Part shown: positions 1-64,000 of the stretch, piece by piece | Layout of the letters: every line of letters starts with the position of its first letter | How positions within the stretch are numbered: position 1 is the first letter of the stretch | DNA from: Periconia sp. R9002 | Lineage: Eukaryota > Ascomycota > Dothideomycetes > Pleosporales > Periconiaceae | Reading direction: 5' to 3' | DNA: 64,000 nucleotides | Assembly (NCBI GenBank): GCA_023627715.1 | Contig: JAMAHW010000035.1 | Coordinates: 248,001 to 312,000 of the forward strand | The notes under the pieces: generated by a model | What the model was told of the DNA's origin: nothing | The model's database searches: none | Seen by the model: the letters and a program-made list of their open reading frames with translations, nothing else | Program-made: the position numbers and the translations under genes

Positions 1-141
1 ACGGTGGAGACGCTGACGCCGTGGCTGATTAACTGGGCTAAGCAGAATAACTTGAAGATGGTGACGGTTGCGGAGTGCCTCGGGGATACGCTCCAGGGCG
101 CGTATGTGAGCGGAACGCCGAATGGACAGAGTTCTTGCTAG
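1..141 (+). CDS. Polysaccharide (chitin) deacetylase, C-terminal end only
   Basis: The window opens inside a reading frame that runs 46 codons to a TAG. The stretch TPWLINWAKQ followed by MVTVAECLGD is the typical last helix and strand of fungal NodB-type polysaccharide/chitin deacetylases, extracellular enzymes that remove acetyl groups from chitin. The metal-binding and catalytic motifs lie outside the window, so activity cannot be judged. The tail after the motif is short and Ser/Gly-rich and ends in Cys. The family call rests on this one motif. Confidence 0.6.
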   Translation, partial: TVETLTPWLINWAKQNNLKMVTVAECLGDTLQGAYVSGTPNGQSSC

Positions 142-1243
142 AGGAGAGTGATGCGGAGAAAGCGTTTAGTTAATAATGCCATCCTATGTGCATGCTCGGA
201 GCATGAAGTTCATGTCCGAGGTTGTCCGCCCCCATGTCCATCTCTTATCTGATTGCTGATTCTTGCATTCGCGCCGTGTAACAAGCTCATGTTGTGGTTC
301 GGTGAGGTACATGGCTTGTGTCAATTGTGTCATTCCCGTTCCATGAACACACGTGGCTTAACATCGGCTTGTGACTGGCACGTGATCATCCCACACGTGA
401 TGCTTGGAATGGTGGTACAATCAAAAGCCCAGAGTACGCGTGCCTAAGCACTTGATCGCAAATGTAGCATTTCCCGAGCCTCCGAATGACGGATAACTCG
501 GGTGAGAAAGATGCATGCTCATACGTGGTCATACTTTGGGGAGATGGCCGTGCGCGGATATCACAATGCGGAGATGTTGGATAAGAGAAGACCATCGCCG
601 ATAGGGTGATACCATGCAATAGTTGGTGGTCTGGAATGCACATGATGATGAAAAGGGTTGCAAGAGCGAGAGGGCTTTACGTCTCTATTGTTGCTGAGGG
701 TGCATGTCGGATTCGGCGCTGGTTTATGCTTTCGGTGAGTTGTTGACCATGTCAAAGGATCCTACAAGTAAGCGTGGGATGCATGTAAGCGAGCGTACTC
801 GAAAGTCGGTATACCGTAAATTCAGTCACCCTCATCGCACAGCTAACGGCGAAAACGACAAAAATCCGAGCTGTGCATTGGAACAGTCTGTACCCTTCTG
901 GCGAAGTCGAGTGCCACGGATCACACCAAAAGAGGCGCAGGCGTGGCGAGTCGCGGGCGAGGCAAGTGAAGCTGCCACTAAGGGCTGATACGTCATCAGG
1001 TGCTGGCCGTGATAGGCTGGATGCAGGTGATCTAAAGGGCACTAGCGCGCCGATAGCAGGCAAGCCTGCCCTGATACAAGTAGCCGACTCTCGCCTTGCT
1101 TTCCTGATCTCGCCCTGGCACTGTCAATCCAACAACTACACACCTACTACATAGCAGCTGTTGCCTTTCATCTATTGCTTGTCATTCACACATATCCGTA
1201 TTTTTCAACAACACCAAGCGCCTACATCTGAGATCTCTGTCGA
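142..1243. other. Intergenic, no gene seen
   Basis: Between the deacetylase stop and the exchanger ATG there is only terminator and promoter space. Open frames here are short, overlap one another on both strands and match nothing I recognise. The last 150 bp become pyrimidine/CA-rich, as expected for the leader of the exchanger gene. Confidence 0.5.
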
Positions 1244-3618
1244 ATGGAAACTGATGAGCCTCCTATATCGAATAGTTTCAGGTCCAAGGCAAACCGCCTA
1301 GGCTTGGGGCGAAACAAGAAACCCAAGCCTGAACTTCCATCCCAGAACCAAGATGCCAACCACGACAGTAGCCAGAGCCATGGCACGGCTTCACACAATG
1401 GCTTCACTCAAAAGTCCTCTTCCTCGGCCCGAACCGTGTCCCCGGCTGAGAAAGAGGCGTCTCCCTCCGTAGAGCCCAAACCTCCCATGCCTACGCGCAT
1501 GCAGAATGGAATTAAACGATTTGGCAACCATACCTGGAATGCCATCACCCACAGCTGGGTTAATGTGCTCCTCGTGTTTGTGCCCATTGGCATCGCTGCC
1601 TATGCTGCTCACTTGAGCCCGGCTATTGTCTTCTCCATGAACGCCATTGCCATTATTCCTCTGGCTGGTCTGCTGGCGCACGCCACAGAGGCTGTCGCAG
1701 CCCGTTTAGGCGACACCTTGGGAGCGCTTTTGAACGTCTCCTTTGGTAATGCTGTCGAGTTGATCCTCTTCATCATCCTGCTCGCAGCGGGCCAGATTGA
1801 AGTCGTGCAAGCCGCCTTACTTGGCTCCATCTTGGCCAATTTGCTTCTCATTTTAGGCATGGCCTTCTTGCTTGGAGGTCTCCGGTACCAAGAGCAGGTA
1901 AGTTTGGAAATCATGGGATACTTGATCATCGCGCATGTAGCTAACCCCTATAGGTCTATAACAGCACTGTCACGCAAATGAGTGCGTGCATGCTCAGTCT
2001 GTCGGTCATGAGTCTCTTGCTACCCACAGCCTTTCATGCTGCTTTCCAAGACAACGCCATTGCCGATTCTCAGACGCTTCAAGTCAGCCGTGGCACAAGT
2101 GTCGTCTTGCTCATAGTGTACATTTTGTATCTGCTCTTCCAGCTCAAGAGTCACACCTACATGTACGCGAGTACCCCTCAACACATCATCGACGAGGAAG
2201 CTCATCCCGGTGTCATGGCCGAGATGTTCAACTCGTCAAGTTCCGACTCTTCTTCGTCTTCGAGCAGCAGCGACAGTGACGGTAGCTCTGCCGGATCACA
2301 CACTACGGCCAAGTCCAAGATCAAGCGCAAGTTCCGTAAGCTGCGTCATAAATCTAGCGCCAGCTTAAAGGAGAAGGGCACATCGGCGACGCCTTCTGTT
2401 GTGAACTCACCATCCGGCGAAAGTCACGACAACTACTTCGAACACAAACGCGCTGGCAGTGGCGACCAGGGTCTCGAGCGGGGCGTGCTAGCGCACCGTG
2501 GATCTGACCCACTTGGCGCCATTATGAGTGGTGACGAGGCCGATACCGACGATATGCACGCCCCAATTGCACGCGATTTTGAGGCTGGCTCGTCTGGTTC
2601 TCCTCCCGTACCAAAGCAAACTAAGCGAAAGGGTAAAAAGAAGAAGCACCGCAAATCCGACGACCAGGATTTTGATGAGAAGTCGCCTGTACCAGCTCCT
2701 ACCCCATCGGACCCTGTACCCAAAGTCGCGTTCACCCAACAAGAAGGACAATCTCAGGCCGAACCCGCTCCTGTTACCAAGCGACCCATCTATCGCCCTA
2801 ACCTGTCACTTCTATCCAACAATGTGTTTGTCAACCCGACCCCCGCCCCCGCAGGTGCCGCCGCGCCCAACCTTCGTGTCGCTGCACCGCGTACTTTGAG
2901 GCGCACCAGGTCAGAACCTGAAGACATTCGTCGCATCCAGCCTCAAAATGTTGCAAACGCTCGCCCTTTTGCTCCCCGCGCTATATCCGGAGCACCCTCT
3001 CTTCACGCGGCAGCAGAGGAAGGGGAAGAAGAGCAGGTCATGTCTCGTACCGCCGCCGTCATGCTCCTCCTCTTTAGTACTGCGTTAGTCGCAGTGTGCG
3101 CTGATTTTATGAGCGATGCCATCGAGCCCATGGTCGAAAGCACAGGAGTCAGTCAAGCCTTCATCGGTCTTATCATTTTGCCCATTGTCGGCAATGCCGC
3201 TGAACACGTGACCGCCGTGACCGTTGCTATGAAGAACAAAATGGATCTCTCGATTGGTGTTGCTGTTGGCTCGTCTATCCAGATCGCCATCTTCATCACT
3301 CCCTTCATTGTCATTCTCGGCTGGATCATGGGCAAACCCATGACTCTTTACTTCAACATCTTCGAGACTGTAGCCCTTTTCGTCACTGCGTTCGTGGTGA
3401 ACTTCCTGGTCTTGGACGGCAGGAGTAACTACCTTGAAGGAAGTCTGCTCGTTGCAGCGTATGTGATTATCGCTCTAGCCAGTTTCTTCTACCCAGATGG
3501 CTGTGATGCTTCTAAAATCGGTGGTAGTGAGCAGACGTGCAATGCTGGGAATCAAGAGCATGCTGCCCAGGTCGCTGTTCATGCCGCTGCTTTGGTGAGG
3601 AGGATGGTGGGGATGTAG
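1244..3618 (+). CDS. Vacuolar-type Ca2+/H+ exchanger (CAX family)
   Basis: Two exons, 1244-1897 and 1954-3618, joined across a 56-bp GTAAGT...TAG intron (phase 0), give 772 residues. Both Na_Ca_ex repeats are present: GNAVE near residues 168-172 and GNAAE near 631-635, the paired acidic helices that carry Ca2+ in CAX antiporters. Each is flanked by hydrophobic segments, about 11 in all. Such proteins usually drive H+-coupled Ca2+ uptake into the vacuole. The oddity is a loop of about 300 residues between the two halves (around 285-580), with a poly-Ser run, Lys/Arg clusters and Pro-rich stretches; yeast Vcx1 is only about 410 residues. The N-terminal 90 residues are also hydrophilic. The loop is probably cytosolic and regulatory (inference). 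The family call is secure. Confidence 0.9.
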
Positions 3619-4421
3619 GTCTAGAGAGGGTAAAGAGGGTTTGCACTGCTGCCAGGTGAAGTGGCTAGTTGGTGTAACACGTGAGCTGGGTGTCAATGTC
3701 CCCTATATGGAGGTTGGACTCAACGACGAATAAGGTCTCAGCATCAAATTGCATGACGAGGAGATGAGAAAGAGGAGTGATAGCGTTGCTTGATGGGCTT
3801 GGTGTTAGCCCTGGCTCTGCAAGATGTGGGTAGGAGTTGATCTGTCACGACATGGTGTCAGGAGTTGTGTTGCAAGCATACTGGCATCTTAGTTCCATAA
3901 CACATAACAGACAATATACATTTGTGACTTGGCTGTCGAGATTCTCGGTCCCTTTTCTTTCTTGTGCGTGCGTGATGTGAACGATGCGTGCTATGTATCA
4001 CGGGCGGATTTTTGCTTATTGCTCAGCATGTGCTTCAAAGTGAGGGGACTAGGAGTGGTTGCTTTTGTAGGGTCATGGGAATAATAGTATCTTTTTATGG
4101 GCCTATTCATGCGTTTTGAGGTTTGGTAGTTGATAATTTCGCCGCATTCGCGGATGTACATATTTTTAAAGATGATAATCATCCCAGACACGCCTTGACA
4201 TCTGGAAGGTGAAAAATTCATACTAGAAATGAGTATTTTTTGTGGTTTCGTATCAAAAACGTCTAGTAAGTAATATCTTTCAAGATCCGTGAAAACGCCC
4301 GACGCCGCCTCGCCACGCCCACTGTAGATGCATATGTCTCATTTCGATACCCAGAATGAACACAGTCGAGGCATCATTTCAATCATATCCCCAGCCAACA
4401 ATCATTTGAAGGTCCCTCTTC
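3619..4421. other. Intergenic between two convergent genes
   Basis: The exchanger and the RLP24 gene converge here. The sequence is T/A-rich 3' UTR-like DNA with no frame I would call a gene. Confidence 0.5.
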
Positions 4422-5101
4422 CTACTCATCAACATCCATCGCCTCAGCCCCACCCCCAACCTTCATCCTCAACTTCCTCTTGCTCTTAACCTTAGGCACC
4501 TCCTCCTCCTCGCTCATCTCGTCTTCCTCAATCTCCTTCCTCCTCCTCGCCACCTTCTCCTTAACCTTGTCCACATCCACCTCCATAGTCTCATCCTCCT
4601 TCTCCTCCACAGCCCACCGCTCACTGGGCGGCAGAAAGTGCTGGTTCTCCTCGACCAGCTTCCTATCCTCGGCACGCTGGCGTTCCTTGTTGCCCTTCAT
4701 GCGGGCCTTGTAGAACGCACGCTCCCTCCTCGCGCGAATCTCAGATACCCGCGACATGGCCTTGAGCGTCGTCTGGATGAGGTCGCGGTTGTAGCGGACG
4801 GGCACGTTGCGGCGCGCGGCGAATTGCAGCGTGCTGTCGACGGTCATTTCCTTGCCGTGCGCGCGGCGGAACGATTTGGTCCATGCGAGCTTGCGCGGGT
4901 TGCGCTTCATTTTGAAGTTCTTGTGGCATTTGGACTTGCAGAAGCGGAAGGCGCGGGCGTCCTATTTGTTGCGAGTTTTTGTTAGTGGTGGGGAGGGAGT
5001 ATGGGTGGGCGTGGGTTGCTGGAACGTACATTGCGCACAAACATGATACCCTTGCTGGGGTACACAGGTGCAGAGCAGAAATAACACGTTTCGATCCTCA
5101 T
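4422..5101 (-). CDS. RLP24: Ribosome biogenesis protein RLP24 (L24e-like)
   Basis: Exon 1 is 5101-5030 and exon 2 is 4961-4422, with a 68-bp intron (GTACGT...ATAG, phase 0); 203 residues, close to yeast Rlp24 (199). The N-terminus [18 protein letters not shown] and the following [10 protein letters not shown] carry the four-Cys zinc-binding L24e fold. [20 protein letters not shown] is the family signature. RLP24 holds the L24 site on pre-60S particles and recruits the AAA-ATPase Drg1 for release in the cytoplasm (known family biology). The C-terminus is a long Lys/Glu-rich charged tail, as in orthologues. The short first exon was found by splice logic and restores the zinc motif. Confidence 0.93.
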
Positions 5102-5442
5102 GGTGGCGGTTTCACTGCTGCTGCTTCACAGCGGCGTGTGTGGAAGGGTGGGTGGATAGGTAGGTAGTAGTTAGTAGCATTCGAGAAGCGTCGTGAGAGT
5201 ATTTTTTGAGAGGCGCCAAGATTTCGCTTTCGCCCCACACATCCACGCTGGCTCCGATTGGTCGCCTCTGTGGTCGGGCCCTTGAACTTTTTGCCCGCGA
5301 CATGAACGGCAACGACGAGTAGGATTCATCTCCGATCTATCCATCCATCCAAATCACCACCAGTCGAAGTCCATCCTCTGCTTCCACCAACGCAAATCGA
5401 TACGTTGTTCGCACCATCAACGTTCATTTCTCGAGAAAAACA

Positions 5443-5947
5443 ATGTCAGTGTGGCTCTGGGCAGTCGGTCTCGGCGCAGGCGCATTCTTCGTACGGAAAC
5501 CCCCTCAAGCAACGTCATCACCAACAGCAACAAGCACCATACTAACGCAGCAATTCATAGGGCCGCGCAGCTCTCGTAGCCATGAGGCGATCCGGCGGCG
5601 GTGCTGGCGCTCTGGGTCGAGGCTACTACAAAGGTGGATTTGAGCCCAAGATGACGCGGAGAGAGGCGGCGCTGATTCTTGAGATGCCGTACGTTCCCAA
5701 TCTGTTCATTTCCCTATTATATCCTCCATGAATCAGACATCTTGAAGGAGCATGGGTAGGAGATATTAGACAATGTGGATGTTGGCTAACGATGATTTGA
5801 CGCAGTGAACGCGGTATAACGAAAGAGCTTCTCCGCAAGAAGCACCGCTCCCTCATGCTGAACAACCATCCCGATCGCGGCGGCAGCCCATACCTTGCTA
5901 CCAAAGTCAACGAGGCGAAGGAATTGTTAGAGAAGGAAGTGAAATAA
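5443..5947 (+). CDS. PAM18: Mitochondrial import motor J-protein PAM18/TIM14
   Basis: Three exons, 5443-5490, 5561-5688 and 5806-5947, give 105 residues. An N-terminal hydrophobic segment ([14 protein letters not shown]) is followed by a Gly-rich linker, [11 protein letters not shown], and a J domain with an intact HPD (NNHPDRGGS) near the C-terminus. This is the layout of the inner-membrane J-protein that stimulates mtHsp70 in the TIM23 import motor. It is at the short end of the family because the matrix/IMS extension is minimal. The introns (70 and 117 bp) have GTACGG/GTACGT donors and CTAAC branch sites. Confidence 0.93.
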
Positions 5948-6621
5948 ACAATATCATCCGTCTATTTTCGTTGGTTGACGAAACGGCGATGATAATAAAG
6001 GCGGAAGGCTGGATAGTTCCGCGTACAACAACATAATCCTATGTATAAGCATTCTGTACAGTATAGTCGACGATTTTTACTCTTGCATCTAGCACGGCGT
6101 TGGGATGGGTTTGTTTGTGGTGGGAGGCTGTACATAAGGGGAGAAATGAGGACAGGACGAGTGACATCGTTCGCCACCATATCAGTCCAATTGAAAAGAA
6201 ACATCACCACTTTAAAATCTGACCTTCCTACTCTACCTCGCCTTAGTGTACGATTTGTAGCAGCGAGACGAAACAGGTCCTGAGCATGAATGTATTGTGT
6301 CACCACGATCAGCGAAATCTCAAGTCTTCGCACAAGAAGTATGCTAAAATTCAGCTGTCTACCTTCCCATTCTTTATAATACATGTTTTTGCATAGACGG
6401 GATATACACTATGGTACAGGGGCACCACGAGAAAGGAAACTAGAATCTTGATTGCTCGCTCATCCAGCACTGTGCAGAGTAAGAGAATCGCATACCATGC
6501 ATACCACAGGGGAAAAAAAAGAATATTCAACAGAGGGAAGAGGGAAGAGACCAGCAACCGACTTAACTACACCCTATTCGTAAGCAAGACCTATTTTTTC
6601 TGTTCGATCTCTGCTACCACA
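5948..6621. other. Intergenic between convergent genes
   Basis: This is 3' space shared by PAM18 and the m-AAA protease gene. Open frames on both strands are short and of low complexity. I see no gene. Confidence 0.5.
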
Positions 6622-9320
6622 TCACCTCTTCGACTCGTCCTCGACACTCTGGAACGTTGCTGGCGCGGGCGGGACCACAGGGCCCTTCACGCCAGTATCA
6701 CCCTTCGGCTCAATAAGCCCCGGAACCTTTCCATGCTCGCCGCTGAAGTACTTTTGGAAGTCGGCGGGGTCTTCGAAGGGTCGTGGACCAAGCAGCCGGA
6801 TCATGTCCTCACGACCAATCATCTCCTTTTTGAGCAGCTCTTCGGCCACCAAGCCCACTTCATGCTTCTTCTCGGTGAGAAGGTCCTTGCACTGCTTGTA
6901 TGCCTCGTCGACGATGCGCTTGACCTCGATGTCGATGTTCTTGGCTGTTTCCTCAGAGAAGGGTTTCTGTACCTGGTTCTGTTGGTCGTCTTCGTAGTAG
7001 ATGTAACCGATCTTCTTAGTCATGCCCCACTTGGTCACCATTGCGGTGGCCATTTGAGTGACTTTGCGGAAGTCGTCGGAGGCACCAGAAGTTACAGTGT
7101 CGAAATGTAGCTCTTCGGATACACGGCCACCGAGAGTCATCGCCATGCGATCCATCAGCTGGTTGACATTCATCAGGTATGTGTCACCAGCTGGGAGGTA
7201 TTGTGCGTAACCGAGGGCACCTTGGCCACGGGGAATGATGGACACCTTGAGCAGAGGGTCTGCCCACTTGAAGTACCAACCACAGATAGCGTGACCGGCC
7301 TCGTGGTAAGCCACAGTCCTCTTTTCTTCGGGTTTCAGCACCAGGGATTTCTTTTCAAGACCACCAATGACTCGCTCAATGGCTTGCTCGAAGTGTACCA
7401 TGGTTACCGAGTCGGCGGCATGACGGGCAGCTATGGTAAGTTAGCTACAGACGTCTCGTATATCAGGTAAAACATATACTTACCAATGAGTGCGGCTTCA
7501 TTCACACAGTTGGCAATGTCAGCGCCGGAGAAGCCAGGTGTGAGCGCGGCTAGCCTGCCCTTCAAGAAATCCAGATCCTCGTGAGTGACGATCTTTTTCA
7601 AGTGGACCTCGAAGATCTGGCCACGCCCTTCCATGGTCGGACGATCTATGTTGATGTGTCTGTCAAAACGCCCAGGTCGCATCAACGCCTTGTCAAGCAC
7701 ATCTGGCCTGTTGGTACCGGCAAGAACGACAACCTGTTCCCTCGTGTTGAAACCATCCATCTCTGTAAGAATCTGATTAAGTGTAGCTTCACGCTCGTCA
7801 TTGCCACCAAAGTTCTGTTTTGATCGAGACCGGCCAATAGCGTCAATCTCATCAATGAAAATGATACACGGTGTTGATTTACGTGCGTTGGCGAATAGAT
7901 CCCGCACACGCGAAGCACCAACACCAACGAACATCTCAACGAATTCAGAACCGCTGACACTGAAGAACGGTACCCCCGACTCGCCAGCCGTAGCTTTAGC
8001 GAGGAGAGTTTTACCAGTACCTGGAGGTCCGGACAAGATTGCACCACGAGGAATTTTGGCTCCTAATTTCTGGAAGCGAGCGGGCTCTTTCAGGAATGAA
8101 ACAAATTCAGTAATCTCCTGCTTAGCCTCGTCCATACCGGCAACATCGGCGAATTTGACTTTGACATCGGTTTCTTCGTTGAACTTCTTGGCTCTACTCC
8201 GACCCATGCCAAAAACTCCGCCAGAGCCGCCACTACCACCGCCAGCTCGACGCGTGAAGTAAAAGAGAGAACCGAGCAGAAGAATGGTTGGACCGAAGGC
8301 CATGAACGTGCTCCACCAGGAGACCTCGGTAGAGTAGGCTACGGGAATGCGTTCGGTACTTGGGATACCCAACTCGTACTGTGCATCGTCCATCTTCCTC
8401 TCAAAAGCCTCGACAGATCCAATGGAAAAGACATAGTAGAAGTTCTTGGCGGTAGCGGGTGATTCGGGATACATGGATGCCACAGCTTCGCGGTGTAGGT
8501 ATACCTTTGCCCTGTTGCCATTCAAGATGACAATCTTTTCGACCAAGCCCTTGTCCAAGAATGTGGTGCGGAACTCTTGCCACGTTATCTCTTTGGTCGT
8601 ATCACCGGGTGAAATCATGCTCCAGATGGCCCAAAAAATAATAGACGAAATGATTGCAGTGTTGAGGTCGGTAGACGGCGGCTTTCCGCCACCGCCAAAG
8701 AAAGAGCCCTCATTCTTGTTCCCTTGCCCCTTTTTCTTGTCTTGTGGCCCAGGGTCATGCGCGCCGGCCTTTTGCTGAGGCTCCGATGATCCCTCATCCT
8801 TCAATCGTTGCCTTTCGGCTTGTTCGCGAGCAAAATTCGTTGTCAGTCGCGAAATCTTTGCTGCTGCTGCCATATCAATCTTATCGCCACGCTCAAGCTT
8901 GTCCATCTCATCGCGTAGCTCCTGGGGTATTCCCTTCTTCTTGATGTCGTTGACGGCATCGTCAATAACCTGCTTGTGCGCCTTTGGCACGCCTATTGAC
9001 ACAAAAGCCACTAATTGATCAAGAAGCTTCTCTTCCTGCTCTGACAGCTTTGATTTGGGTTCTTCCGGTATAGGATTTGAGCCATTATTTGCACCCGATG
9101 GCTTTTCCGCTTGCGCCTTATTCGTATCTAAACCATCCTTCTTATTATTCTTAGGCTCCTTTGGAGACTCAGTTGCGTATAACCGCCACCGCTGCTGGGA
9201 GTATATAGATTGCGGAGCGAGTAGCCGTCTTCGGGCGGCAAATGAATATCTCGAAGTGGCGTTAAAAGTGGGATTGGCAAGTCGCGCGAGGTTTCCGGAG
9301 CGGCGAAGAAGTGAGGACAT
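6622..9320 (-). CDS. Mitochondrial m-AAA protease subunit (Yta10/Afg3 type)
   Basis: Exon 1 is 9320-7484 and exon 2 is 7430-6622, joined across a 53-bp intron (GTAAGT...ATAG); 881 residues. The N-terminus is Arg/Ser-rich like a mitochondrial presequence ([14 protein letters not shown], then [10 protein letters not shown]). Two membrane spans (about 218-240 and 335-356) flank an intermembrane-space domain. The AAA module has Walker A GPPGTGKT (431-438), Walker B IIFIDE (486-491) and the arginine-finger region RPGRFDRH. The M41 zinc protease site HEAGH lies at about 655-659, in exon 2. The enzyme degrades unassembled inner-membrane proteins and matures MrpL32 (family knowledge). All catalytic motifs look intact. 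Whether it is the Yta10 or Yta12 orthologue cannot be settled from sequence reading alone. Confidence 0.95.
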
Positions 9321-10050
9321 GGCGGGAGGAAGGGCGGAGGAAGGAGAGGATTAAGTCGACTGCGCAGGTGTGTACTGCACCATGCACGTTGAAATGAAAT
9401 ATGGCACAGATACCGTGTTTAGTGATGTCGAAGCTTTCGCGGTGCTGGTAAATTGGAAAGCAATAGTGATGTCGATGAATTCCACGCCACGCCTCCAATT
9501 CGTCCGAGGAATCACCGTTCACTCAAGTTTAGTGCGCCTTGGCGGAATGTCTGACCACGTGAGAGAACGAACTCGGCTTGCTCGGGATGACCACATACCT
9601 CTAATACAACATCAATCGTAAATCTTGTGAGGGATGTAAAATCTGTAGGTAGTTCTTCATCTTCACAGAGCTTCTACTAGGCGTTGATGTGACACCTGCG
9701 CGATCCCAACAGACACATTGATGGGACTTGACGATAGCCTCCAATGGTATCGATGTGCCTCTGGACTGTTTGAGATACTTGTACTCAATCCCTAGGAAGC
9801 ACTATCATACTATCTTGGGTCAATGTCTACTCCTGGGAGGTATTGTATTATACCAAAGTCATCGGAATCAAAGAAATTTTGTACAAAATGCGTAAACCTT
9901 GAGTGCTACACGTACCTCTGTCACTCCGTAGCACAGAGCTTATGCATGTAATCGTCAACAATCGGTACTTCTCTTTAAAAGAAACCCCTCTTTCCCGTCA
10001 TCCGTCAGATTCAATTCTTCACTTTTTCTTCCCAAGAATTCGCACTCATC
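9321..10050. other. Divergent intergenic region
   Basis: Upstream space for the m-AAA gene (minus) and the secreted cupin-like gene (plus). No supported gene or RNA is seen. The last 80 bp before 10051 are CT-rich, as in a fungal leader. Confidence 0.5.
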
Positions 10051-10628
10051 ATGCAATTTCTCCTCCTTCTAGCTCATCTCTGGATGTTAACCGGTCTAGG
10101 AGCCGCCCAACTCACCACCAACCCCACATACCTCACGGCCACAGCCATTGTGACCAAGAATAACTACTCGGCCTTCGAATGCTGGCAATTGACAGAGCCA
10201 TTTCGCCAATCTTCGGTTCCAGGAATCAGCGGTACGCCGATTGTCACCATCAGCAACAACACCAATCTTGCTTATTCCATCATACCAGCACGGTTTAATG
10301 GCGGACTACACAACGCACCGGCACCTCAGTAGGCTTCATTCCCAGGTCATTTGAATAGTTAGATATATTAACGGCGTGCTCTAGGATTGTACATTTTCTC
10401 TCTGGCTTGGCGTACGTGACTTTACCTCAAAACGACACTAAGCTCTATGTTGTGGGAGGCGTCGGAGGCTTTCTGTTTGCTGTTGACACTACCGGAATGG
10501 GACATGTAACGGAATATCCAAGTGATGAAGAGACAGTGGCGTTCGCCGCGCCATTCGCGGAGGGTAAGATTCCCAATCACAGGATACTGTTTGATGGACC
10601 TTGTGCCGGTTCGAGCACATTTACCTAG
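10051..10628 (+). CDS. Small secreted cupin-like protein
   Basis: Exons 10051-10328 and 10385-10628 (56-bp GTAGGC...CTAG intron) give 173 residues. A clear signal peptide (MQFLLLLAHLWMLTGLGAAQ) is followed by a beta-rich domain: a segment VHFLSGLAYVTLP, then a Gly-rich turn, then a HVTEYPSDEETV strand, resembling single-domain secreted cupin-fold proteins of ascomycetes. Sites such as NYS and NNT could be N-glycosylated. It probably acts outside the cell. No enzymatic function can be assigned, and the cupin call is from pattern only. Size and secretion would also fit an effector-like role, but nothing here shows that. Confidence 0.7.
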
Positions 10629-11086
10629 ATCGTTGTCAGATGCATGCCTGTGCGAAGCACTGAGGTAGATTGTACTGGGTACCTATAAATGTAGCCAGGA
10701 TGTTACTGTGAATTTTGACTGTGGTAATACCGTAGGCAAATCCTTTGCTGTCAGATGATATACAATGATTTGGTACTGGGTATATGGCTATAGGTATATG
10801 GCAATGGAATTGTTTCGCAACAGTTTCTCATTCTAGCCAATGGGTAGATGCATGCAAATAACAACGAATCACAACCTACATGTATGCCAAGACGTATGGG
10901 ATTCCATCTCGCACACGCGTCATTGTCAGCAACGAGCTGCGCCTCAATGCTCTCGACGTCGTATGACAGGAATGCATACCTACTTACCTCCATCCAACAA
11001 ACACTATTGAAAACAACAGATCAAACTTTCGCTCTATTCAACTCATACCAGCTTTCAAAAGTGAATATTTTACATATTTTAACAAT
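10629..11086. other. Intergenic, no gene seen
   Basis: Short AT-rich spacer between the cupin-like gene and the LysM gene. No coding frame or RNA is recognised. Confidence 0.45.
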
Positions 11087-11752
11087 ATGGGTCGTTGGGC
11101 TGACCGAGAAAATGTAAGATGAACGATGCACATTGTTTGCAACAGGAACTCACATGTTCTCAAGGATTCTGAGCGCCTGCCGGAAGGGTTTGAGCGCATA
11201 GGTTACGATGCCGATTCTCAATCCTACACTTTCAGGGACCGCAACGGCGCAATCTATGAGTCTGCTTCTGGAAACCGCTACGGCGAGCTTCGCCCCACCG
11301 GTGATGTCGACACGGAATACGTCCAGGCACAAGCAGCCCGTAACGAGCCTTTGCTCAAAGCTGGTGACGATGAAGAAGCGCTTGCTGAATGGCAGCATGA
11401 GGCCCGAAAGGCTCGACGGCAAAGGCGCTTGGATGCCGCCGGCAGTCCCTTCCATTTCGAAGAGGCCAGTAACCGTCAGGCCGTCAAAATGATGCTTCCG
11501 TTCGTGCTCCTCGTTCTGGTGTTCTTGCTGGCCTTTTTCAAATTCCTGATGAGCGCATCAGCTGATGAGGTGGAACATCAGATACATTGCATGGATAATC
11601 TTAAGAAAATGGAAGTTCAGAAAGGCGAAACGTGTTGGGAGATCGCCAAGGCCCACGCGCTCACGGTAGATGAGCTTACTGAGCTGGGAGGGAACGAGAA
11701 GGTCGATTGTGATGCGTTGAGAGTAGGACAGGAGATTTGTGTGCCCAATTAG
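11087..11752 (+). CDS. LysM-domain protein with one membrane span
   Basis: Exon 1 is only 27 nt (11087-11113, MGRWADREN). Exon 2 is 11165-11752, after a 51-bp GTAAGA...CAAG intron; 204 residues. The N-terminal DSERLPEGFERIGYDADSQ is a conserved fungal motif. A strong hydrophobic segment (about 127-147) precedes a C-terminal LysM repeat (about 158-203) with EVQKGETCWEIAKAHALT and VGQEICVPN. Without a signal peptide, topology is probably type II, with LysM outside or luminal. LysM binds N-acetylglucosamine polymers in many proteins, but this membrane-anchored family has no firm role that I know of. Starting at the ATG at 11126 instead would destroy the conserved N-terminus. Confidence 0.85.
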
Positions 11753-12201
11753 CGTTGTTCACCATTGATTGCAGATACCATGTTTCTTTTGTTCTCTGTA
11801 AATTGAACTACAAATGGTTTCAATGGTTGGATGGTACCCGCGGGCGTGTTCATATCCTTTGGCGGCGTTACGGTGCAGGAATTGTACAAATTAACAACGA
11901 AATGGAAAATCTTGACCATAAACAAAACTGAAAACTAAATTGAGCTGCAATAAGAATCCGCGTATACAAAAAAAGGCCTTCAGTCGACAAACCCCTAGAT
12001 GTAGACATTCAAAATCTTGAGATGCCTAGAGGGCAGGGCGAGGATTCATCACGTGCCCTTACGCTAACCCCAAAGCAGCGGCTCTCGCTCTGCAAATCAT
12101 CGAACGTGCATTTCCAAGCTCTCAATCCAGCTTTCACACACCAGCAGCCCACCCACGACTTCGAACCCAACACCACGTCTCTACTCGCATATACCACAAC
12201 A
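11753..12201. other. Intergenic, promoter of QCR8
   Basis: No gene seen. The segment ends in a short leader before the QCR8 ATG. Confidence 0.45.
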
Positions 12202-12808
12202 ATGGCCGGAGGATCCTCCAACCCCAATGCGCGTCACAAAGCCACGTACGTCCCTCCTCACGCAGATCCCATCGTCAACCCACCCACGCACTCATCCATC
12301 CATCCCCGAACCCGCTCCGCAACACCCCCAATTGCATCAATCCACACCTCCAACGACTTCTGGTACCATCCAAGCTTCCAATTGAACGCACACTAACATG
12401 CGATGAAATGCATAGATGGCACATCGGTGGCTGGGGCAACCCCTACGAGGGCGGCGGCAACCCAGGCAAAGGCACCACCACCTGGGCCTTGAGCGCGAAC
12501 CGTCAGCGCCCTTTCGTCGGCTTCTTCACAACACGCACGTGGAACTCGGTCCGACGGGTGCGCAACCAGATCCTCTACGTGGTTCCCCCATTCATTGCGG
12601 CATACAGCTTGATGCAGTGGGCTATTGAGCGGTGAGTTTATTTCCCGTTCTTTTTCTCCTTTGTACGCAATGGTGGTGAGCGTTGGAGAAGTGTTTATGG
12701 GAAATTGGGCAGATTGAAAACAAGGATGTTGGACTGATATCTGGTTTTAGAAACGAGTACCTCAACTCGAAGCCCGGACGTGCCGAATTCTGTGAGGCGG
12801 AGGAGTAA
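12202..12808 (+). CDS. QCR8: Cytochrome bc1 complex subunit 8 (QCR8)
   Basis: Three exons, 12202-12245, 12416-12631 and 12751-12808, total 105 residues with correct phases. The core WALSANRQRPFVGFF, the helix RRVRNQILYVVPPFIAAYSL and the end AIERNEYLNSKPGRAEF are diagnostic of fungal ubiquinol-cytochrome c reductase subunit 8, a single-span inner-membrane protein near the ubiquinone site of complex III. The first intron is long (170 bp) for this genome. The last exon is 58 bp and supplies the conserved C-terminus. Confidence 0.93.
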
Positions 12809-14042
12809 ACGTATCTTCGAGACGGGGCAACAGCAGTGATGGGCGGTGAGATACGAGCAGGAGAGGAAGACAGCGAGCGAGCATGGGCAGGCGACACGAT
12901 GTTTTTTATAGACCGGGACCCCCAAGACCAGACAGACATTCTCGAACAAATGTACAAATATTTGCATCCGACTACAGAACACCCGATCCCAGTGCTGGAG
13001 TGAGAAGTGCTTGTTTCGTGTTACGCCATTGTTTGAAGAAGATGGACGTCATATGAAGTCTTTGTAGAGCTATTCTCACATTGCGCATCGACTTTTCTAC
13101 CCTTCGGCGTGAATTTCGAATCATTAAATTCCCATTTGCCTGCTACTCTAATTTGGACGTCCATTTCACACATGTGTCGAGCACTTGATCTAAAATCGTC
13201 AAGAGGTGTAAACTTCTTTTTTGTCTGCGTGAGATTTGCATTTATAAGTAATGTAAATCCCACCGTTTACCTTACGTATCATAACCCTCACCACAATATA
13301 CGCTCAAGCCTACCTACTCTAGTCCAGTCACTTACGTCTATCACAATCTATCAGTCCTCTCTGTCAATCTTCCCTTTTATATGTTCTTTAAATCTATTAA
13401 TCTTTAACATAATGTACTTTTTTTGCACGTCTTAGTTGTGGAGTTTTAATTTTACATTTGTTTATAAAAAAAAAAATCAAAAAATTACGACAACATTCTA
13501 AAAACAGAGAAGAAGAAAAAGCATGTGTTATAGACGATTTGAATAGTACGAATACTACCTACATAAGCTGCCTAGGTGTAGTTTAAGAAAAATGTGTGTT
13601 TTAAAGAAAGGTGGTAAGAAGAAGAAGAAGAAGAAGAAAAGCGAAAAAAAGCATGTTTTTGCATTGAATTCTATTCTTCTGCAATTTTTTGGTACGTAAC
13701 TACATGCATATGCATTCATTGTTCAATGTATAAATCTTGGACACGCAAAGCAGACCATCAACGATTCCTACGTATGTAAATCATGCAGACGGAGAGTCTT
13801 GAAGCAGGTGTAGTATGGACGCATATCACTTTAATCTTGAATTTTGTTCACGGGGTAGAGAGGGTGAGGAAGGCATGTGTAATACCGAAGATATGGAAGT
13901 GGTTGGAGACACATATGGATATGACCGTGATACCCCTGAAAAAAAGGCGACATAACCTGCCGCAAGTTGTGATACTCTATTCTTCTTCTATTTCTTCCCT
14001 TCTCCACGCGTCACCATCTTTAAACAGCATAACTCGAACCCC
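12809..14042. other. Gene-poor spacer with a GAA microsatellite
   Basis: About 1.2 kb of AT-rich DNA. A GAA/AGA simple repeat lies at about 13616-13638, next to A-rich tracts at 13467-13510. Open frames are low-complexity and unsupported. Confidence 0.55.
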
Positions 14043-16028
14043 TCAGCGCTCATTCAACTTCCTCCCCCTCTCAAACAACGTCTCAAGCCATCCGGTAAAC
14101 TCATCCCTCATCTCAATCGGAATGACATGGCCCTGGCCCTTAATAAACCGCTTCTCAATCGTTCCCTCCTCCCAAATATCCTTCTCCTCTTCAATCCCCA
14201 ACCAATTCTCCTTCCCCGTTTTACCCTGCCCATGCTCGAGACCCCGCCAAAGCACGACGCCATGCGGAAAGCTAAGCATGTGGTCCTCGGTGCCATGCAC
14301 GACCATGATGCGCTCCCTGCCGACGTCGTTGGCGAGCTTGAGGAGGTCGCTAGGGGACTTGTAGTGCCAGCCCGCGGCGATGGCTTGCAGGATGAAGCCG
14401 CTCCTTTGGAAGTACTCTGGGTGCGAGCGTTTCCAGAGCTCGTTGGCGGCGAAGCGGTCACCGTTTGTTGGGAAGGGTTGCACGACGTGCTCGAGCGTGT
14501 CGGGAGCGTTGAGCCAGGGTTCGGTGTAGAGGTTTGCCTTTACATTTGCGATTTGTGTGTCTAGGGATTTGGGGACGAACATGTTGACACGGTTAATGAG
14601 GTTTTCGACGAAGCCCTGGGGTGGAGTTAGTTAGTTGGCTATTTAGGTAGTGGAGAGAGCTGGATATCTATAATATGATTTTTGTATCGAATATGTTCAA
14701 ATATATGGGTGAGATCGGGGGTTCGGGAGGTATGGGCTAATAATCGTCCTGACGATGACCGTTGTACTTACTGTGGTCCTGAATATCTGAGAGGCTGTTG
14801 ATACAAGTGAAAGAGTGCAGATACGTTTTGGAATTAGAGTAGCCTATACCATTGTCAGTATATTCAACTACCTATATTTCAACACATGCAATATGCGCAA
14901 AGGCAGTTCCCAGCACGAGATGCCAAGAGCGGGGTAGATTTTTGAGGGTGGAGCGGAAAGGAGATCGATATCGCAGGGGGGTCTTGGCCGGTGCTCGAGA
15001 TGTTTCAATGCCCCGGATGCACTACAAGCATGCTGCCTCGTGGCACCTGGCAAGGGACGCCGGCACGGAAGATGGCGTATCCGGCTCGCTTGAAGAGTAC
15101 GATCCAACTCGAGTACAAATTTCAGGTGAAGCATGACGCACAAGGAACAGGTGGTGGGCGAGAAGAAAGAATAGAATGAAGGAGACAGTCTGCTTACCAG
15201 TTCCTGCGCTATCATGCCTCCCATACTTATGCCGACGACGTGCAACTGACGCTTTTCTGTCCAGCCCAGATGATCGATGACTTCGATGGTATCTTTGGCC
15301 ATTTCGGACGTCGAGTAGCGGAAGAAGGGTTTATCAGACTCGCCAATGCCTCGGTTATCAAAGACAAGCAGAGAATATCGATCTGGCTGCTTGTGGGCAA
15401 GGTCTTTGATGTGTCGTTGCCAGGCATATTTCATCCCACCCAACCCCATGATGAACTACCCAATGGAGTTAGCTAGGAAACTTGAAATCATGGCGTATTC
15501 GTGGTTTAGACATTGGGCAAGGAAAGACCGCCACGGCGAATATTTTCGAGTACAGTTGGAGAAACAAAAGGATGTCGTCCAGAAAAGGTGTGGAGCATGC
15601 GTGCTAGGTAGGCATGGGAATGAGACACACGGACAGTTGAGCTGAGACAGCCAATGATACGGAAACCAAACAGGTTGTACGAAGATGGAGAATGATTGGT
15701 GGTAGGGGAGCATAGCGGTGCATCCCGCCCAGGCTCACAGGCATGACAAATGGGGCGTATGGTTCGGTGGCAGTGCATGAGTAGAAGGATTGCTTCAAGT
15801 TATTTGGAGCATCCCTTCTCGTGAAGTGGGGGTGAATGAAGAAAGACGTACCACAACATGAGTATCGCCACGACCGTGGACTTCGTAGGCGATGTGCAAA
15901 GGACCGCCTCGGTCTTTGGCTACGGCCACCTTGCCCTTGGTGGTGGGCTTGAGGTCCCATATGGTGTGCTGGTATTCCGGATGCTTAAGAAGTTCGTCGG
16001 CTGTCATGGGTTTAGGAGGATCAGCCAT
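14043..16028 (-). CDS. Alpha/beta-hydrolase fold protein
   Basis: Four exons in coding order: 16028-15852, 15455-15198, 14843-14772 and 14615-14043; 359 residues. The fold is intact: oxyanion region FIMGLGG, the DNRGIGESD loop, nucleophile elbow VGISMGG with Ser near residue 136, acid in VVHGTEDHML and His in GQGHVIP. Substrate is unknown; related fungal proteins are annotated only as hydrolases or lipases. Three introns are long for this locus (396, 354 and 156 bp), and the third exon is just 72 bp (ATLIPKRICTLSLVS), so automatic gene models could easily skip it. No signal peptide is seen, so it is probably intracellular. Confidence 0.85.
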
Positions 16029-17352
16029 GGCAGCGTCAGCTTTGGGGACTCTTGGGAGTGATTGCTGGCTGTCGATTAAGCGGTTTCAGCTGGTCAAGAT
16101 CAGCACTAGACAGAGGGTGCTTGACTGCAGCGTGTGATGGGTGGAGGCGCGCTATCAAACCGACAGGAATCGAGACAAGAGGCTCTTGTTGGTGCAGTAC
16201 AGTACTCGGGAAGCTTGGTGGCTTAGCGACGTTTAGGTGCATGGTGCCACGCAGCGGCGCCGCACCCTGGTTTCAACGTTGCGGGCGGTACAGCAGCACA
16301 GTAAGAAAATCGGCGCAAAACCGGACGGACGGGTTTACTGACATTGCTGACCATGTATGTATGTACAAGAATGTCGTTGCTTTTCTCTCGCTCCGCTGGC
16401 GTGAGCCGGAAATAGAAGTAGGTATGGACTGCGCGGGCGCTTAAGCGGCTGGCCGGATAGAGCTGGAAAAGTAACGCCAGGGGGAGCGGAGGAGGAAAAA
16501 TAAGACGAAGAAAAAAGAGTACAGGAGTGTCAAAATGTCTGTCACGGTAAGAACTGACTGCAACGGATAGGTATACGTAAGTAGGCGCTGGTGGAGACGT
16601 CGGCATCGACAAAAGTTGAGGTTACGACTGGTACTGGCAACGTGATGATGGATTAGCGCAACGGCGGCTGATTGATAGACCCAGGGTCCCCGATAATTAT
16701 AGGTGCTGCTTCTATAATAATACGTCTAAGACATGGCCAACATAAATAAATACGCCGTATACTGTGCGTATACGGGCACCAGGTATGTATGTAGGGGTGT
16801 TTGTAATCACAAGTGCACAGAGAGCAGCAGTGAGAAGTGCACGGACGTCTTCCGAGTTAACTGCTGTACCGTACTTAGGGTTGTACCTACCTAGGTATGC
16901 ACCATGCATCCATCCATCTGCGAGCTAAACGGCTTGCTTAGCAATTAGGTAGATATTCTCCTCCTCCCGCGTCCCTCGCCGCCGTCTCTTTCGTTCACCT
17001 CACGGAACTCTCGGATCCTCTTCTACCCCCGAATCCTATCCTCTGCCCGACTCTACTCGATTGTCTACCACTCTGCGACGTCTTGAATCAGCGCCCCGGT
17101 GCCGGTCAACTCGGCTGCGTTTCAGGCCGCCTAGCACATCACCCCTCCAAACCTACTCTATCCATATCGCACAAAACTGTCCCGTTCCCCAGTTTCGTCC
17201 GTTCCTACAATTGAAGCCCCTCCGCCCAGATTCGCGCGAAAGGCCCAAGAAAAAGAAAGGGAACTTGAACAATATCAAAGCCGGAGGGCCGGAACAAGAC
17301 ATCACCTATTCGACCGACACTGAACACCACCACACTCACGCCTCTCGTCAAC
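16029..17352. other. Divergent promoter region
   Basis: A 1.3 kb space between the hydrolase (minus) and the zinc-cluster regulator (plus). The last 400 bp are strongly C/T-rich, typical of a long leader of a fungal regulatory gene. Short frames here are not supported as genes. Confidence 0.5.
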
Positions 17353-20300
17353 ATGGACGGCTCCAACGGCTTCTACGCCCCCGGTCCACCGTTGATGCAC
17401 CAACCCCCGCGTATCTTCGGAAACCTCAACCCCAACGGCTCACCAATCCCACCTTCACTCAGCGGTCCTATCTTCACCCAAGATGATCTCGACGATGGCC
17501 ACGACCAGGGCGACCCCAAGCGGAGGCGCATCGCGAGGGTATATGCTGCGATGATATGTGCTCGCCCCAGGTTCTGAGCTGACACCACCAGGCATGCGAT
17601 ATGTGTCGCAAGAAGAAGATCAAGTGCGACGGCAAGATGCCCGCCTGCACACATTGTATAAATTACAAGACCGAGTGCATCTTTACACAAGTGGAAAAGA
17701 AGCGCCAGCCTCCCAAAGGGTGCGTTCCTCATGTTTCTATGCGCGGGGAGCTTCAATGGCCGGATCGCTAACTTGCGCAGAGCCAAATATATCGAAGGCC
17801 TCGAGAATCGCCTGGCCCGGATGGAATCCCTAATGCGCCTCTCCGGCGTCCTCCCCGAAGACGACGACGGCAGCACCGACCTTGCAACCATCGAGAAACG
17901 ACTGGCTGACCGGGCCTCTCGGAATGGCACACCCGCTGCTACTACCCAGCCCGCACACGAAAGGCAACAGTCGTCAGTACCGGCTGCAGACAAAGACGAG
18001 TCGAATTCCAACCCTACACAGCAGGGCCTCCCAAGTCCACAGAGCGGGACCACATCTCCAGAACCAGTCCAAGAGACCACCGCCCCTGCCAAAGACGAGG
18101 ATGCGCTAGCTGAGATGATGTGCTCATTGGTTACAAACAACTGCGGAGAAACAAGATACATCGGTGAGTGCACATAGTACTTGGCTGGTAACAACCGTTA
18201 ACGTGGGACAGGATCCTCCTCCGGTTTCTCTATTTTCTCACCCAAGGGTATACAATGGGTAAACGACAAGACCGGCGATAAGTCTTTCCAAGAGATGATC
18301 TCTACCGATGCAATGGAAGACAACAAGTGGATACAATGGCGGCCAGATGTATTTCAGGATGTCTTTAAGCGTCGCGTATACCGCCAACTTCCCCCCAAAA
18401 GCGAGGCTTTGTCGCTGCTGAAAGATTACTTCGAAAACTTCAATTGCATGTTTCCTCTATTTCACGAACCAACCTTTATGCATCTCGTCGACAAACACTA
18501 CTCGAAAGATCCATACGAAGGTTCCGGATGGTGGGCTAGTCTAAACGTAGCCCTTGCATTCGCACACCGACTGCGCGTCATGAGTAATCTTGTCCCGCAA
18601 GAAGAGGATGAAAAAGCCTGGCAATATCTCAAGAATGCTATGAGTGTCCAAGTCGAATTGACTATGCGTAACACAGATCTTCTGAGTGTGCAAGCTTTGC
18701 TTGGAATTGTAAGCACCGTCCATTTCCATACGCTCACGTGGCTAACTTGTTCAGGGTTTGTTCTTACTCGGTACACCCAATCCTCAACCCACATACTTCT
18801 TTGTAGCTGCAGCTATTCGTCTTTCCCACAGCATTGGGTTACACAAGAAAGGTGCAGGTTTCAGTCTGAATGCTTCCGAGGTCGAACAACGAAAGAGAGT
18901 TTTCTGGATTGCGTATATGCTCGATAGAGAGTGAGTAGCCATGCACCATACCAATCTGCACTGCTAACAATTCACCAGCATATGTTTGCGCTCCGGTCGC
19001 CCCCCGATACAGGACGATGACGACATGAATGTGGAGCTGCCCAGTGAAGATCCCCCGGACAACATTGGCAACATCCCGCTCGCCGACGGCAAGGGCAAAA
19101 TGAATCTCTTCCGGGCCATGTGCACATTTTCGATAATACAAAGTCATGTGTACAAGCGATTGTACTCTGTGAAGGCCACCAAGCAAACAGATGGCGAGCT
19201 ATTGAACACCATTGGCGAACTAGACAGAGAACTGGAAACCTGGAAGGATGAGATCCCACTCGAATTCCGACCAGAACATGACATCAAGGCCTCGCATACA
19301 CCACTGATTTTACAAGTAGCTGTATTGCATCTCGGATACTACAACTGTTTGACTACGATCCATCGTATGAGCGTTCACCATGGATACTGGACAAGCCGCT
19401 TGTCGAACTTCGCCATCCAAGGACTCAATGCACGACCTCTGAACCCGCGTGTTTTCATGTCAGCGCAACTCTGCGTGCAAGCTGCCCGAGCATCGATACA
19501 TCTACTGAAATACATACCCAAAGGCGACCCATCTTGTGTATGGCTCATCATATATTTCCCTGTCACTGCGCTCGTCACCCTCTTCGCCAACGTATTGCAA
19601 AATCCGCAAGACACAAGATCACGGTCCGACTTGAAACTCATGAAGTTGGTCGTGAACTTTCTGAGCATGCTCAAAAATGAGCAAGGAAACGGTAGCGTTA
19701 AACGAATGCTCAACATATGTGCCGAGTTCGAGCGGATAGCCACCATCGTCTTGGATAAGACAGACCGCGAACACGCATCACGACGAAAAAGAAAGCAAGG
19801 CGACAGCGAGCAAGACGCCGAAATTGAAGCTACCGCCAACGAGATCCTGAATCAAAAACGCACCGGTCCAGCATCACCACCCGCCAACACAAACAACGCC
19901 ACCACCCCGCAAAACCAACCCCAAGAAATGATCTTCAACCCCGACTTTCACGGCTTCAACGAGGTAAGCAATTCCCCCGGTTCCCCTACCTACCCACAAA
20001 CCCCGCTAACAACCAACAGCCGTTCCCCTTCTCCCCCAACTTCACCCACGCCTCGCTCCAACCCAACGCCAACGTCGCCCAGTACGGCTCCCCATCCATG
20101 ACGTCCGGCATCATCCACAACAACTTACCCATGTCCACGGCGGGCGGCGACACCAGCATGGCCGACGGCATGCAGTCCATGAACGCCATCACCATGTCGG
20201 CAAACGCAAGCACCTTTGACCAAACCTTCAACAACGTGCCGCAGGACCTGTGGAAGATGCCCATGACGCTCGAGTGGGATTGGGCGGATATGACGGGCTA

Positions 20301-20415
20301 CTCTGGGTTCGAGGATGGCATCTCGATGAATGGCGTTTTGCCCGACTTTGGCATTAATACGGGCCATGGGACGAGTAATTTTAATGATGCGGGGAATATG
20401 AATGGTGGGCGGTGA
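17353..20415 (+). CDS. Zn2Cys6 transcription factor with fungal-specific TF domain
   Basis: Seven exons: 17353-17538, 17592-17719, 17781-18163, 18212-18708, 18755-18930, 18979-19963 and 20020-20415; the joined length is a multiple of three, 916 residues. The zinc cluster has Cys at about 64, 67, 74, 81, 84 and 91 ([14 protein letters not shown]). It is followed by a basic linker and a short coiled coil ([18 protein letters not shown]). The fungal_trans middle domain includes [21 protein letters not shown] and [12 protein letters not shown]. The C-terminus is Asn/Met/Ser-rich and acidic (DLWKMPM, EWDWADM), like an activation domain. A nuclear DNA-binding regulator is certain, but its target pathway is not readable here. 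All introns are 46-60 bp. Confidence 0.92.
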
Positions 20416-20898
20416 CCAGGGGGGTTAGGAGGAGGAAGAGATGGTGGGGGAGGTAATTGATGAAGTTATGACTAGGGTGGTCTTCATGTTTTGATACGTG
20501 TTTTTTTTTCTCCAGATTTTTCTTCTACTATTCATTTCATGGGTATATGTTTATCTTCTCTGTTCATGATTGTCATTTTTTGGCATCTTATTACCTACTT
20601 ACTATATTGGCTCTTTTATCTTCGCTCCTGTTTCCTTTGCGTCATTGTTCTCCTGTCTCTTTGCTCTCTCCGTAGATTGTATCACGGACAAGCAGGTTGT
20701 ATATCAGAATCTGTAATCTACCTCCTCGTGGGAATGCAGGGAGAATGAATGGTGTGGAATATACCAATACATACGATGCAATCGAGCTTGCATTCGAGTG
20801 AACAACTTCCATCACTACGTCTATAAAGGAAGGGCGAAAGGACATCGAGATGATGATTTAACATTTCTGAACAAATATTTTACACTAGATTACCCCAT
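20416..20898. other. Intergenic between convergent genes
   Basis: T-rich 3' UTR-like sequence, no gene seen. Confidence 0.5.
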
Positions 20899-22027
20899 TT
20901 ATTTCGACTCGCCACCCCCCTCACTCACCTTCCCCTTCTCCAAATAATCCTTGATACTAAACATGCCTGTCCCCCGCTCAAGCGGCTTCGCCTGATTCGG
21001 CCCCGGCTTCCACCCAATCATGTAAATCAAGCGAAAAGTCGCCGGCAAGCTCCCATCCTCATTCCCATGCAACGCTCTGTAGATGCCTTCAGCGGCCAGC
21101 AGCACGTCCCTGCGGATAGGGCCCTTCTCGCGGGACACGACGGCGTTGGACTCGCCCATGGCCTGGAGGTCTTTCATGAGGGAGAAGGTGTCTGGGAAGT
21201 CGACGACGATGTCGTCGACGTCGACGGTGAGGAGGTTGAAGCCTGCTTTTTGCAGCAGGCCGCCTACGTCGCGGACGTCGGCGAGCGGGGACGTGTGTGT
21301 TGCGACGCCGCCACGACGCTCGAGCTCGGCGAGTTGGAGCGATGTGCGGAGCTCGTAGAGGCTGTCGCCGCCGAGCATGACGCCGATGAAGGGGGAATCG
21401 GGTTTGAGGATGTGATTGGCTTGTGCGAGTACGGAGGGGAGGTCGTTGATCCAGTGCATGCTAAGGCTGCTGAGGACCGCGTCGAATGTGTTGGCTTCGT
21501 AGGGGAGGATCTCCGAGGTCGGGAGGACTTCGCGGGTGAGGGAGATTTGGGAGTTGAAGGGTAGGTCGGCGTCGCGGTACAGGAGGGACGTGGACGACTC
21601 GGCGGCTGTGATTTGGCCTATTCGTTTCCCTCGCGGCCCCGCTTCCGGCGTGTCTTCTGAGGGAAGGGTGAGTTGACGTGCGATGTTGCACGCGTTTGCG
21701 CCGAGGTCGAGGACGTGGGGGAAGTCGCGGTTTATGTCCTGTGACGGGGAGTTAGCTTTGAGTTTGGGAAGTGGATATAGGGAAGAATGGGCGTACCAGG
21801 ATCCGCTCGCAAAGTCGCGAAGCCACCTCATCTCGCAAGTAATCTACATTCCGGCTGGCTTCCACGTCTCGTGCTGCGCGCTCCTTTTGCATCCATTTTT
21901 GTTGTTGGCTGAAAATCTCAATGGTGGGAGCTCCGGGGGATTGGACGGCATAGCGGCGTGTTGCGCGGAGGGGGAACAGGCGACGCGTAACGGGCGGGAT
22001 GAACGCGCGGATTGAGAAAGTGTTCAT
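20899..22027 (-). CDS. NDUFAF5-like mitochondrial methyltransferase
   Basis: Exon 1 is 22027-21797 and exon 2 is 21738-20899 (58-bp intron, phase 0); 356 residues. The N-terminus is basic and hydroxylated (MNTFSIRAF, TRRLFPLRATRRYA), like a mitochondrial presequence. VEASRNVDYLRDEVASRLCE then HVLDLGANACN form SAM motif I, and FDAVLSSLSMHWINDLP is the signature of the NDUFAF5 branch. In animals this branch modifies a complex I subunit during assembly (family knowledge). SMHW-N-DLP and the C-terminal ATFRLIYMIGWKP are conserved features. I chose the ATG at 22027 over one at 22123 because it begins the presequence. Confidence 0.88.
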
Positions 22028-22241
22028 TTCGAATGCAGAGGAGTACACATGAATACTCCAAACTGCAATTGATAGAGGGGGTAACCACTGAGGAGTGAGA
22101 TGAGTTATGAAAAGTGATGTCAAGATTAGACGGGACGGAACCGCTTGCCTCGGAGGTCCGACGTTTGCCCGGCCAGATGACGATCTCCAAAGTTGAACAA
22201 CACCTCCGCGTTCGCGTTCTCAAAACACAACCACGAGAGCC

Positions 22242-24029
22242 ATGGCGCAGCCGTTCCCGTATACTTACTACGCATGTGATTGCTTCGACAGCAATACTCC
22301 GCTCGCCTCCAAGCGCGCTTCCCAACTCCTAGACGAAGATGAACGGGATTTGGATCCTCACAATCCGCGTTCGAACTATGCCCTCTATCCGCTCGAGCAA
22401 TTACTATACTGCGAAGATTGCCAACAGATTCGATGCCCGCGATGCGTGATGGAAGAAACCATCAATTGGTACTGTCCGAGCTGCCTATTTGAGGTCCCCA
22501 GTTCAGTAGTAAAGAGTGACGGAAACAGATGCAACAGGAACTGCTTCAATTGTCCTGTGTGTACCAGTCCGATGACAACGAACAGTCTGGACACAAGCGG
22601 AGAGGGAGGCACCCCCTTTATATTGGCTTGCCCGTATTGTAAATGGAGCACAGTGGAGATCGGCATAGAGATAGAGAAGAGCATGGGAATCAACGCACAG
22701 CTTGCTAGAATCGCAAATGGAGGCCGACCCATCCCTACACAGAAAGAGCGAGATAAGGAACGTGAGCGTAAGAAAGAGTTGGAATCTAGGCGACGGGAGA
22801 AGGAGGCACTTTCACCGACTCAAGACTCTCCCACTACGGATGGGGAACGAGACGCGGGCAATGCACCAAGCCGTGACGACCTTTTCTCGAATCTCTCCGC
22901 CTTCTACAAATCCCAAATTGACGGCCAAACCCCCTCGAACCCTTTTTCCTCAGCCGATATCAACTTTTCCTCACCGTCCGCTTACTCTCGTATTATGAGC
23001 ATGTACTCGTCCAACTCGCGAAAGAACAGGCGCAATAAGCCCGCTGCCCCGCGTGACGCTGGCTCTGTGCTCGAAGGACTTAGTGTACACGACCCTTCAA
23101 CTGATGCGCAGGCAATTGAGCGCATTAAGAGAGAAGGATGGCCTATCACACTCGAACCCTCGCAGAGACTCGCCCAGCCCAACCCCAACATTCGCTTCTC
23201 AGACGACCTGCGTCCTGTAGCCACCCTTCTCTGCACCAAGCGCTCCAAACGTTGTCGCTCCTGCCGTCACATCCTCTCAAAACCCGAAAGCAAAATCACC
23301 TCGACGCGTTATAAAATCAAACTATTAGCTCTCAATCATATTCCACGCATCAGTATGCGCGCCTTACCCTCACAATCCACGCAACCAGGTTCTACGTCAA
23401 ACACACCGTTCGCCTACAACGCCCTTAAATCTGGCATTCCAACCCAATTCCTCCTGCATCTCAGTAACCCGCTCTTCGACCCCATTCGAGTCACCCTCGC
23501 CACACCCTCGCTAACTCCAGGAAGAGTCCAATCGCGCGTCACCATCCTATGTCCACAATTTGAAGTGGGTGCAAACACAGACGTATGGGACGATGCGCTT
23601 GCCTCATCACTATCACCTATCAAGCACAGCTCGCAGGATTCAGGCCAAATTGAAGCAGGCAAGATCTGGGATCGTGGGAGAAACTGGACAAGTGTGGTTG
23701 TGGAGGTCGTCCCTGGGTTTCTGTCCGGACCCCCCGGGATGGGACTAGGTTCAAGTATCGGGCCTGGGTCCAATCCTTTTGCTGCACCGAAAGAAGGCGG
23801 CAACGGCAATAACAATGCCGCCAGCGAAGATGATACCGATACCAGCCTCGACTACGATGAAGACGTCCTTGAAATACCCATCTTTGTGCGCCTGGAATTT
23901 GAGGCAGATGTCAATGCTGAGGAGCGCGGACTGGGCGATAGTCGTGGGAGCAGAGGGGAAAGGGAGAGAAGAGAAGAGGCGTTTTGGACGGTGGTTGGAG
24001 TGGGCAGGATTGCTGAGGTGGCGATGTAG
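22242..24029 (+). CDS. Dynactin subunit 4 (p62) family protein
   Basis: A single exon of 595 residues. The N-terminal YACDCFDSN, a series of CxxC pairs (YCEDCQQIRCPRC, YCPSC, CFNCPVC) and the second Cys-pair group (CTKRSKRCRSCRHIL) match dynactin p62. P62 sits at the pointed end of the dynactin Arp1 filament and helps link dynein to cargo (family knowledge). The middle has a charged coiled-coil-like stretch (KERDKERERKKELESRRREK). C-terminal beta-rich segments follow, with a low-complexity acidic insert (NNAASEDDTDTS). It diverges from the methyltransferase gene over about 210 bp. Confidence 0.9.
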   Translation: MAQPFPYTYYACDCFDSNTPLASKRASQLLDEDERDLDPHNPRSNYALYPLEQLLYCEDCQQIRCPRCVMEETINWYCPSCLFEVPSSVVKSDGNRCNRNCFNCPVCTSPMTTNSLDTSGEGGTPFILACPYCKWSTVEIGIEIEKSMGINAQLARIANGGRPIPTQKERDKERERKKELESRRREKEALSPTQDSPTTDGERDAGNAPSRDDLFSNLSAFYKSQIDGQTPSNPFSSADINFSSPSAYSRIMSMYSSNSRKNRRNKPAAPRDAGSVLEGLSVHDPSTDAQAIERIKREGWPITLEPSQRLAQPNPNIRFSDDLRPVATLLCTKRSKRCRSCRHILSKPESKITSTRYKIKLLALNHIPRISMRALPSQSTQPGSTSNTPFAYNALKSGIPTQFLLHLSNPLFDPIRVTLATPSLTPGRVQSRVTILCPQFEVGANTDVWDDALASSLSPIKHSSQDSGQIEAGKIWDRGRNWTSVVVEVVPGFLSGPPGMGLGSSIGPGSNPFAAPKEGGNGNNNAASEDDTDTSLDYDEDVLEIPIFVRLEFEADVNAEERGLGDSRGSRGERERREEAFWTVVGVGRIAEVAM

Positions 24030-24268
24030 GTCATCAAAGTGTTTTCTTCTTCGCAATTGATTGGTGTAATCAATCACGGTATCAACACTGGTTTAATATC
24101 GCGACGTGCAGCTAGCTATAACCCACTCTGGGATGCCTAGCTACCCCTCGCTGTGAGGTCGTCCTCAGCCTGATCCCCAAACTCATACTCTTTCAAACCC
24201 CTCAGGAACCGTATTCCCCTAGAAACCTATCCTCTACCCATCACGAAAGTTTCATCGTGAAGCGCGTC

Positions 24269-26055
24269 ATGACACACGCCTTCGTCAGACTCTTTGGCGA
24301 TGCGCCAGCGAACCGGACTGCGCATTGGCGGCCCCCGCCAGACTACCGAGGGTCCTTCAATATCCTATCATCTTGCGTTCTCACTTTAGGCCTCTGTATC
24401 TGGACAGCGGTGCACCTCAATGTTCCGAAGCACAACCCAAAACGGCATAAGAGTGCATGGGATCCGAGGGGATGGCTAAGCTCGCAGCAGCTGCGTAAGA
24501 TAAAATCGCTTGTGCTGGGGCTTTTGGCACCAGAACTGGCATGTTGCAGCATTTTAACCATAGAGCATACGCTGACTAGTTATCTAAGGTTGCTTTCAAT
24601 GCCTGGACACAGTTACAACGGGCTCGGCGGCTTACTCAAGCCATGGAGAAGCTCTTGGCGTTCGATGAAGGCTCAAAACCCAATGCAGCGCGCCCGCAAG
24701 ACGATGTCGAGGTTGCAGCAGCCACCGCACTCGACCCAGAGACTAGTTCTCGTTCGAAGGTTAACACTGTGCCATCGAGACGGCATCCCTGGACGATAAC
24801 ACATAGCTTCTTTGCGATGATGGGGGGCTTTGCGGTGGACATGTCGGAACTCCCTGAAAATGAAAAGTACCTTCATGGCTCTGACGAGCGCGTTTTGCTA
24901 CCAGGCGCAGCTATTCTGCATCTCGCAGATGTGCGTCGCGAGCTAGTTCCAGACATTTCACTTGCAGCGATCCAAGATAAGAGCAAAGCCAATAGCCTCG
25001 CCAAAGCTATAGTGTGTGTCCAGACAGTCTGGTTCAGTATCCAGACGATATATCGTCTCGCGACCGGGTACCCAATCTCCTTGCTTGAGCTTAACACCCT
25101 AGGGCATGCCCTCTGCGCGGTCTTCGTTTATTGTTGCTGGTGGGATAAGCCATTTGATGTTGAGGAGCCGCACGTTGTGACTAAAGATGGAATCCACGAT
25201 TGGTGCGCATTGATGATGGTTGAGGGGGAACGTGGTGTCTTCCAGGACGTCAGGTGGTGGCAACCGGATGAAGGCCACATGTTTTGGGTTGGAATCAAGG
25301 ACCAGAAGGTTGGTCTCAATGACGTTTTCCCGGAGGTCATCGATGGGGAAACGGGTTCCGGCCTTTACGGAGTTGTAGAAGTCGTGCGTCAACCCGATAT
25401 ACCTTACACCGCGAAAGACCGACGGAGATTTAATCGGGCTGCTGTTGCTGCGGTTCAACGCCACGTCGCGCTGCCGTTGTCGGATCGGGATGACGACACG
25501 CTTCCTCGGGGTACGCCATGGAAAGTAAAAGATAGGGCACCGAGAGGTCGCATACGCAACTCTCATCCGTTATCAGAGTACCTCAGCCTTGCAGCTCTAT
25601 GGACACCAAAAGCAGAGCGGACCAAGGAACAGACTAGAGAAGGTTTCAAGGTGTTGTTTGGCTTCGTTCTAGCTGGACTCGTGTATGGTGGGCTACATGA
25701 GCTCGCTTGGCGTGCGCCTTTCGTAACCCGCCTCCAGATGACACTTTGGCGGCTTTCTGCTACAACCCTCACGGTCTCCGGCGCATTTGTCACGCTCCTC
25801 GTCCTGATTTCCTGGCTTATTAGCCAAGGGAATGATCGGTTTGAAAATCACCCAGGTTCGCTTTACGAACGTGTCTGGTTATTTGGGGCGCTAGGCGTGT
25901 TGTCTGGAGTGTCTTTTCTCGTATGGTTGGGAGCCTGCCTATACTTATTCTCTCGAGTATATCTCGTCGTTGAATGTTTCCTTTCTCTGGCGTATCTACC
26001 TGATGCGGTCTTTCAGCAGCCTCGTTGGAACGGCTATTTTCCTCACATCGGTTGA
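24269..26055 (+). CDS. Fungal polytopic membrane protein of unknown function
   Basis: Exons 24269-24538 and 24589-26055 give 578 residues. The intron (24539-24588) appears to use a GC donor (CTG/GCATGT) and ends CTAAG. Joining there restores the conserved GLLAPELVAFNAW. At least five hydrophobic segments are visible: one near the N-terminus, two around TVWFSIQTIYR and ALCAVFVYCCWW, and three to four at the C-terminus. The pattern (APEL motif, TITHSFFAMMGGF, WWDKP) matches a large, uncharacterised family abundant in filamentous ascomycetes. It marks the last gene before the accessory island. I chose the ATG at 24269 because the frame upstream of it has no other ATG. Confidence 0.75.
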
Positions 26056-26273
26056 GTTGAGATGGTTACTTCCCAGTCCTTGGCGCGCTAACATCGGCGC
26101 CTTGCGCTGGCCCATGGAGGGCTTAGCGCGCCCGACTGCTGCCTTGCACTGGTCTGTACACGGCATAGTGTGTCATTGCTGCCTTTCAGGAGGCCAACAT
26201 CAACGACATATAAAAACAGTGGCAACCTGCGTGTAACGTACAAACCATCACACACATCGATTGCATTATCACA

Positions 26274-26990
26274 ATGGTGTCTACGCGCAGCCAACGAGTG
26301 CGGAGCGAGGCGGTGCCGGAACCTGCGAGATTACCCCCACCACAGCCACGACAACAGAAAAGGAAAAAGGTGGAGCCGGAGCTCCCAGCATCACCGAAAC
26401 GACCACGACATGACACCAATACACGCTGCCGCTTTCTTGAACTGCCTCGAGAGCTCCGAGACGAGATTTACAAACAAGTCATCTGGTCAGAGAGCTCAGT
26501 TACCTTGAATCAGCGGAATTTTGTCACGAAGACGGGCCTCGTCGGAACCAATAACCAAATCTGCGACGAGTTCCTGGATGCGGTCTTTTACTACTCCCCT
26601 GTAATTCACACGACCGTTCGCAATCACAACTTCGCGCACGTGGTGACCTTTTTGAATCGTCTCTCCGAGGCGCAGCTCGACAGGTTCAAATCTGAAGCCG
26701 CAAGAGAAGGGCAGCGCAAGCTTGGTCGCAAAATTTGCATTACGCTTACTTACTCGAATACCAAACAATCCACTCGACCACAACTCAACCGCTGGCTTGA
26801 TCGGTTTGATGATCCGAATCGAAGGGGGGCGGAGATTGAAATCGAGTATGTTCTTGATCGGGCTAGCTGGGGCAACGGTGGTTACAAGCAACGACCACGA
26901 TCTAGGGCAACGGCGGGAGAGAGAAGTTCAAGGGAGGTGACCAAGATGTGGATGGCGATGAGAACTGCAAGCCGTGGTTGGATGTTTTGA
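26274..26990 (+). CDS. 2EXR-type (F-box-like) fungal protein, C-terminus uncertain
   Basis: The open frame gives 238 residues. After a basic Pro-rich N-terminus (QQKRKKVEPELPASPKRPR) comes FLELPRELRDEIYKQVIW, the start motif of 2EXR/F-box-like proteins that are highly expanded in fungi. The function of these is mostly unknown. From about 26866 a second frame is open to 27041 and has more protein-like content (LDVLRDIYNFEIAKYLETRS), while the annotated frame turns Arg/Ser-rich. A 32-bp segment bounded by repeated GGCAACGG lies at the switch. Either the native frame was broken there or a short intron is used, so the 3' end is unsure. Confidence 0.6.
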   Translation: MVSTRSQRVRSEAVPEPARLPPPQPRQQKRKKVEPELPASPKRPRHDTNTRCRFLELPRELRDEIYKQVIWSESSVTLNQRNFVTKTGLVGTNNQICDEFLDAVFYYSPVIHTTVRNHNFAHVVTFLNRLSEAQLDRFKSEAAREGQRKLGRKICITLTYSNTKQSTRPQLNRWLDRFDDPNRRGAEIEIEYVLDRASWGNGGYKQRPRSRATAGERSSREVTKMWMAMRTASRGWMF

Positions 26991-27197
26991 GAGATATCTA
27001 CAACTTCGAGATAGCCAAGTACCTAGAAACCCGCTCTCTTGGGTAAGCAGGTCCAAGCTAGGACGACCCTTTTAGCTTGTGACAGCTATGTCGGACATGT
27101 ATTCATAATTCACTATACGAGAATAATATCACGTGCGCAACAGTTGCCTGTGTCGATACCCAGGGTAGCAATACTCTGTGAGGGTCAATTTCAAATT

Positions 27198-27764
27198 TCA
27201 TACGAGAATAAAGTCTTCAAAAGGCGCGTTTGGTTCTTGCGATTGTTGGGTGCTCCATGTTCGCGAGATGTGTTGCACTAGTGGGTGTGCTTTGCCACCT
27301 TGAAGATAGCATTCTCCAATAAACCGGAATTTCCAAGCTTCTGGATGAACCAGAAAGGGAATAATACTTCCAACAAAGGCACAAACGGTATCTCCAGCAC
27401 ATGCCTCCAGTGGGGCCAATCCGAGGTAATCACCAGTAGCCACATAAAATTTCCGGTTTCTGCATCGTGTCCGGATTGACTTCTGGTAAGACGAGTTGTG
27501 GCGAGCACGGTCAAATGCTGCAACGTTGTCTGCCATGTCTTGCATCTCGGAAAAATCAAAGTCTGCATCCATAGATATGGTGGATATGTATAGGGATTCT
27601 CGGATGCTCTTCTTGAGCTTTCCAGCATCAGCCGGAAGGGATTTCAAAGCCATCTGTCGCCATTGGTCAAATACAGTGTTCTTCCAGTCTGGTTCTAAGT
27701 AATTGGTCGTGCAACTATTACCAAGGAGTGTGATAGAAGTCAGCCTGATTCCTTTAAACTCCAC
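27198..27764 (-). pseudogene. C-terminal remnant of a heterokaryon-incompatibility (HET) protein
   Basis: The 188-residue frame matches only the C-terminal part of HET-domain proteins: a Cys/Arg segment (RTRCRNRKFYVATGDYLG), then LAPLEACAGDTVCAFVG, a hydrophobic PFLVHPE and FIGECYLQGG. That GxGP...GD.V....G...PF..R......GE.Y.HG pattern is the usual post-HET region. The HET domain itself, which should precede it by several hundred residues, is not found upstream (27765-28000). HET proteins trigger cell death between incompatible strains; this copy could not do so without its N-terminal domain. It may be a 5'-truncated pseudogene, or an expressed fragment starting at the in-frame ATG at 27764. 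Confidence 0.65.
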
Positions 27765-28025
27765 GGTATCGACAGATGTTTGGGTCTATTGAGGGAGACA
27801 CTTGGCATAGGCGTTGGAAGCAAAGGTATGGATGTGAAACTTCCAAGGTTGATGACGGTTGATATACATGGATGTGTTCTGTTGGAAGACAGATCACTGA
27901 TGAATTGATGAATTGATGTTTTGATAATAAGATTTTATTTTGTAGAGAAATTCACTGACCAGCCCAAATATAGGCAGAGAAATTGCCAGGGATAATAAAG
28001 GTGTTTAGACGATAGTTCGGTCCGG

Positions 28026-28670
28026 TCACACGTGTGTCCGGCTACCTTGGGACGGATGCTGCTTCTTCTGACTGCAGTTGATGAGATGCGCCAAGTGCTG
28101 GTTCATTGCTTTATCCAGCATTTTTCCAAAGTCGCCGTGAGATTTGGCAAGTTCCATATACGTCTCGCAGTTAATCGTCCTGGGCATTGCCAACACATCC
28201 ACTGCATTCCGAACAATCTGCCCGCAGAGTTCAGGAACGTGCTTGTAAATCGCTTTAATATCCGACTGGCTGATGCGACCTGCCGCCTTCTGGATGCGGC
28301 CACGAAGAATAATGTTGAGTCGAGCCGCCAGTGAATCATACTCCATGACCTCTGTCAGCTGATAAAGTTCGCAAAGGCCTGGGATGTCCATCCGATCAAT
28401 TTCGATCTTACAGTTCAGATCAGACTCGCCTGCATCTATGTACAAGGTAATCCCCCGAGCAGAAGTCACATTGCCGTTGGGTTCCAGCAAGAAAGCATCA
28501 CTGGACTGATGTTGCTTTCCAAGTCCTGTGTAACGGCTCAAAAGGGCGAAAGACAAGTCTCCGACTGCGATGGCCGTACCGTCATAATCGGTGGTGATCA
28601 GGACATGGACCTTCTTTCCAGAGTTCAGCTTTGCGGTTTCAACTGGATTGATTGTCGGCTTTGAGTTCAT
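28026..28670 (-). CDS. BTB/POZ-like protein of the island family, tail frame-shifted
   Basis: 214 residues. It aligns along its length with the 32.1 kb protein: AKLNSGKKVHVLITTD versus YKLKNGKKATILARVS, then a SLAARLNIILRGRI helix, and IKAIYKHVPELCGQIVRNAV...LAMPRTINCETYMELA versus IEGVYQAFPQFQNSLVKNVV...LLVPKVMNYQPYAEL. The beta-hairpin start, mid helices and DxxxL...L order suggest a BTB/POZ fold (moderate certainty). The frame stops at HPSQGSRTHV, before the shared tail, but the +1 frame reads VAGHTCDRTE, a relic of the tail motif NGxGLxTCDR. An indel has therefore removed the tail from the product. A weak TATA-like GGTATATC lies about 75 bp upstream. Confidence 0.65.
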   Translation of the reverse strand: MNSKPTINPVETAKLNSGKKVHVLITTDYDGTAIAVGDLSFALLSRYTGLGKQHQSSDAFLLEPNGNVTSARGITLYIDAGESDLNCKIEIDRMDIPGLCELYQLTEVMEYDSLAARLNIILRGRIQKAAGRISQSDIKAIYKHVPELCGQIVRNAVDVLAMPRTINCETYMELAKSHGDFGKMLDKAMNQHLAHLINCSQKKQHPSQGSRTHV

Positions 28671-29146
28671 TTTTGATTTATAGAGAGAAGGTCGTAAGAA
28701 TGAGTTGCGATGATCCGGGGAACCTAGGAAGCATTCTGCGCTTGATATACCTGGACTCGGTTTTTCATTGTGCAGAACATTGTTTGACCTTCAATTTTAT
28801 AGTCATTAGTCTGATGAACAATGGAAATGGCAATCGTTGGCTTCGCAAGCTGGGCCGCTAGTCACCGAGGTATTGAAAATGTGGTGCTGGCTAGTGGAAC
28901 GCGGAAGTTAGGCGGAAGTCGGGTGGTGGATGGTTTTGTTGGAAGAAATGACTCACTAACCCAAAAGCTCTCTACCTTCATGACATTTATTTACCTGTTT
29001 GTGTCTCAGTCAAGCATGCTTCCTCTACCTAAATACCGTGAATAACTTTGAATGATCGTGTGCGAAGACAAATACTCTTTCGGTGAATAATGAAAATAAG
29101 CCAGGCGAACTTTCTTCGTGAAAATTTGTTTTTTGTCGACGCTCTC
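28671..29146. other. Spacer with partial CATTGT/ACAATG elements
   Basis: Upstream of the 28 kb BTB-like gene. CATTGT occurs at about 28766 and again at about 28775, and ACAATGG follows at about 28816. These are the half-sites of the island promoter element but not in its usual N6 spacing. No gene seen. Confidence 0.4.
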
Positions 29147-30181
29147 CTAACCGAAAAATGTGGCCCACTCCGGCTTCGAGGTTTCGGAAGGTTTGTAACA
29201 CCTAAAATACCAAAACATTGGAAGGAAGAATATTCGCCAGAAGAAATCGAATACAAGGACATTTTTGTAATCACCCCTTCCAAAGACACAGACAAGCTCT
29301 CGGCTGAACGGGAAAATGTACAGCAGCCAGGAAGCAATAGTTGTAGCCATGGAGTAAAAAAAGCTGTATAGCGTGTACCTGTAATCCAAGCTATGTAAAA
29401 CAACCAGGATACCCAAAAGAAGCAAAATCAACGTAAGCGAGATTAGTTTCCGTAAGGGCAACGAAATGCTGAACCTTCTTTCTTGTACCAATATGAAAAT
29501 TGTATGGATGAAAATAGCGACAAAATGTCCTAGTAGTCGATACCCACGAAATCTGTATCGTTGGGTAAGGTCCCGATCAGGTTCTTTTGCTGCAAAATCA
29601 ACCCAGGCTAGCGAAGCAAGTTGTAGAAGCACAGCAACGCAACCTAATCCTTGATCCCACCTATCCGAGAAGATAATTTGTCGTTGATTTCTGGATATCA
29701 TTTGTTCTGGCCGAGCATGTTTGGCCATGTGGCAGAGAAAAAACCATACAAGGAATGAGGTGAAATAGCAATAGGCCCATATCTGTGACCAAAGGATTCC
29801 GGAGGACGCCGATAGCTTGATCAACGAATAGGCAATTCCGACTAGAAAAATACCAAAGCGGAAAATATGAGGGCATTCAGGTCCCAAGACTCCCCTGGAT
29901 CTGGTTTGGAGGTCGTATTTTCTATCCTCTAGGACATGTCGAGCCGCTGTAAACAGCGATTGGCGTGGTTGTAAGGCGTATTTGATGAACCGCGTTACAA
30001 GCACCAAGGTGTCAGCGACACAAACAAATGGTGAGCTTCTGAGATATATGCTACGTGAGGGCTCGAAGCCACAGATACTCCCGCATGGTTGGACCATTGT
30101 ATTGAGACCGATACTGAACAGTGACCAGTACAATTCTCCAGGGGCAAGTGTTATATTCGGGTTGCCGTTCATTTCTGACAT
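29147..30181 (-). CDS. Orphan polytopic membrane protein
   Basis: 344 residues in one exon. About eight hydrophobic segments can be drawn, for example FVCVADTLVLVTRFI, FRFGIFLVGIAYSLIKL, IWAYCYFTSFLVWFFL, VAVLLQLASLAWV, LLGHFVAIFIHTIFILV and ISLTLILLLLGILVVL. A cytosolic loop (LQPRQSLFTAARHVLEDRKY) is basic. I do not recognise the family and see no catalytic motif. It has the island's minus orientation but lacks the shared tail and has no intron. An inverted repeat ACATTGT...ACAATGT lies about 490 bp upstream of its ATG. Long, uniform membrane character supports a real protein rather than a chance frame. Confidence 0.6.
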   Translation of the reverse strand: MSEMNGNPNITLAPGELYWSLFSIGLNTMVQPCGSICGFEPSRSIYLRSSPFVCVADTLVLVTRFIKYALQPRQSLFTAARHVLEDRKYDLQTRSRGVLGPECPHIFRFGIFLVGIAYSLIKLSASSGILWSQIWAYCYFTSFLVWFFLCHMAKHARPEQMISRNQRQIIFSDRWDQGLGCVAVLLQLASLAWVDFAAKEPDRDLTQRYRFRGYRLLGHFVAIFIHTIFILVQERRFSISLPLRKLISLTLILLLLGILVVLHSLDYRYTLYSFFYSMATTIASWLLYIFPFSRELVCVFGRGDYKNVLVFDFFWRIFFLPMFWYFRCYKPSETSKPEWATFFG

Positions 30182-30719
30182 GATCGCCGCAAGGACTGTG
30201 TGTCCAGATCTGGATTTGAGCTCGATTCAATTTTGACTAACTTAGGACAGGCGTTGTATGGGTTGGCGATGGATTAACCGTTGGAGGACAGATAGGGCTT
30301 GATAAGAACGTTGTGTTGAAATAATTCAGCTGCCAAGCATGTTAGGCAGCAATTCAAAAATACGAAAGTGGTCCGAGATCTTAATTTGTTATACGCGAGG
30401 GAGGACGTTTGTCTTATCAAAATACGAACTGCGAGCTCAACTGTGATCGAGGACGTTGTGTGTATAGTCACGTCTAACTGGATACGTAAGGTGGGGGGCC
30501 AAGGCTGCCTAATTCTACATGCAGGTGGGGTAGATTTCAACCTTACCGCCTCGTTCGAGGCGAACAGTTTCGACAAGTGCCAATCAGAGCTAAAACTTTG
30601 CACACCCGGAAAACCTATCGAGTATTGGCTTGTAGTCACACCGCGAAAATCAGCTTTGTAGAAAACAACATTGTCTACAGTTGAGATACGGACACAATGT
30701 TCATATCGGTGCTCCCCAG
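30182..30719. other. Spacer with long opposing frames, no supported gene
   Basis: Two roughly 100-120-codon frames overlap on opposite strands (30274-30639 minus, 30368-30661 plus). Neither resembles a family I know and neither has splice or promoter signals that I can support. An inverted repeat ACATTGT...ACAATGT with a 20-bp spacer lies at 30669-30701. Confidence 0.4.
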
Positions 30720-31017
30720 AAAAACATGCCCCCCTCCCCTGGTCTGGCGTATGTTATTAAAATCAGTAAAAATTAGTGATTACATCACTCTACATGTACT
30801 TTACCTCATATTACATATACTCTGTATACTCTTATTAGCCCCCCTCCTTGTAAAACACCCTACGGTTGTCACTTTTAGGGTAAAGTATACTAAAATTTAA
30901 CATATATATACTATTTCTAACATCTGTATACTATTTCTAATAGGTTCTTACCTATTCTGATAAGCCCTCTCCTTCTTTTCACTTAGGCTAAGGGTAGGGG
31001 GGGGGGGCATGTTTTTT
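30720..31017. mobile_element. MITE-like element with C-rich terminal inverted repeats
   Basis: The left end reads AAAAACATGCCCCCCTCCCC (30720-30739). The right end is its near-perfect reverse complement, (T)AGGG...GGGCATGTTTTTT at about 30993-31017. The roughly 255 bp between them is very AT-rich and non-coding, with tandem TACTATTTCTAA-type repeats. Size, inverted ends and lack of coding fit a non-autonomous DNA transposon (MITE). I could not define a target-site duplication, so the exact ends and superfamily are open. Confidence 0.5.
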
Positions 31018-31360
31018 CGAAAACGACTATAACACCATACATCCCATGGCGCCAAGCGCTCGGTATAGACCTCGCCGTATCTGCTGTTCCCAACTGTAAC
31101 AGTACACTAACCCTCCTCGGGCTTATCCATCATTTCTATTCCTATTCCTCGCACAATTGCCCGGACTCTAGTAATTGTAAAATAATCCCTTGACCAAACA
31201 TATTTCGTTACATTACTTTTTATCGACAGCTTATCAAATTTTATCACCAGTTAATGAAGAATCAAATTGCATGTACTGTAAAAGTGTTGTATTATAACGA
31301 TGCGCGAACAAATTCTACCTAATAGTCTCTTGCGAATGGTTCTTTCCGAATAACTACGGG
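31018..31360. other. AT-rich spacer
   Basis: No coding frame or repeat family recognised between the MITE-like element and the truncated BTB-like copy. Confidence 0.4.
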
Positions 31361-31672
31361 CTATATCAAAAGACCTGTCCTAATTGTATTGCCCTTGCGG
31401 ACCTCGCGGTCACAAGTCCGGAGACCTCCACCATTGCTAGCTACGGGTATGGTCTTTGGGTTCAGGTTCTTCTTGGAACCACGGTGTTTCTTCTGTGCGG
31501 CTCTAGCCGCGTAGTACTTGTTGCCACAATCAATTCGGTGAGCCAGGGTATGACCCATAGCCTCATTTAGGTCAATTTGAAATGCAGGGTTTTGCGCAAC
31601 AAGTTCCACGTAGGGCTCATAATTCATTGCCTTTGGCATGAGCATGAGCTTGACTACATGCTCCATGACCAT
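31361..31672 (-). pseudogene. Truncated BTB-like protein, C-terminal half plus tail
   Basis: The 103-residue frame corresponds to the last 43% of the 32.1 kb protein: VVKLMLMPKAMNYEPYVELV, HRIDCGNKYYAARAAQKKHR, then the tail VASNGGGLRTCDREVRKG and RTGLLI. Similarity continues upstream of the ATG (EGLQTSS versus EGVYQAF) to an in-frame TGA near 31704. This is therefore a 5'-truncated copy rather than a native short gene. The tail has one change against the consensus (GNTIRTG for GEMTRTG). Immediately upstream lies a second, decayed tail (31729-31791), so a recombination junction probably formed here. Confidence 0.7.
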
Positions 31673-31728
31673 GGAAGAAGTTTGTAGACCTTCTCAGTGC
31701 ACAACCTTTTGAACTAACAGGCTGATAT

Positions 31729-31791
31729 GAGTTATTGCGGCCTTTCGAACTTCACGGCCATAGTTTCGGATACCGTAGCCATTACTAGTGA
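31729..31791 (-). pseudogene. Decayed copy of the shared tail
   Basis: Read on the minus strand, this segment gives VTSNGYGIRN then YGREVRKAAIT. Compare VASNGGGLRTCDREVRKGEMT of intact members. The invariant Cys and Asp of TCDR are lost, and no body precedes it: a TAG sits directly before the Val. It abuts the truncated BTB-like copy at 31361-31672. Confidence 0.55.
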
Positions 31792-32112
31792 CCTACACTG
31801 CATATAATCTCTGGCTCGGAATAGTGGTCATCATATATTTCTTAGCATAAAATTGGGGTTTCTTGCTAATGTTGATCAATGGGATGCTGCTCAATGAGCT
31901 GTTTACTTTGTCACCAATCAGAAAATAAGTCAATAGTATACAAGTTGAAAGAATCGTATTATAAGGACCCACACGTAAGGGAAATCGCCCTGAATGTGAT
32001 TTGAAAAATAATAACTCAATATATGAAAAAGGCCATAAGGTTCTTCAGCACCTTCACTGCCAGCAGCGTAGGCTATCTGACTCGAGCTCCGTCATGCCAG
32101 ATGCCTGCCCCT

Positions 32113-32820
32113 TTAGATGAGGAGACCGGTTCGCGTCATCTCCCCCTTGCGGACCTCGCGGTCGCAAGTCTGGAGACCTCCACCATTGCTAGCCACGTGA
32201 ATGGTCTTTGGCTTGAGGTTCTTGTATTTCTGGTAACCAGACTGCTGCTTCTGGGCGGCTCTAGCCGCATAGTACTTCTCACCGCATTCAATGCGATGTT
32301 TCAAGTGCTGTTGCACAGCTTGTTCTATGTCATTCTTGAATGACAACTCGGCGTAAGGCTGGTAATTCATGACTTTTGGTACCAGCAGTAGTTGTACGAC
32401 ATTCTTGACAAGGGAGTTTTGAAATTGAGGAAAGGCTTGATAAACGCCCTCAATTTCCTGCTTGCCAAGAAATTCGTGATGAATACGGCTATTGATGATC
32501 TTGTCAATGCGTTCCATCAAGGACGCATAGGCAAGATACTTTGCGACATCGTAAATGTCGCAGAGGTCGATGATGGAGAACTGGTGCAGCTTTTTCGAAC
32601 CGTCCTTCTCCCCAGCAGCCATGTACGTTAATACCCACCGAACACTGTTTGGGTGCCCGTCGATAACGTAACGGTCATTTTCACCTTTCGTTTTTGCCCA
32701 TCCAGAGTGATGGGTCAACAAAGTGATAGGAACACCCTCCATTGCTACAGTCACCTCACCCGACACACGGGCTAGTATGGTGGCTTTCTTGCCATTCTTA
32801 AGCTTGTACGCGGAGGTCAT
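32113..32820 (-). CDS. BTB/POZ-like protein ending in the shared island tail
   Basis: 235 residues from the ATG at 32820 (MTSAYKLKNGKKAT); an upstream in-frame ATG at 32952 lies above the TATA box and is unlikely to be transcribed. Order: a beta-hairpin start (ILARVSGEVTVAMEG), a loop with YVIDGHPNSVRWVLTYMAAG, a helix FSIIDLCDIYDVAKYLAYAS, then a second helical part (IEGVYQAFPQF...VVQLLLVPKVMN), a basic linker (KYYAARAAQKQQSG) and the tail NGGGLQTCDR...GEMTRTGLLI. The strand-helix pattern and DVAKYL suggest a BTB/POZ fold, usually a protein-protein interaction module. The tail is the same as in the CCHC genes. No intron. This is the intact reference copy of the BTB branch. Confidence 0.75.
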   Translation of the reverse strand: MTSAYKLKNGKKATILARVSGEVTVAMEGVPITLLTHHSGWAKTKGENDRYVIDGHPNSVRWVLTYMAAGEKDGSKKLHQFSIIDLCDIYDVAKYLAYASLMERIDKIINSRIHHEFLGKQEIEGVYQAFPQFQNSLVKNVVQLLLVPKVMNYQPYAELSFKNDIEQAVQQHLKHRIECGEKYYAARAAQKQQSGYQKYKNLKPKTIHVASNGGGLQTCDREVRKGEMTRTGLLI

Positions 32821-32930
32821 TGTGGTATCCGTTTGATTAGGATTTGTGCTTTTTGTGGTTGTTATTTGAGTGGTTTGTAGTGTTGAGTTGTGAGTTTTGT
32901 GGTATAAGACAGGAGCTGATCTGGAGTAGA

Positions 32931-33014
32931 TATATATACTTGTACGATGCACTTCAGACTATAACGTTGTGGAATGAGAAATGCAGAAAACATATACATT
33001 GTATTGGAACAATG
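32931..33014 (-). promoter_or_regulatory. TATA box plus CATTGT-N6-ACAATG palindrome
   Basis: The TATA-like run TATATATA at 32931-32938 lies about 110 bp upstream of the BTB-like ATG. The perfect inverted repeat CATTGTATTGGAACAATG is at 32997-33014, about 60 bp further up. The same pair is found upstream of the CCHC genes. Confidence 0.6.
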
Positions 33015-33380
33015 GACATCATTGATGTGGAGGATCTATGTCCTTGCTGTTTTGATCACATTGTTACATAGAACAATAATTGAAAGCAAGACCTTCCCGA
33101 AATGGCTGAGTGTGTTCGTGCCATCCTCCATCATTATCTGGTCGATCTGTAACGAGATAAAACGTCATGACGAGGGCGTTATAATGATCTCGATTCGACC
33201 ATCCAAGACGGGATTCTCCAGAAGATTATGAATTTGTAGGCCTCATAGAAATCGGGTAGATAAATGGTTTCGTTTCACGGGCATGTCTGGTCTTTCTCAC
33301 CCGCAGTCAATTACTGCAAGATCTAAATGATATGGGGGAATTCCCATTGACCATCAATCATTCATTGGTGAACTTTTTTT

Positions 33381-33557
33381 TTACGACGGAGTCAGCAGGA
33401 AATTGGCGACACCTTCCATGGCGACCCACGACTCGCCAGCCTTGCTGGCCAGAACTGTGACTATCTTCCCAGTTCCCAGCTTGGCGACTGCTGCCCGGCC
33501 CACGGGTATTGGTTGTCTGTTCTCTTTCTTGATCTCCAGAGCGGGATTTTTAAACAT
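33381..33557 (-). pseudogene. Solo N-terminus of a BTB-like island protein
   Basis: A 58-codon frame (start 33557, stop 33381). Its second half, AAVAKLGTGKIVTVLASKAG then WVAMEGVANFLLT, matches the first 30 residues of the 32.1 kb protein (KLKNGKKATILARVSGEVTVAMEGVPITLLT). It stops right after that hairpin, so neither the rest of the BTB-like fold nor the tail is present. No palindrome or clear TATA box is seen upstream. Most likely a 3'-truncated copy. Confidence 0.55.
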
Positions 33558-33801
33558 ATGTAGTTAAAACAGTGTCGATTCAGTGACTATCAACGCAATG
33601 ATAATGAGTAAAGTAGGATAGATCTTGGTGGAGCAGAGAGCGCGTTCATATTTGGGAGAAAATTGTCTGTCAACGCAAGTAGAATTTGCTTGATTGCATG
33701 CTCGATGATTGCTAATGCGTTTGTTCTCCCCAAGTTTTTATTTTAGTGAAACATTCAAACATCAGATCAACTGAACGTTGCATACAGCAGGAGTCTCTGC
33801 G

Positions 33802-34026
33802 TCAAGTGATTGCTTGTGTATATGTGCATTTTGTAACAAAAGAATAAGAATCTCGTGGCCGCAAAAGAGCGATAACTGGTGCCTTCAGAAAAATACAAGT
33901 AGATTGCAATGATTCCGGCTCATATCGCATGTATGTAAGACAATTGCAATACTCAATTACTTGTGCCAGCACCTGCGCGTCGATTGGTACATCAATACTT
34001 CCAGCGGAAGTCAGCCACTGAGCCAT
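33802..34026 (-). pseudogene. Possible middle fragment of a BTB-like domain
   Basis: The 74-codon frame contains SIDVPIDAQVLAQVIEYCNC then LTYMRYEP, which looks like the strand-helix centre of a BTB fold (acidic IDxxVLxxVIEYC). It is 250 bp upstream of the solo N-terminus on the same strand, in the wrong order to belong to it. Evidence is pattern only. Confidence 0.25.
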
Positions 34027-34274
34027 AATAATGCGCTATCACCCTGCACGTCTTATTTCATAGATCTGTGAGTATGGGTATTAGATTGCAATAGCACATA
34101 TACTACGTAGGTGGCCTAGGCCTAGTTTAGAAATTATTTTAAACGCGTGATAATAGAAATTCGATGATAAAATCACGAAAAACGGTGGGTGGGTGAAAAA
34201 AGAGCAATTGTGAGTCTAGGCAGGAGAAGAAACGACATGCCCGCTCAGGTATCATACATTACTATTCTGTTTAT

Positions 34275-35941
34275 TTACACAACCAACCCAGAATTAGTTT
34301 CCCAGGTTTCGTCATTGTCAGATTCCTCCTTGTTTTGTTGTACCATCGTAAGGATCTCCATGATTCTTCGTACAGGAACCGTGGCAGGATCGCATGAATC
34401 TAATATGCGTAGAAGAATGGCGTTCGGTGGGTGTCTGCTCCTATTTCTTTGCGCAAAAACCCAGCTATGCGTGCCTTGTCGGTCCCATCTAGAGAAGGAA
34501 CGACGCAACACTTGTCTCTCTTCGTCCTTACCAAACCTCACTCTCAAGTTTTGGCCCAGAATGATGAGATGGTGGGCGAGCATTTCGCACAAGTGCGCAC
34601 GCATCTCGTCCCACAACTTGGAGCCTTGAGACGTAGTGATGTTTTGACCCACAGAAGTCCACCGGGAGTACCCAATAGCAAGAATAGTTCCGAAGACCAG
34701 GAGAAACAGAACCTGCTGTTTTTCAACGGTGGCTGTGGAAAGCACCTTTGGTTCTAATTCTTGGTCGAGGTAGCTGAGGAATTCGTCTCCCGCTGCGGCA
34801 GCTAACTGTTGTACCGTAACTATGGAAAACTTACCCCCTCGCGTGTGCTGGTTGGAGTAAGGGTACGTGGACGAGGTGCAGTAGAGCATCTTTTGAAACA
34901 ATAAAGATGCTTCTGGGGGTACATAATTCCGGATCAACTGCGCGAATTGTGAAGAACTGAGTATGCCGACCTTTGAAGTCCTGCTGGTGGTTTCTGAACG
35001 AAGGAATTCCACCACGTCGGCGACGATCCACGATGTCGTCCATACCACGTCAAAGTTCACCGAAATGCCGCTCATATTGAGGTTCTTCGCATTCTTCCAG
35101 TAATCACGTGACATGTCGGTGGTGTTGGGGATACCTATTAAGAATGAGTTTCAAGACCAATGGTGAAATATGGAGAACGTCAGAGACATACATAACCGAA
35201 AGATACTGATATCAGAAAATGGTACACGTCGCATGCACAGGCGATGTGAGAGAATGGACTCATTCTCTGCAAAAATGCATCTTCGGCAAATTTCTCCAGG
35301 GGCATTACTCTCGCACTGATATTTGTTAGTTGACTAGAAATCATCCAGGCGGGATGAGGCAACTGGAATCTTACGGTAACGCCCATGACATGACAAATCA
35401 TACATGATTGCTTCTTCAGCAGGCTCAGCTTGAAGAGACTGTTAGAATCGGTTCTGTTTGTTTTCTGCAACCGCAGGATGCACGACTCCTGAGACTTGAG
35501 AGAGGCAATCGTTGACGGATCGCTTCCTCGTAACGTCTCGTCAATGACCGATACTGGAGCTCTTGCTTTGCGCAAACCTGGACACTGCCACCCTTTTTTG
35601 AGGCATCTTTCACAATCCGATTTTTGGACCGGATCTGGCACACACTGTCATGCGATGAGGATGAGCTGCTTCTTGATGGGCACGTGTTCGTCCTAACTTA
35701 CTTTCATTTTGGCTTTTCGACAAGGGTCACACTTTTCGCGTGAGAGCTTTCGGGGAGGTCTCCTGGGTAGTGGAGAGTAATGGTGTTGTTTTGATGAGTC
35801 CAAACCATCGCTTTGCCGTGGACAGATGGGCTGGGGTCCTTTGTTCGGCGGGCTGCAACACATATTTTGCGGGGACTTGGCGTTGCTGGCCAGGAGAGTG
35901 ATGAAAAGATAAGGACAAAGCGTCGTATTCTGTTGAGTCAC
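34275..35941 (-). CDS. Zn2Cys6 transcription factor with a second Cys cluster
   Basis: Four exons in coding order: 35941-35702, 35644-35375, 35315-35192 and 35134-34275; introns 57, 59 and 57 bp, all GTAAGT/GTAAGA/GTATGT to AG; 497 residues with consistent phase. The first intron splits the zinc cluster: CDPCRKAKMK joins CVPDPVQKSDCERC, giving Cys at about 71, 74, 81, 91, 94 and 101. Removing intron 2 creates a second cluster, CMICHVMGVTC then GEICRRC (Cys about 161, 164, 171, 180, 183), followed by VPFSDISIFR. The rest is helical with hydrophobic stretches (VLFLLVFGTILAIG). This looks like a nuclear regulator. It is the only transcription factor inside the island, so it is a candidate regulator of it (inference). 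An ATG at codon 27 is an alternative start. Confidence 0.82.
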
Positions 35942-36682
35942 TTTGGGTGGACTATAAGTACCTAGGTATACAATGCTCAGTGCTACGAAGAGAAAGAAAG
36001 ATCAGGAATAAGTGGAACTTGGCGGTCCGACTCTTTTCAGATCCATCCAACGGCAACACATCGCACTTTGAGCTCGCCAATCTGACCTGGCCCTGCCATG
36101 ATTTTTTTTTCTTTTTTTCCAGGACGTGGTTTGGTCACCATGGTCAGCTTACAGGTGCGCTGAATCTTGATTCGCTATAACTCACGATTGGGCAGAAGAA
36201 CACCAATGATATCGCATCGCATTTGCGCTCTGATACTGACCAATAGAACCAGCCCGCACTTCTCGAAGCACTATTTGTAGTCTATGTACATTGGCTATAC
36301 GGAAGCTCACTTTAGGGCGCAGGTGGCCAAAAGAATCTCGATAGCCCTAATAGTACAAAAGCAATAACACAAATGCGCGCAGGCTTGATTCGTCGAAATC
36401 AATGCCATCAAAGCTGCAAAGTTGGAATTGCAGCACTATGGTGACGGCGCCCATGCTGAAAATCTCCTATACCTAGCCTGTTTTTGGTATAACCCCATAG
36501 GCCATAGTCGAATGCAGGAACACAAATTGATGTTAGTCCCCGCAGCCATACTTTAAGCACATGACGACCTCGTCCTGGCGAACATGACCTTTCGGTCTTC
36601 CAAACATCAACCACTGCACGAACAAAGAGATCGACCCAACTAAAACCTTTCCATACAAATCACACTCCATTCTTGGTTAGAA
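35942..36682. other. Spacer upstream of the divergent regulator and Cys/His-rich genes
   Basis: No convincing gene. A T-tract (36104-36118) and short frames only. Confidence 0.4.
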
Positions 36683-37146
36683 ATGGCCCGTAGGATACCA
36701 CAAACAAATACTTTCCCTCGGGACTGATGATTGCTAATTGATCCAATGATATAGATAAGTGCAATTTCCGTGGATGCCGACAGCGAAGAGCTGGCAACAA
36801 GCGTTACTGCAGTCTCCATACCTGCGAGGCTAGCGAATGCCAATACCAACGAATTTTGGACAGGCACCGCGATGACGGTCATTCAGTATTTTGCCCAGTC
36901 CATGAATGCAGGTCTCGTGGATGCAAGAGGGAGAAAGTCGCAGGTTCGGAAGCCTACATCATGCGTAAGTGAGCGTTTCTCCACTTTCAGTTAGAGAAGC
37001 TAACCGTTTTCAAAGATAAGTGCGGCCAATGCAATGCTGAACGACTTCTGCCTGTGGACGTCTGTTTGATCCATTTAGTTGAACGGATTGTACGTGAGGT
37101 GTTGAATGCGAAGGGGGAGGAGAAGACGTCTGAGGTGTCTTGGTAG
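36683..37146 (+). CDS. Cys/His-rich small protein, three exons
   Basis: Exons 36683-36689 (7 nt, ATG GCC C), 36755-36964 and 37016-37146; introns of 65 and 51 bp have GCTAAT and GCTAACC branch sites. The phases match and give 115 residues. The product starts MAHKCNFRGCRQRR and contains repeated units of the form C-x2-H-x-C-x4-C: YCSLHTCEASEC, FCPVHECRSRGC and HKCGQCNAE. The final part is a Glu/Lys-rich helix (LVERIVREVLNAKGEE). Such C..H.C....C strings suggest several zinc-binding loops, similar to small uncharacterised fungal proteins. Both internal exons begin with the same AT-AAG-TGC junction, which argues for correct splicing. No continuous long frame covers it, so it is easy to miss. The 7-nt exon is the least certain part. 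Confidence 0.65.
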
Positions 37147-37529
37147 TAATTCAACAGCAGACCGGATCATCATCTACGTGGCTGGAGAAATTTACCACAT
37201 AACCTGCATACTCGTACAAAATAGGTAGTTACTTGATGCAACCCATAGAAATTGGAAATATTTATGATGTGGTACTTTAGCCTCACGTCAAATCTGTTTG
37301 TACTGTTAATTCTCAAGATCATGGAAGCATATGTGGGGATTCTGTATCACGATTGGTTCATATGTAACAAAGTGTGTTTTTGGAAGATTTTTTATTTGAC
37401 TCACTAACGTGGATTTTGCCTTAGTATTCGTTGAAAGGCACCGTATCTAAATCAAACCCATTCCTACCAGCGAATGGGAAATTTTTCCTAAGCTAGGCGT
37501 CTAAGACAACCGGCCAGGTAGCTCTGGAC
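37147..37529. other. AT-rich spacer
   Basis: Downstream space between the Cys/His-rich gene and the first CCHC gene. Nothing recognised. Confidence 0.4.
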
Positions 37530-37958
37530 TCAGATGATGAGCCCGGTGCGGGTCATCTCACCCTTCTTGACAATTCGGTCGCACGTTCGCAGACCTTGGC
37601 CATTTGACGCAACTTGGATGATCTGAGACGTACGGGCTCCAGTGTTCTTGGCTCCAACTTTCTTGCCCTTGTGAAATGCCTTCTTGGGGCAGTTGCGGAT
37701 GTGATGGTCCTCAGAACCGCACTTGAAGCACCGTGCCTTAACAGGGCAATTGCGAACTACATGGTCCGGCTTGCCACATTTGAAGCATGACTTGGGGCAT
37801 TCTTCAACTTGATGGCCCTGGGAACCGCATTTTTTGCATGCGTTCTCCGGGCAATTGCGGACTATGTGGTCCGTTCCACCACACTGGAAGCATGCCTTGG
37901 GGCAGTCTTCAACCGAATGATCCCAGATACCGCATTTTGTGCATTTGATGAAAGCCAT
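37530..37958 (-). CDS. CCHC zinc-knuckle protein with shared tail, copy 1 (5 knuckles)
   Basis: 142 residues, no intron. Five CX2CX4HX4C knuckles occupy residues 6-94 (CTKCGIWDHSVEDC, CFQCGGTDHIVRNC, CKKCGSQGHQVEEC, CFKCGKPDHVVRNC, CFKCGSEDHHIRNC). A basic linker (FHKGKKVGAKNTG) leads to the tail VASNGQGLRTCDR...GEMTRTGLII. Knuckle strings of this kind (CNBP/Gis2 type) bind single-stranded nucleic acid; that activity is inferred for this protein. The start at 37958 lies about 115 bp below a TATA box. Most knuckles here have D-H instead of the usual G-H, unlike copies 2-5. Confidence 0.8.
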   Translation of the reverse strand: MAFIKCTKCGIWDHSVEDCPKACFQCGGTDHIVRNCPENACKKCGSQGHQVEECPKSCFKCGKPDHVVRNCPVKARCFKCGSEDHHIRNCPKKAFHKGKKVGAKNTGARTSQIIQVASNGQGLRTCDRIVKKGEMTRTGLII

Positions 37959-38074
37959 TTCGTTTTGCTGTTTTCGTAAAGTTGTTTTTGTAGAAGGAGT
38001 TGTTTTTCAGTAGGATTTTGTAATGAGGAGTGTTCGTTGTTGTCTGTTGAAGGGAAACACGGAGCTGATGAAGA

Positions 38075-38125
38075 TTTATATACGTATCTAAACCCGTAAA
38101 ACACTGTCACTGTGAATTCACAATG
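38075..38125 (-). promoter_or_regulatory. TATA box plus palindrome, copy 1
   Basis: TTTATATAC at 38075-38083 (plus-strand reading). A near-perfect inverted repeat CACTGTGAATTCACAATG at 38108-38125 has one mismatch in the left half-site. Confidence 0.5.
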
Positions 38126-38661
38126 TCAGCATTGTTCTTCAACTTGAAATCAGACAATGCATAGTCGCAGCGTATTGTTACCCTGGGTATCGGCGCAGGC
38201 AGGAAAAAAAACTTACAAGGTAGCGTCCTCGGCCAGGACAGACATCAACAGGCAACTGTGCGCCCACGTGATTTGTTCTCAACTTATTTAATGTGTGTAA
38301 ACAATGCTCAACAGGGTACTTGATATGCAAGAGATGCAGAAATTGACCGATCAATGATTGCACTGGTTTGATTCGTATATAATTTAGATATGATAAAGGC
38401 CATGGAGTCCATTAGTTGAAAATATGTATGAACTGCTTTGAGCTTCGCGTATCTCTGTTTCTATTAGTACCTTTCAAGAGATATGGTTGAAGCACACCAG
38501 GGAAACATTGTATCACAATTGCTTATCTATAACGGTTTTTGCGAAAGTCTGCATTTGATTGACTAAACATATCCTGTGGGTATTGCATTCAGAGATGTCC
38601 GCTCAACGGATACTCATGAAATCAAACCAACCTCCACCAGGGGATGGCGTTAGACAAATAC

Positions 38662-39084
38662 TTATATAACAAGTCCGGTGCGAGTTACCTCACCCCGCTT
38701 GACCTCACGATCGCATGTCCGGAGGCCCTGTCCATTCGTGGTCACTTGGATCACGCCCTCAGTCTTGTTGGTTCGTACCTTTGTACGGCAGTTTCTAGCC
38801 ACATGGCCAACCTTGTTGCAGCTGTAGCATTTTACTTGCTGCTTGGCTTTCTTGGGGAAATCTTCACCGCAAGCATAACATTTGCGTTGCAACATGCCCA
38901 TACGCTCCAACACCTTGCAATTACGGATGAGATGGCCCTTTTTGCCGCACCCATAACAATGTTTTGGTGTATGCCGAGGTGCGGCTTCCTTTTGGCCCGC
39001 CGTGGACTGTTGAGAGGTAGGGTGTGCGTTTTGGGTGAACATTTTGTTGAACATTGTGGTTTGTAAAACGATTTTCGAGGGCAT
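38662..39084 (-). CDS. CCHC zinc-knuckle protein with shared tail, copy 2
   Basis: 140 residues from 39084. In-frame ATGs at 39054 and 39042 would fit the usual TATA-to-ATG distance of the family better. Two complete knuckles (CYGCGKKGHLIRNC, CYSCNKVGHVARNC) flank a half-degenerate one (KCYACGEDFPKKAK), which has the first two Cys but not the His/Cys. The tail is VTTNGQGLRTCDR...[10 protein letters not shown]. The segment between the first knuckle and CYACGED (CKVLERMGML) is unique among intact copies but recurs in the 42.8 kb and 41.7 kb remnants, so this sub-type once had more members. Likely a nucleic-acid-binding protein (inference). Confidence 0.78.
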   Translation of the reverse strand: MPSKIVLQTTMFNKMFTQNAHPTSQQSTAGQKEAAPRHTPKHCYGCGKKGHLIRNCKVLERMGMLQRKCYACGEDFPKKAKQQVKCYSCNKVGHVARNCRTKVRTNKTEGVIQVTTNGQGLRTCDREVKRGEVTRTGLVI

Positions 39085-39151
39085 GCTTTTTAAGTTCTGT
39101 TAGAACTTTTGGGGCTTGGTTGTAGAAAAAAGACTAAGCAACCAAAGAGGA

Positions 39152-39204
39152 TTTATATACTAATCCATCACTACTAGAAACACTATCATTGTATCTTAAC
39201 AATG
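39152..39204 (-). promoter_or_regulatory. TATA box plus perfect palindrome, copy 2
   Basis: TTTATATAC at 39152-39160 and CATTGTATCTTAACAATG at 39187-39204, a perfect CATTGT-N6-ACAATG. Confidence 0.6.
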
Positions 39205-39210
39205 TTAACA

Positions 39211-39282
39211 GTTTTCTGTTCTCAGCTTCTTGCCCTTGTAAGAAGCCTTCGGGGCAATCGCGGATCTGATGGTTCTTTGTAG
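39211..39282 (-). pseudogene. Knuckle/linker remnant of a copy-1-like gene
   Basis: On the minus strand the frame reads NHQIRDCPEGFLQGQEAENR, matching DHHIRNCPKKAFHKGKKVGA of copy 1 (last knuckle and linker). The first Cys pair and the tail are gone. It lies directly upstream of the copy-2 palindrome. Confidence 0.5.
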
Positions 39283-39650
39283 AGGGAGATGTTTCAGAGT
39301 AGGATAGTATATTGAGAAGCGTTGATTGTTGAAAGAGAAACCCCCTTACCAAAAGTGCTTTAAGCGTCAAATCCGTGTTTGCATTGACACCTTTCAAAAT
39401 TTATAGATAATCCGCACTTGAGGGATCTTGTATCACGGTGAACCTATGTATATAACTAGATGTGTGTTTGCGAAATTCTGTTTTCAATTGAATGGTCTAT
39501 ATTCCGCCTCAAATACGTTGGTGGATATCGACCTAAACGATGTCCCTTCAATGTGTACTGAGGACATCACACGAATCCCTACCAGGAGATAAGTTTTCTT
39601 CTATGATAAAGCTTGCTGTCCAAATCAGGGCAGATCAAGAAGCTCCAGGC

Positions 39651-40043
39651 TTAGATGATAAGCCCAGTGCGAGTCACCTCGCCTGTCTTCACTTCTCGGT
39701 CACAGGTCCGAAGACCCTGCCCATTTGAAGCCACATCAATCACTCGGGGTAGAGAGCCCCCGGCCTTCTTGTGCGAAGCCTTCTTTGTACGGCAGGTCTG
39801 GGCAAGATGGCCAATCTTACCGCAGCGGTAGCACTTGGTACTACAGTCGTTAGCTACATGACCGACTTTGCCGCAGCTGTGGCACTTGGTGCGACAGTTT
39901 TTGGCGATGTGGCCCTTCTGGCCACATCGGTAGCATTCCAGGTTCTTAGCAACTCGAGCCTTCGACGGACACGATTTGACCAAATGGCCTTGCTGGCCGC
40001 AGGCAAAGCACTCTTTCATACCAGCGAAGAAGTGGGTATCCAT
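39651..40043 (-). CDS. CCHC zinc-knuckle protein with shared tail, copy 3 (4 knuckles)
   Basis: 130 residues from the ATG at 40043 (MDTHFFAGMKECFACG). A longer frame starts at 40169, but that ATG is only about 15 bp below the TATA box and should not be in the mRNA. Four knuckles: CFACGQQGHLVKSC, CYRCGQKGHIAKNC, CHSCGKVGHVANDC, CYRCGKIGHLAQTC. A Lys-rich linker is followed by VASNGQGLRTCDR...[10 protein letters not shown]. It is the most canonical member and a good query for homologue searches. No intron. Confidence 0.8.
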   Translation of the reverse strand: MDTHFFAGMKECFACGQQGHLVKSCPSKARVAKNLECYRCGQKGHIAKNCRTKCHSCGKVGHVANDCSTKCYRCGKIGHLAQTCRTKKASHKKAGGSLPRVIDVASNGQGLRTCDREVKTGEVTRTGLII

Positions 40044-40183
40044 TTTTGGTGGTTGATAATGTCTTGTGTTTCGTTTGTTCTTGATCGAGTTGTTCTGAGT
40101 TTGTGTTTTGTCGAATTGTGTTCTCGACTTGTACTCTCGCTTTTTCTGATTTGAAGAAGAACCTAACACACAGCCGAAGAAGA

Positions 40184-40235
40184 CTTATATACTAATTTCT
40201 CACCACTACATGCACCATTAATGTAGCTCAACAAT
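40184..40235 (-). promoter_or_regulatory. TATA box plus degenerate palindrome, copy 3
   Basis: CTTATATAC at 40184-40192. A weaker inverted repeat with CATTAATGT on the left and ACAATG on the right lies at about 40216-40235. Confidence 0.45.
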
Positions 40236-40508
40236 GTTAGCCTTACTCTTCAATGTGTGTAAACAATGCCGATGAAAGACAGGAAAGTGAGCATCTGCAC
40301 GCCCCGGGTTCTCCACTTCCCTTGTTTCACAACATAGAGGGCTTAGCCACAAAGCAATAGAGAGACCTACTACAATTTGTGGTCCAAGAAAATCTCAGAT
40401 TCATGAAGTGTGGCGTGGTGATGTGATATGCTTTTTACGTATAAAATCAGTCATGTGTTCAAACGAACACTTGGAACGACGGTTCTTCGGGATGCGCCCA
40501 AATGTCGC

Positions 40509-40550
40509 ACAGTTGTCATGAAAGTTGGCAATATGTCCGACTCGGTTGCA
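40509..40550 (-). pseudogene. Single-knuckle remnant
   Basis: Minus-strand reading gives CNRVGHIANFHDNC, one decayed zinc knuckle (the second Cys is replaced by Val, with a 1-residue insertion). The surrounding frame has no other knuckle and no tail. TATA-like ATATAATGG/TATATAGA runs lie at about 40688 and 40796, possibly the remains of its promoter. Confidence 0.45.
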
Positions 40551-41027
40551 TTTGCCCCCATTATTTAATTTTTAGGAAGCCATGAGGCTGGTAGTCGTTT
40601 TGTTGTATATAATTGATTGTCAATGGTCTGATGACAAGTTTAGTAACTTCATAGACCATCGTCTTGCTCGATTCTGAGAAAAGAGAGTATATAATGGAGA
40701 TTGGGTTTTAGTTCCTGTTTGTTCTTCGTTCGATTCGGAGTAGCTTTGGGGCATCGTTATTGTGAGGAGGAACTCACACTTAGCACAGACGACGGTATAT
40801 AGATCATTTTCCTGGCTTCATTAGCATTCGAAATTGAGGTCACTTGATGTAAAAGATTGTCAAAGTAATATAAACATTTGGAGGACTTGTGTGGTATTCA
40901 ATTTCATGTTAATAATCAACCATGCGCCATGATACGTACTGAAGATAAATACTGATCGAAGTATGCATTTTTGAGTTTTCAGTTCTCAAAGGAACGCCAA
41001 ATCAAGGCTGTATAGCAAGCCCTGGAC

Positions 41028-41393
41028 TCAAATCACGAGCCCAGTGCGAGTAACCTCGCCTTTGCGCACCGCCCTATCACATGTGCTAATCCCGGCTCCG
41101 TTAGTGGTCACCTTGATGACAACCGGAAACTGGACATGGTTTTTGCCTTTCGTGAATTTGGGCTTCTTTGTGTGGCGGGCCGTGATTTTCTGCTTGGTCA
41201 TTACGGGTTTTCCGCGGCAATTATCTGCTATGTGCTTGCCCTTTGAGCAGCTGGCGCATTTGGTAGGACAGTTTTTGGCAATGTGACCACCCTTGCCACA
41301 GCGGTAGCACGGGCAATCTTTAACCAGATGGCCCTCTTTTCCACACCTGAAGCATTTTCGCTTCTCAATAGTCTTGGAAGTTTGAGTGGACAT
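41028..41393 (-). CDS. CCHC zinc-knuckle protein with shared tail, copy 4 (3 knuckles)
   Basis: 121 residues, no intron, the shortest copy. Knuckles: [28 protein letters not shown] (directly joined, sharing the Pro spacer) and [14 protein letters not shown], which has Lys for Gly before the His. A very basic linker ([18 protein letters not shown]) leads to [13 protein letters not shown]...[10 protein letters not shown]. The ATG at 41393 is about 100 bp below the TATA box. Confidence 0.8.
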
Positions 41394-41492
41394 CTTTGAA
41401 GTGTTCTTTTGTGTTTGTTGTGCTTTTCTGTACCGTCTAGATAAACAGATTGCAGTGGGTTAAAGAAGAACCTAACACGTACTGGAAGTAGT

Positions 41493-41546
41493 TTTATATA
41501 TACATCTACAAGCCTTCTAGACACTGCCAATTGTGTTCAAACAATG
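41493..41546 (-). promoter_or_regulatory. TATA box plus palindrome, copy 4
   Basis: TTTATATATAC at 41493-41503 and AATTGTGTTCAAACAATG at 41529-41546 (one half-site mismatch, N6 spacer kept). Confidence 0.55.
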
Positions 41547-41610
41547 CCAAGATTGTTCTTCAACAAATTCAATATATATAAACAATGCTCACGGACTAGT
41601 CACGCACCAG

Positions 41611-41755
41611 GAGGCAGTCCCCACCGCAAAGCAGTTTCGCTGTGCCGTACGCTTTCCCAAAGCCATGCACTCGCGGATCGGATGACCTATTTCCCGCAAT
41701 TATGTCTTTCTCGCTCTTTCTTCTTGGGCACTGAGGCTTCCTTGGGGCACGCGTC
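41611..41755 (-). pseudogene. Frame-broken knuckle remnant of copy-2 type
   Basis: Minus-strand fragments DACPKEASVP...HNCGK and, after a frame change, GHPIREC...RTAQRNCFAVG follow the order of copy 2 (CGKKGHLIRNC...LQRKCYACG). A stop and an indel separate the two parts, and no tail is present. Confidence 0.5.
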
Positions 41756-42111
41756 GAACTCGGTAGAGGAGGTCTGCACTTTTAGTACGTCTTAATAGGT
41801 ATCGTAATGCTTATTTTTTTGGTAAGTTGTGATGGCGTAGGTAGGATTGTAAAGTATAATTTGTGAAATTGTATAAAGTGGTGAACCATCGTGAGGAAGT
41901 GTAAACATATAGAGAGAGATAATCCCCCTCTCTTCCATCGACATGGCAAGAAACAGTGGGTTTTGAACAAGTACTCACACCAACTCCAGAAATCACGAAA
42001 GATGTATAAACATTTGAGTGTCCTTGTATGTTGCATAGTATTCATTTTATATTGATTGATCAATGACGCGCGACCGGATACGTGTTGAACTCAGTGGAAC
42101 ATCACCAAGGC

Positions 42112-42516
42112 TTAGATGACAAGCCCAGTGCGTGTGACCTCGCCCTTGCGGACAACCCGGTCACATGTGGCGATTCCACCACCGTTGCTTGCCACAATAA
42201 CAACTGGAAGGTTTGCCTTCTTGCCCTTCGTGCGTACAGGCGTCTTTCCATGGCACTTCGGGGCCTTGTGCTTGGATTGAAGCTCTCCGCCGTTGCACCG
42301 CTTCACCGGGCAGTGCTTCGCAATATGGCCAGTTGTTCCACATTGGTAGCACTTTTTCGGGCAGTTCTTGATGACATGCCCAGCCTTACCGCACCGGTAG
42401 CAGTTCTTCTTGGGGGCGATTTGGTGTTTCGTCGGGCAATCCCGAACCAAGTGCCCCTGGTTGCCGCATGCGAAGCATTCTCGGCCGTCCATAAGAATGC
42501 GTGATTGATTTGACAT
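42112..42516 (-). CDS. CCHC zinc-knuckle protein with shared tail, copy 5 (3 knuckles)
   Basis: 134 residues. Knuckles: CFACGNQGHLVRDC, CYRCGKAGHVIKNC and CYQCGTTGHIAKHC. The linker (GGELQSKHKAPKCHGK, then RTKGKK) is basic, and the tail VASNGGGIATCDR...[10 protein letters not shown] lacks one residue just before VASNG compared with copy 4. The ATG at 42516 lies about 115 bp below a TATA box. No intron. Nucleic-acid binding is inferred from the knuckles. Confidence 0.8.
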   Translation of the reverse strand: MSNQSRILMDGRECFACGNQGHLVRDCPTKHQIAPKKNCYRCGKAGHVIKNCPKKCYQCGTTGHIAKHCPVKRCNGGELQSKHKAPKCHGKTPVRTKGKKANLPVVIVASNGGGIATCDRVVRKGEVTRTGLVI

Positions 42517-42632
42517 TTCTATGAAGCTTTTTCTGTTTTAGTAGTTTAGTAGTTGTTGTTGTGTTGCTTTTTTGTACTGTGTTGAGCAGTTGAGTTGGGC
42601 TATCGAACAAACCACCATGCAGTCGCGGAGCC

Positions 42633-42685
42633 TTTATATACACATCTACAACCCCTACAACCATGTGCATTGTATTTGCACAATG
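42633..42685 (-). promoter_or_regulatory. TATA box plus perfect palindrome, copy 5
   Basis: CTTTATATAC around 42633-42642 and CATTGTATTTGCACAATG at 42668-42685, a perfect CATTGT-N6-ACAATG. Confidence 0.6.
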
Positions 42686-42756
42686 TGTGCACTGTTTATC
42701 AAGCAATATTGTATATACATAATGCTTACGGATTCGTCCTTGGTATTGTTTTCTTA

Positions 42757-42845
42757 CGGCCATCACGTGGCCTGCTTCACCGCAGGCATCAATAGCACTT
42801 TATTTGTGTTATGCGCTCCAAAGCCTTGCACGCACGGACAATATG
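42757..42845 (-). pseudogene. Frame-broken knuckle remnant of copy-2 type
   Basis: Minus strand: HIVRACKALERITQIKCY then a TGA, and in the shifted frame CGEAGHVMAV. This is the copy-2 order (HLIRNCKVLERMGMLQRKCYACG), followed by a GHV knuckle. The break can be read as one nonsense change plus a 4-bp duplication (TGCCTGC). No tail follows; copy 5's promoter begins about 70 bp further on. Confidence 0.5.
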
Positions 42846-43048
42846 GTAAAAATCGTCTCATCGGACTGGGTTAAAGAACTTTCCTTCTACGCAGTATATA
42901 CAAATCAATTCATCGAATATTATAAACATCAATATAGGGGCTCTTGTACGGGAATAAACTTATGGAAATTATCAATTTTTCGTGCTAGCATGTGATAAAT
43001 CCCTACTTACTGAGAGGTGGACCTCTCTCTCGTCAGTCGGACCTGGAC

Positions 43049-43489
43049 TCAAATAACTCCAGTGCGCGTGACCTCACCCTTGCGGGCGATTCTATCACAC
43101 ATTCGGATCCCATCTCCGTTGGTAGCCACTTGGATGACTGGAGCGTGGAACTTCTGACCTTTTCTAGGTCCACGGTTCTTGCCACTATTGTTTGTCTTGT
43201 CCGTAGCCTTTCCGGAGTTGGTAGGGCAGGCATTTGCGACGTGTCCAACTTTGTTGCAGTTGTAGCACTGCTTGGCCATGCATTGCTCGGCTATGTGACC
43301 GATGTGGCCACATCGGTCGCACTTCGTATGGCAGTTCTTAGCAATGTGGCCGGTATTGCCACATCGGTAGCAGCTGATATTCTTCTGACCAACCTTCGAT
43401 TTCATGGGGCAGTTTCGAACCAAGTGATCGGGCTTGCCGCACCGAAAGCAGCCTCGGTTCTCCATAGCGTTGAATGAGATAGTAGACAT
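43049..43489 (-). CDS. CCHC zinc-knuckle protein with shared tail, copy 6 (4 knuckles)
   Basis: 146 residues. Knuckles: CFRCGKPDHLVRNC, CYRCGNTGHIAKNC, CDRCGHIGHIAEQC and CYNCNKVGHVANAC. The linker is Asn/Lys-rich. The tail VATNGDGIRMCDR...GEVTRTGVI differs from the others: Met for Thr before CDR, and one residue shorter at the end (GVI instead of GLVI). No intron. ATG about 95 bp below the TATA box. Confidence 0.8.
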   Translation of the reverse strand: MSTISFNAMENRGCFRCGKPDHLVRNCPMKSKVGQKNISCYRCGNTGHIAKNCHTKCDRCGHIGHIAEQCMAKQCYNCNKVGHVANACPTNSGKATDKTNNSGKNRGPRKGQKFHAPVIQVATNGDGIRMCDRIARKGEVTRTGVI

Positions 43490-43581
43490 TCTGGGTATTG
43501 GGTTTGGTTGTGTTTCTATTGTATTTTGTTGTGTAATTAGTTGGATAGGGTTATTAAATGAACCAACACGCGATCTGAAGA

Positions 43582-43632
43582 TTTATATACACGACTATAA
43601 CGCTGCAAAAACGTTCATTGTATCTAACGATG
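43582..43632 (-). promoter_or_regulatory. TATA box plus palindrome, copy 6
   Basis: TTTATATAC at 43582-43590 and CATTGTATCTAACGATG at 43616-43632 (N5 spacer, one mismatch). Confidence 0.5.
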
Positions 43633-43902
43633 CGTATTCTTTTCAACTATCATGATGTATAACCAATGCTTACGGATTAGTCCTTCGAGATGCTGATTTC
43701 GGGACAACTCAATTCTTTGATGGGCATGCTTTATGCAGTATATACAAATAAATTCACACAGCATTATAAACGTGCAGGGGCTCCTATACGGTATTCAAGT
43801 TATGGTAGATCATCAAATTTGCGTGTTAACATATAATCAATACATCCCTACTAAAGGGTAGGTCTCTGTCGGATCGAACAGGCTGGATGGACCGTCCCAG
43901 AC

Positions 43903-44301
43903 TCAGATAACGAGTCCAGTGCGCGTAACCTCCCCAGTCTTGACCACTCTATCACAGGTAGATAGGCCACCCCCATTAGATGTCACTTTGACAACTCGAG
44001 GGACGATGGGATTCTGGATGTTCTTGTCATTCCTAGGTTTGGCACGGCAGTTCTTTGCCACATGCCCAAATTTGCCGCAGTTGTAGCACTGCTTGGCATT
44101 GCACACTTTCGCGGTATGCCCGATACGGCCACATCGCTCACAGTTTGTTGCACATTGGCTCGCAAAGTGGCCAACCAAGCCACATCGGAAGCACGTCTCT
44201 TGAGCAGCCTTGGACTTTGTAGGGCAATTCCGGACCATGTGGTCGGTCTTGCCGCACTTGAAGCAGCCTTGTGTCTTCGTAGCGGTGATTTGGGTGGACA
44301 T
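43903..44301 (-). CDS. CCHC zinc-knuckle protein with shared tail, copy 7 (4 knuckles)
   Basis: 132 residues from the ATG at 44301 (MSTQITATKTQGCFKCG). A longer frame begins at 44406, inside the TATA box, and is rejected as the start. Knuckles: CFKCGKTDHMVRNC, CFRCGLVGHFASQC, CERCGRIGHTAKVC and CYNCGKFGHVAKNC. The tail is VTSNGGGLSTCDR...[10 protein letters not shown]. Closest in layout to copy 6, and the spacers upstream of copies 5 and 6 share long stretches, so these arose by tandem duplication of a unit of about 1 kb. Confidence 0.8.
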   Translation of the reverse strand: MSTQITATKTQGCFKCGKTDHMVRNCPTKSKAAQETCFRCGLVGHFASQCATNCERCGRIGHTAKVCNAKQCYNCGKFGHVAKNCRAKPRNDKNIQNPIVPRVVKVTSNGGGLSTCDRVVKTGEVTRTGLVI

Positions 44302-44395
44302 TTTCAGAGTGTTTCTTGGTTGTGTGTTAGTTCTTGTGTTTGGTATAGAGTAGTTGAACTGTTTTATCGAAGAAACTAACGCGAGATTCCGAAGA

Positions 44396-44449
44396 CTTAT
44401 ATACACATTCTATAACCCCAAAAACAGGTTCATTGTGATTTTAACAACG
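44396..44449 (-). promoter_or_regulatory. TATA box plus palindrome, copy 7
   Basis: CTTATATAC at 44396-44404 and CATTGTGATTTTAACAACG at 44431-44449 (N7 spacer, one mismatch in the right half-site). Confidence 0.5.
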
Positions 44450-44524
44450 TTCGTGTGTGTTTTCAACGAATTCATTATTCGTATACAATGCAGAAGTATC
44501 AGCGTCTAACTTTGCACGCTTAGA

Positions 44525-44656
44525 TCAACAACGGACCAATTGATCCTTCGCATCGCAGGCAAAGCACTTTCGGTTCTCCTCAGCAGCGAGTGATTCATCC
44601 TCGATTAACGGACCTGGCCACACCGGCGAGGACGGTTTGATTTGATCAGAAGCCAT
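44525..44656 (-). pseudogene. Small ORF with a half zinc knuckle
   Basis: A 43-codon frame (start 44656, stop 44525) begins MASDQIKPSSPVWPGP and ends NRKCFACDAKDQLVRC. The end matches the first knuckle of copies 3-5 (ECFACGNQGHLVRDC) but has lost the His (Gln) and ends in Cys-stop. It could be a decayed copy or a truncated short protein. No tail follows. Confidence 0.45.
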
Positions 44657-45612
44657 GAGGCTCTCCCCGTTGACGGGAACGATCTTAATAGGTCTGGGTT
44701 AAGCCTCAAAACAATGAGATGTTTCGGTCGGCTCGTAGCCGTCATGCTCGAAGAGGAATCGATATTGGTGGTTTTTTGTGAGATATTATATATTCGCATT
44801 GGGTTATGAAATAGTCCCACACGCAGCCATCTATGTTATCACATTATCGCGATCAATTGATAAGGAGTGAATATAGTTAGATTATTGGTGTTTGCGAAGG
44901 CGCGAGCTACCCTAAATTTGAATAGGTGGTGATTAATAGAAGGGCCCTTTGTAAGCCCTTACTATTACCTATTTAAATTAGGGCTGGCTAGATCTATATA
45001 TAAAAATAATATACAAATCTAAGAGAAAACAGAAAATATAGATGTGTAAGGGAGGGATAGTGGGAATTTAAAATGAATCGATTTAGACGATATTAATCCG
45101 ATAATGTAAATAATTATGGGTGACAATTGATAGTAGGAGAAAAGGCTTCTAATATATGCTTACTGTTTGCTGATATCCTGATTGCTAGGTGTTTGTGATT
45201 GCTCTTCTCCAACATAGACCCACACAAATAAATATGTATATATAGATGCATGACGGCTACACGCACCACCACTGTGTGTTCAATACAAAGCCCTACTTTC
45301 GCTTTCGATATTTTGTCCAACGAAATATGTTGTAGTAGTTGGAGACACGTTCATGATTATATAAGGTGTATACTTCACAGGTATATATATTAGGGTTTAG
45401 TTAGTTAGAGCACTGTCCTGACAATCCAAATGTATATTCCGCAAACTCATACCCGCATAACAAATTCTCAGCCAGCTGGTATATACATTTGTAAGAAAGT
45501 ACCGTCCAAAATTTTTTAACACTTGATGAAATGGGAATCACCACCCCTACGGGTGGCTTCACAATGCTATCGAACCACCTTATTTGAGACAGACTCAGTC
45601 ATGACCAGAGGC
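44657..45612. other. AT-rich spacer with a small inverted-repeat element
   Basis: At about 44907-44991, imperfect inverted ends (GCTACCCTAAATTTGAATAGGT and, reversed, GCCAGCCCTAATTTAAATAGGT, shown 5'-3' as separate arms) enclose about 40 bp, like a tiny MITE or a stable hairpin. A TATA-like run plus CACTGTGTGTTCAATACAAAG near 45230-45290 resembles a decayed island promoter with no gene below it. Confidence 0.35.
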
Positions 45613-45777
45613 CTAGACTACAAGGCCAGTCCTTGTCATCTCGCCGCGTTTTACAACACGATCGCACGTGCGGAGACATGCGAATATCTCCACGACTGTA
45701 GCCTTAACAGAAAATCGAAAGAGTAAGTTGAACTCACACGCTCTTTCTGCACCTATTAAGACCTTGAAATGAAAATT
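45613..45777 (-). pseudogene. Orphan shared tail without a body
   Basis: On the minus strand an open frame without ATG runs into FACLRTCDRVVKRGEMTRTG then LVV and a TAG at 45613. The second half of the tail is fully conserved, but the NG-G part has become FACL and no knuckle or BTB sequence precedes it. It is the right-hand edge of tail-containing sequence in the window. Confidence 0.6.
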
Positions 45778-45855
45778 TTATTCCTCGAAATTTCTTAAGC
45801 TTATCCGCATTGAAACCCCAATTCTAAGCATTTTGAAATCCATATTCCCATTCCT

Positions 45856-46949
45856 CTAAAACTGGTCCTTGAGCGTCTTGATCGTCGCCTTATAGTCATA
45901 TTTCTGAATTTCTTCCTTATCAATCCCCAATTTCTCCATGCTAAGCGACTCCGTGGGGCCCCACCCTTGTTCAAACTGCTCGGCATACAGAAACTGGACG
46001 CCCAGCCCCTTCCCGCCAATGCCCCAGATCTTGGTATAACTTTCTAGGTCCGTCTGGACGTATGCAACCTGGCGATCCAACGCCTCACCGTATATCTTGA
46101 GCATATCACCGAGGCTCAAAGTCTCAGGCGTAATGTTAACGTACTTCCCCTTTGTCTTCTCTGGACGGGCCACGATTTGGCGGGAGTAGATTCCAGGCGT
46201 CTTATTGACGTCTCCGGAAAGGGGGACCATGGTCGTGGATGCCGTGGGGAGGACTTGAACCCATTTACCAGAGCTGGGCTGGGAAAAGACTGAAATTAAT
46301 ATACGGCAAGACACAAGAATCCAGAAACTCACATATTCAAATGGCTTCACTATGGGATAATTGAGGGTGTTGTTCGGATAGTAACCCACAATGATATATG
46401 TGGTCTTGGCATGGAGCTCGGGCAGCTCGCTGCGGATCCACGAATCGATGGTGGCCTTATAATCGAAGTGTGGCACGGCGTACTTCCCATTGGTATGGTC
46501 GGAAGCGCTTGGGAGCGTCGACCAAAGGTAGTGCTCGAGCGACGTTGTTTCGGCTGCGGAACGAGCGAGCTTCTTGGCCTGTTCGACCTCAGTGGTGCCC
46601 GCCTCGTCGGGAGATTTGCCACTGTAGAGAAGCTCCCAGAAGTTGGTTAAGCCGAAGATGACGGAGGCACCCTCAAAGGCCTTGACGAGGGAGGCTTCGT
46701 CGTCTAGGTGGGCGGAGACTACTTCGGCGCCCTCAGAGGACAAGGCTTGGGACTTGTCACTCGAGACGTTCCGGGTGATAGCGCGCACTTTCCAGCCATC
46801 CAGCTTCAGGAATTCGTGGGCTGAGAAAGGTAGCGAAGTTGAGTTAGTTGTGCCTCATGTATGCCCCTTCGTATTGGAACGAGTTCCCACTCACCGACCG
46901 AACCACCCTGAGCACCAGTAGCTCCAACGACGGCAATAGTTTTAGCCAT
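45856..46949 (-). CDS. NmrA-like NAD(P)-binding family protein
   Basis: Three exons in coding order: 46949-46895, 46820-46333 and 46278-45856; introns 74 and 54 bp; 321 residues. The N-terminal exon gives the Rossmann motif (AVVGATGAQGGSV), joined to AHEFLKLDGWKVRAITRN. Further NmrA features are AHLDDEASLVKAFEGASVIF and PFEY joined to PSSGKWVQV. NmrA-like proteins bind NAD(P) and often act as redox sensors or atypical reductases without the usual catalytic Tyr/Lys. The 54-bp second intron is a multiple of three, so an unspliced frame looks open; removing it restores the family motif. No pathway is implied by the neighbours. Confidence 0.88.
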
Positions 46950-48612
46950 GGTGGTAATGTATCAGTGTGAAGGTAAATCAACAAGTGAGCTTTGAGGGGC
47001 GATGAGATGACAGTGCTTTCCAGGAAAGGAAACGCGGCTCTTTTGAACAGTTTCTTTCAATATTTCTGACAGTCCTACTCCCTCCTGGGCTCAATACTAG
47101 CTGCGCAGGAATGGATACGCTAGGACTTACACCGCAGGACACTCCTCTCCACATGTAAGACCCTACATCTTGTCCGCCGGCTGCCCATCACGGCCACTTC
47201 CACAAGTCTGCAGGACGAGAGCCACTTAACTGAAGGCGTTGATCAGTGCGAGGCCAGCGGAGTTCACTTCGACGTCGCCCTCCTAGCTTTGGTATCGCCG
47301 TCATCGTTTTACCATGAGCCACCTAACATAGGCTTTGCATTACACAATTGTGAAATCAGAGGCAATCACTCCACGATGGTAGAAGTGTATAACATCGACC
47401 ATTGTTAGTGCTAGCTACTGCACAGTAACTATGCCAGTTCTTCCTGAGGTATCCGATAGTGATGATGCTACTTCGGCTGGATATTACAGCATGTTATCTC
47501 CGCTCCACTTTTGCATTCTACGGAGAACAGCATTGCATACCTGCTCGATTGTGCAGATTTGATTTCAACGCACTCATTCTAGCAAAAGAAACGAGCGCAT
47601 GGCAATCTGGGTAATCGCCGGTCATGGTGATTATCTGTATATCAGGATGTACGTGATTTGGTTTGGGTTACTCGTCAATTTTGCCCATTTAAGTTAAAGA
47701 TAATTTAACAATCTCAGAAACTAACACTATTCTGTTTACGAAATCGCCTGACTATTTTACCACGCTATATTTCGTGGCTTAGGACTATATTAGGACTAAT
47801 GCAATAAGGGGCTAGATAACAACTCTGATAGTCTAGTATAGAGTAGGCAATCAGCTTAATGCAGAAAAAGTCAATAATTCGTAAGTGTAAGTAACGCAAT
47901 AGCATGGGGAAAGGTGAGTTTGTTTTCTAGTTACTACTTAACGAGATTGCTGAGCATAGCTCTATCTGTTTCCCTGGGTGCACGATGAGGCGTTGGCAGA
48001 TTCATGAAACTTTAAGAGTGACGTATCTTTCCTGTTTGTGGAAGTATAGAGGTGGGAGCTTTTTCATCAGTAGGGTGATGGCGTCAGCTACGCTTCTCTT
48101 AATGAGCAGCTCTACTAGCTTCACAGCTTGCTGCAATTTCACTCTGTCACCGTTCTCTAACACTACCAATCGTTGTTGATTGTTCATTGAGTCATACGGT
48201 AATAGGTGGCGACTTGGGTAGGCTACTGATGTGGTAATTGGCAGAGAAGGCGGTCAACGGACTACTAGTCTTTGCTGCTATAGCGAGCACCGTTGCAACT
48301 ATAGTATAGACGCTTTGCTTTAGCCCCGGAGCTTAGCTGTTACGCCCATGCGCCCGCTGAACCAACGCACTTTTCTTTTTTTTTTTTGCGTACTTTGTTG
48401 GAGAATTCGTTGTTACTGAGTGCAAAAATGCATAAATGGTATCTCCATACGGAGGTAACCCTGCTAACGTCAGCGGCCAGCCGAACTACGGTGGTAGCCT
48501 CCGTCAATTTGAACTGCCCGAAAATATTTTTAAATACAGCTTTCCATTCTCCAGTTTCACTTTGGAATTTATCATACTCATTACTGAAACCACTCAAAAA
48601 CAATCCTCAGCC
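46950..48612. other. Gene-poor AT-rich spacer
   Basis: 1.66 kb between divergent genes. A 61-codon minus frame (48002-48187) has no recognised domain. A short hairpin CCACGCTATATTTCGTGG lies near 47760. No transposase or repeat family is recognised. Confidence 0.4.
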
Positions 48613-49347
48613 ATGGCACCCAAGATCCTCTTCGTTCTTACCTCGTGCAATAAGCTCGGCAATACCGACAAGCCCACAGGCTGGTATCTTCCCGGTAAGC
48701 ATTGTAACTACAGATGCACACGTGCAGATCGCTAACGATTTATAGAGCTCGCCCATCCATATCATGTCCTTCATAACAAGGCGGAGATTGTGGTCGCATC
48801 ACCCAGGGGCGGCGAAGCACCTCTTGACCCCGGCTCGGCCGAGATGGCAAAGGACGACGTATCTCAAACGTTTCTAAAGACCAATGAGCAAGTGTGGAAG
48901 ACAACAGAGAAGCTCGACAGCTTTGTTGGCAAGGCTAGTGACTTTGACGCAATCTTCTACGTCGGTGGACATGGCCCTATGTTTGACCTTGTCGACGACC
49001 CTACCTCGCAGAGGGTGATTCGGGAATTTTGGGAGGCTGGAAACATTGTGTCAGCAATTTGTCACGCGCCGGCTGCATTTTACGACGTCAAGCTCTCGGA
49101 TGGAACCCTTCTGGTGGCTGATAAGGAGATTACAGCGTTCACCAATGTCGAGGAAGAACAGGTGGGGATGACTAAGGCGGTGCCGTTCCTTCCTGAGGAT
49201 GTGCTGCAGAAGGCAGGCGGAAAGTTTGTTAAGGCGTCAGAGCCTTGGGGTGAGAAAGTTGCGGTGTCTGGACGGCTCATCACCGGTCAGAACCCGACTA
49301 GTGCAACGGCCGTTGCGAAGGCCATTGCGAAAGCTTTGGGTATTTGA
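48613..49347 (+). CDS. DJ-1/PfpI family, HSP31-like protein
   Basis: Exons 48613-48694 and 48746-49347 (51-bp intron) give 227 residues. The order is HSP31-type: KILFVLTS, GWYLPELAHPY (Glu near residue 28), IFYVGGHGPMFDL, then the nucleophile elbow VSAICHAPAA with Cys about 133 and His about 134. HSP31-like proteins are glutathione-independent glyoxalases and stress chaperones that detoxify methylglyoxal. All active-site residues look intact. No targeting signal is seen, so it is probably cytosolic. Confidence 0.92.
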
Positions 49348-49723
49348 AATGTAATATCAAGCCGTGATCAATAGCCGACATTGAGAAGATATAAATCAGG
49401 ATACAGTCCATATCCAGCAGTTTGCTCCCAATCCTAGCCTGTGATCATTCTATAGTGTGATTCGCTGGGTTATAGCTATCCTAACAATCCATAGGTAGAT
49501 AGGATTATGGGTATAATCCCTACTACTCAAGTATTCCCTTCTGGAGTACGCCGTACTCCAAAACTAGAATCAATCTAGTTAAGTTGGCTCTCCTGCTCAA
49601 GCCACGCCACTTAGTGCACCTCCTGTCACGGATCAGACCCTGATGGTCCCTCGGTGAAACCTACTCTCGGATGACAACTCGGAACGCGTGTTGATTTCGT
49701 ATGCACTGACCATCGCGCCGAGA
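49348..49723. other. Spacer, no gene seen
   Basis: 3' region of the HSP31-like gene. It contains a short perfect hairpin GGAGTACGCCGTACTCC near 49542. No coding frame supported. Confidence 0.4.
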
Positions 49724-49885
49724 TCAAACGTTCACTTTGTTTCCGGTTTTGAGCTTAGCCAAGTTCTCAAGGTTGAGCGGAGGTGGTTTCATAGGCTTGG
49801 TCAGAGATGACATCTTGGGGCTGCCGCTCGTGTTGGAATTCATAGAACGCGTTGGGAGCATCTCGATTTTTGACGACCGGGTCAT
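49724..49885 (-). pseudogene. Solo N-terminus of a BTB-like island protein
   Basis: A 53-codon frame (MTRSSKIEMLPTRSMNSN...) ends LENLAKLKTGNKVNV-stop, matching the beginning of the 28 kb protein (VETAKLNSGKKVHV). A TATA-like GGTTATATAC lies about 130 bp upstream of the ATG, the family's usual distance, but no CATTGT palindrome is seen. The rest of the fold and the tail are missing. It lies 4 kb outside the main island. Confidence 0.4.
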
Positions 49886-50781
49886 GTACGAAAGACAGCA
49901 TCTTTGTGTCAGGGTATTGGATATATAAAAGAAGAGCAACCGAGAATTGGGTTGTGGACTGCTGGTTGAATTGAATGTGTAGGAAGGAAGCCACAACGTA
50001 GCAGTTCAGAGGGGGGTTATATACCCATCGATCGCCTTTCTCACACGTTCTTAGTATAGGAAGGTAAGTGAAACAAGGTAAGTGACGAAACCCTTCGTTC
50101 ACTTGTACGAAGTCTGTTTGCCTTCCCCTGAACATGTCGACCCTTGTGACAAACAATCCAGCACAATGAGCCTCACTGACCAAATCAATAAACCAGAGTG
50201 TTCCAAATCTCACCAATGGTTATCTGTATGTAAGAGAACCAGCCTCCCAGTCGCCGTTCGAAGCAAATTTGTGAAAAGAAGGTAATTGAAGAATGAACGA
50301 ACACGAGCCGGACCGCGTTAAAAAAGGATGTCATGGCCGATTATGTCGCAGGCCATTGTCCGAAAACACCATAGAGTCAGTACCGCTCAAACTTCATGAT
50401 CAATGGCACCCAGCGGAAGAGCTCAGTTTTGGGGGGTTTGGGATGAGGAGTGAGAGGCGATGAGCATGTGCGCACCAACGATGGCGTATATATACCCGAC
50501 ACAAATTCTTGAAGAGTCAAACAAGGCGATGTGTGGAATGAGAACAAACATTCATATGCACGTAGGCCAATTAGTTCCCTGCGCACGAACCACCACCAAA
50601 TTGATGTGGTCGCTCTCGCCGCTAGAACGCTGTTTCCCAATCGGGTAGGTACTCATGGAAGGGCAAACGACGATGTACCACGCCACAAACTATCAAACTC
50701 TTCCTGTCTCCACCATACCGGTACCCCAAAAACGTCAAACCCAGACGCCAGACACTCCAGACAGCAAACAATCTCGCAAAC
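49886..50781. other. Spacer and promoter of the 50.8 kb gene
   Basis: No gene supported. The TATA-like run for the solo BTB N-terminus is at about 50013. A second TATA-like TATATATAC is near 50487. Confidence 0.4.
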
Positions 50782-52155
50782 ATGCCTGTGTATCGCGGCA
50801 TCGCAATCACACTGCACTCGCAGTTCAACGTCGACATCTTCCCTGAGTTCCCCGCACGCCCGCAGGCTTTCTACGCGGAACGCAGCATTGCGACAAAGGT
50901 GCCCGAGCTTTTCGATGATGTGGAGTCCGCAGCAAACGTGTTTGTCCCCGTTTTCCCCGGAAGCCAGTTTTGGATCGCGTACTCTATTCGCCCACCCGTG
51001 CCAGAAGACCAACAGTTCTTCTTCAAGCTGTTCATCAATGGGGCGCACATCGTGAGTTGGACAACGGGCAAGGAGGAGGATTGGAAGGGCAAGACAATGT
51101 ATGGGCTATATGAGCGAGATGATGGGGGTGGGAAGAAGAGAGTAGAGAAGAGGGCGTTGTGCTTTACGCCCCCAGACGGTGGGTATGGACAGGAGTGGAC
51201 GGATATTGTGGATCCATTTGATGAGTCGGCTGTCATTGAGATCCGGGTCTTTCGAGCACATGGTAGGAAGAGGGTCGAGAGGAATGTTGTGCCGTTTGAA
51301 AAGAGCGAGTATGCCAAACAGGTTCGCGGGGTCAAGTGAGTTCAATGAAGGACATTTTTTGATTGGAATACTGCTAACACACTTAGTTTGGTTAACGCTG
51401 GCCGCGCGGACGCAGCACATCCCAAGCGGTTCTATAAAGTGGCTTTGATTGACCCCACAGACAAACCGTTCGCAACATTTCGATACTACTATCGGACATG
51501 GAATCAGTTATACCAGTTGGAGTTGGTGGATGAGGAGTCTGAATTCGCGGGTACAGACCTATCTATCATTGAACCCGACTCGGGAGATGCTGATGATAAT
51601 CAAGCCATGGGACAGGATACAGTCAATGTTGAGAATGGCATAGATGGTGAACCGTCTACTCCTATTCGAAACCAGGAGGTCAATGGGAGTGACTTGTTCA
51701 GGGACATGCCCAAGTTGAGTGCCCACACGACAAGCGAACACGCAGAAGACGTTGAACCTCGGAGGCTCAGCTATGAGCGTACCCCTCCTCGTTTCCTCGA
51801 CAACCAACCATGTGTCCCGCCTCTTAAGCAGTTCGATTCACCGAAGCGTTCTCTACGACGTTTTTTGGCAATGGAAAAGAAGGACATGATTCCAGAAGAG
51901 CTTGACACAAACTACCAGGCACAGGCGGAATACCCGGTGGATGAATGGACTGTGAGGACACCGAGCCCCGTCAAGTCGCTGCGCGAGGGTATATCGACGC
52001 CACCATTGACTGGTAGGTCTTCGTTCTCAGCCTCAGGCATCATCAGTGCCATTGCCAAAACATGGCGTCGTCGGGGAGCTAGCAGTCCAGAGAGTTCGGT
52101 GGATGGTGGAAGCAGAAATGCCTCACGGAATGGGTCGCGTAATGCATCACGTTAG
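50782..52155 (+). CDS. Conserved fungal protein of unknown function
   Basis: Exons 50782-51335 and 51387-52155 (51-bp intron, CTAAC branch) give 440 residues. The N-terminal about 230 residues are beta-rich (RGIAITLHSQFNVDIFPEFP, FWIAYSIRPP, FFFKLFINGAHIVSW, VIEIRVFRAHGRK), a pattern seen in a fungal-only family of uncharacterised proteins. After KPFATFRYYYRTWNQLYQL the protein is disordered, with acidic Ser/Pro stretches and a C-terminal repeat of Asn-Ala/Gly-Ser-Arg (SRNASRNGSRNASR). No enzyme motif is visible. Joining the exons gives VNLVNAGRADAAHP across the splice. Confidence 0.75.
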
Positions 52156-52555
52156 TCATGCCATAGGCTACAGCTTGATTTGGAGGATGAAGTGTGAAGG
52201 TTTGTTTTCTGAGGGATGATGGGATGGCTGGTGTAGGTGTCGGGTGAAACAGCTACCCCTGCAGGGGTGCACAGTAATGCAAGGAACATGGTTCTGATTG
52301 GCTGCGCATCCCCCGTCACCCCGCAATCCACCAGCTCCAAGCTCCCAGCACCATGGCACTGCACTGGCAGCTTACATCCGACGACACCTCATCGTAGCCA
52401 CCACTCTCCCTCCTATGCTTTCGTCTACATGTATCTGCCATTGACTGGTTTGAGCATCCTGAAATCGTATATCTAACGTCCTTCTTCCTGCGTGCCTTGC
52501 GTTCCTTCGTTTTGCTGTGCTGAGCTGAGCTCCCTCCGCCGTGTGACGTGACGCA
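52156..52555. other. Intergenic, promoter of the glutaminase gene
   Basis: No gene seen. C-rich tracts and a GATGGGATGG run only. Confidence 0.45.
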
Positions 52556-55423
52556 ATGCGCTCCCACACACTCGCTGCTGCGGCGCTTCTCGCCCTCGTC
52601 GACGCCTCATCACTTACGCCCCCTGTTCTACCGTTGATCGTGAGGAACCCGTATTTAAGTACATGGCTGCCCGGTGCAAGGGAAGAGCCATGGAAAATGT
52701 GGCCGAGGTTCTGGGAAGGTGGTGATGTGCGTGTCCCGATTCTTACCAGATGAGAGCTGTTCTATGCGCCGGAAGGATGGTGGAAACTTGGGCCGTATAT
52801 TGCATCAGGCTGACAATCCGCATAGCTTGGTTTCAGCATTCTCGCTCAGATTCCAGATAGCCATGAAGTTTACCCGCTACTAGGAAGACCACAGGATTTC
52901 CTGGATAGGCGCGACACGGCGTACGTCTTGAGCAACCCTTCCATGACCGTGGCTAACGTGGCTTAGTATCACCATTAAAGAACCCTACTACAAGGGCGCA
53001 TCGTATGATGCCTCCACCACCAACCTCACATACGTGATTCCCGCACCGTCGCACTCCAAACACGCAGATCTCGACCTCGTCCTTTCCTTCCTTTCCCCCA
53101 TAACGCCCACCTCGACTGCTCGTCAGACCATTCCCGCCGCTTACCTCAAAGTATATGTACAAGGGACATTTGATCTGAATCTATACCTGGACGTGAACGG
53201 ACAATGGGTCAGTGGAAAACGCGACAGTGCTCTTCAGTGGGACTTTGTCCAGCAAGAGCCAAAAGACTCCGTCCCAGGACTGAAGACATGGAAGGTCAAG
53301 CGCCAGGTAGAGCAGCTCTTTACTGAAACCCACGATCAGTCTGAATGGGGCCAGCTATATTTCACAGGGCCTGCCGATGCTCGCCATGAGTCTGGGAAAT
53401 CATGGGAGCTGCGCCAAAGGTTCGCTCGCACGGGCACTCTCCAAAACCAGATTGACAAAAGGTTCCGATGCATTTTCGAAGATGAACCAATTTTTGCTTT
53501 CTCCAAAACGTTCAACCTCACTTCAGCCAACAGTAGTAGCGCACTCTTCACCTTTGCGCATATCCAGGATCCCGTCACTCAGTATGCGTCTGCGCGCGGC
53601 TTGACATTCATGCGCCCGCTTTGGGAGTCTTTCTACCCAGGTGGAGATGACAACCTTATTCAGGTACATTACGGCAACTTTGAGAACACGAATCTACTGG
53701 CAAGCAACTATTCTGAGCAACTGCGCATCGACGCCTACAAATCGGGCTCTCACAATTACGTTGATATTGTAGCGCTTTCTGCTCGACAGGTCATGGGCGC
53801 TACCTCCTTCTCAGGTACCCCAGAAAATCCGCTATTGTTCTTGAAGGTACGTTCTCCCAGTTTCAAAGTAGCATTAAGACGCCATTCACTGTACAACACT
53901 TGGTTGAATTCAGCTGACTTTGTGCCCCGCATCATAGGAAATCTCCTCCAATGGTAACACTCAAACGGTCGATGTCATTTTCCCAGCATATCCTTTCTTT
54001 CTCTATACCCAGCCTAAATGGGGTGCCTATCTGTTGGAGCCACTACTAGAACACCAATTGAGCGGACAGTACCCCAACAAGTACTCTATGCATGATCTAG
54101 GTTATCATTTCCCCAACTTTACAGGTCACGCAGATGTAAGTTTTTCCCGTGTACCAAGTAGTTGCAAACATTACGTGGCGTAGCTTTTTGGGACTTTGAT
54201 CACCCACTCAACTACCCTTAAGTGAGCTAAGCTGACTTTCTACCCGTGAGTTCAGGGAAACGACGAGTACATGCCTCTTGAAGAATGCGGAGATATGCTC
54301 ATCATGGCTCTGGCTCTTATCAACTCCTTCATGTTCGACTCTGCGGAGACTGCTCAGTCAATCTGGTCGACGGCTGGTACCAAGCCTGCCCCTCTGTCCT
54401 CTGAAGAGAACGTCTTCGCTCTCACCAATCTTGGAACTGTGGATGGGATATCGCATATTGACGAGCACTGGCGGACTGGTGCAGATGGCGTCATAGCTGC
54501 CAAGCAATGGGCTTCTAGATCTTATAACCTCCTTCTCCAATGGACCTCGTATCTGGAGGAGTTCTCGCTGGAACCGCACAACCAACTGTCAACCGACGAT
54601 TTCGCAGGCTGGCTCCCATACATGACCAATCTCGCTTTAAAGGGTATCATCGGTATCAAAGCCTTCAGCGAAATTGCTACCCTCCTCGACAAACCTGACG
54701 TTGCTAAAAACTACCGTAATATCTCTGATACGTACATTACCAAGTGGGAGAAACTCGGTACTTCACCCGATGGCACGCACGCCAAAATCTCATATCACTG
54801 GTATGGAAGCTGGACTACTCTATACTCCCTCTACGCGGATGCACTGCTCTGCTTCCATCCCACCATCACCAACCCGACCTCGGACGCCGATCCATTTGCG
54901 TCTAGCCCCGGATCAAATGCTCAGCAACCGCTAGATACTCGCGCGTCTTCCGACTTCATCCCCCACCGCGTCTACAAAAAGCAGTCAGACTGGTAAGTCA
55001 GGATTCTTATATCTGCTCAATCTCCTTCTATGCTGATCGAGTCGATAAAACAGGTACTCCCTTGTCCTACAACGCTACGGTCTCCCCCTCGACTCCCGCC
55101 ACCTCTACACGAAATCTGATTGGCAGTTCCAAGCAGCAGCTGTATCATCTCCAAGGACGCGCAAGCAGATCCTTGACCGTGTCGCCCTCTGGGTCAATGA
55201 GACAAACACTGATCTACCTTTCACGGATCTTTTCGAGACGGAAGGGCAAGGTGAGTTTGGAAGCGGCATTCGGTTTACGGCACGCCCCGTAGTGGGCGGG
55301 CATTTTGCGTTTTTGGCGTTAGAACGGAGTTGTGGTGGTCAATTCGGGGATGGCAAGTGGGAAGAAAATGAGGGGGGAAAGGGGGAGGGCATAGAAGTGG
55401 TCGATGAGGTGAACGAGCTTTAG
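52556..55423 (+). CDS. gtaA: Extracellular glutaminase A (GtaA family)
   Basis: Six exons: 52556-52726, 52826-52920, 52967-53846, 53938-54135, 54256-54992 and 55054-55423; 816 residues. A signal peptide (MRSHTLAAAALLALVDAS) is followed by PPVLPLIVRNPYLSTWLP, the LGFSILAQIPDS and YPLLGRPQ region, then YPFFLYTQPKWGAYLLEPLLEHQ, HDLGYHFPN and NDEYMPLEECGDMLIM in the (alpha/alpha) glutaminase domain, ending with VVGGHFAFLAL. GtaA hydrolyses glutamine to glutamate outside the cell, with roles in nitrogen use. About ten N-x-S/T sites suggest glycosylation. The 95-bp second exon is required for the conserved N-terminal domain and is easy to miss. The gene looks complete. Confidence 0.92.
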
Positions 55424-56135
55424 CTTGGATCATTTTTATGGATGGTAGAGAACGAAGTGGAGAAGTGATAGATAGATGTCAAATGAAACGGAACGTGTGA
55501 TACATCATACCAGATCAATCTAGTATTGAAATCGGATGTGCATGAACGCCCAGTGATCAACCACATCGAGGACACACACTGTATAACCCGAGGTGAATAT
55601 GTGGACATCCTAGCTACATGAAGTAATATGACCAATGTCGGTATGTGCAGGAGTAAAATTGCCTTGCTATCACAGTTAGACATAAACACCAAAGCTCATC
55701 CTAAACTTTCTAATCCAACGAAGATAATTACAGACCTCTAGATGCAAAAACCTGCTACCCTGAGTTTATTAATGCGTCGGTGAGTTCTGTGCCGTACTTC
55801 ACTCACTACCCATGCAGTTTGTTTACCAAAACAACGCTGCTCCAACCACACACGGCGCCTTCACCTCTCATACCCTCTCTACACCCCGGCATCGGCCTTT
55901 GCCCTCACTCACTCACCTACTTTAAATTGTCCTAGGCAGCATAAATCACGTGTTACTCACACACCCCGCTATCTTATAAATTCTACGTCGTCCCCACAGA
56001 TTCCTTATCCTCACACACACACCTTCCGACGCACTTTACCACCACACCGCACTCTACCCTGCTGTCATTCTCCACGGCATCCAACCAATCCCACCTTCCT
56101 CTACACAGAAATATCCCTCTCAAGTCGTCGCCATC
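55424..56135. other. Intergenic, pyrimidine-rich leader
   Basis: No gene seen. The last 250 bp are C/T-rich with CA repeats and an ATCACGTG E-box-like site at about 55943. Confidence 0.45.
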
Positions 56136-56732
56136 ATGGTAGTCTGGGACGAGCAAGCCAAAGACCGCCTTTTCGCCGCTGTCCTGGCCACCATGGACAA
56201 AGTACAGCCATACACCCCTCTCCCACACTATCACCCCCTCTTCTCCAATATACTAACACCAAACAGGTCGACAACAGGGAGATTGCACGTCTCTACGGCG
56301 GCGACGCTACAGTCTCTGCCATTGAGAACTATCTCCGAGCTCCCAAGAAGCTAGCTGCCAATCTTAAAGCTGAGGCTTCAGATGTTGCGCCTCCTGCATC
56401 TACCCCCCGCAAGAATAAAGGAGATACCAGTCCCACCAAGGCCGCTCAGACGCCCACTAAGAAAGTGGGTGCCAAGAATGGTGTCAAGTCCGGTCGCGTA
56501 AGTCCTCAATGTCCTGCGGCATACAATCATCTATCCTGTCATGGGGACTAACACAACCCAGGTCACCAAACCCAAACCCGCAACCACCAGTGCTCCCACT
56601 TCCCCCACCAAGTCCCGCAAGACCGCGCCCGTCGACGCCAATGTCAAAAAAGAAGAGCCTGCTTCTGAAGCCGAGGAGGACCAAGAGCAAGAAGACGAGC
56701 ACAACGTCGACACCAAGGAGGAGATGGTCTAA
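56136..56732 (+). CDS. Small charged protein, possibly chromatin-associated
   Basis: Exons 56136-56201, 56267-56497 and 56562-56732 give 155 residues. The N-terminal 55 residues are a conserved helical unit (VVWDEQAKDRLFAAVLATMD, then REIARLYGGDATVSAIENYL), a Myb/SANT-like short helix pattern often found at the N-terminus of small fungal proteins. The rest is Lys/Pro/Ser/Thr-rich (TPRKNKGDTSPTKAAQTPTK) and ends in an acidic Glu/Asp stretch. Nuclear or chromatin association is only inferred from this composition. Splice phases agree. Confidence 0.75.
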
Positions 56733-57404
56733 TTCAGGCTCTGTAATATGTGTGTCTCAATCTTCTCGGGAGATAGACATCCTGGTCGCTTTTGGGGGAT
56801 CTTGAATGATTTGCGTCCGTACTGGAGTTTGGTCGTTGATAGATGGGTTGGTTATCCGGTTTGTGGGATTTCTTGCTTGAAAGCGGTATGTAGGGTGAGA
56901 AGGTTAGTGTGGTGTTCGCCCTGTATGCTTTGCAATTGAGTTTGAGGATAGATAGGGTTTATCCCATCACCCCCCGACACCGACGGTATGGAGAAGAAGT
57001 AGTTAGCAATGAAAGATTCTATGCTAAGTTTTGTGGGAGTAGTATGGTGTAATTGTTTTTCGTGTGATGTAGATGTTAGTTTTGTTAATGGTTTGTTTGG
57101 GGATTAAGGGAGAGGTGTAGCGAAGGTGATGGGTTTTTGTGGAGGTAGTGACATAGGTTAGTAGAGGTAGTGGTTTCGTACGTGTAAAAGAGTGGTACGG
57201 GATAGAAAATGTAGTAATGCGGTGTGTATAATCTATATATCTAGATCCTATGCTCGACCCCACGCAGAACTTCAAGAGAGAGAAAAAGGAAAAATTCGAG
57301 ACAATCATCTATCATGACAACATAACAAGGGTATTCACATGCGCCGCGCACTCTTACTTCCGCGTACTTCCCAAAAAACCATGAGCAAAAAACCTTAAAC
57401 TCGC
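56733..57404. other. Intergenic between convergent genes
   Basis: GT-rich spacer. A 94-codon minus frame at 57024-57308 is low-complexity (Thr/Ser/Ile) and not supported. Confidence 0.45.
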
Positions 57405-58956
57405 TTAGTTCCTCAAATCCTCAACCACGACAACGCTAGACCTCTTCTCTTCCAACCCAGCCGCCTTGCTATCGACGGCAGTGGTCTCAGCAGGAATATC
57501 CTCGCCCTTAACCCTCAAGACATGGAACCCACGCATGACCCAATGCGTGGCACCGTATGCCAGAACAACCACAAACCCAACCATAGGCACGAGGTACGAA
57601 ATGCGCGTCGTAGCAGCGTCAGCGATGGCGCCCTGTATTGGGGGGAACACGGCACCGCCGCTGACGCCCATGACGAGGATGCCAGCGCCGCGACGCGTGT
57701 TGCTGCCGAGGTTTGCGGTGCCGAGGGTGAAGAGGGTAGGGTACATGGGCGCCATGAAGAAGAAGACGACGATGATGCAGGCGACGCCCGCGTGGCCGCG
57801 CCCGTTGGAGATGTAGGCGCAGAGCGCGATGTTGATGGCGCTGAAGAGCATGATGATGAAGTTGGATTCGAAGACGAGGGCCAGGGCGGCGGCGACGAAG
57901 CGACCGATGGTGAAGGTTAGGAGGCCATAGGAGAGGAGGCGCGCGCCTTCTTCGGAGGTGTAGTGGGCGGCTTCGGTTGCGTACTGTTTGGGTTGAAGTT
58001 AGATGTGTGTGTTCTTGCTGGGGGAAAAAGATATGCGTGCTTACGTTGATGAAGAAGGTCGCGATGGTGACTTGAGCGCCGACGTAGCAGAATTGTGCGA
58101 CAAATCCGGCCATCATGTTGTATTCCTTGCGGAGAGGCTTCTGGACGAGGACGTTGCCGTATTGGTCGAGACCGAGCTCTTCACTGCTGTCTGCCACGAT
58201 GGAACCCGAGCGGACGGCAGATTCTTCGACTTCGGGGAGTTTGGAGAAGAAGAACATGACGCCGACGGCCGCGCCTGCGCATGCGACTGCGAGATAGACA
58301 TATTGGACATTCTGCAGGTGGAATGTTAGTACTTGTTCTTATGTGTCTGCTAGGGGCAATTGGGGGCCACTTACGGTGAGGGAGTTGGCATTTGCACCAC
58401 TGAAGAAAGCCTTGGAAGCAATCAAAGGCCCAATGAAGGAAGCAACGCCGTTCCAACTCTGGCAGAACTGCAACCTGGCACTGGCCGTAGCTGGGTGTCC
58501 GATAACGACAGCATAGGAGTTGGCGCTCGTCTCCAACGTTGCAAGACCACATGCGATTGTAAATGTGCACACCAAGAACCCTCCAAATGCCGCCTTCTGA
58601 TTCTCTGGTGTCGAAAAGTGCGCGGTAGGCCAGAACATGATAGCGCCGAGCGAGTACAATGTCAAGCCCATGAGGATGGTGACTTTGTAGCCTTTGCGCT
58701 TGAGGACTTCCGCAGCGATAGGAGAGAAGCAGAGGTAACCTCCACCAAAGTACATCACTTGGAGACCAGTGGATTCGAGGCGGCTGACACCGAGAACCGT
58801 TTGGAAGTGCTTGTTGAGCACATCGAGAAGACCGTAAGAGAAGCCCCAAAGGAAGAAGAGCGAGATGACGAGACTGAGAGGGAATATGAGGCGCTTTCCG
58901 GTCAGGTAGCCGCCTGAGACGCCAGGAGCATCAATTGGGACACCTCCGCCGGCCAT
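57405..58956 (-). CDS. FucP-type major facilitator sugar transporter
   Basis: Three exons in coding order: 58956-58375, 58311-58045 and 57983-57405 (introns 63 and 61 bp); 475 residues. Twelve hydrophobic segments. The first has FPLSLVISLFFLWGFSYGLLDVLNKHFQ, the hallmark W-G-F-x-x-x-x-x-D-x-L-N of L-fucose permease-like transporters, and GGGYLCFSPIAAEVLKRKGYK fills the loop 2-3 motif. FucP-like fungal proteins are probably H+-coupled hexose or fucose carriers of the plasma membrane. The C-terminus is short, charged and cytosolic. The family is clear, but the substrate is not. Confidence 0.9.
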
Positions 58957-61761
58957 TGTTGCGGTTGTAGTATCGAGGGAGGGAGTAGGTGGTGAAAAAG
59001 ATAAGTTACACCTGGCAATTGACAACAGAGGCCGTGGTGTTAATAAATGGAGCAGCGATGTTTGAAGTATCCAACCTCGTCTGGTGTGCTTCTCTTTTCA
59101 ATGGGATCCATGGAATGCTTTATATCCCCTTTCGCAGTGATTGTTTGCTGGTGCAATCCATGTCGTGAGCGGCGTCCCTAGACGTAGCTCTCCCGAGTCC
59201 TGGGGCTGACTGTCAAGCACCATGTTAGAGCGATATGGTCGGCCTGCATCAGACAGGCATTGGGATGTTCGTAGTGGCTACTAGTCTGGAGACAGCTTGA
59301 TGATGGTGGTTGAGCGAATTATGATGTTGGTGTATGTTGAGATGGTTTCGAAAATACATTACTAGATCGTAATCTACCAAACACCAATCAAACCGTCGAA
59401 AAACATCGTGCATACCATCATTTCCCTCTAAATACTTTACTATATTTTTGTAAACAAGCCCACAAGAACCTAGACCATCATTACTCAGCTACGATGCGTA
59501 AACCGACCGAGCGTTAGAGCGAGGCTAGCGTCGGCCTGAGGCTCTACACCCTCCCTCTGCACTCCCCGAGATTCTCTCCGCGACCCTTCCCCAGCACCCC
59601 GCACCCACATCATTCGCTCCAACAAAAAATAAATACGACGGCGATGCAGCGATAGCTTCGGTGCATGCAACTATTCAGCGTTAGCGGCACGTGTGACGCT
59701 CGCGAGATGAAAAATTCTCCACACCAGGTCTCGCATTGGTGGGTCGGACTGAGTGTTAAACCACAAACAGCAAGATTTTGACCACGCTAGAATTGTTCCA
59801 TGCATACGACCGAGGGCGCACCGAAAGACGTCAACAGATTGCCCTAGACGAGAAGATCCCCCGCAAGTGGGCAGCGCGGGGACTCCAGACGGCGGTTGGA
59901 GGCTCTAGACCGTTGTGCTATTGGGCTGCCAGACTCGATGTGTTACCCAGATCTCGTTGAGAATGGCCATCTGTACAGAATTTCAAGGCTAGAACCCAAG
60001 ACGTTGAGCTACCCATCGGACGTGTGCGATTTCTCGCCCCCAGCCTTCAGGTGTAGACTACAAATGTTGGGGGACATGACACGCCGGTAAATTAGCGCTC
60101 TTGGTATGAGATATGTTGATGGCCACTCACTGGATGCAGCTGGTAGGGGACTAACCATGACCCCAAAAAGCATACCCCAGGATCCGGTATCGCAGGTGTG
60201 GGGGTTGGGGATATGCTTGCAGATTTGATTGTGTGGGGTTCAGCGGTCCGCGGAAGCTCATTTCCTATGAAGGGAGATACGAGCCTTTTCATTGAGTTAA
60301 AACGTGAGGGAGAAGTCGGATCGTCAGATGACAGGGCCAGATGACGGCCATACAGACATGCTATTCTCTGTATCCGACAAATCGTGTAGGGACAGAGATG
60401 CACTCGCATTGAGCACGATTGTCTCTCGTTTCTCACCAACATTTTACACCGATGCCCAGATCTCAAAGCATGTTCTATTCCCTTTCCATTATAGACACCT
60501 CTACCTTACGACTCAACAACGCACTAACAACTCAATCTTGCATTGAGGCTCAACCGCTAGCCTGCACCCCAAAACGCTAACTCACACCGAGGTGTCCACT
60601 AGCACAAACTACGACATTTAGTCCCTCAAACATCAAGGCCTCCTTCCAGCTTTTGGGTCTTCTAGATCAGTTTGCAATACCATCGTAGCCCGCCTGCGCC
60701 CAGACCCCCGTTTAGTTAGCGAATGTACTTTGTTCGTTGAGCCGCATCACGATTCGAATAGCCGCACAAAGTGGAAATAGAGCCGCCTGGGTCAGGACTG
60801 TGCATCAACAAATGCCTCAGTTTTGTGATCGAATCCCAAGAGTAGATAGAGCGAGATGACGTGGAATTATATTTACATTTTTGATGCGCTGTATCCACCA
60901 TCTGCGCCTCGTGACCTCATTCCCCACGTCGTATTCATTTGACTATCACAGCACTTTACACATGGTCAATTATTGAGGGTAGATTATTATGTTTGAGGAC
61001 TTGAGAGAATATATGTACCTACCTAGGTACCTTACCAGCATTACGTGGTGTGGCTGAGCTCGGAACAGGGTGTCAACCGCACTTTCCGCTTTTGAGTACT
61101 ACTAAACAGCCCTTCAACGTACCTTCTATACGCTCTTAACAGTCATTCTAGACTGTGATTTCTGTCAACCAGCAGCCCCGGGATGCACCAAACGCCATAA
61201 TGAGGTAATGGACTGCATCATGTAGCTTCTTGTACGTGTAAAAATCACTTTATTCTCCTTCAGTATCGCCTGCTTGCCAACATCCTGCGACATGTTCGGA
61301 CGTGGGGCGAATAACATTAGAGCTTACATGGGCGAGCTGAGAATGGTGGGAGATCGTTTCTCCGAGTCTCTTTTCCTTTGTACCCCATTTATCAATCCCT
61401 CTATTGCAACATCCACACACAGAGAGGTTTTGATGTTTCCTTGAATTTCCTCGGTCTACACTATCATGGTTTGTTTCATATTCTCCAAAAAAGCTCTGGG
61501 AGTGAGTTACCGGGTGTCTCAGAGTGGTGTTTAGAAAGAAGTTAATCATGTTTTAGGTACTACCGGCAATTTTCCGTCCTGAATTGCCGCTGTCTCCTTT
61601 CAATACTTGTGCGCGAGAGCTGAAAGATGGCTCTGCGATGATTGGACAGGAGCCGAAGATTATACGAAGCTCATTACCAGCAACAATGCGTCTTCTCAGC
61701 CTACCCCTCCTACAGCCTTCCTAGAGAACTCAACCCCGCAATACTCCAAACAAACAGCACC
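58957..61761. other. Long gene-poor region
   Basis: 2.8 kb between the divergent transporter and NLR genes. Only short frames are present and none has recognisable domains. The palindromic run TACCTACCTAGGTACCTTA lies near 61017. No tRNA, transposase or long repeat was recognised. Confidence 0.5.
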
Positions 61762-64000
61762 ATGGCCTCCAAAAGAAATACTGAGAAGTCGAAGACGGAT
61801 CGTTGGTTAGGGGAACTAAAAAAACTGACATACAGGAAGGGCAAGACCAAGGACGCGGGGCAACAATCTGCTGATCCGGGTTCAGTCAGCTCTGTCAATC
61901 ATGCAGTCTCTACATCTCGTACCGCTTCTCGCCCAAATTCTCCGATATCATCCACGGCACTATTAGGTGGCTTGAATACACCTTCGACTGGAACTGTCAT
62001 AGTGCCAACCGCTCCTCCGAGCACTACAGCCTCGCAGATAGTACCTCCGTCGCAGACAACATCCCAGCCGCAGGCAGCGTCTTCAACACGGCCAAGCAGT
62101 TCACATAGTGTTGGAGCTGTCTTGGAGATTGACACGGATGGCAAAGTGCTTCGCGAGCTGTCCTTGAACAGGCTGAAACCAAAGCATCGCGAACGACTCA
62201 AATTTCTCGATAATCTTGGTGAGGTTACGGAAGTCCTGACCGAAGCAGTCAAGGAGACAGAGAAGAAACGAGACGAGTACAAGCAGGCGGGGACGGCGAT
62301 TCGTAGTAATGAAAAAGTGGTCAAGCTGGGTGAGATGACAAATTCGATACTCATGTGGTTGGACAGGATCAAGGCTGTAGGGGATGTGGCATCCAATGCC
62401 GACCCCATACACGTTGGGCTACCTTGGGCAGGCATACGATTATTGCTGATTGTGGGCCTACTATTTGTCAATTTCAAACATTTGAGCTAATCTTTTGCAG
62501 GGTTTTGTCGCTGTCAGGCAAGAATCAACCGCTTTTTTGGTTGGTGTGGAAGCCGTATCCTACATTGCGAATCGATTGAAAGTCTACGTCGATTATTTCC
62601 ATTCTTTGCATCTGCATAGCAAGGCGAAACTATCTTTTCAGGAAAGTCTTGTAGACATGTACAGCACATTATTCAAGTTTATTGCCAAGGCTTTGAATAG
62701 ATATGAAAGAAGTCGCGCCACAAACGTCTGGAAAGCGTTCTGGTCGGACAGAAACGTACAGAAGTTCGAGAATGACTGCGAGAAGAATGCTGTGGTGATA
62801 GAGCGTTCTGCGGCACAGTGTGCTAGGGAGCAGGACAAAGACGAATACAAATCGTTGATGGGACAGTTGGAAAGCCTTTCGGGGACTAGAGACTCTTTGA
62901 GACGGCTGGAGACAAAAGTTGAAAAAATATGGGAAGAGTTGGAGAAGGATCGAGAAGCTGCTGTTCTCAGGTGGATATCTCCAATTCTCCATGAGGATCT
63001 TCACTATACTGCTCATGACGGCATCACTGAGGGGACTGGAAATTGGATTCTCCAAGACCCCACTTTCATGGATTGGGACAAGGGCCAAGGGCCTAAAATT
63101 CTATGGTTAGCTGGAAAAGGTAAGTTTCTACCCTTTTGGCTTGTCCAATTAACTTCATTCTATTCTATTCTGTGCATTAAATCGCGGTTGACTATTACAT
63201 AGCCGGAACGGGGAAAACGAAACTTACGGCTCATAGCGTGGAGATTTTGAGGGAAAAGACTACCAAGAATGTTAGCTCCGGGCTTAACAACGCCTTGGCA
63301 TACTTCTATTTCAGAAAAGATGATTCCCAGCGCGGGACTCCATCGAATGCGCTAAGTAGCTTCTTGAAGCAGCTTGTCGTGCACAGCGGGCATTTGCATA
63401 CCACGGTTGTGCGAGAGCATGATAGAAGACGCGAATCTGGACATTTGAAATTCGATGAAGTGTTCATGCATCTTTGCACCGTCATTCAAAGTTATAACGA
63501 AGTCTATCTTATTATTGACGCCTTCGACGAGTGTGAAGAGACGGAACAAGTGAACTTGAAGGAAGTTATCACCAGACTTGTTGCAGCTTGTCCCCAATGC
63601 AAAATCTTCATCTCGGGTCGACCATACGAAAGCATCAGGGTCTTGCTGAAAGACTGTGCAGCCGTCATTCTAGATCACTCCAAGAACGGGATCGACATTG
63701 ATATGTTCATCAGAGATGAACTAGCAAAATGCCAGAGACAACGACAAAGCATAGGCCTTTCCTTGATATCACCAGAGACTAAATTGTTAATTCTGAAAAA
63801 ACTCACTTGGGGTTCTGATGGAATGTAAGCATACTCACCTCATGCATTCTGAAACCCTTGTAATTGACGAAAAACTAGGTTCCAATGGGTTAAACTTCAT
63901 ATTGCTCAACTTATGTATCTGGATCTTGACTCCGAGATAGAAACCGCACTAGGCAATCTTCCGCCAGGCTTGGAGAGAACATATGATCAACTATGGGAAC
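61762..64000 (+). CDS. NLR-like NACHT protein, 5' part
   Basis: Exons 61762-62451, 62501-63119, 63203-63824 and 63879 onward; the gene runs past the window end. More than 670 residues are visible. The N-terminus is Ser/Thr/Pro-rich and disordered (to about 130), followed by an NACHT_N-type domain with SNADPIHVGLPWAGIRLLL. The NACHT NTPase has P-loop GKAGTGKT (about 435-442), created by removing intron 2, and Walker B YLIIDAFDEC (about 538-547). A DGMF-type motif (about 650) follows, across the third intron. Fungal NLRs of this type often end in ankyrin, WD or TPR repeats and can control cell death after non-self recognition (family knowledge); the repeat part is outside. The first intron's donor (ATT/GTGGGC) is weak. 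Confidence 0.85.

Follow-up and report, generated by a model that had tools for sequence, protein, structure and literature searches.

The tail-bearing and BTB-like minus-strand genes of this 64,000-nucleotide window (the whole stretch of Periconia sp. R9002 DNA that was analysed) are probably, at roughly 0.78, copies of one three-part gene that lost different modules, and their common C-terminal tail would be inherited, not mobile. The tails are homologous and under purifying selection, the tail genes are confined to a single locus and have promoter dyads in common, and most tail-bearing relatives hold all modules in one chain. On this reading, a multi-domain gene was copied and its modules were divided among the copies, while promoter and tail, the two ends, were retained. 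Simultaneously, the analysis outlines a Dothideomycete protein family with a nearly invariant, C-terminally anchored tail.

The common C-terminal tail

The same approximately 28 residues end nine minus-strand reading frames, seven with CCHC knuckles and two BTB-like, and the TCDR, GE and TRTG blocks at the exact C-terminus, by which the family is recognised, are present in these tails (Table 1; genes are named by their stop position). An HMM of the seven CCHC tails alone, searched against all 2013 stop-to-stop frames of at least 20 aa in the window, recovers both BTB tails (E 7.8e-18 and 9.9e-15) and two decayed relics (E 3.3e-12 at 45613–45687 and 5.1e-5 at 31712–31792), the next frame reaching only E 1.0. 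The sequence-only reading, which counted nine proteins with one ending and judged convergence unlikely, is thereby confirmed in the homology of the tails; however, one of the BTB proteins is a C-terminal half only, and the uniformity of the nine tails is broken at gene 43049, whose tail is one residue shorter at the end. The BTB-like gene 28026 is without an intact tail; just past its end another frame reads a TCDR fragment, which the tail HMM scores at only E 5.2.

In the reverse direction, an HMM built from 19 of the external tails finds 9/9 window tails, with no E value above 5.5e-12. The search with the tail only, proposed earlier as a check, yields a coherent family and not random neighbours. 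The second proposed check, the substitution ratio, likewise gives a conserved tail and not a value near 1: pN is 0.22 and pS 0.73 (pN/pS about 0.3), with synonymous sites near saturation, and the tail is under purifying selection. In 48/49 relatives, the protein ends three residues past TRTG or its variant, with Ile or Val. The earlier reading knew of no described fungal domain with this signature, and no Pfam model reaches its cut-off on the tail; a sub-threshold hit of HTH_Tnp_IS1 to a portion of the 37530 protein tail (E 0.032) was ignored. The tail pattern gave no match among viral contigs, and its 18 matching stretches in prokaryote genomes include no relative. In the predicted models the tail has low confidence, with pLDDT of 52–72 and 51–59.

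Table 1. Tail-bearing genes, BTB-like genes, relics and promoter dyads in the window
Feature	Coordinates	Strand	Remarks
BTB-like protein, 214 aa	28026..28670	-	no knuckle, no intact tail
Dyad of the tail-less BTB gene	28766..28782	-	upstream; one mismatch
5'-truncated BTB-like remnant with tail	31361..31693	-	C-terminal helical part; tail 31364-31447
Decayed tail relic	31712..31792	-	HMM E 5e-5
BTB-like protein with tail, 235 aa	32113..32820	-	no knuckle; tail 32116-32199
Two dyads, BTB+tail gene promoter	32997..33078	-	32997-33014 exact; 33059-33078 one mismatch
Decayed BTB-like N-terminus	33221..33494	-	in more than one frame; E 5e-4; 58% over 31 aa, E 8e-4
Five CCHC knuckles with tail, 142 aa	37530..37958	-	tail 37533-37616; PF00098 E 2e-21
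Dyad upstream of 37530	38108..38125	-	one mismatch
Two canonical CCHC knuckles with tail, 130 aa	38662..39054	-	tail 38665-38748
Dyad upstream of 38662	39187..39204	-	exact
Four CCHC knuckles with tail, 130 aa	39651..40043	-	tail 39654-39737
Two dyads upstream of 39651	40216..40268	-	two mismatches; one mismatch
Possible weak relic, BTB helical part then knuckle	40524..40713	-	three-part order
Three CCHC knuckles with tail, 121 aa	41028..41393	-	tail 41031-41114
Two dyads upstream of 41028	41529..41587	-	one and two mismatches
Three canonical CCHC knuckles with tail, 134 aa	42112..42516	-	tail 42115-42198
Two dyads upstream of 42112	42668..42724	-	exact; two mismatches
Four CCHC knuckles with tail, 146 aa	43049..43489	-	tail 43052-43132
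Dyad upstream of 43049	43616..43632	-	one mismatch; composite pattern, no match
Four CCHC knuckles with tail, 132 aa	43903..44301	-	tail 43906-43989
Two dyads upstream of 43903	44431..44490	-	one mismatch each; composite pattern, no match
Decayed tail relic	45613..45687	-	adjoins NmrA-like gene; HMM E 3e-12

Layouts of the relatives and the origin of the array

The BTB-like part, a knuckle and the tail occur in one chain in 35/49 tail-bearing relatives found, a count made with BTB and tail profiles built partly from the same proteins that they classified. These relatives belong to an unnamed family annotated as 'CCHC-type domain-containing protein' (Periconia macrospinosa DM02DRAFT_694553 and DM02DRAFT_652048, Parastagonospora nodorum HBH71_155850), homologues with the same tail at the exact C-terminus and a BTB-like part and/or knuckles. 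The family unites the three parts in one chain, whereas the window spreads them over separate genes. Among the titles listed by a search of open-licence literature, none deals with a BTB-CCHC-tail family.

In the tree, each of the two long BTB genes of the window pairs as sister with a three-part protein of Periconia macrospinosa (100/100 and 96/95); in the case of the 28026 protein, the sister is P0002 (100/100), with 52% identity to its residues 1–213. CCHC knuckles are absent from the window BTB genes, as from the relatives P0049, P0050 and P0051. The 31361 remnant is 62% identical to residues 133–235 of the 32113 protein. The seven CCHC genes, none of which contains a BTB-like part, are homologous pieces of the BTB-CCHC-tail family and, by layout, not full members. 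The tree built on the tail together with the last knuckle (31 rows, 47 columns) has 2/28 inner branches starred and does not settle the placement of the CCHC genes; the loss of the BTB part in these genes is therefore read from the outgroup layouts and not from the tree. Intermediate losses were found in none of the relatives.

On the loss reading, the tail is the last part of a Dothideomycete protein family in which a BTB-like fold is followed by a linker, CCHC knuckles and the C-terminally anchored tail, and the three-part gene would have been tandemly duplicated at one locus in the window lineage. Loss of the BTB part would have left the seven knuckle–tail genes, loss of the knuckles one BTB–tail gene and one truncated copy, and loss of both knuckles and tail one BTB gene, while most copies would have retained promoter and tail; the order of these losses we infer.

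The sequence-only reading proposed instead that the 3' end of the gene moves between unrelated modules, or that one common tail received a different module by a swap, and the tail is indeed the sole protein part common to the window proteins within this genome. Such mobility is highly improbable, given the 35 one-chain relatives with the three-part P. macrospinosa sisters among them, the common promoters, and the proteins returned, none of which joins the tail to another N-terminal module. DNA similarity is found within the tail in 33/36 pairs at p<=0.01, ends near the stop codon, and extends into the 84 bp downstream in 3/36 pairs; together with the near-saturated synonymous sites, this disfavours a recent transfer of the 3' end. 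In the 42.9 Mb genome, a lower-bound search yields at least 10 tail matches, 10/10 of them within this one cluster, and neither the dispersed copies nor the DNA identity beyond the frame of a mobile or transposable element were seen. A mobile tail or exon shuffling was accordingly rejected on the co-linearity in relatives, the single-locus confinement and the unshared downstream DNA.

The opposite course, in which separate BTB–tail and knuckle–tail genes are ancestral and were combined, in other Pleosporales, to give the three-part protein, is compatible with the knuckle–tail tree and draws on Coniosporium apollinis (Dothideomycetes, order uncertain), whose P0050 has the BTB part and tail without a canonical knuckle, so that BTB–tail may be the oldest layout and the knuckles a later insert. 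Such a fusion is nevertheless unlikely: the sister position of both long BTB genes to three-part Periconia proteins makes the knuckle-less state more simply derived, and knuckle–tail proteins without a BTB part, which may be exon fragments, form only 7/49 of the relatives outside the window, P0034 and P0038 among them resembling fragments of a three-part gene that was cut internally. Meanwhile, the relics at 31712, 33221 and 45613, the possible one at 40524, and the truncated copy 31361 would suit an array of decaying debris without function, but eight intact tail genes, the low pN/pS of the tail and the conserved promoter dyads make this reading scarcely credible.

Promoter dyads and a possible split protein

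The promoters of the window tail genes have dyads of the form CATTGT-N5-7-ACAATG in common, located 25–27 bp before a TATATA box in 7/7 CCHC genes; the dyad was picked after the promoters had been inspected, which makes the enrichment in them circular in part. The promoter of the BTB–tail gene has a mean similarity to the CCHC promoters above 300/300 controls, although its dyad–TATATA spacing is 58 bp, not 25–27, and the composite pattern did not match. For the tail-less BTB gene, the promoter is not alignable and its similarity not significant, 71/300 controls being as good. The earlier statement that the N-terminal parts have nothing else in common applies to the window proteins, and fails for their promoters and for the relatives.

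ATTGTT or AACAAT lies within 300 bp in 7/9 promoters, with counts (1, 2, 2) in 3/9 promoters that fall within the control range; two CCHC promoters contain neither. ATTGTT has been reported as the core of a putative binding site for the mating-type HMG protein MAT1-2-1 (PMC4559316). An HMG-box factor of this kind may drive the genes together, perhaps in the sexual stage, and the resemblance of the dyad to the site of a known mating-type regulator class suggests when to look for expression.

The tail may serve for docking as a linear peptide whose free Ile/Val end is recognised by a single shared partner, and this partner would bring the separated halves together in trans. A rather doubtful proposal is a naturally split protein: the chain that in related fungi unites an oligomerisation domain, nucleic-acid-binding knuckles and the docking tail would here be divided between BTB–tail and knuckle–tail genes with the same HMG-type promoter, and the shared partner would rebuild the complex in trans, leaving knuckle number and dose free to vary, probably in the sexual stage. 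If this is true, separated halves with a common docking peptide and promoter should still act together. BTB parts oligomerise and CCHC knuckles bind single-stranded nucleic acid in their known families, and by analogy the window proteins may do the same.

Likeness of the modules to known proteins

Residues 1–118 of the BTB-like part are supported as a BTB fold by the predicted models, similar to the BTB/POZ and Skp1 fold proteins (Skp1, BCL6, KEAP1 and SPOP). Compared with these, the window family has, after the fold, a helical region and a linker that lead to the knuckles and the tail. For 38 members, the 20 families listed at E<=0.1 do not include PF00651, the Pfam BTB family; the label 'BTB-like' stands on the predicted fold and not on sequence. 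UPF0300 on a BTB protein (E 0.037 and 0.029) is below the Pfam cut-off and was ignored. PF27939 is listed for 2/49 relatives, P0024 and P0038.

The tail profile also matches TAL effector repeats (Hax3), with whole-sequence E down to 2.7e-6, because these contain many copies of one short word with NG in it; the match covers only 12/36 profile positions, no stretch is significant alone, and it was set aside as a chance word match.

The seven CCHC proteins contain 5, 2, 4, 3, 3, 4 and 4 canonical knuckles (stops 37530, 38662, 39651, 41028, 42112, 43049 and 43903), in agreement with the two to five read initially. PF00098 exceeds its gathering score in 7/7 (41 to 78 bits vs 20.8), and knuckle motif and spacing are as in zf-CCHC proteins (PDB structures of Lin-28, AIR2 and retroviral nucleocapsid), among which the tail has no match. 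The knuckle model PF14787 ('GAG-polyprotein viral zinc-finger') is above cut-off in 4/7, but the 20 window ORFs scanned contain no further gag domain and neither a protease nor an RT domain, so that within this set nothing else points to a retroelement origin of the knuckles.

At 40524–40713, the BTB helical part gives E 0.069 and 0.62, and the knuckle E 0.071 vs 0.12 for the best of five shuffled controls. Knuckle-like fragments, each not significant alone and a lead only, lie upstream of several CCHC genes. Translation of gene 38662 could also begin at position 39084, where an earlier ATG lies in the same frame.

The shared tail in the window and genome

The window reading frames were catalogued and aligned, and the tail, a common C-terminal end of about 28 residues containing TCDR, GE and TRTG, was scanned for in six frames. 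It closes nine minus-strand frames, seven behind CCHC knuckles and two behind a BTB-like part, which in the 31361 remnant is truncated on its 5' side. A profile of the seven CCHC tails only recovers both BTB tails among 2013 window frames (E 7.8e-18 and 9.9e-15; best unrelated frame, E 1.0), which bears out the sequence-only reading that CCHC and BTB-like proteins carry a common tail. A profile from 19 tails of other organisms likewise finds 9/9 window tails at E ≤ 5.5e-12.

The window lies on contig C35 of a 42.9-Mb assembly in 267 contigs. In an own-genome search working exon by exon, so that counts are lower bounds, a single tail gives at least 10 matches, 10/10 within the cluster, and the whole BTB+tail protein at least 11, all within the cluster; apart from tails, the latter search hits the query's own gene, the tail-less BTB gene 28026 and the 31361 remnant. 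With the relatives P0020 or P0002 as query, a full three-part gene, joining BTB-like part, knuckles and tail in one chain, was not found in this genome. Matches beyond the cluster, mainly to the knuckle part, begin no earlier than query residue 239 for P0020 and 180 for P0002, and they stop short of the tail.

The nine tails give pN 0.22 and pS 0.73 (Nei–Gojobori, pooled over all 36 pairs). Within the seven CCHC genes, pN is 0.20 in the tail versus 0.41 in 104 other columns, with pS equal at 0.73; synonymous sites are saturated or nearly so, and hence the copies are old.

Relatives and the origin of the array

Three protein searches returned 51 distinct proteins, of which 49 tail-positive relatives were kept; P0003 and P0004, unrelated CCHC proteins, were left out. 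By BTB and tail profiles partly built from the same 49 relatives, 35 combine a BTB match (E < 1e-3, the region being only partly covered in several), one or more canonical knuckles and the tail. BTB plus tail with no canonical knuckle occurs in three (Pyrenophora seminiperda P0049, Coniosporium apollinis P0050 and Periconia digitata P0051), and tail alone in four models of 70–106 aa. Another seven carry knuckle plus tail, some of which may be pieces of three-part genes, since several relatives' models begin inside the gene. The precomputed Pfam label PF27939 stands on two relatives, P0024 and P0038.

Twelve of the 49 come with a named source: Periconia macrospinosa (Pleosporales, Massarineae, Periconiaceae), Periconia digitata, Parastagonospora nodorum, Alternaria panax, Pleomassaria siparia, Dothidotthia symphoricarpi, Massariosphaeria phaeospora, Pyrenophora seminiperda and Coniosporium apollinis. 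Coniosporium belongs to the Dothideomycetes, order uncertain; the remaining genera are placed in Pleosporales.

In the BTB-part tree (28 rows, 269 columns), the nearest named relatives of the window genes are Periconia macrospinosa proteins: P0002 is the sister of the tail-less gene 28029 (support 100/100), and P0005 that of the BTB+tail gene 32116 (96/95). The window accordingly is likely to come from a fungus within Massarineae or close to it. As P0002 and P0005 both carry knuckle and tail, independent loss of the knuckles in 28029 and 32116 is the simplest reading. P0049, too, lacks a canonical knuckle next to its knuckled sister P0018 (100/99), gene-model error being a caveat. The last-knuckle-plus-tail tree (31 rows, 47 columns) is without resolution, 2/28 inner branches being starred: the window CCHC genes fan out in a comb alongside P0001, P0002, P0005 and others, and both window BTB tails form a pair (91/85). 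Loss of the BTB part from the CCHC genes is therefore read from relatives' layouts rather than from a tree. We conclude that the cluster is probably a set of tandem three-part gene copies partitioned by losses (probability about 0.78).

Arrays may exist elsewhere. P0001 and P0041, on contigs of equal size (2153), may be two neighbouring knuckle+tail genes, and the Periconia macrospinosa proteins P0002, P0005 and P0046 likewise lie on contigs of equal size (279,770). The P0046 model (DM02DRAFT_625343), by eye, comprises a BTB end, a knuckle, a broken tail and then the apparent start of another BTB part; this running of copy into copy suggests a tandem array in that species.

Promoters and a possible joint function

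The upstream alignment contains a dyad, CATTGT-N5-7-ACAATG, which ends 25–27 bp upstream of a TATATA box in 7/7 CCHC genes and 58 bp upstream of it in the BTB+tail gene; a second dyad (≤2 mismatches) lies about 35–42 bp farther upstream in 4/7 CCHC genes. Three exact dyads occur in the window against 0.06 expected. All 11 dyads with ≤1 mismatch (43 with ≤2) fall within 300 bp upstream of the nine gene starts, at least one at each of the nine genes including 28029 and 32116, an enrichment that is partly circular because the dyad was chosen after viewing the promoters. ATTGT/ACAAT cores number 3, 4, 4, 2, 3, 4, 4, 1 and 2 per 200-bp stretch in the nine promoters (mean 3.0; control mean 0.44, maximum 3 in 2000 stretches). 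Genome-wide, the dyad occurs at 43 places, three in the cluster, versus 11 for the reversed control. Dyad plus TATATA gives 15 matches versus two, eight of them in the cluster at five CCHC promoters; this genome-wide search gave no match at the BTB genes, 43049 or 43903. The BTB+tail promoter is closer to CCHC promoters than 300/300 control segments; the tail-less BTB promoter is not distinctly like them, 71/300 segments being as good.

In a study of the Fusarium graminearum mating-type protein MAT1-2-1, protein-binding arrays give ATTGTT as a putative core site of its HMG box, and three promoters were weakly bound in gel shifts (PMC4559316). The ATTGTT core of the window promoters agrees with this putative site. 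A motif-enrichment table in a study on sexual reproduction lists a MAT2 motif, ATTGTTTAA (PMC11708053). Control of the cluster by a MAT1-2-1-type HMG factor is hypothesized.

In 48/49 external tail proteins the chain ends precisely three residues beyond TRTG, or beyond its variants TRLG (three proteins) and TRTD (one), and the final residue is Ile or Val in all 48, the exception being P0046 with its broken tail. Spacing is the same in 8/9 window tails, the 43049 gene being one residue shorter. Such a constant spacing suggests recognition of the free carboxyl terminus itself by a partner. Two gene types with similar promoters and the same tail but divided modules suggest continued cooperation of the halves, in which the tail would be a docking peptide common to both. 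Our confidence in this joint action of the BTB+tail and knuckle+tail halves is low; that in the proposed origin is fairly high.

Flanking DNA and relics

Flank pairs were scored against mononucleotide shuffles in 84-bp blocks (p ≤ 0.01). Similar pairs number 33/36 in the 84-bp tail and 3/36 and 4/36 in the following two blocks; upstream of eight genes (28029 and 31361 left out), they number 2/28 in the first 84 bp and 21/28 in the next.

Decayed and weak matches in the array
Feature	Position	Strand	Remark
Decayed tail	31712-31792	-	
Decayed BTB start	33221-33494	-	E 5e-4 and 8e-4
Knuckle-like short fragments	39251-39271, 41664-41690, 42764-42787, 44555-44572	-	located upstream of the promoter dyads in four CCHC genes; not significant individually
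Weak knuckle match	40524-40553	-	after the BTB helical match; not significant alone
Weak BTB helical match	40609-40713	-	between two CCHC genes; not significant alone
Decayed tail	45613-45687	-	

The two weak matches at 40524-40713 follow the order of the three-part gene and are possibly a relic of the ancestor. The knuckle-like fragments would fit an origin of the copies by unequal exchange inside the repeated knuckles.

Fragments at 34278-36001 (-), which lie between the BTB portion of the array and its CCHC portion, resemble, in cysteine pattern by eye, a broken or intron-split Zn2Cys6-type regulator; inside the array, a 359-aa frame at 29150-30226 (-) is hydrophobic by eye. Neither has a Pfam match at E ≤ 0.01. 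Beyond the cluster, an isolated LAKLKTGNKVNV stretch at 49718-49762 (-) resembles Periconia BTB protein starts (80% over 15 aa, E 0.08). G+C is about 0.42–0.49 over the array (26000-46000) versus about 0.46–0.55 elsewhere in the window.
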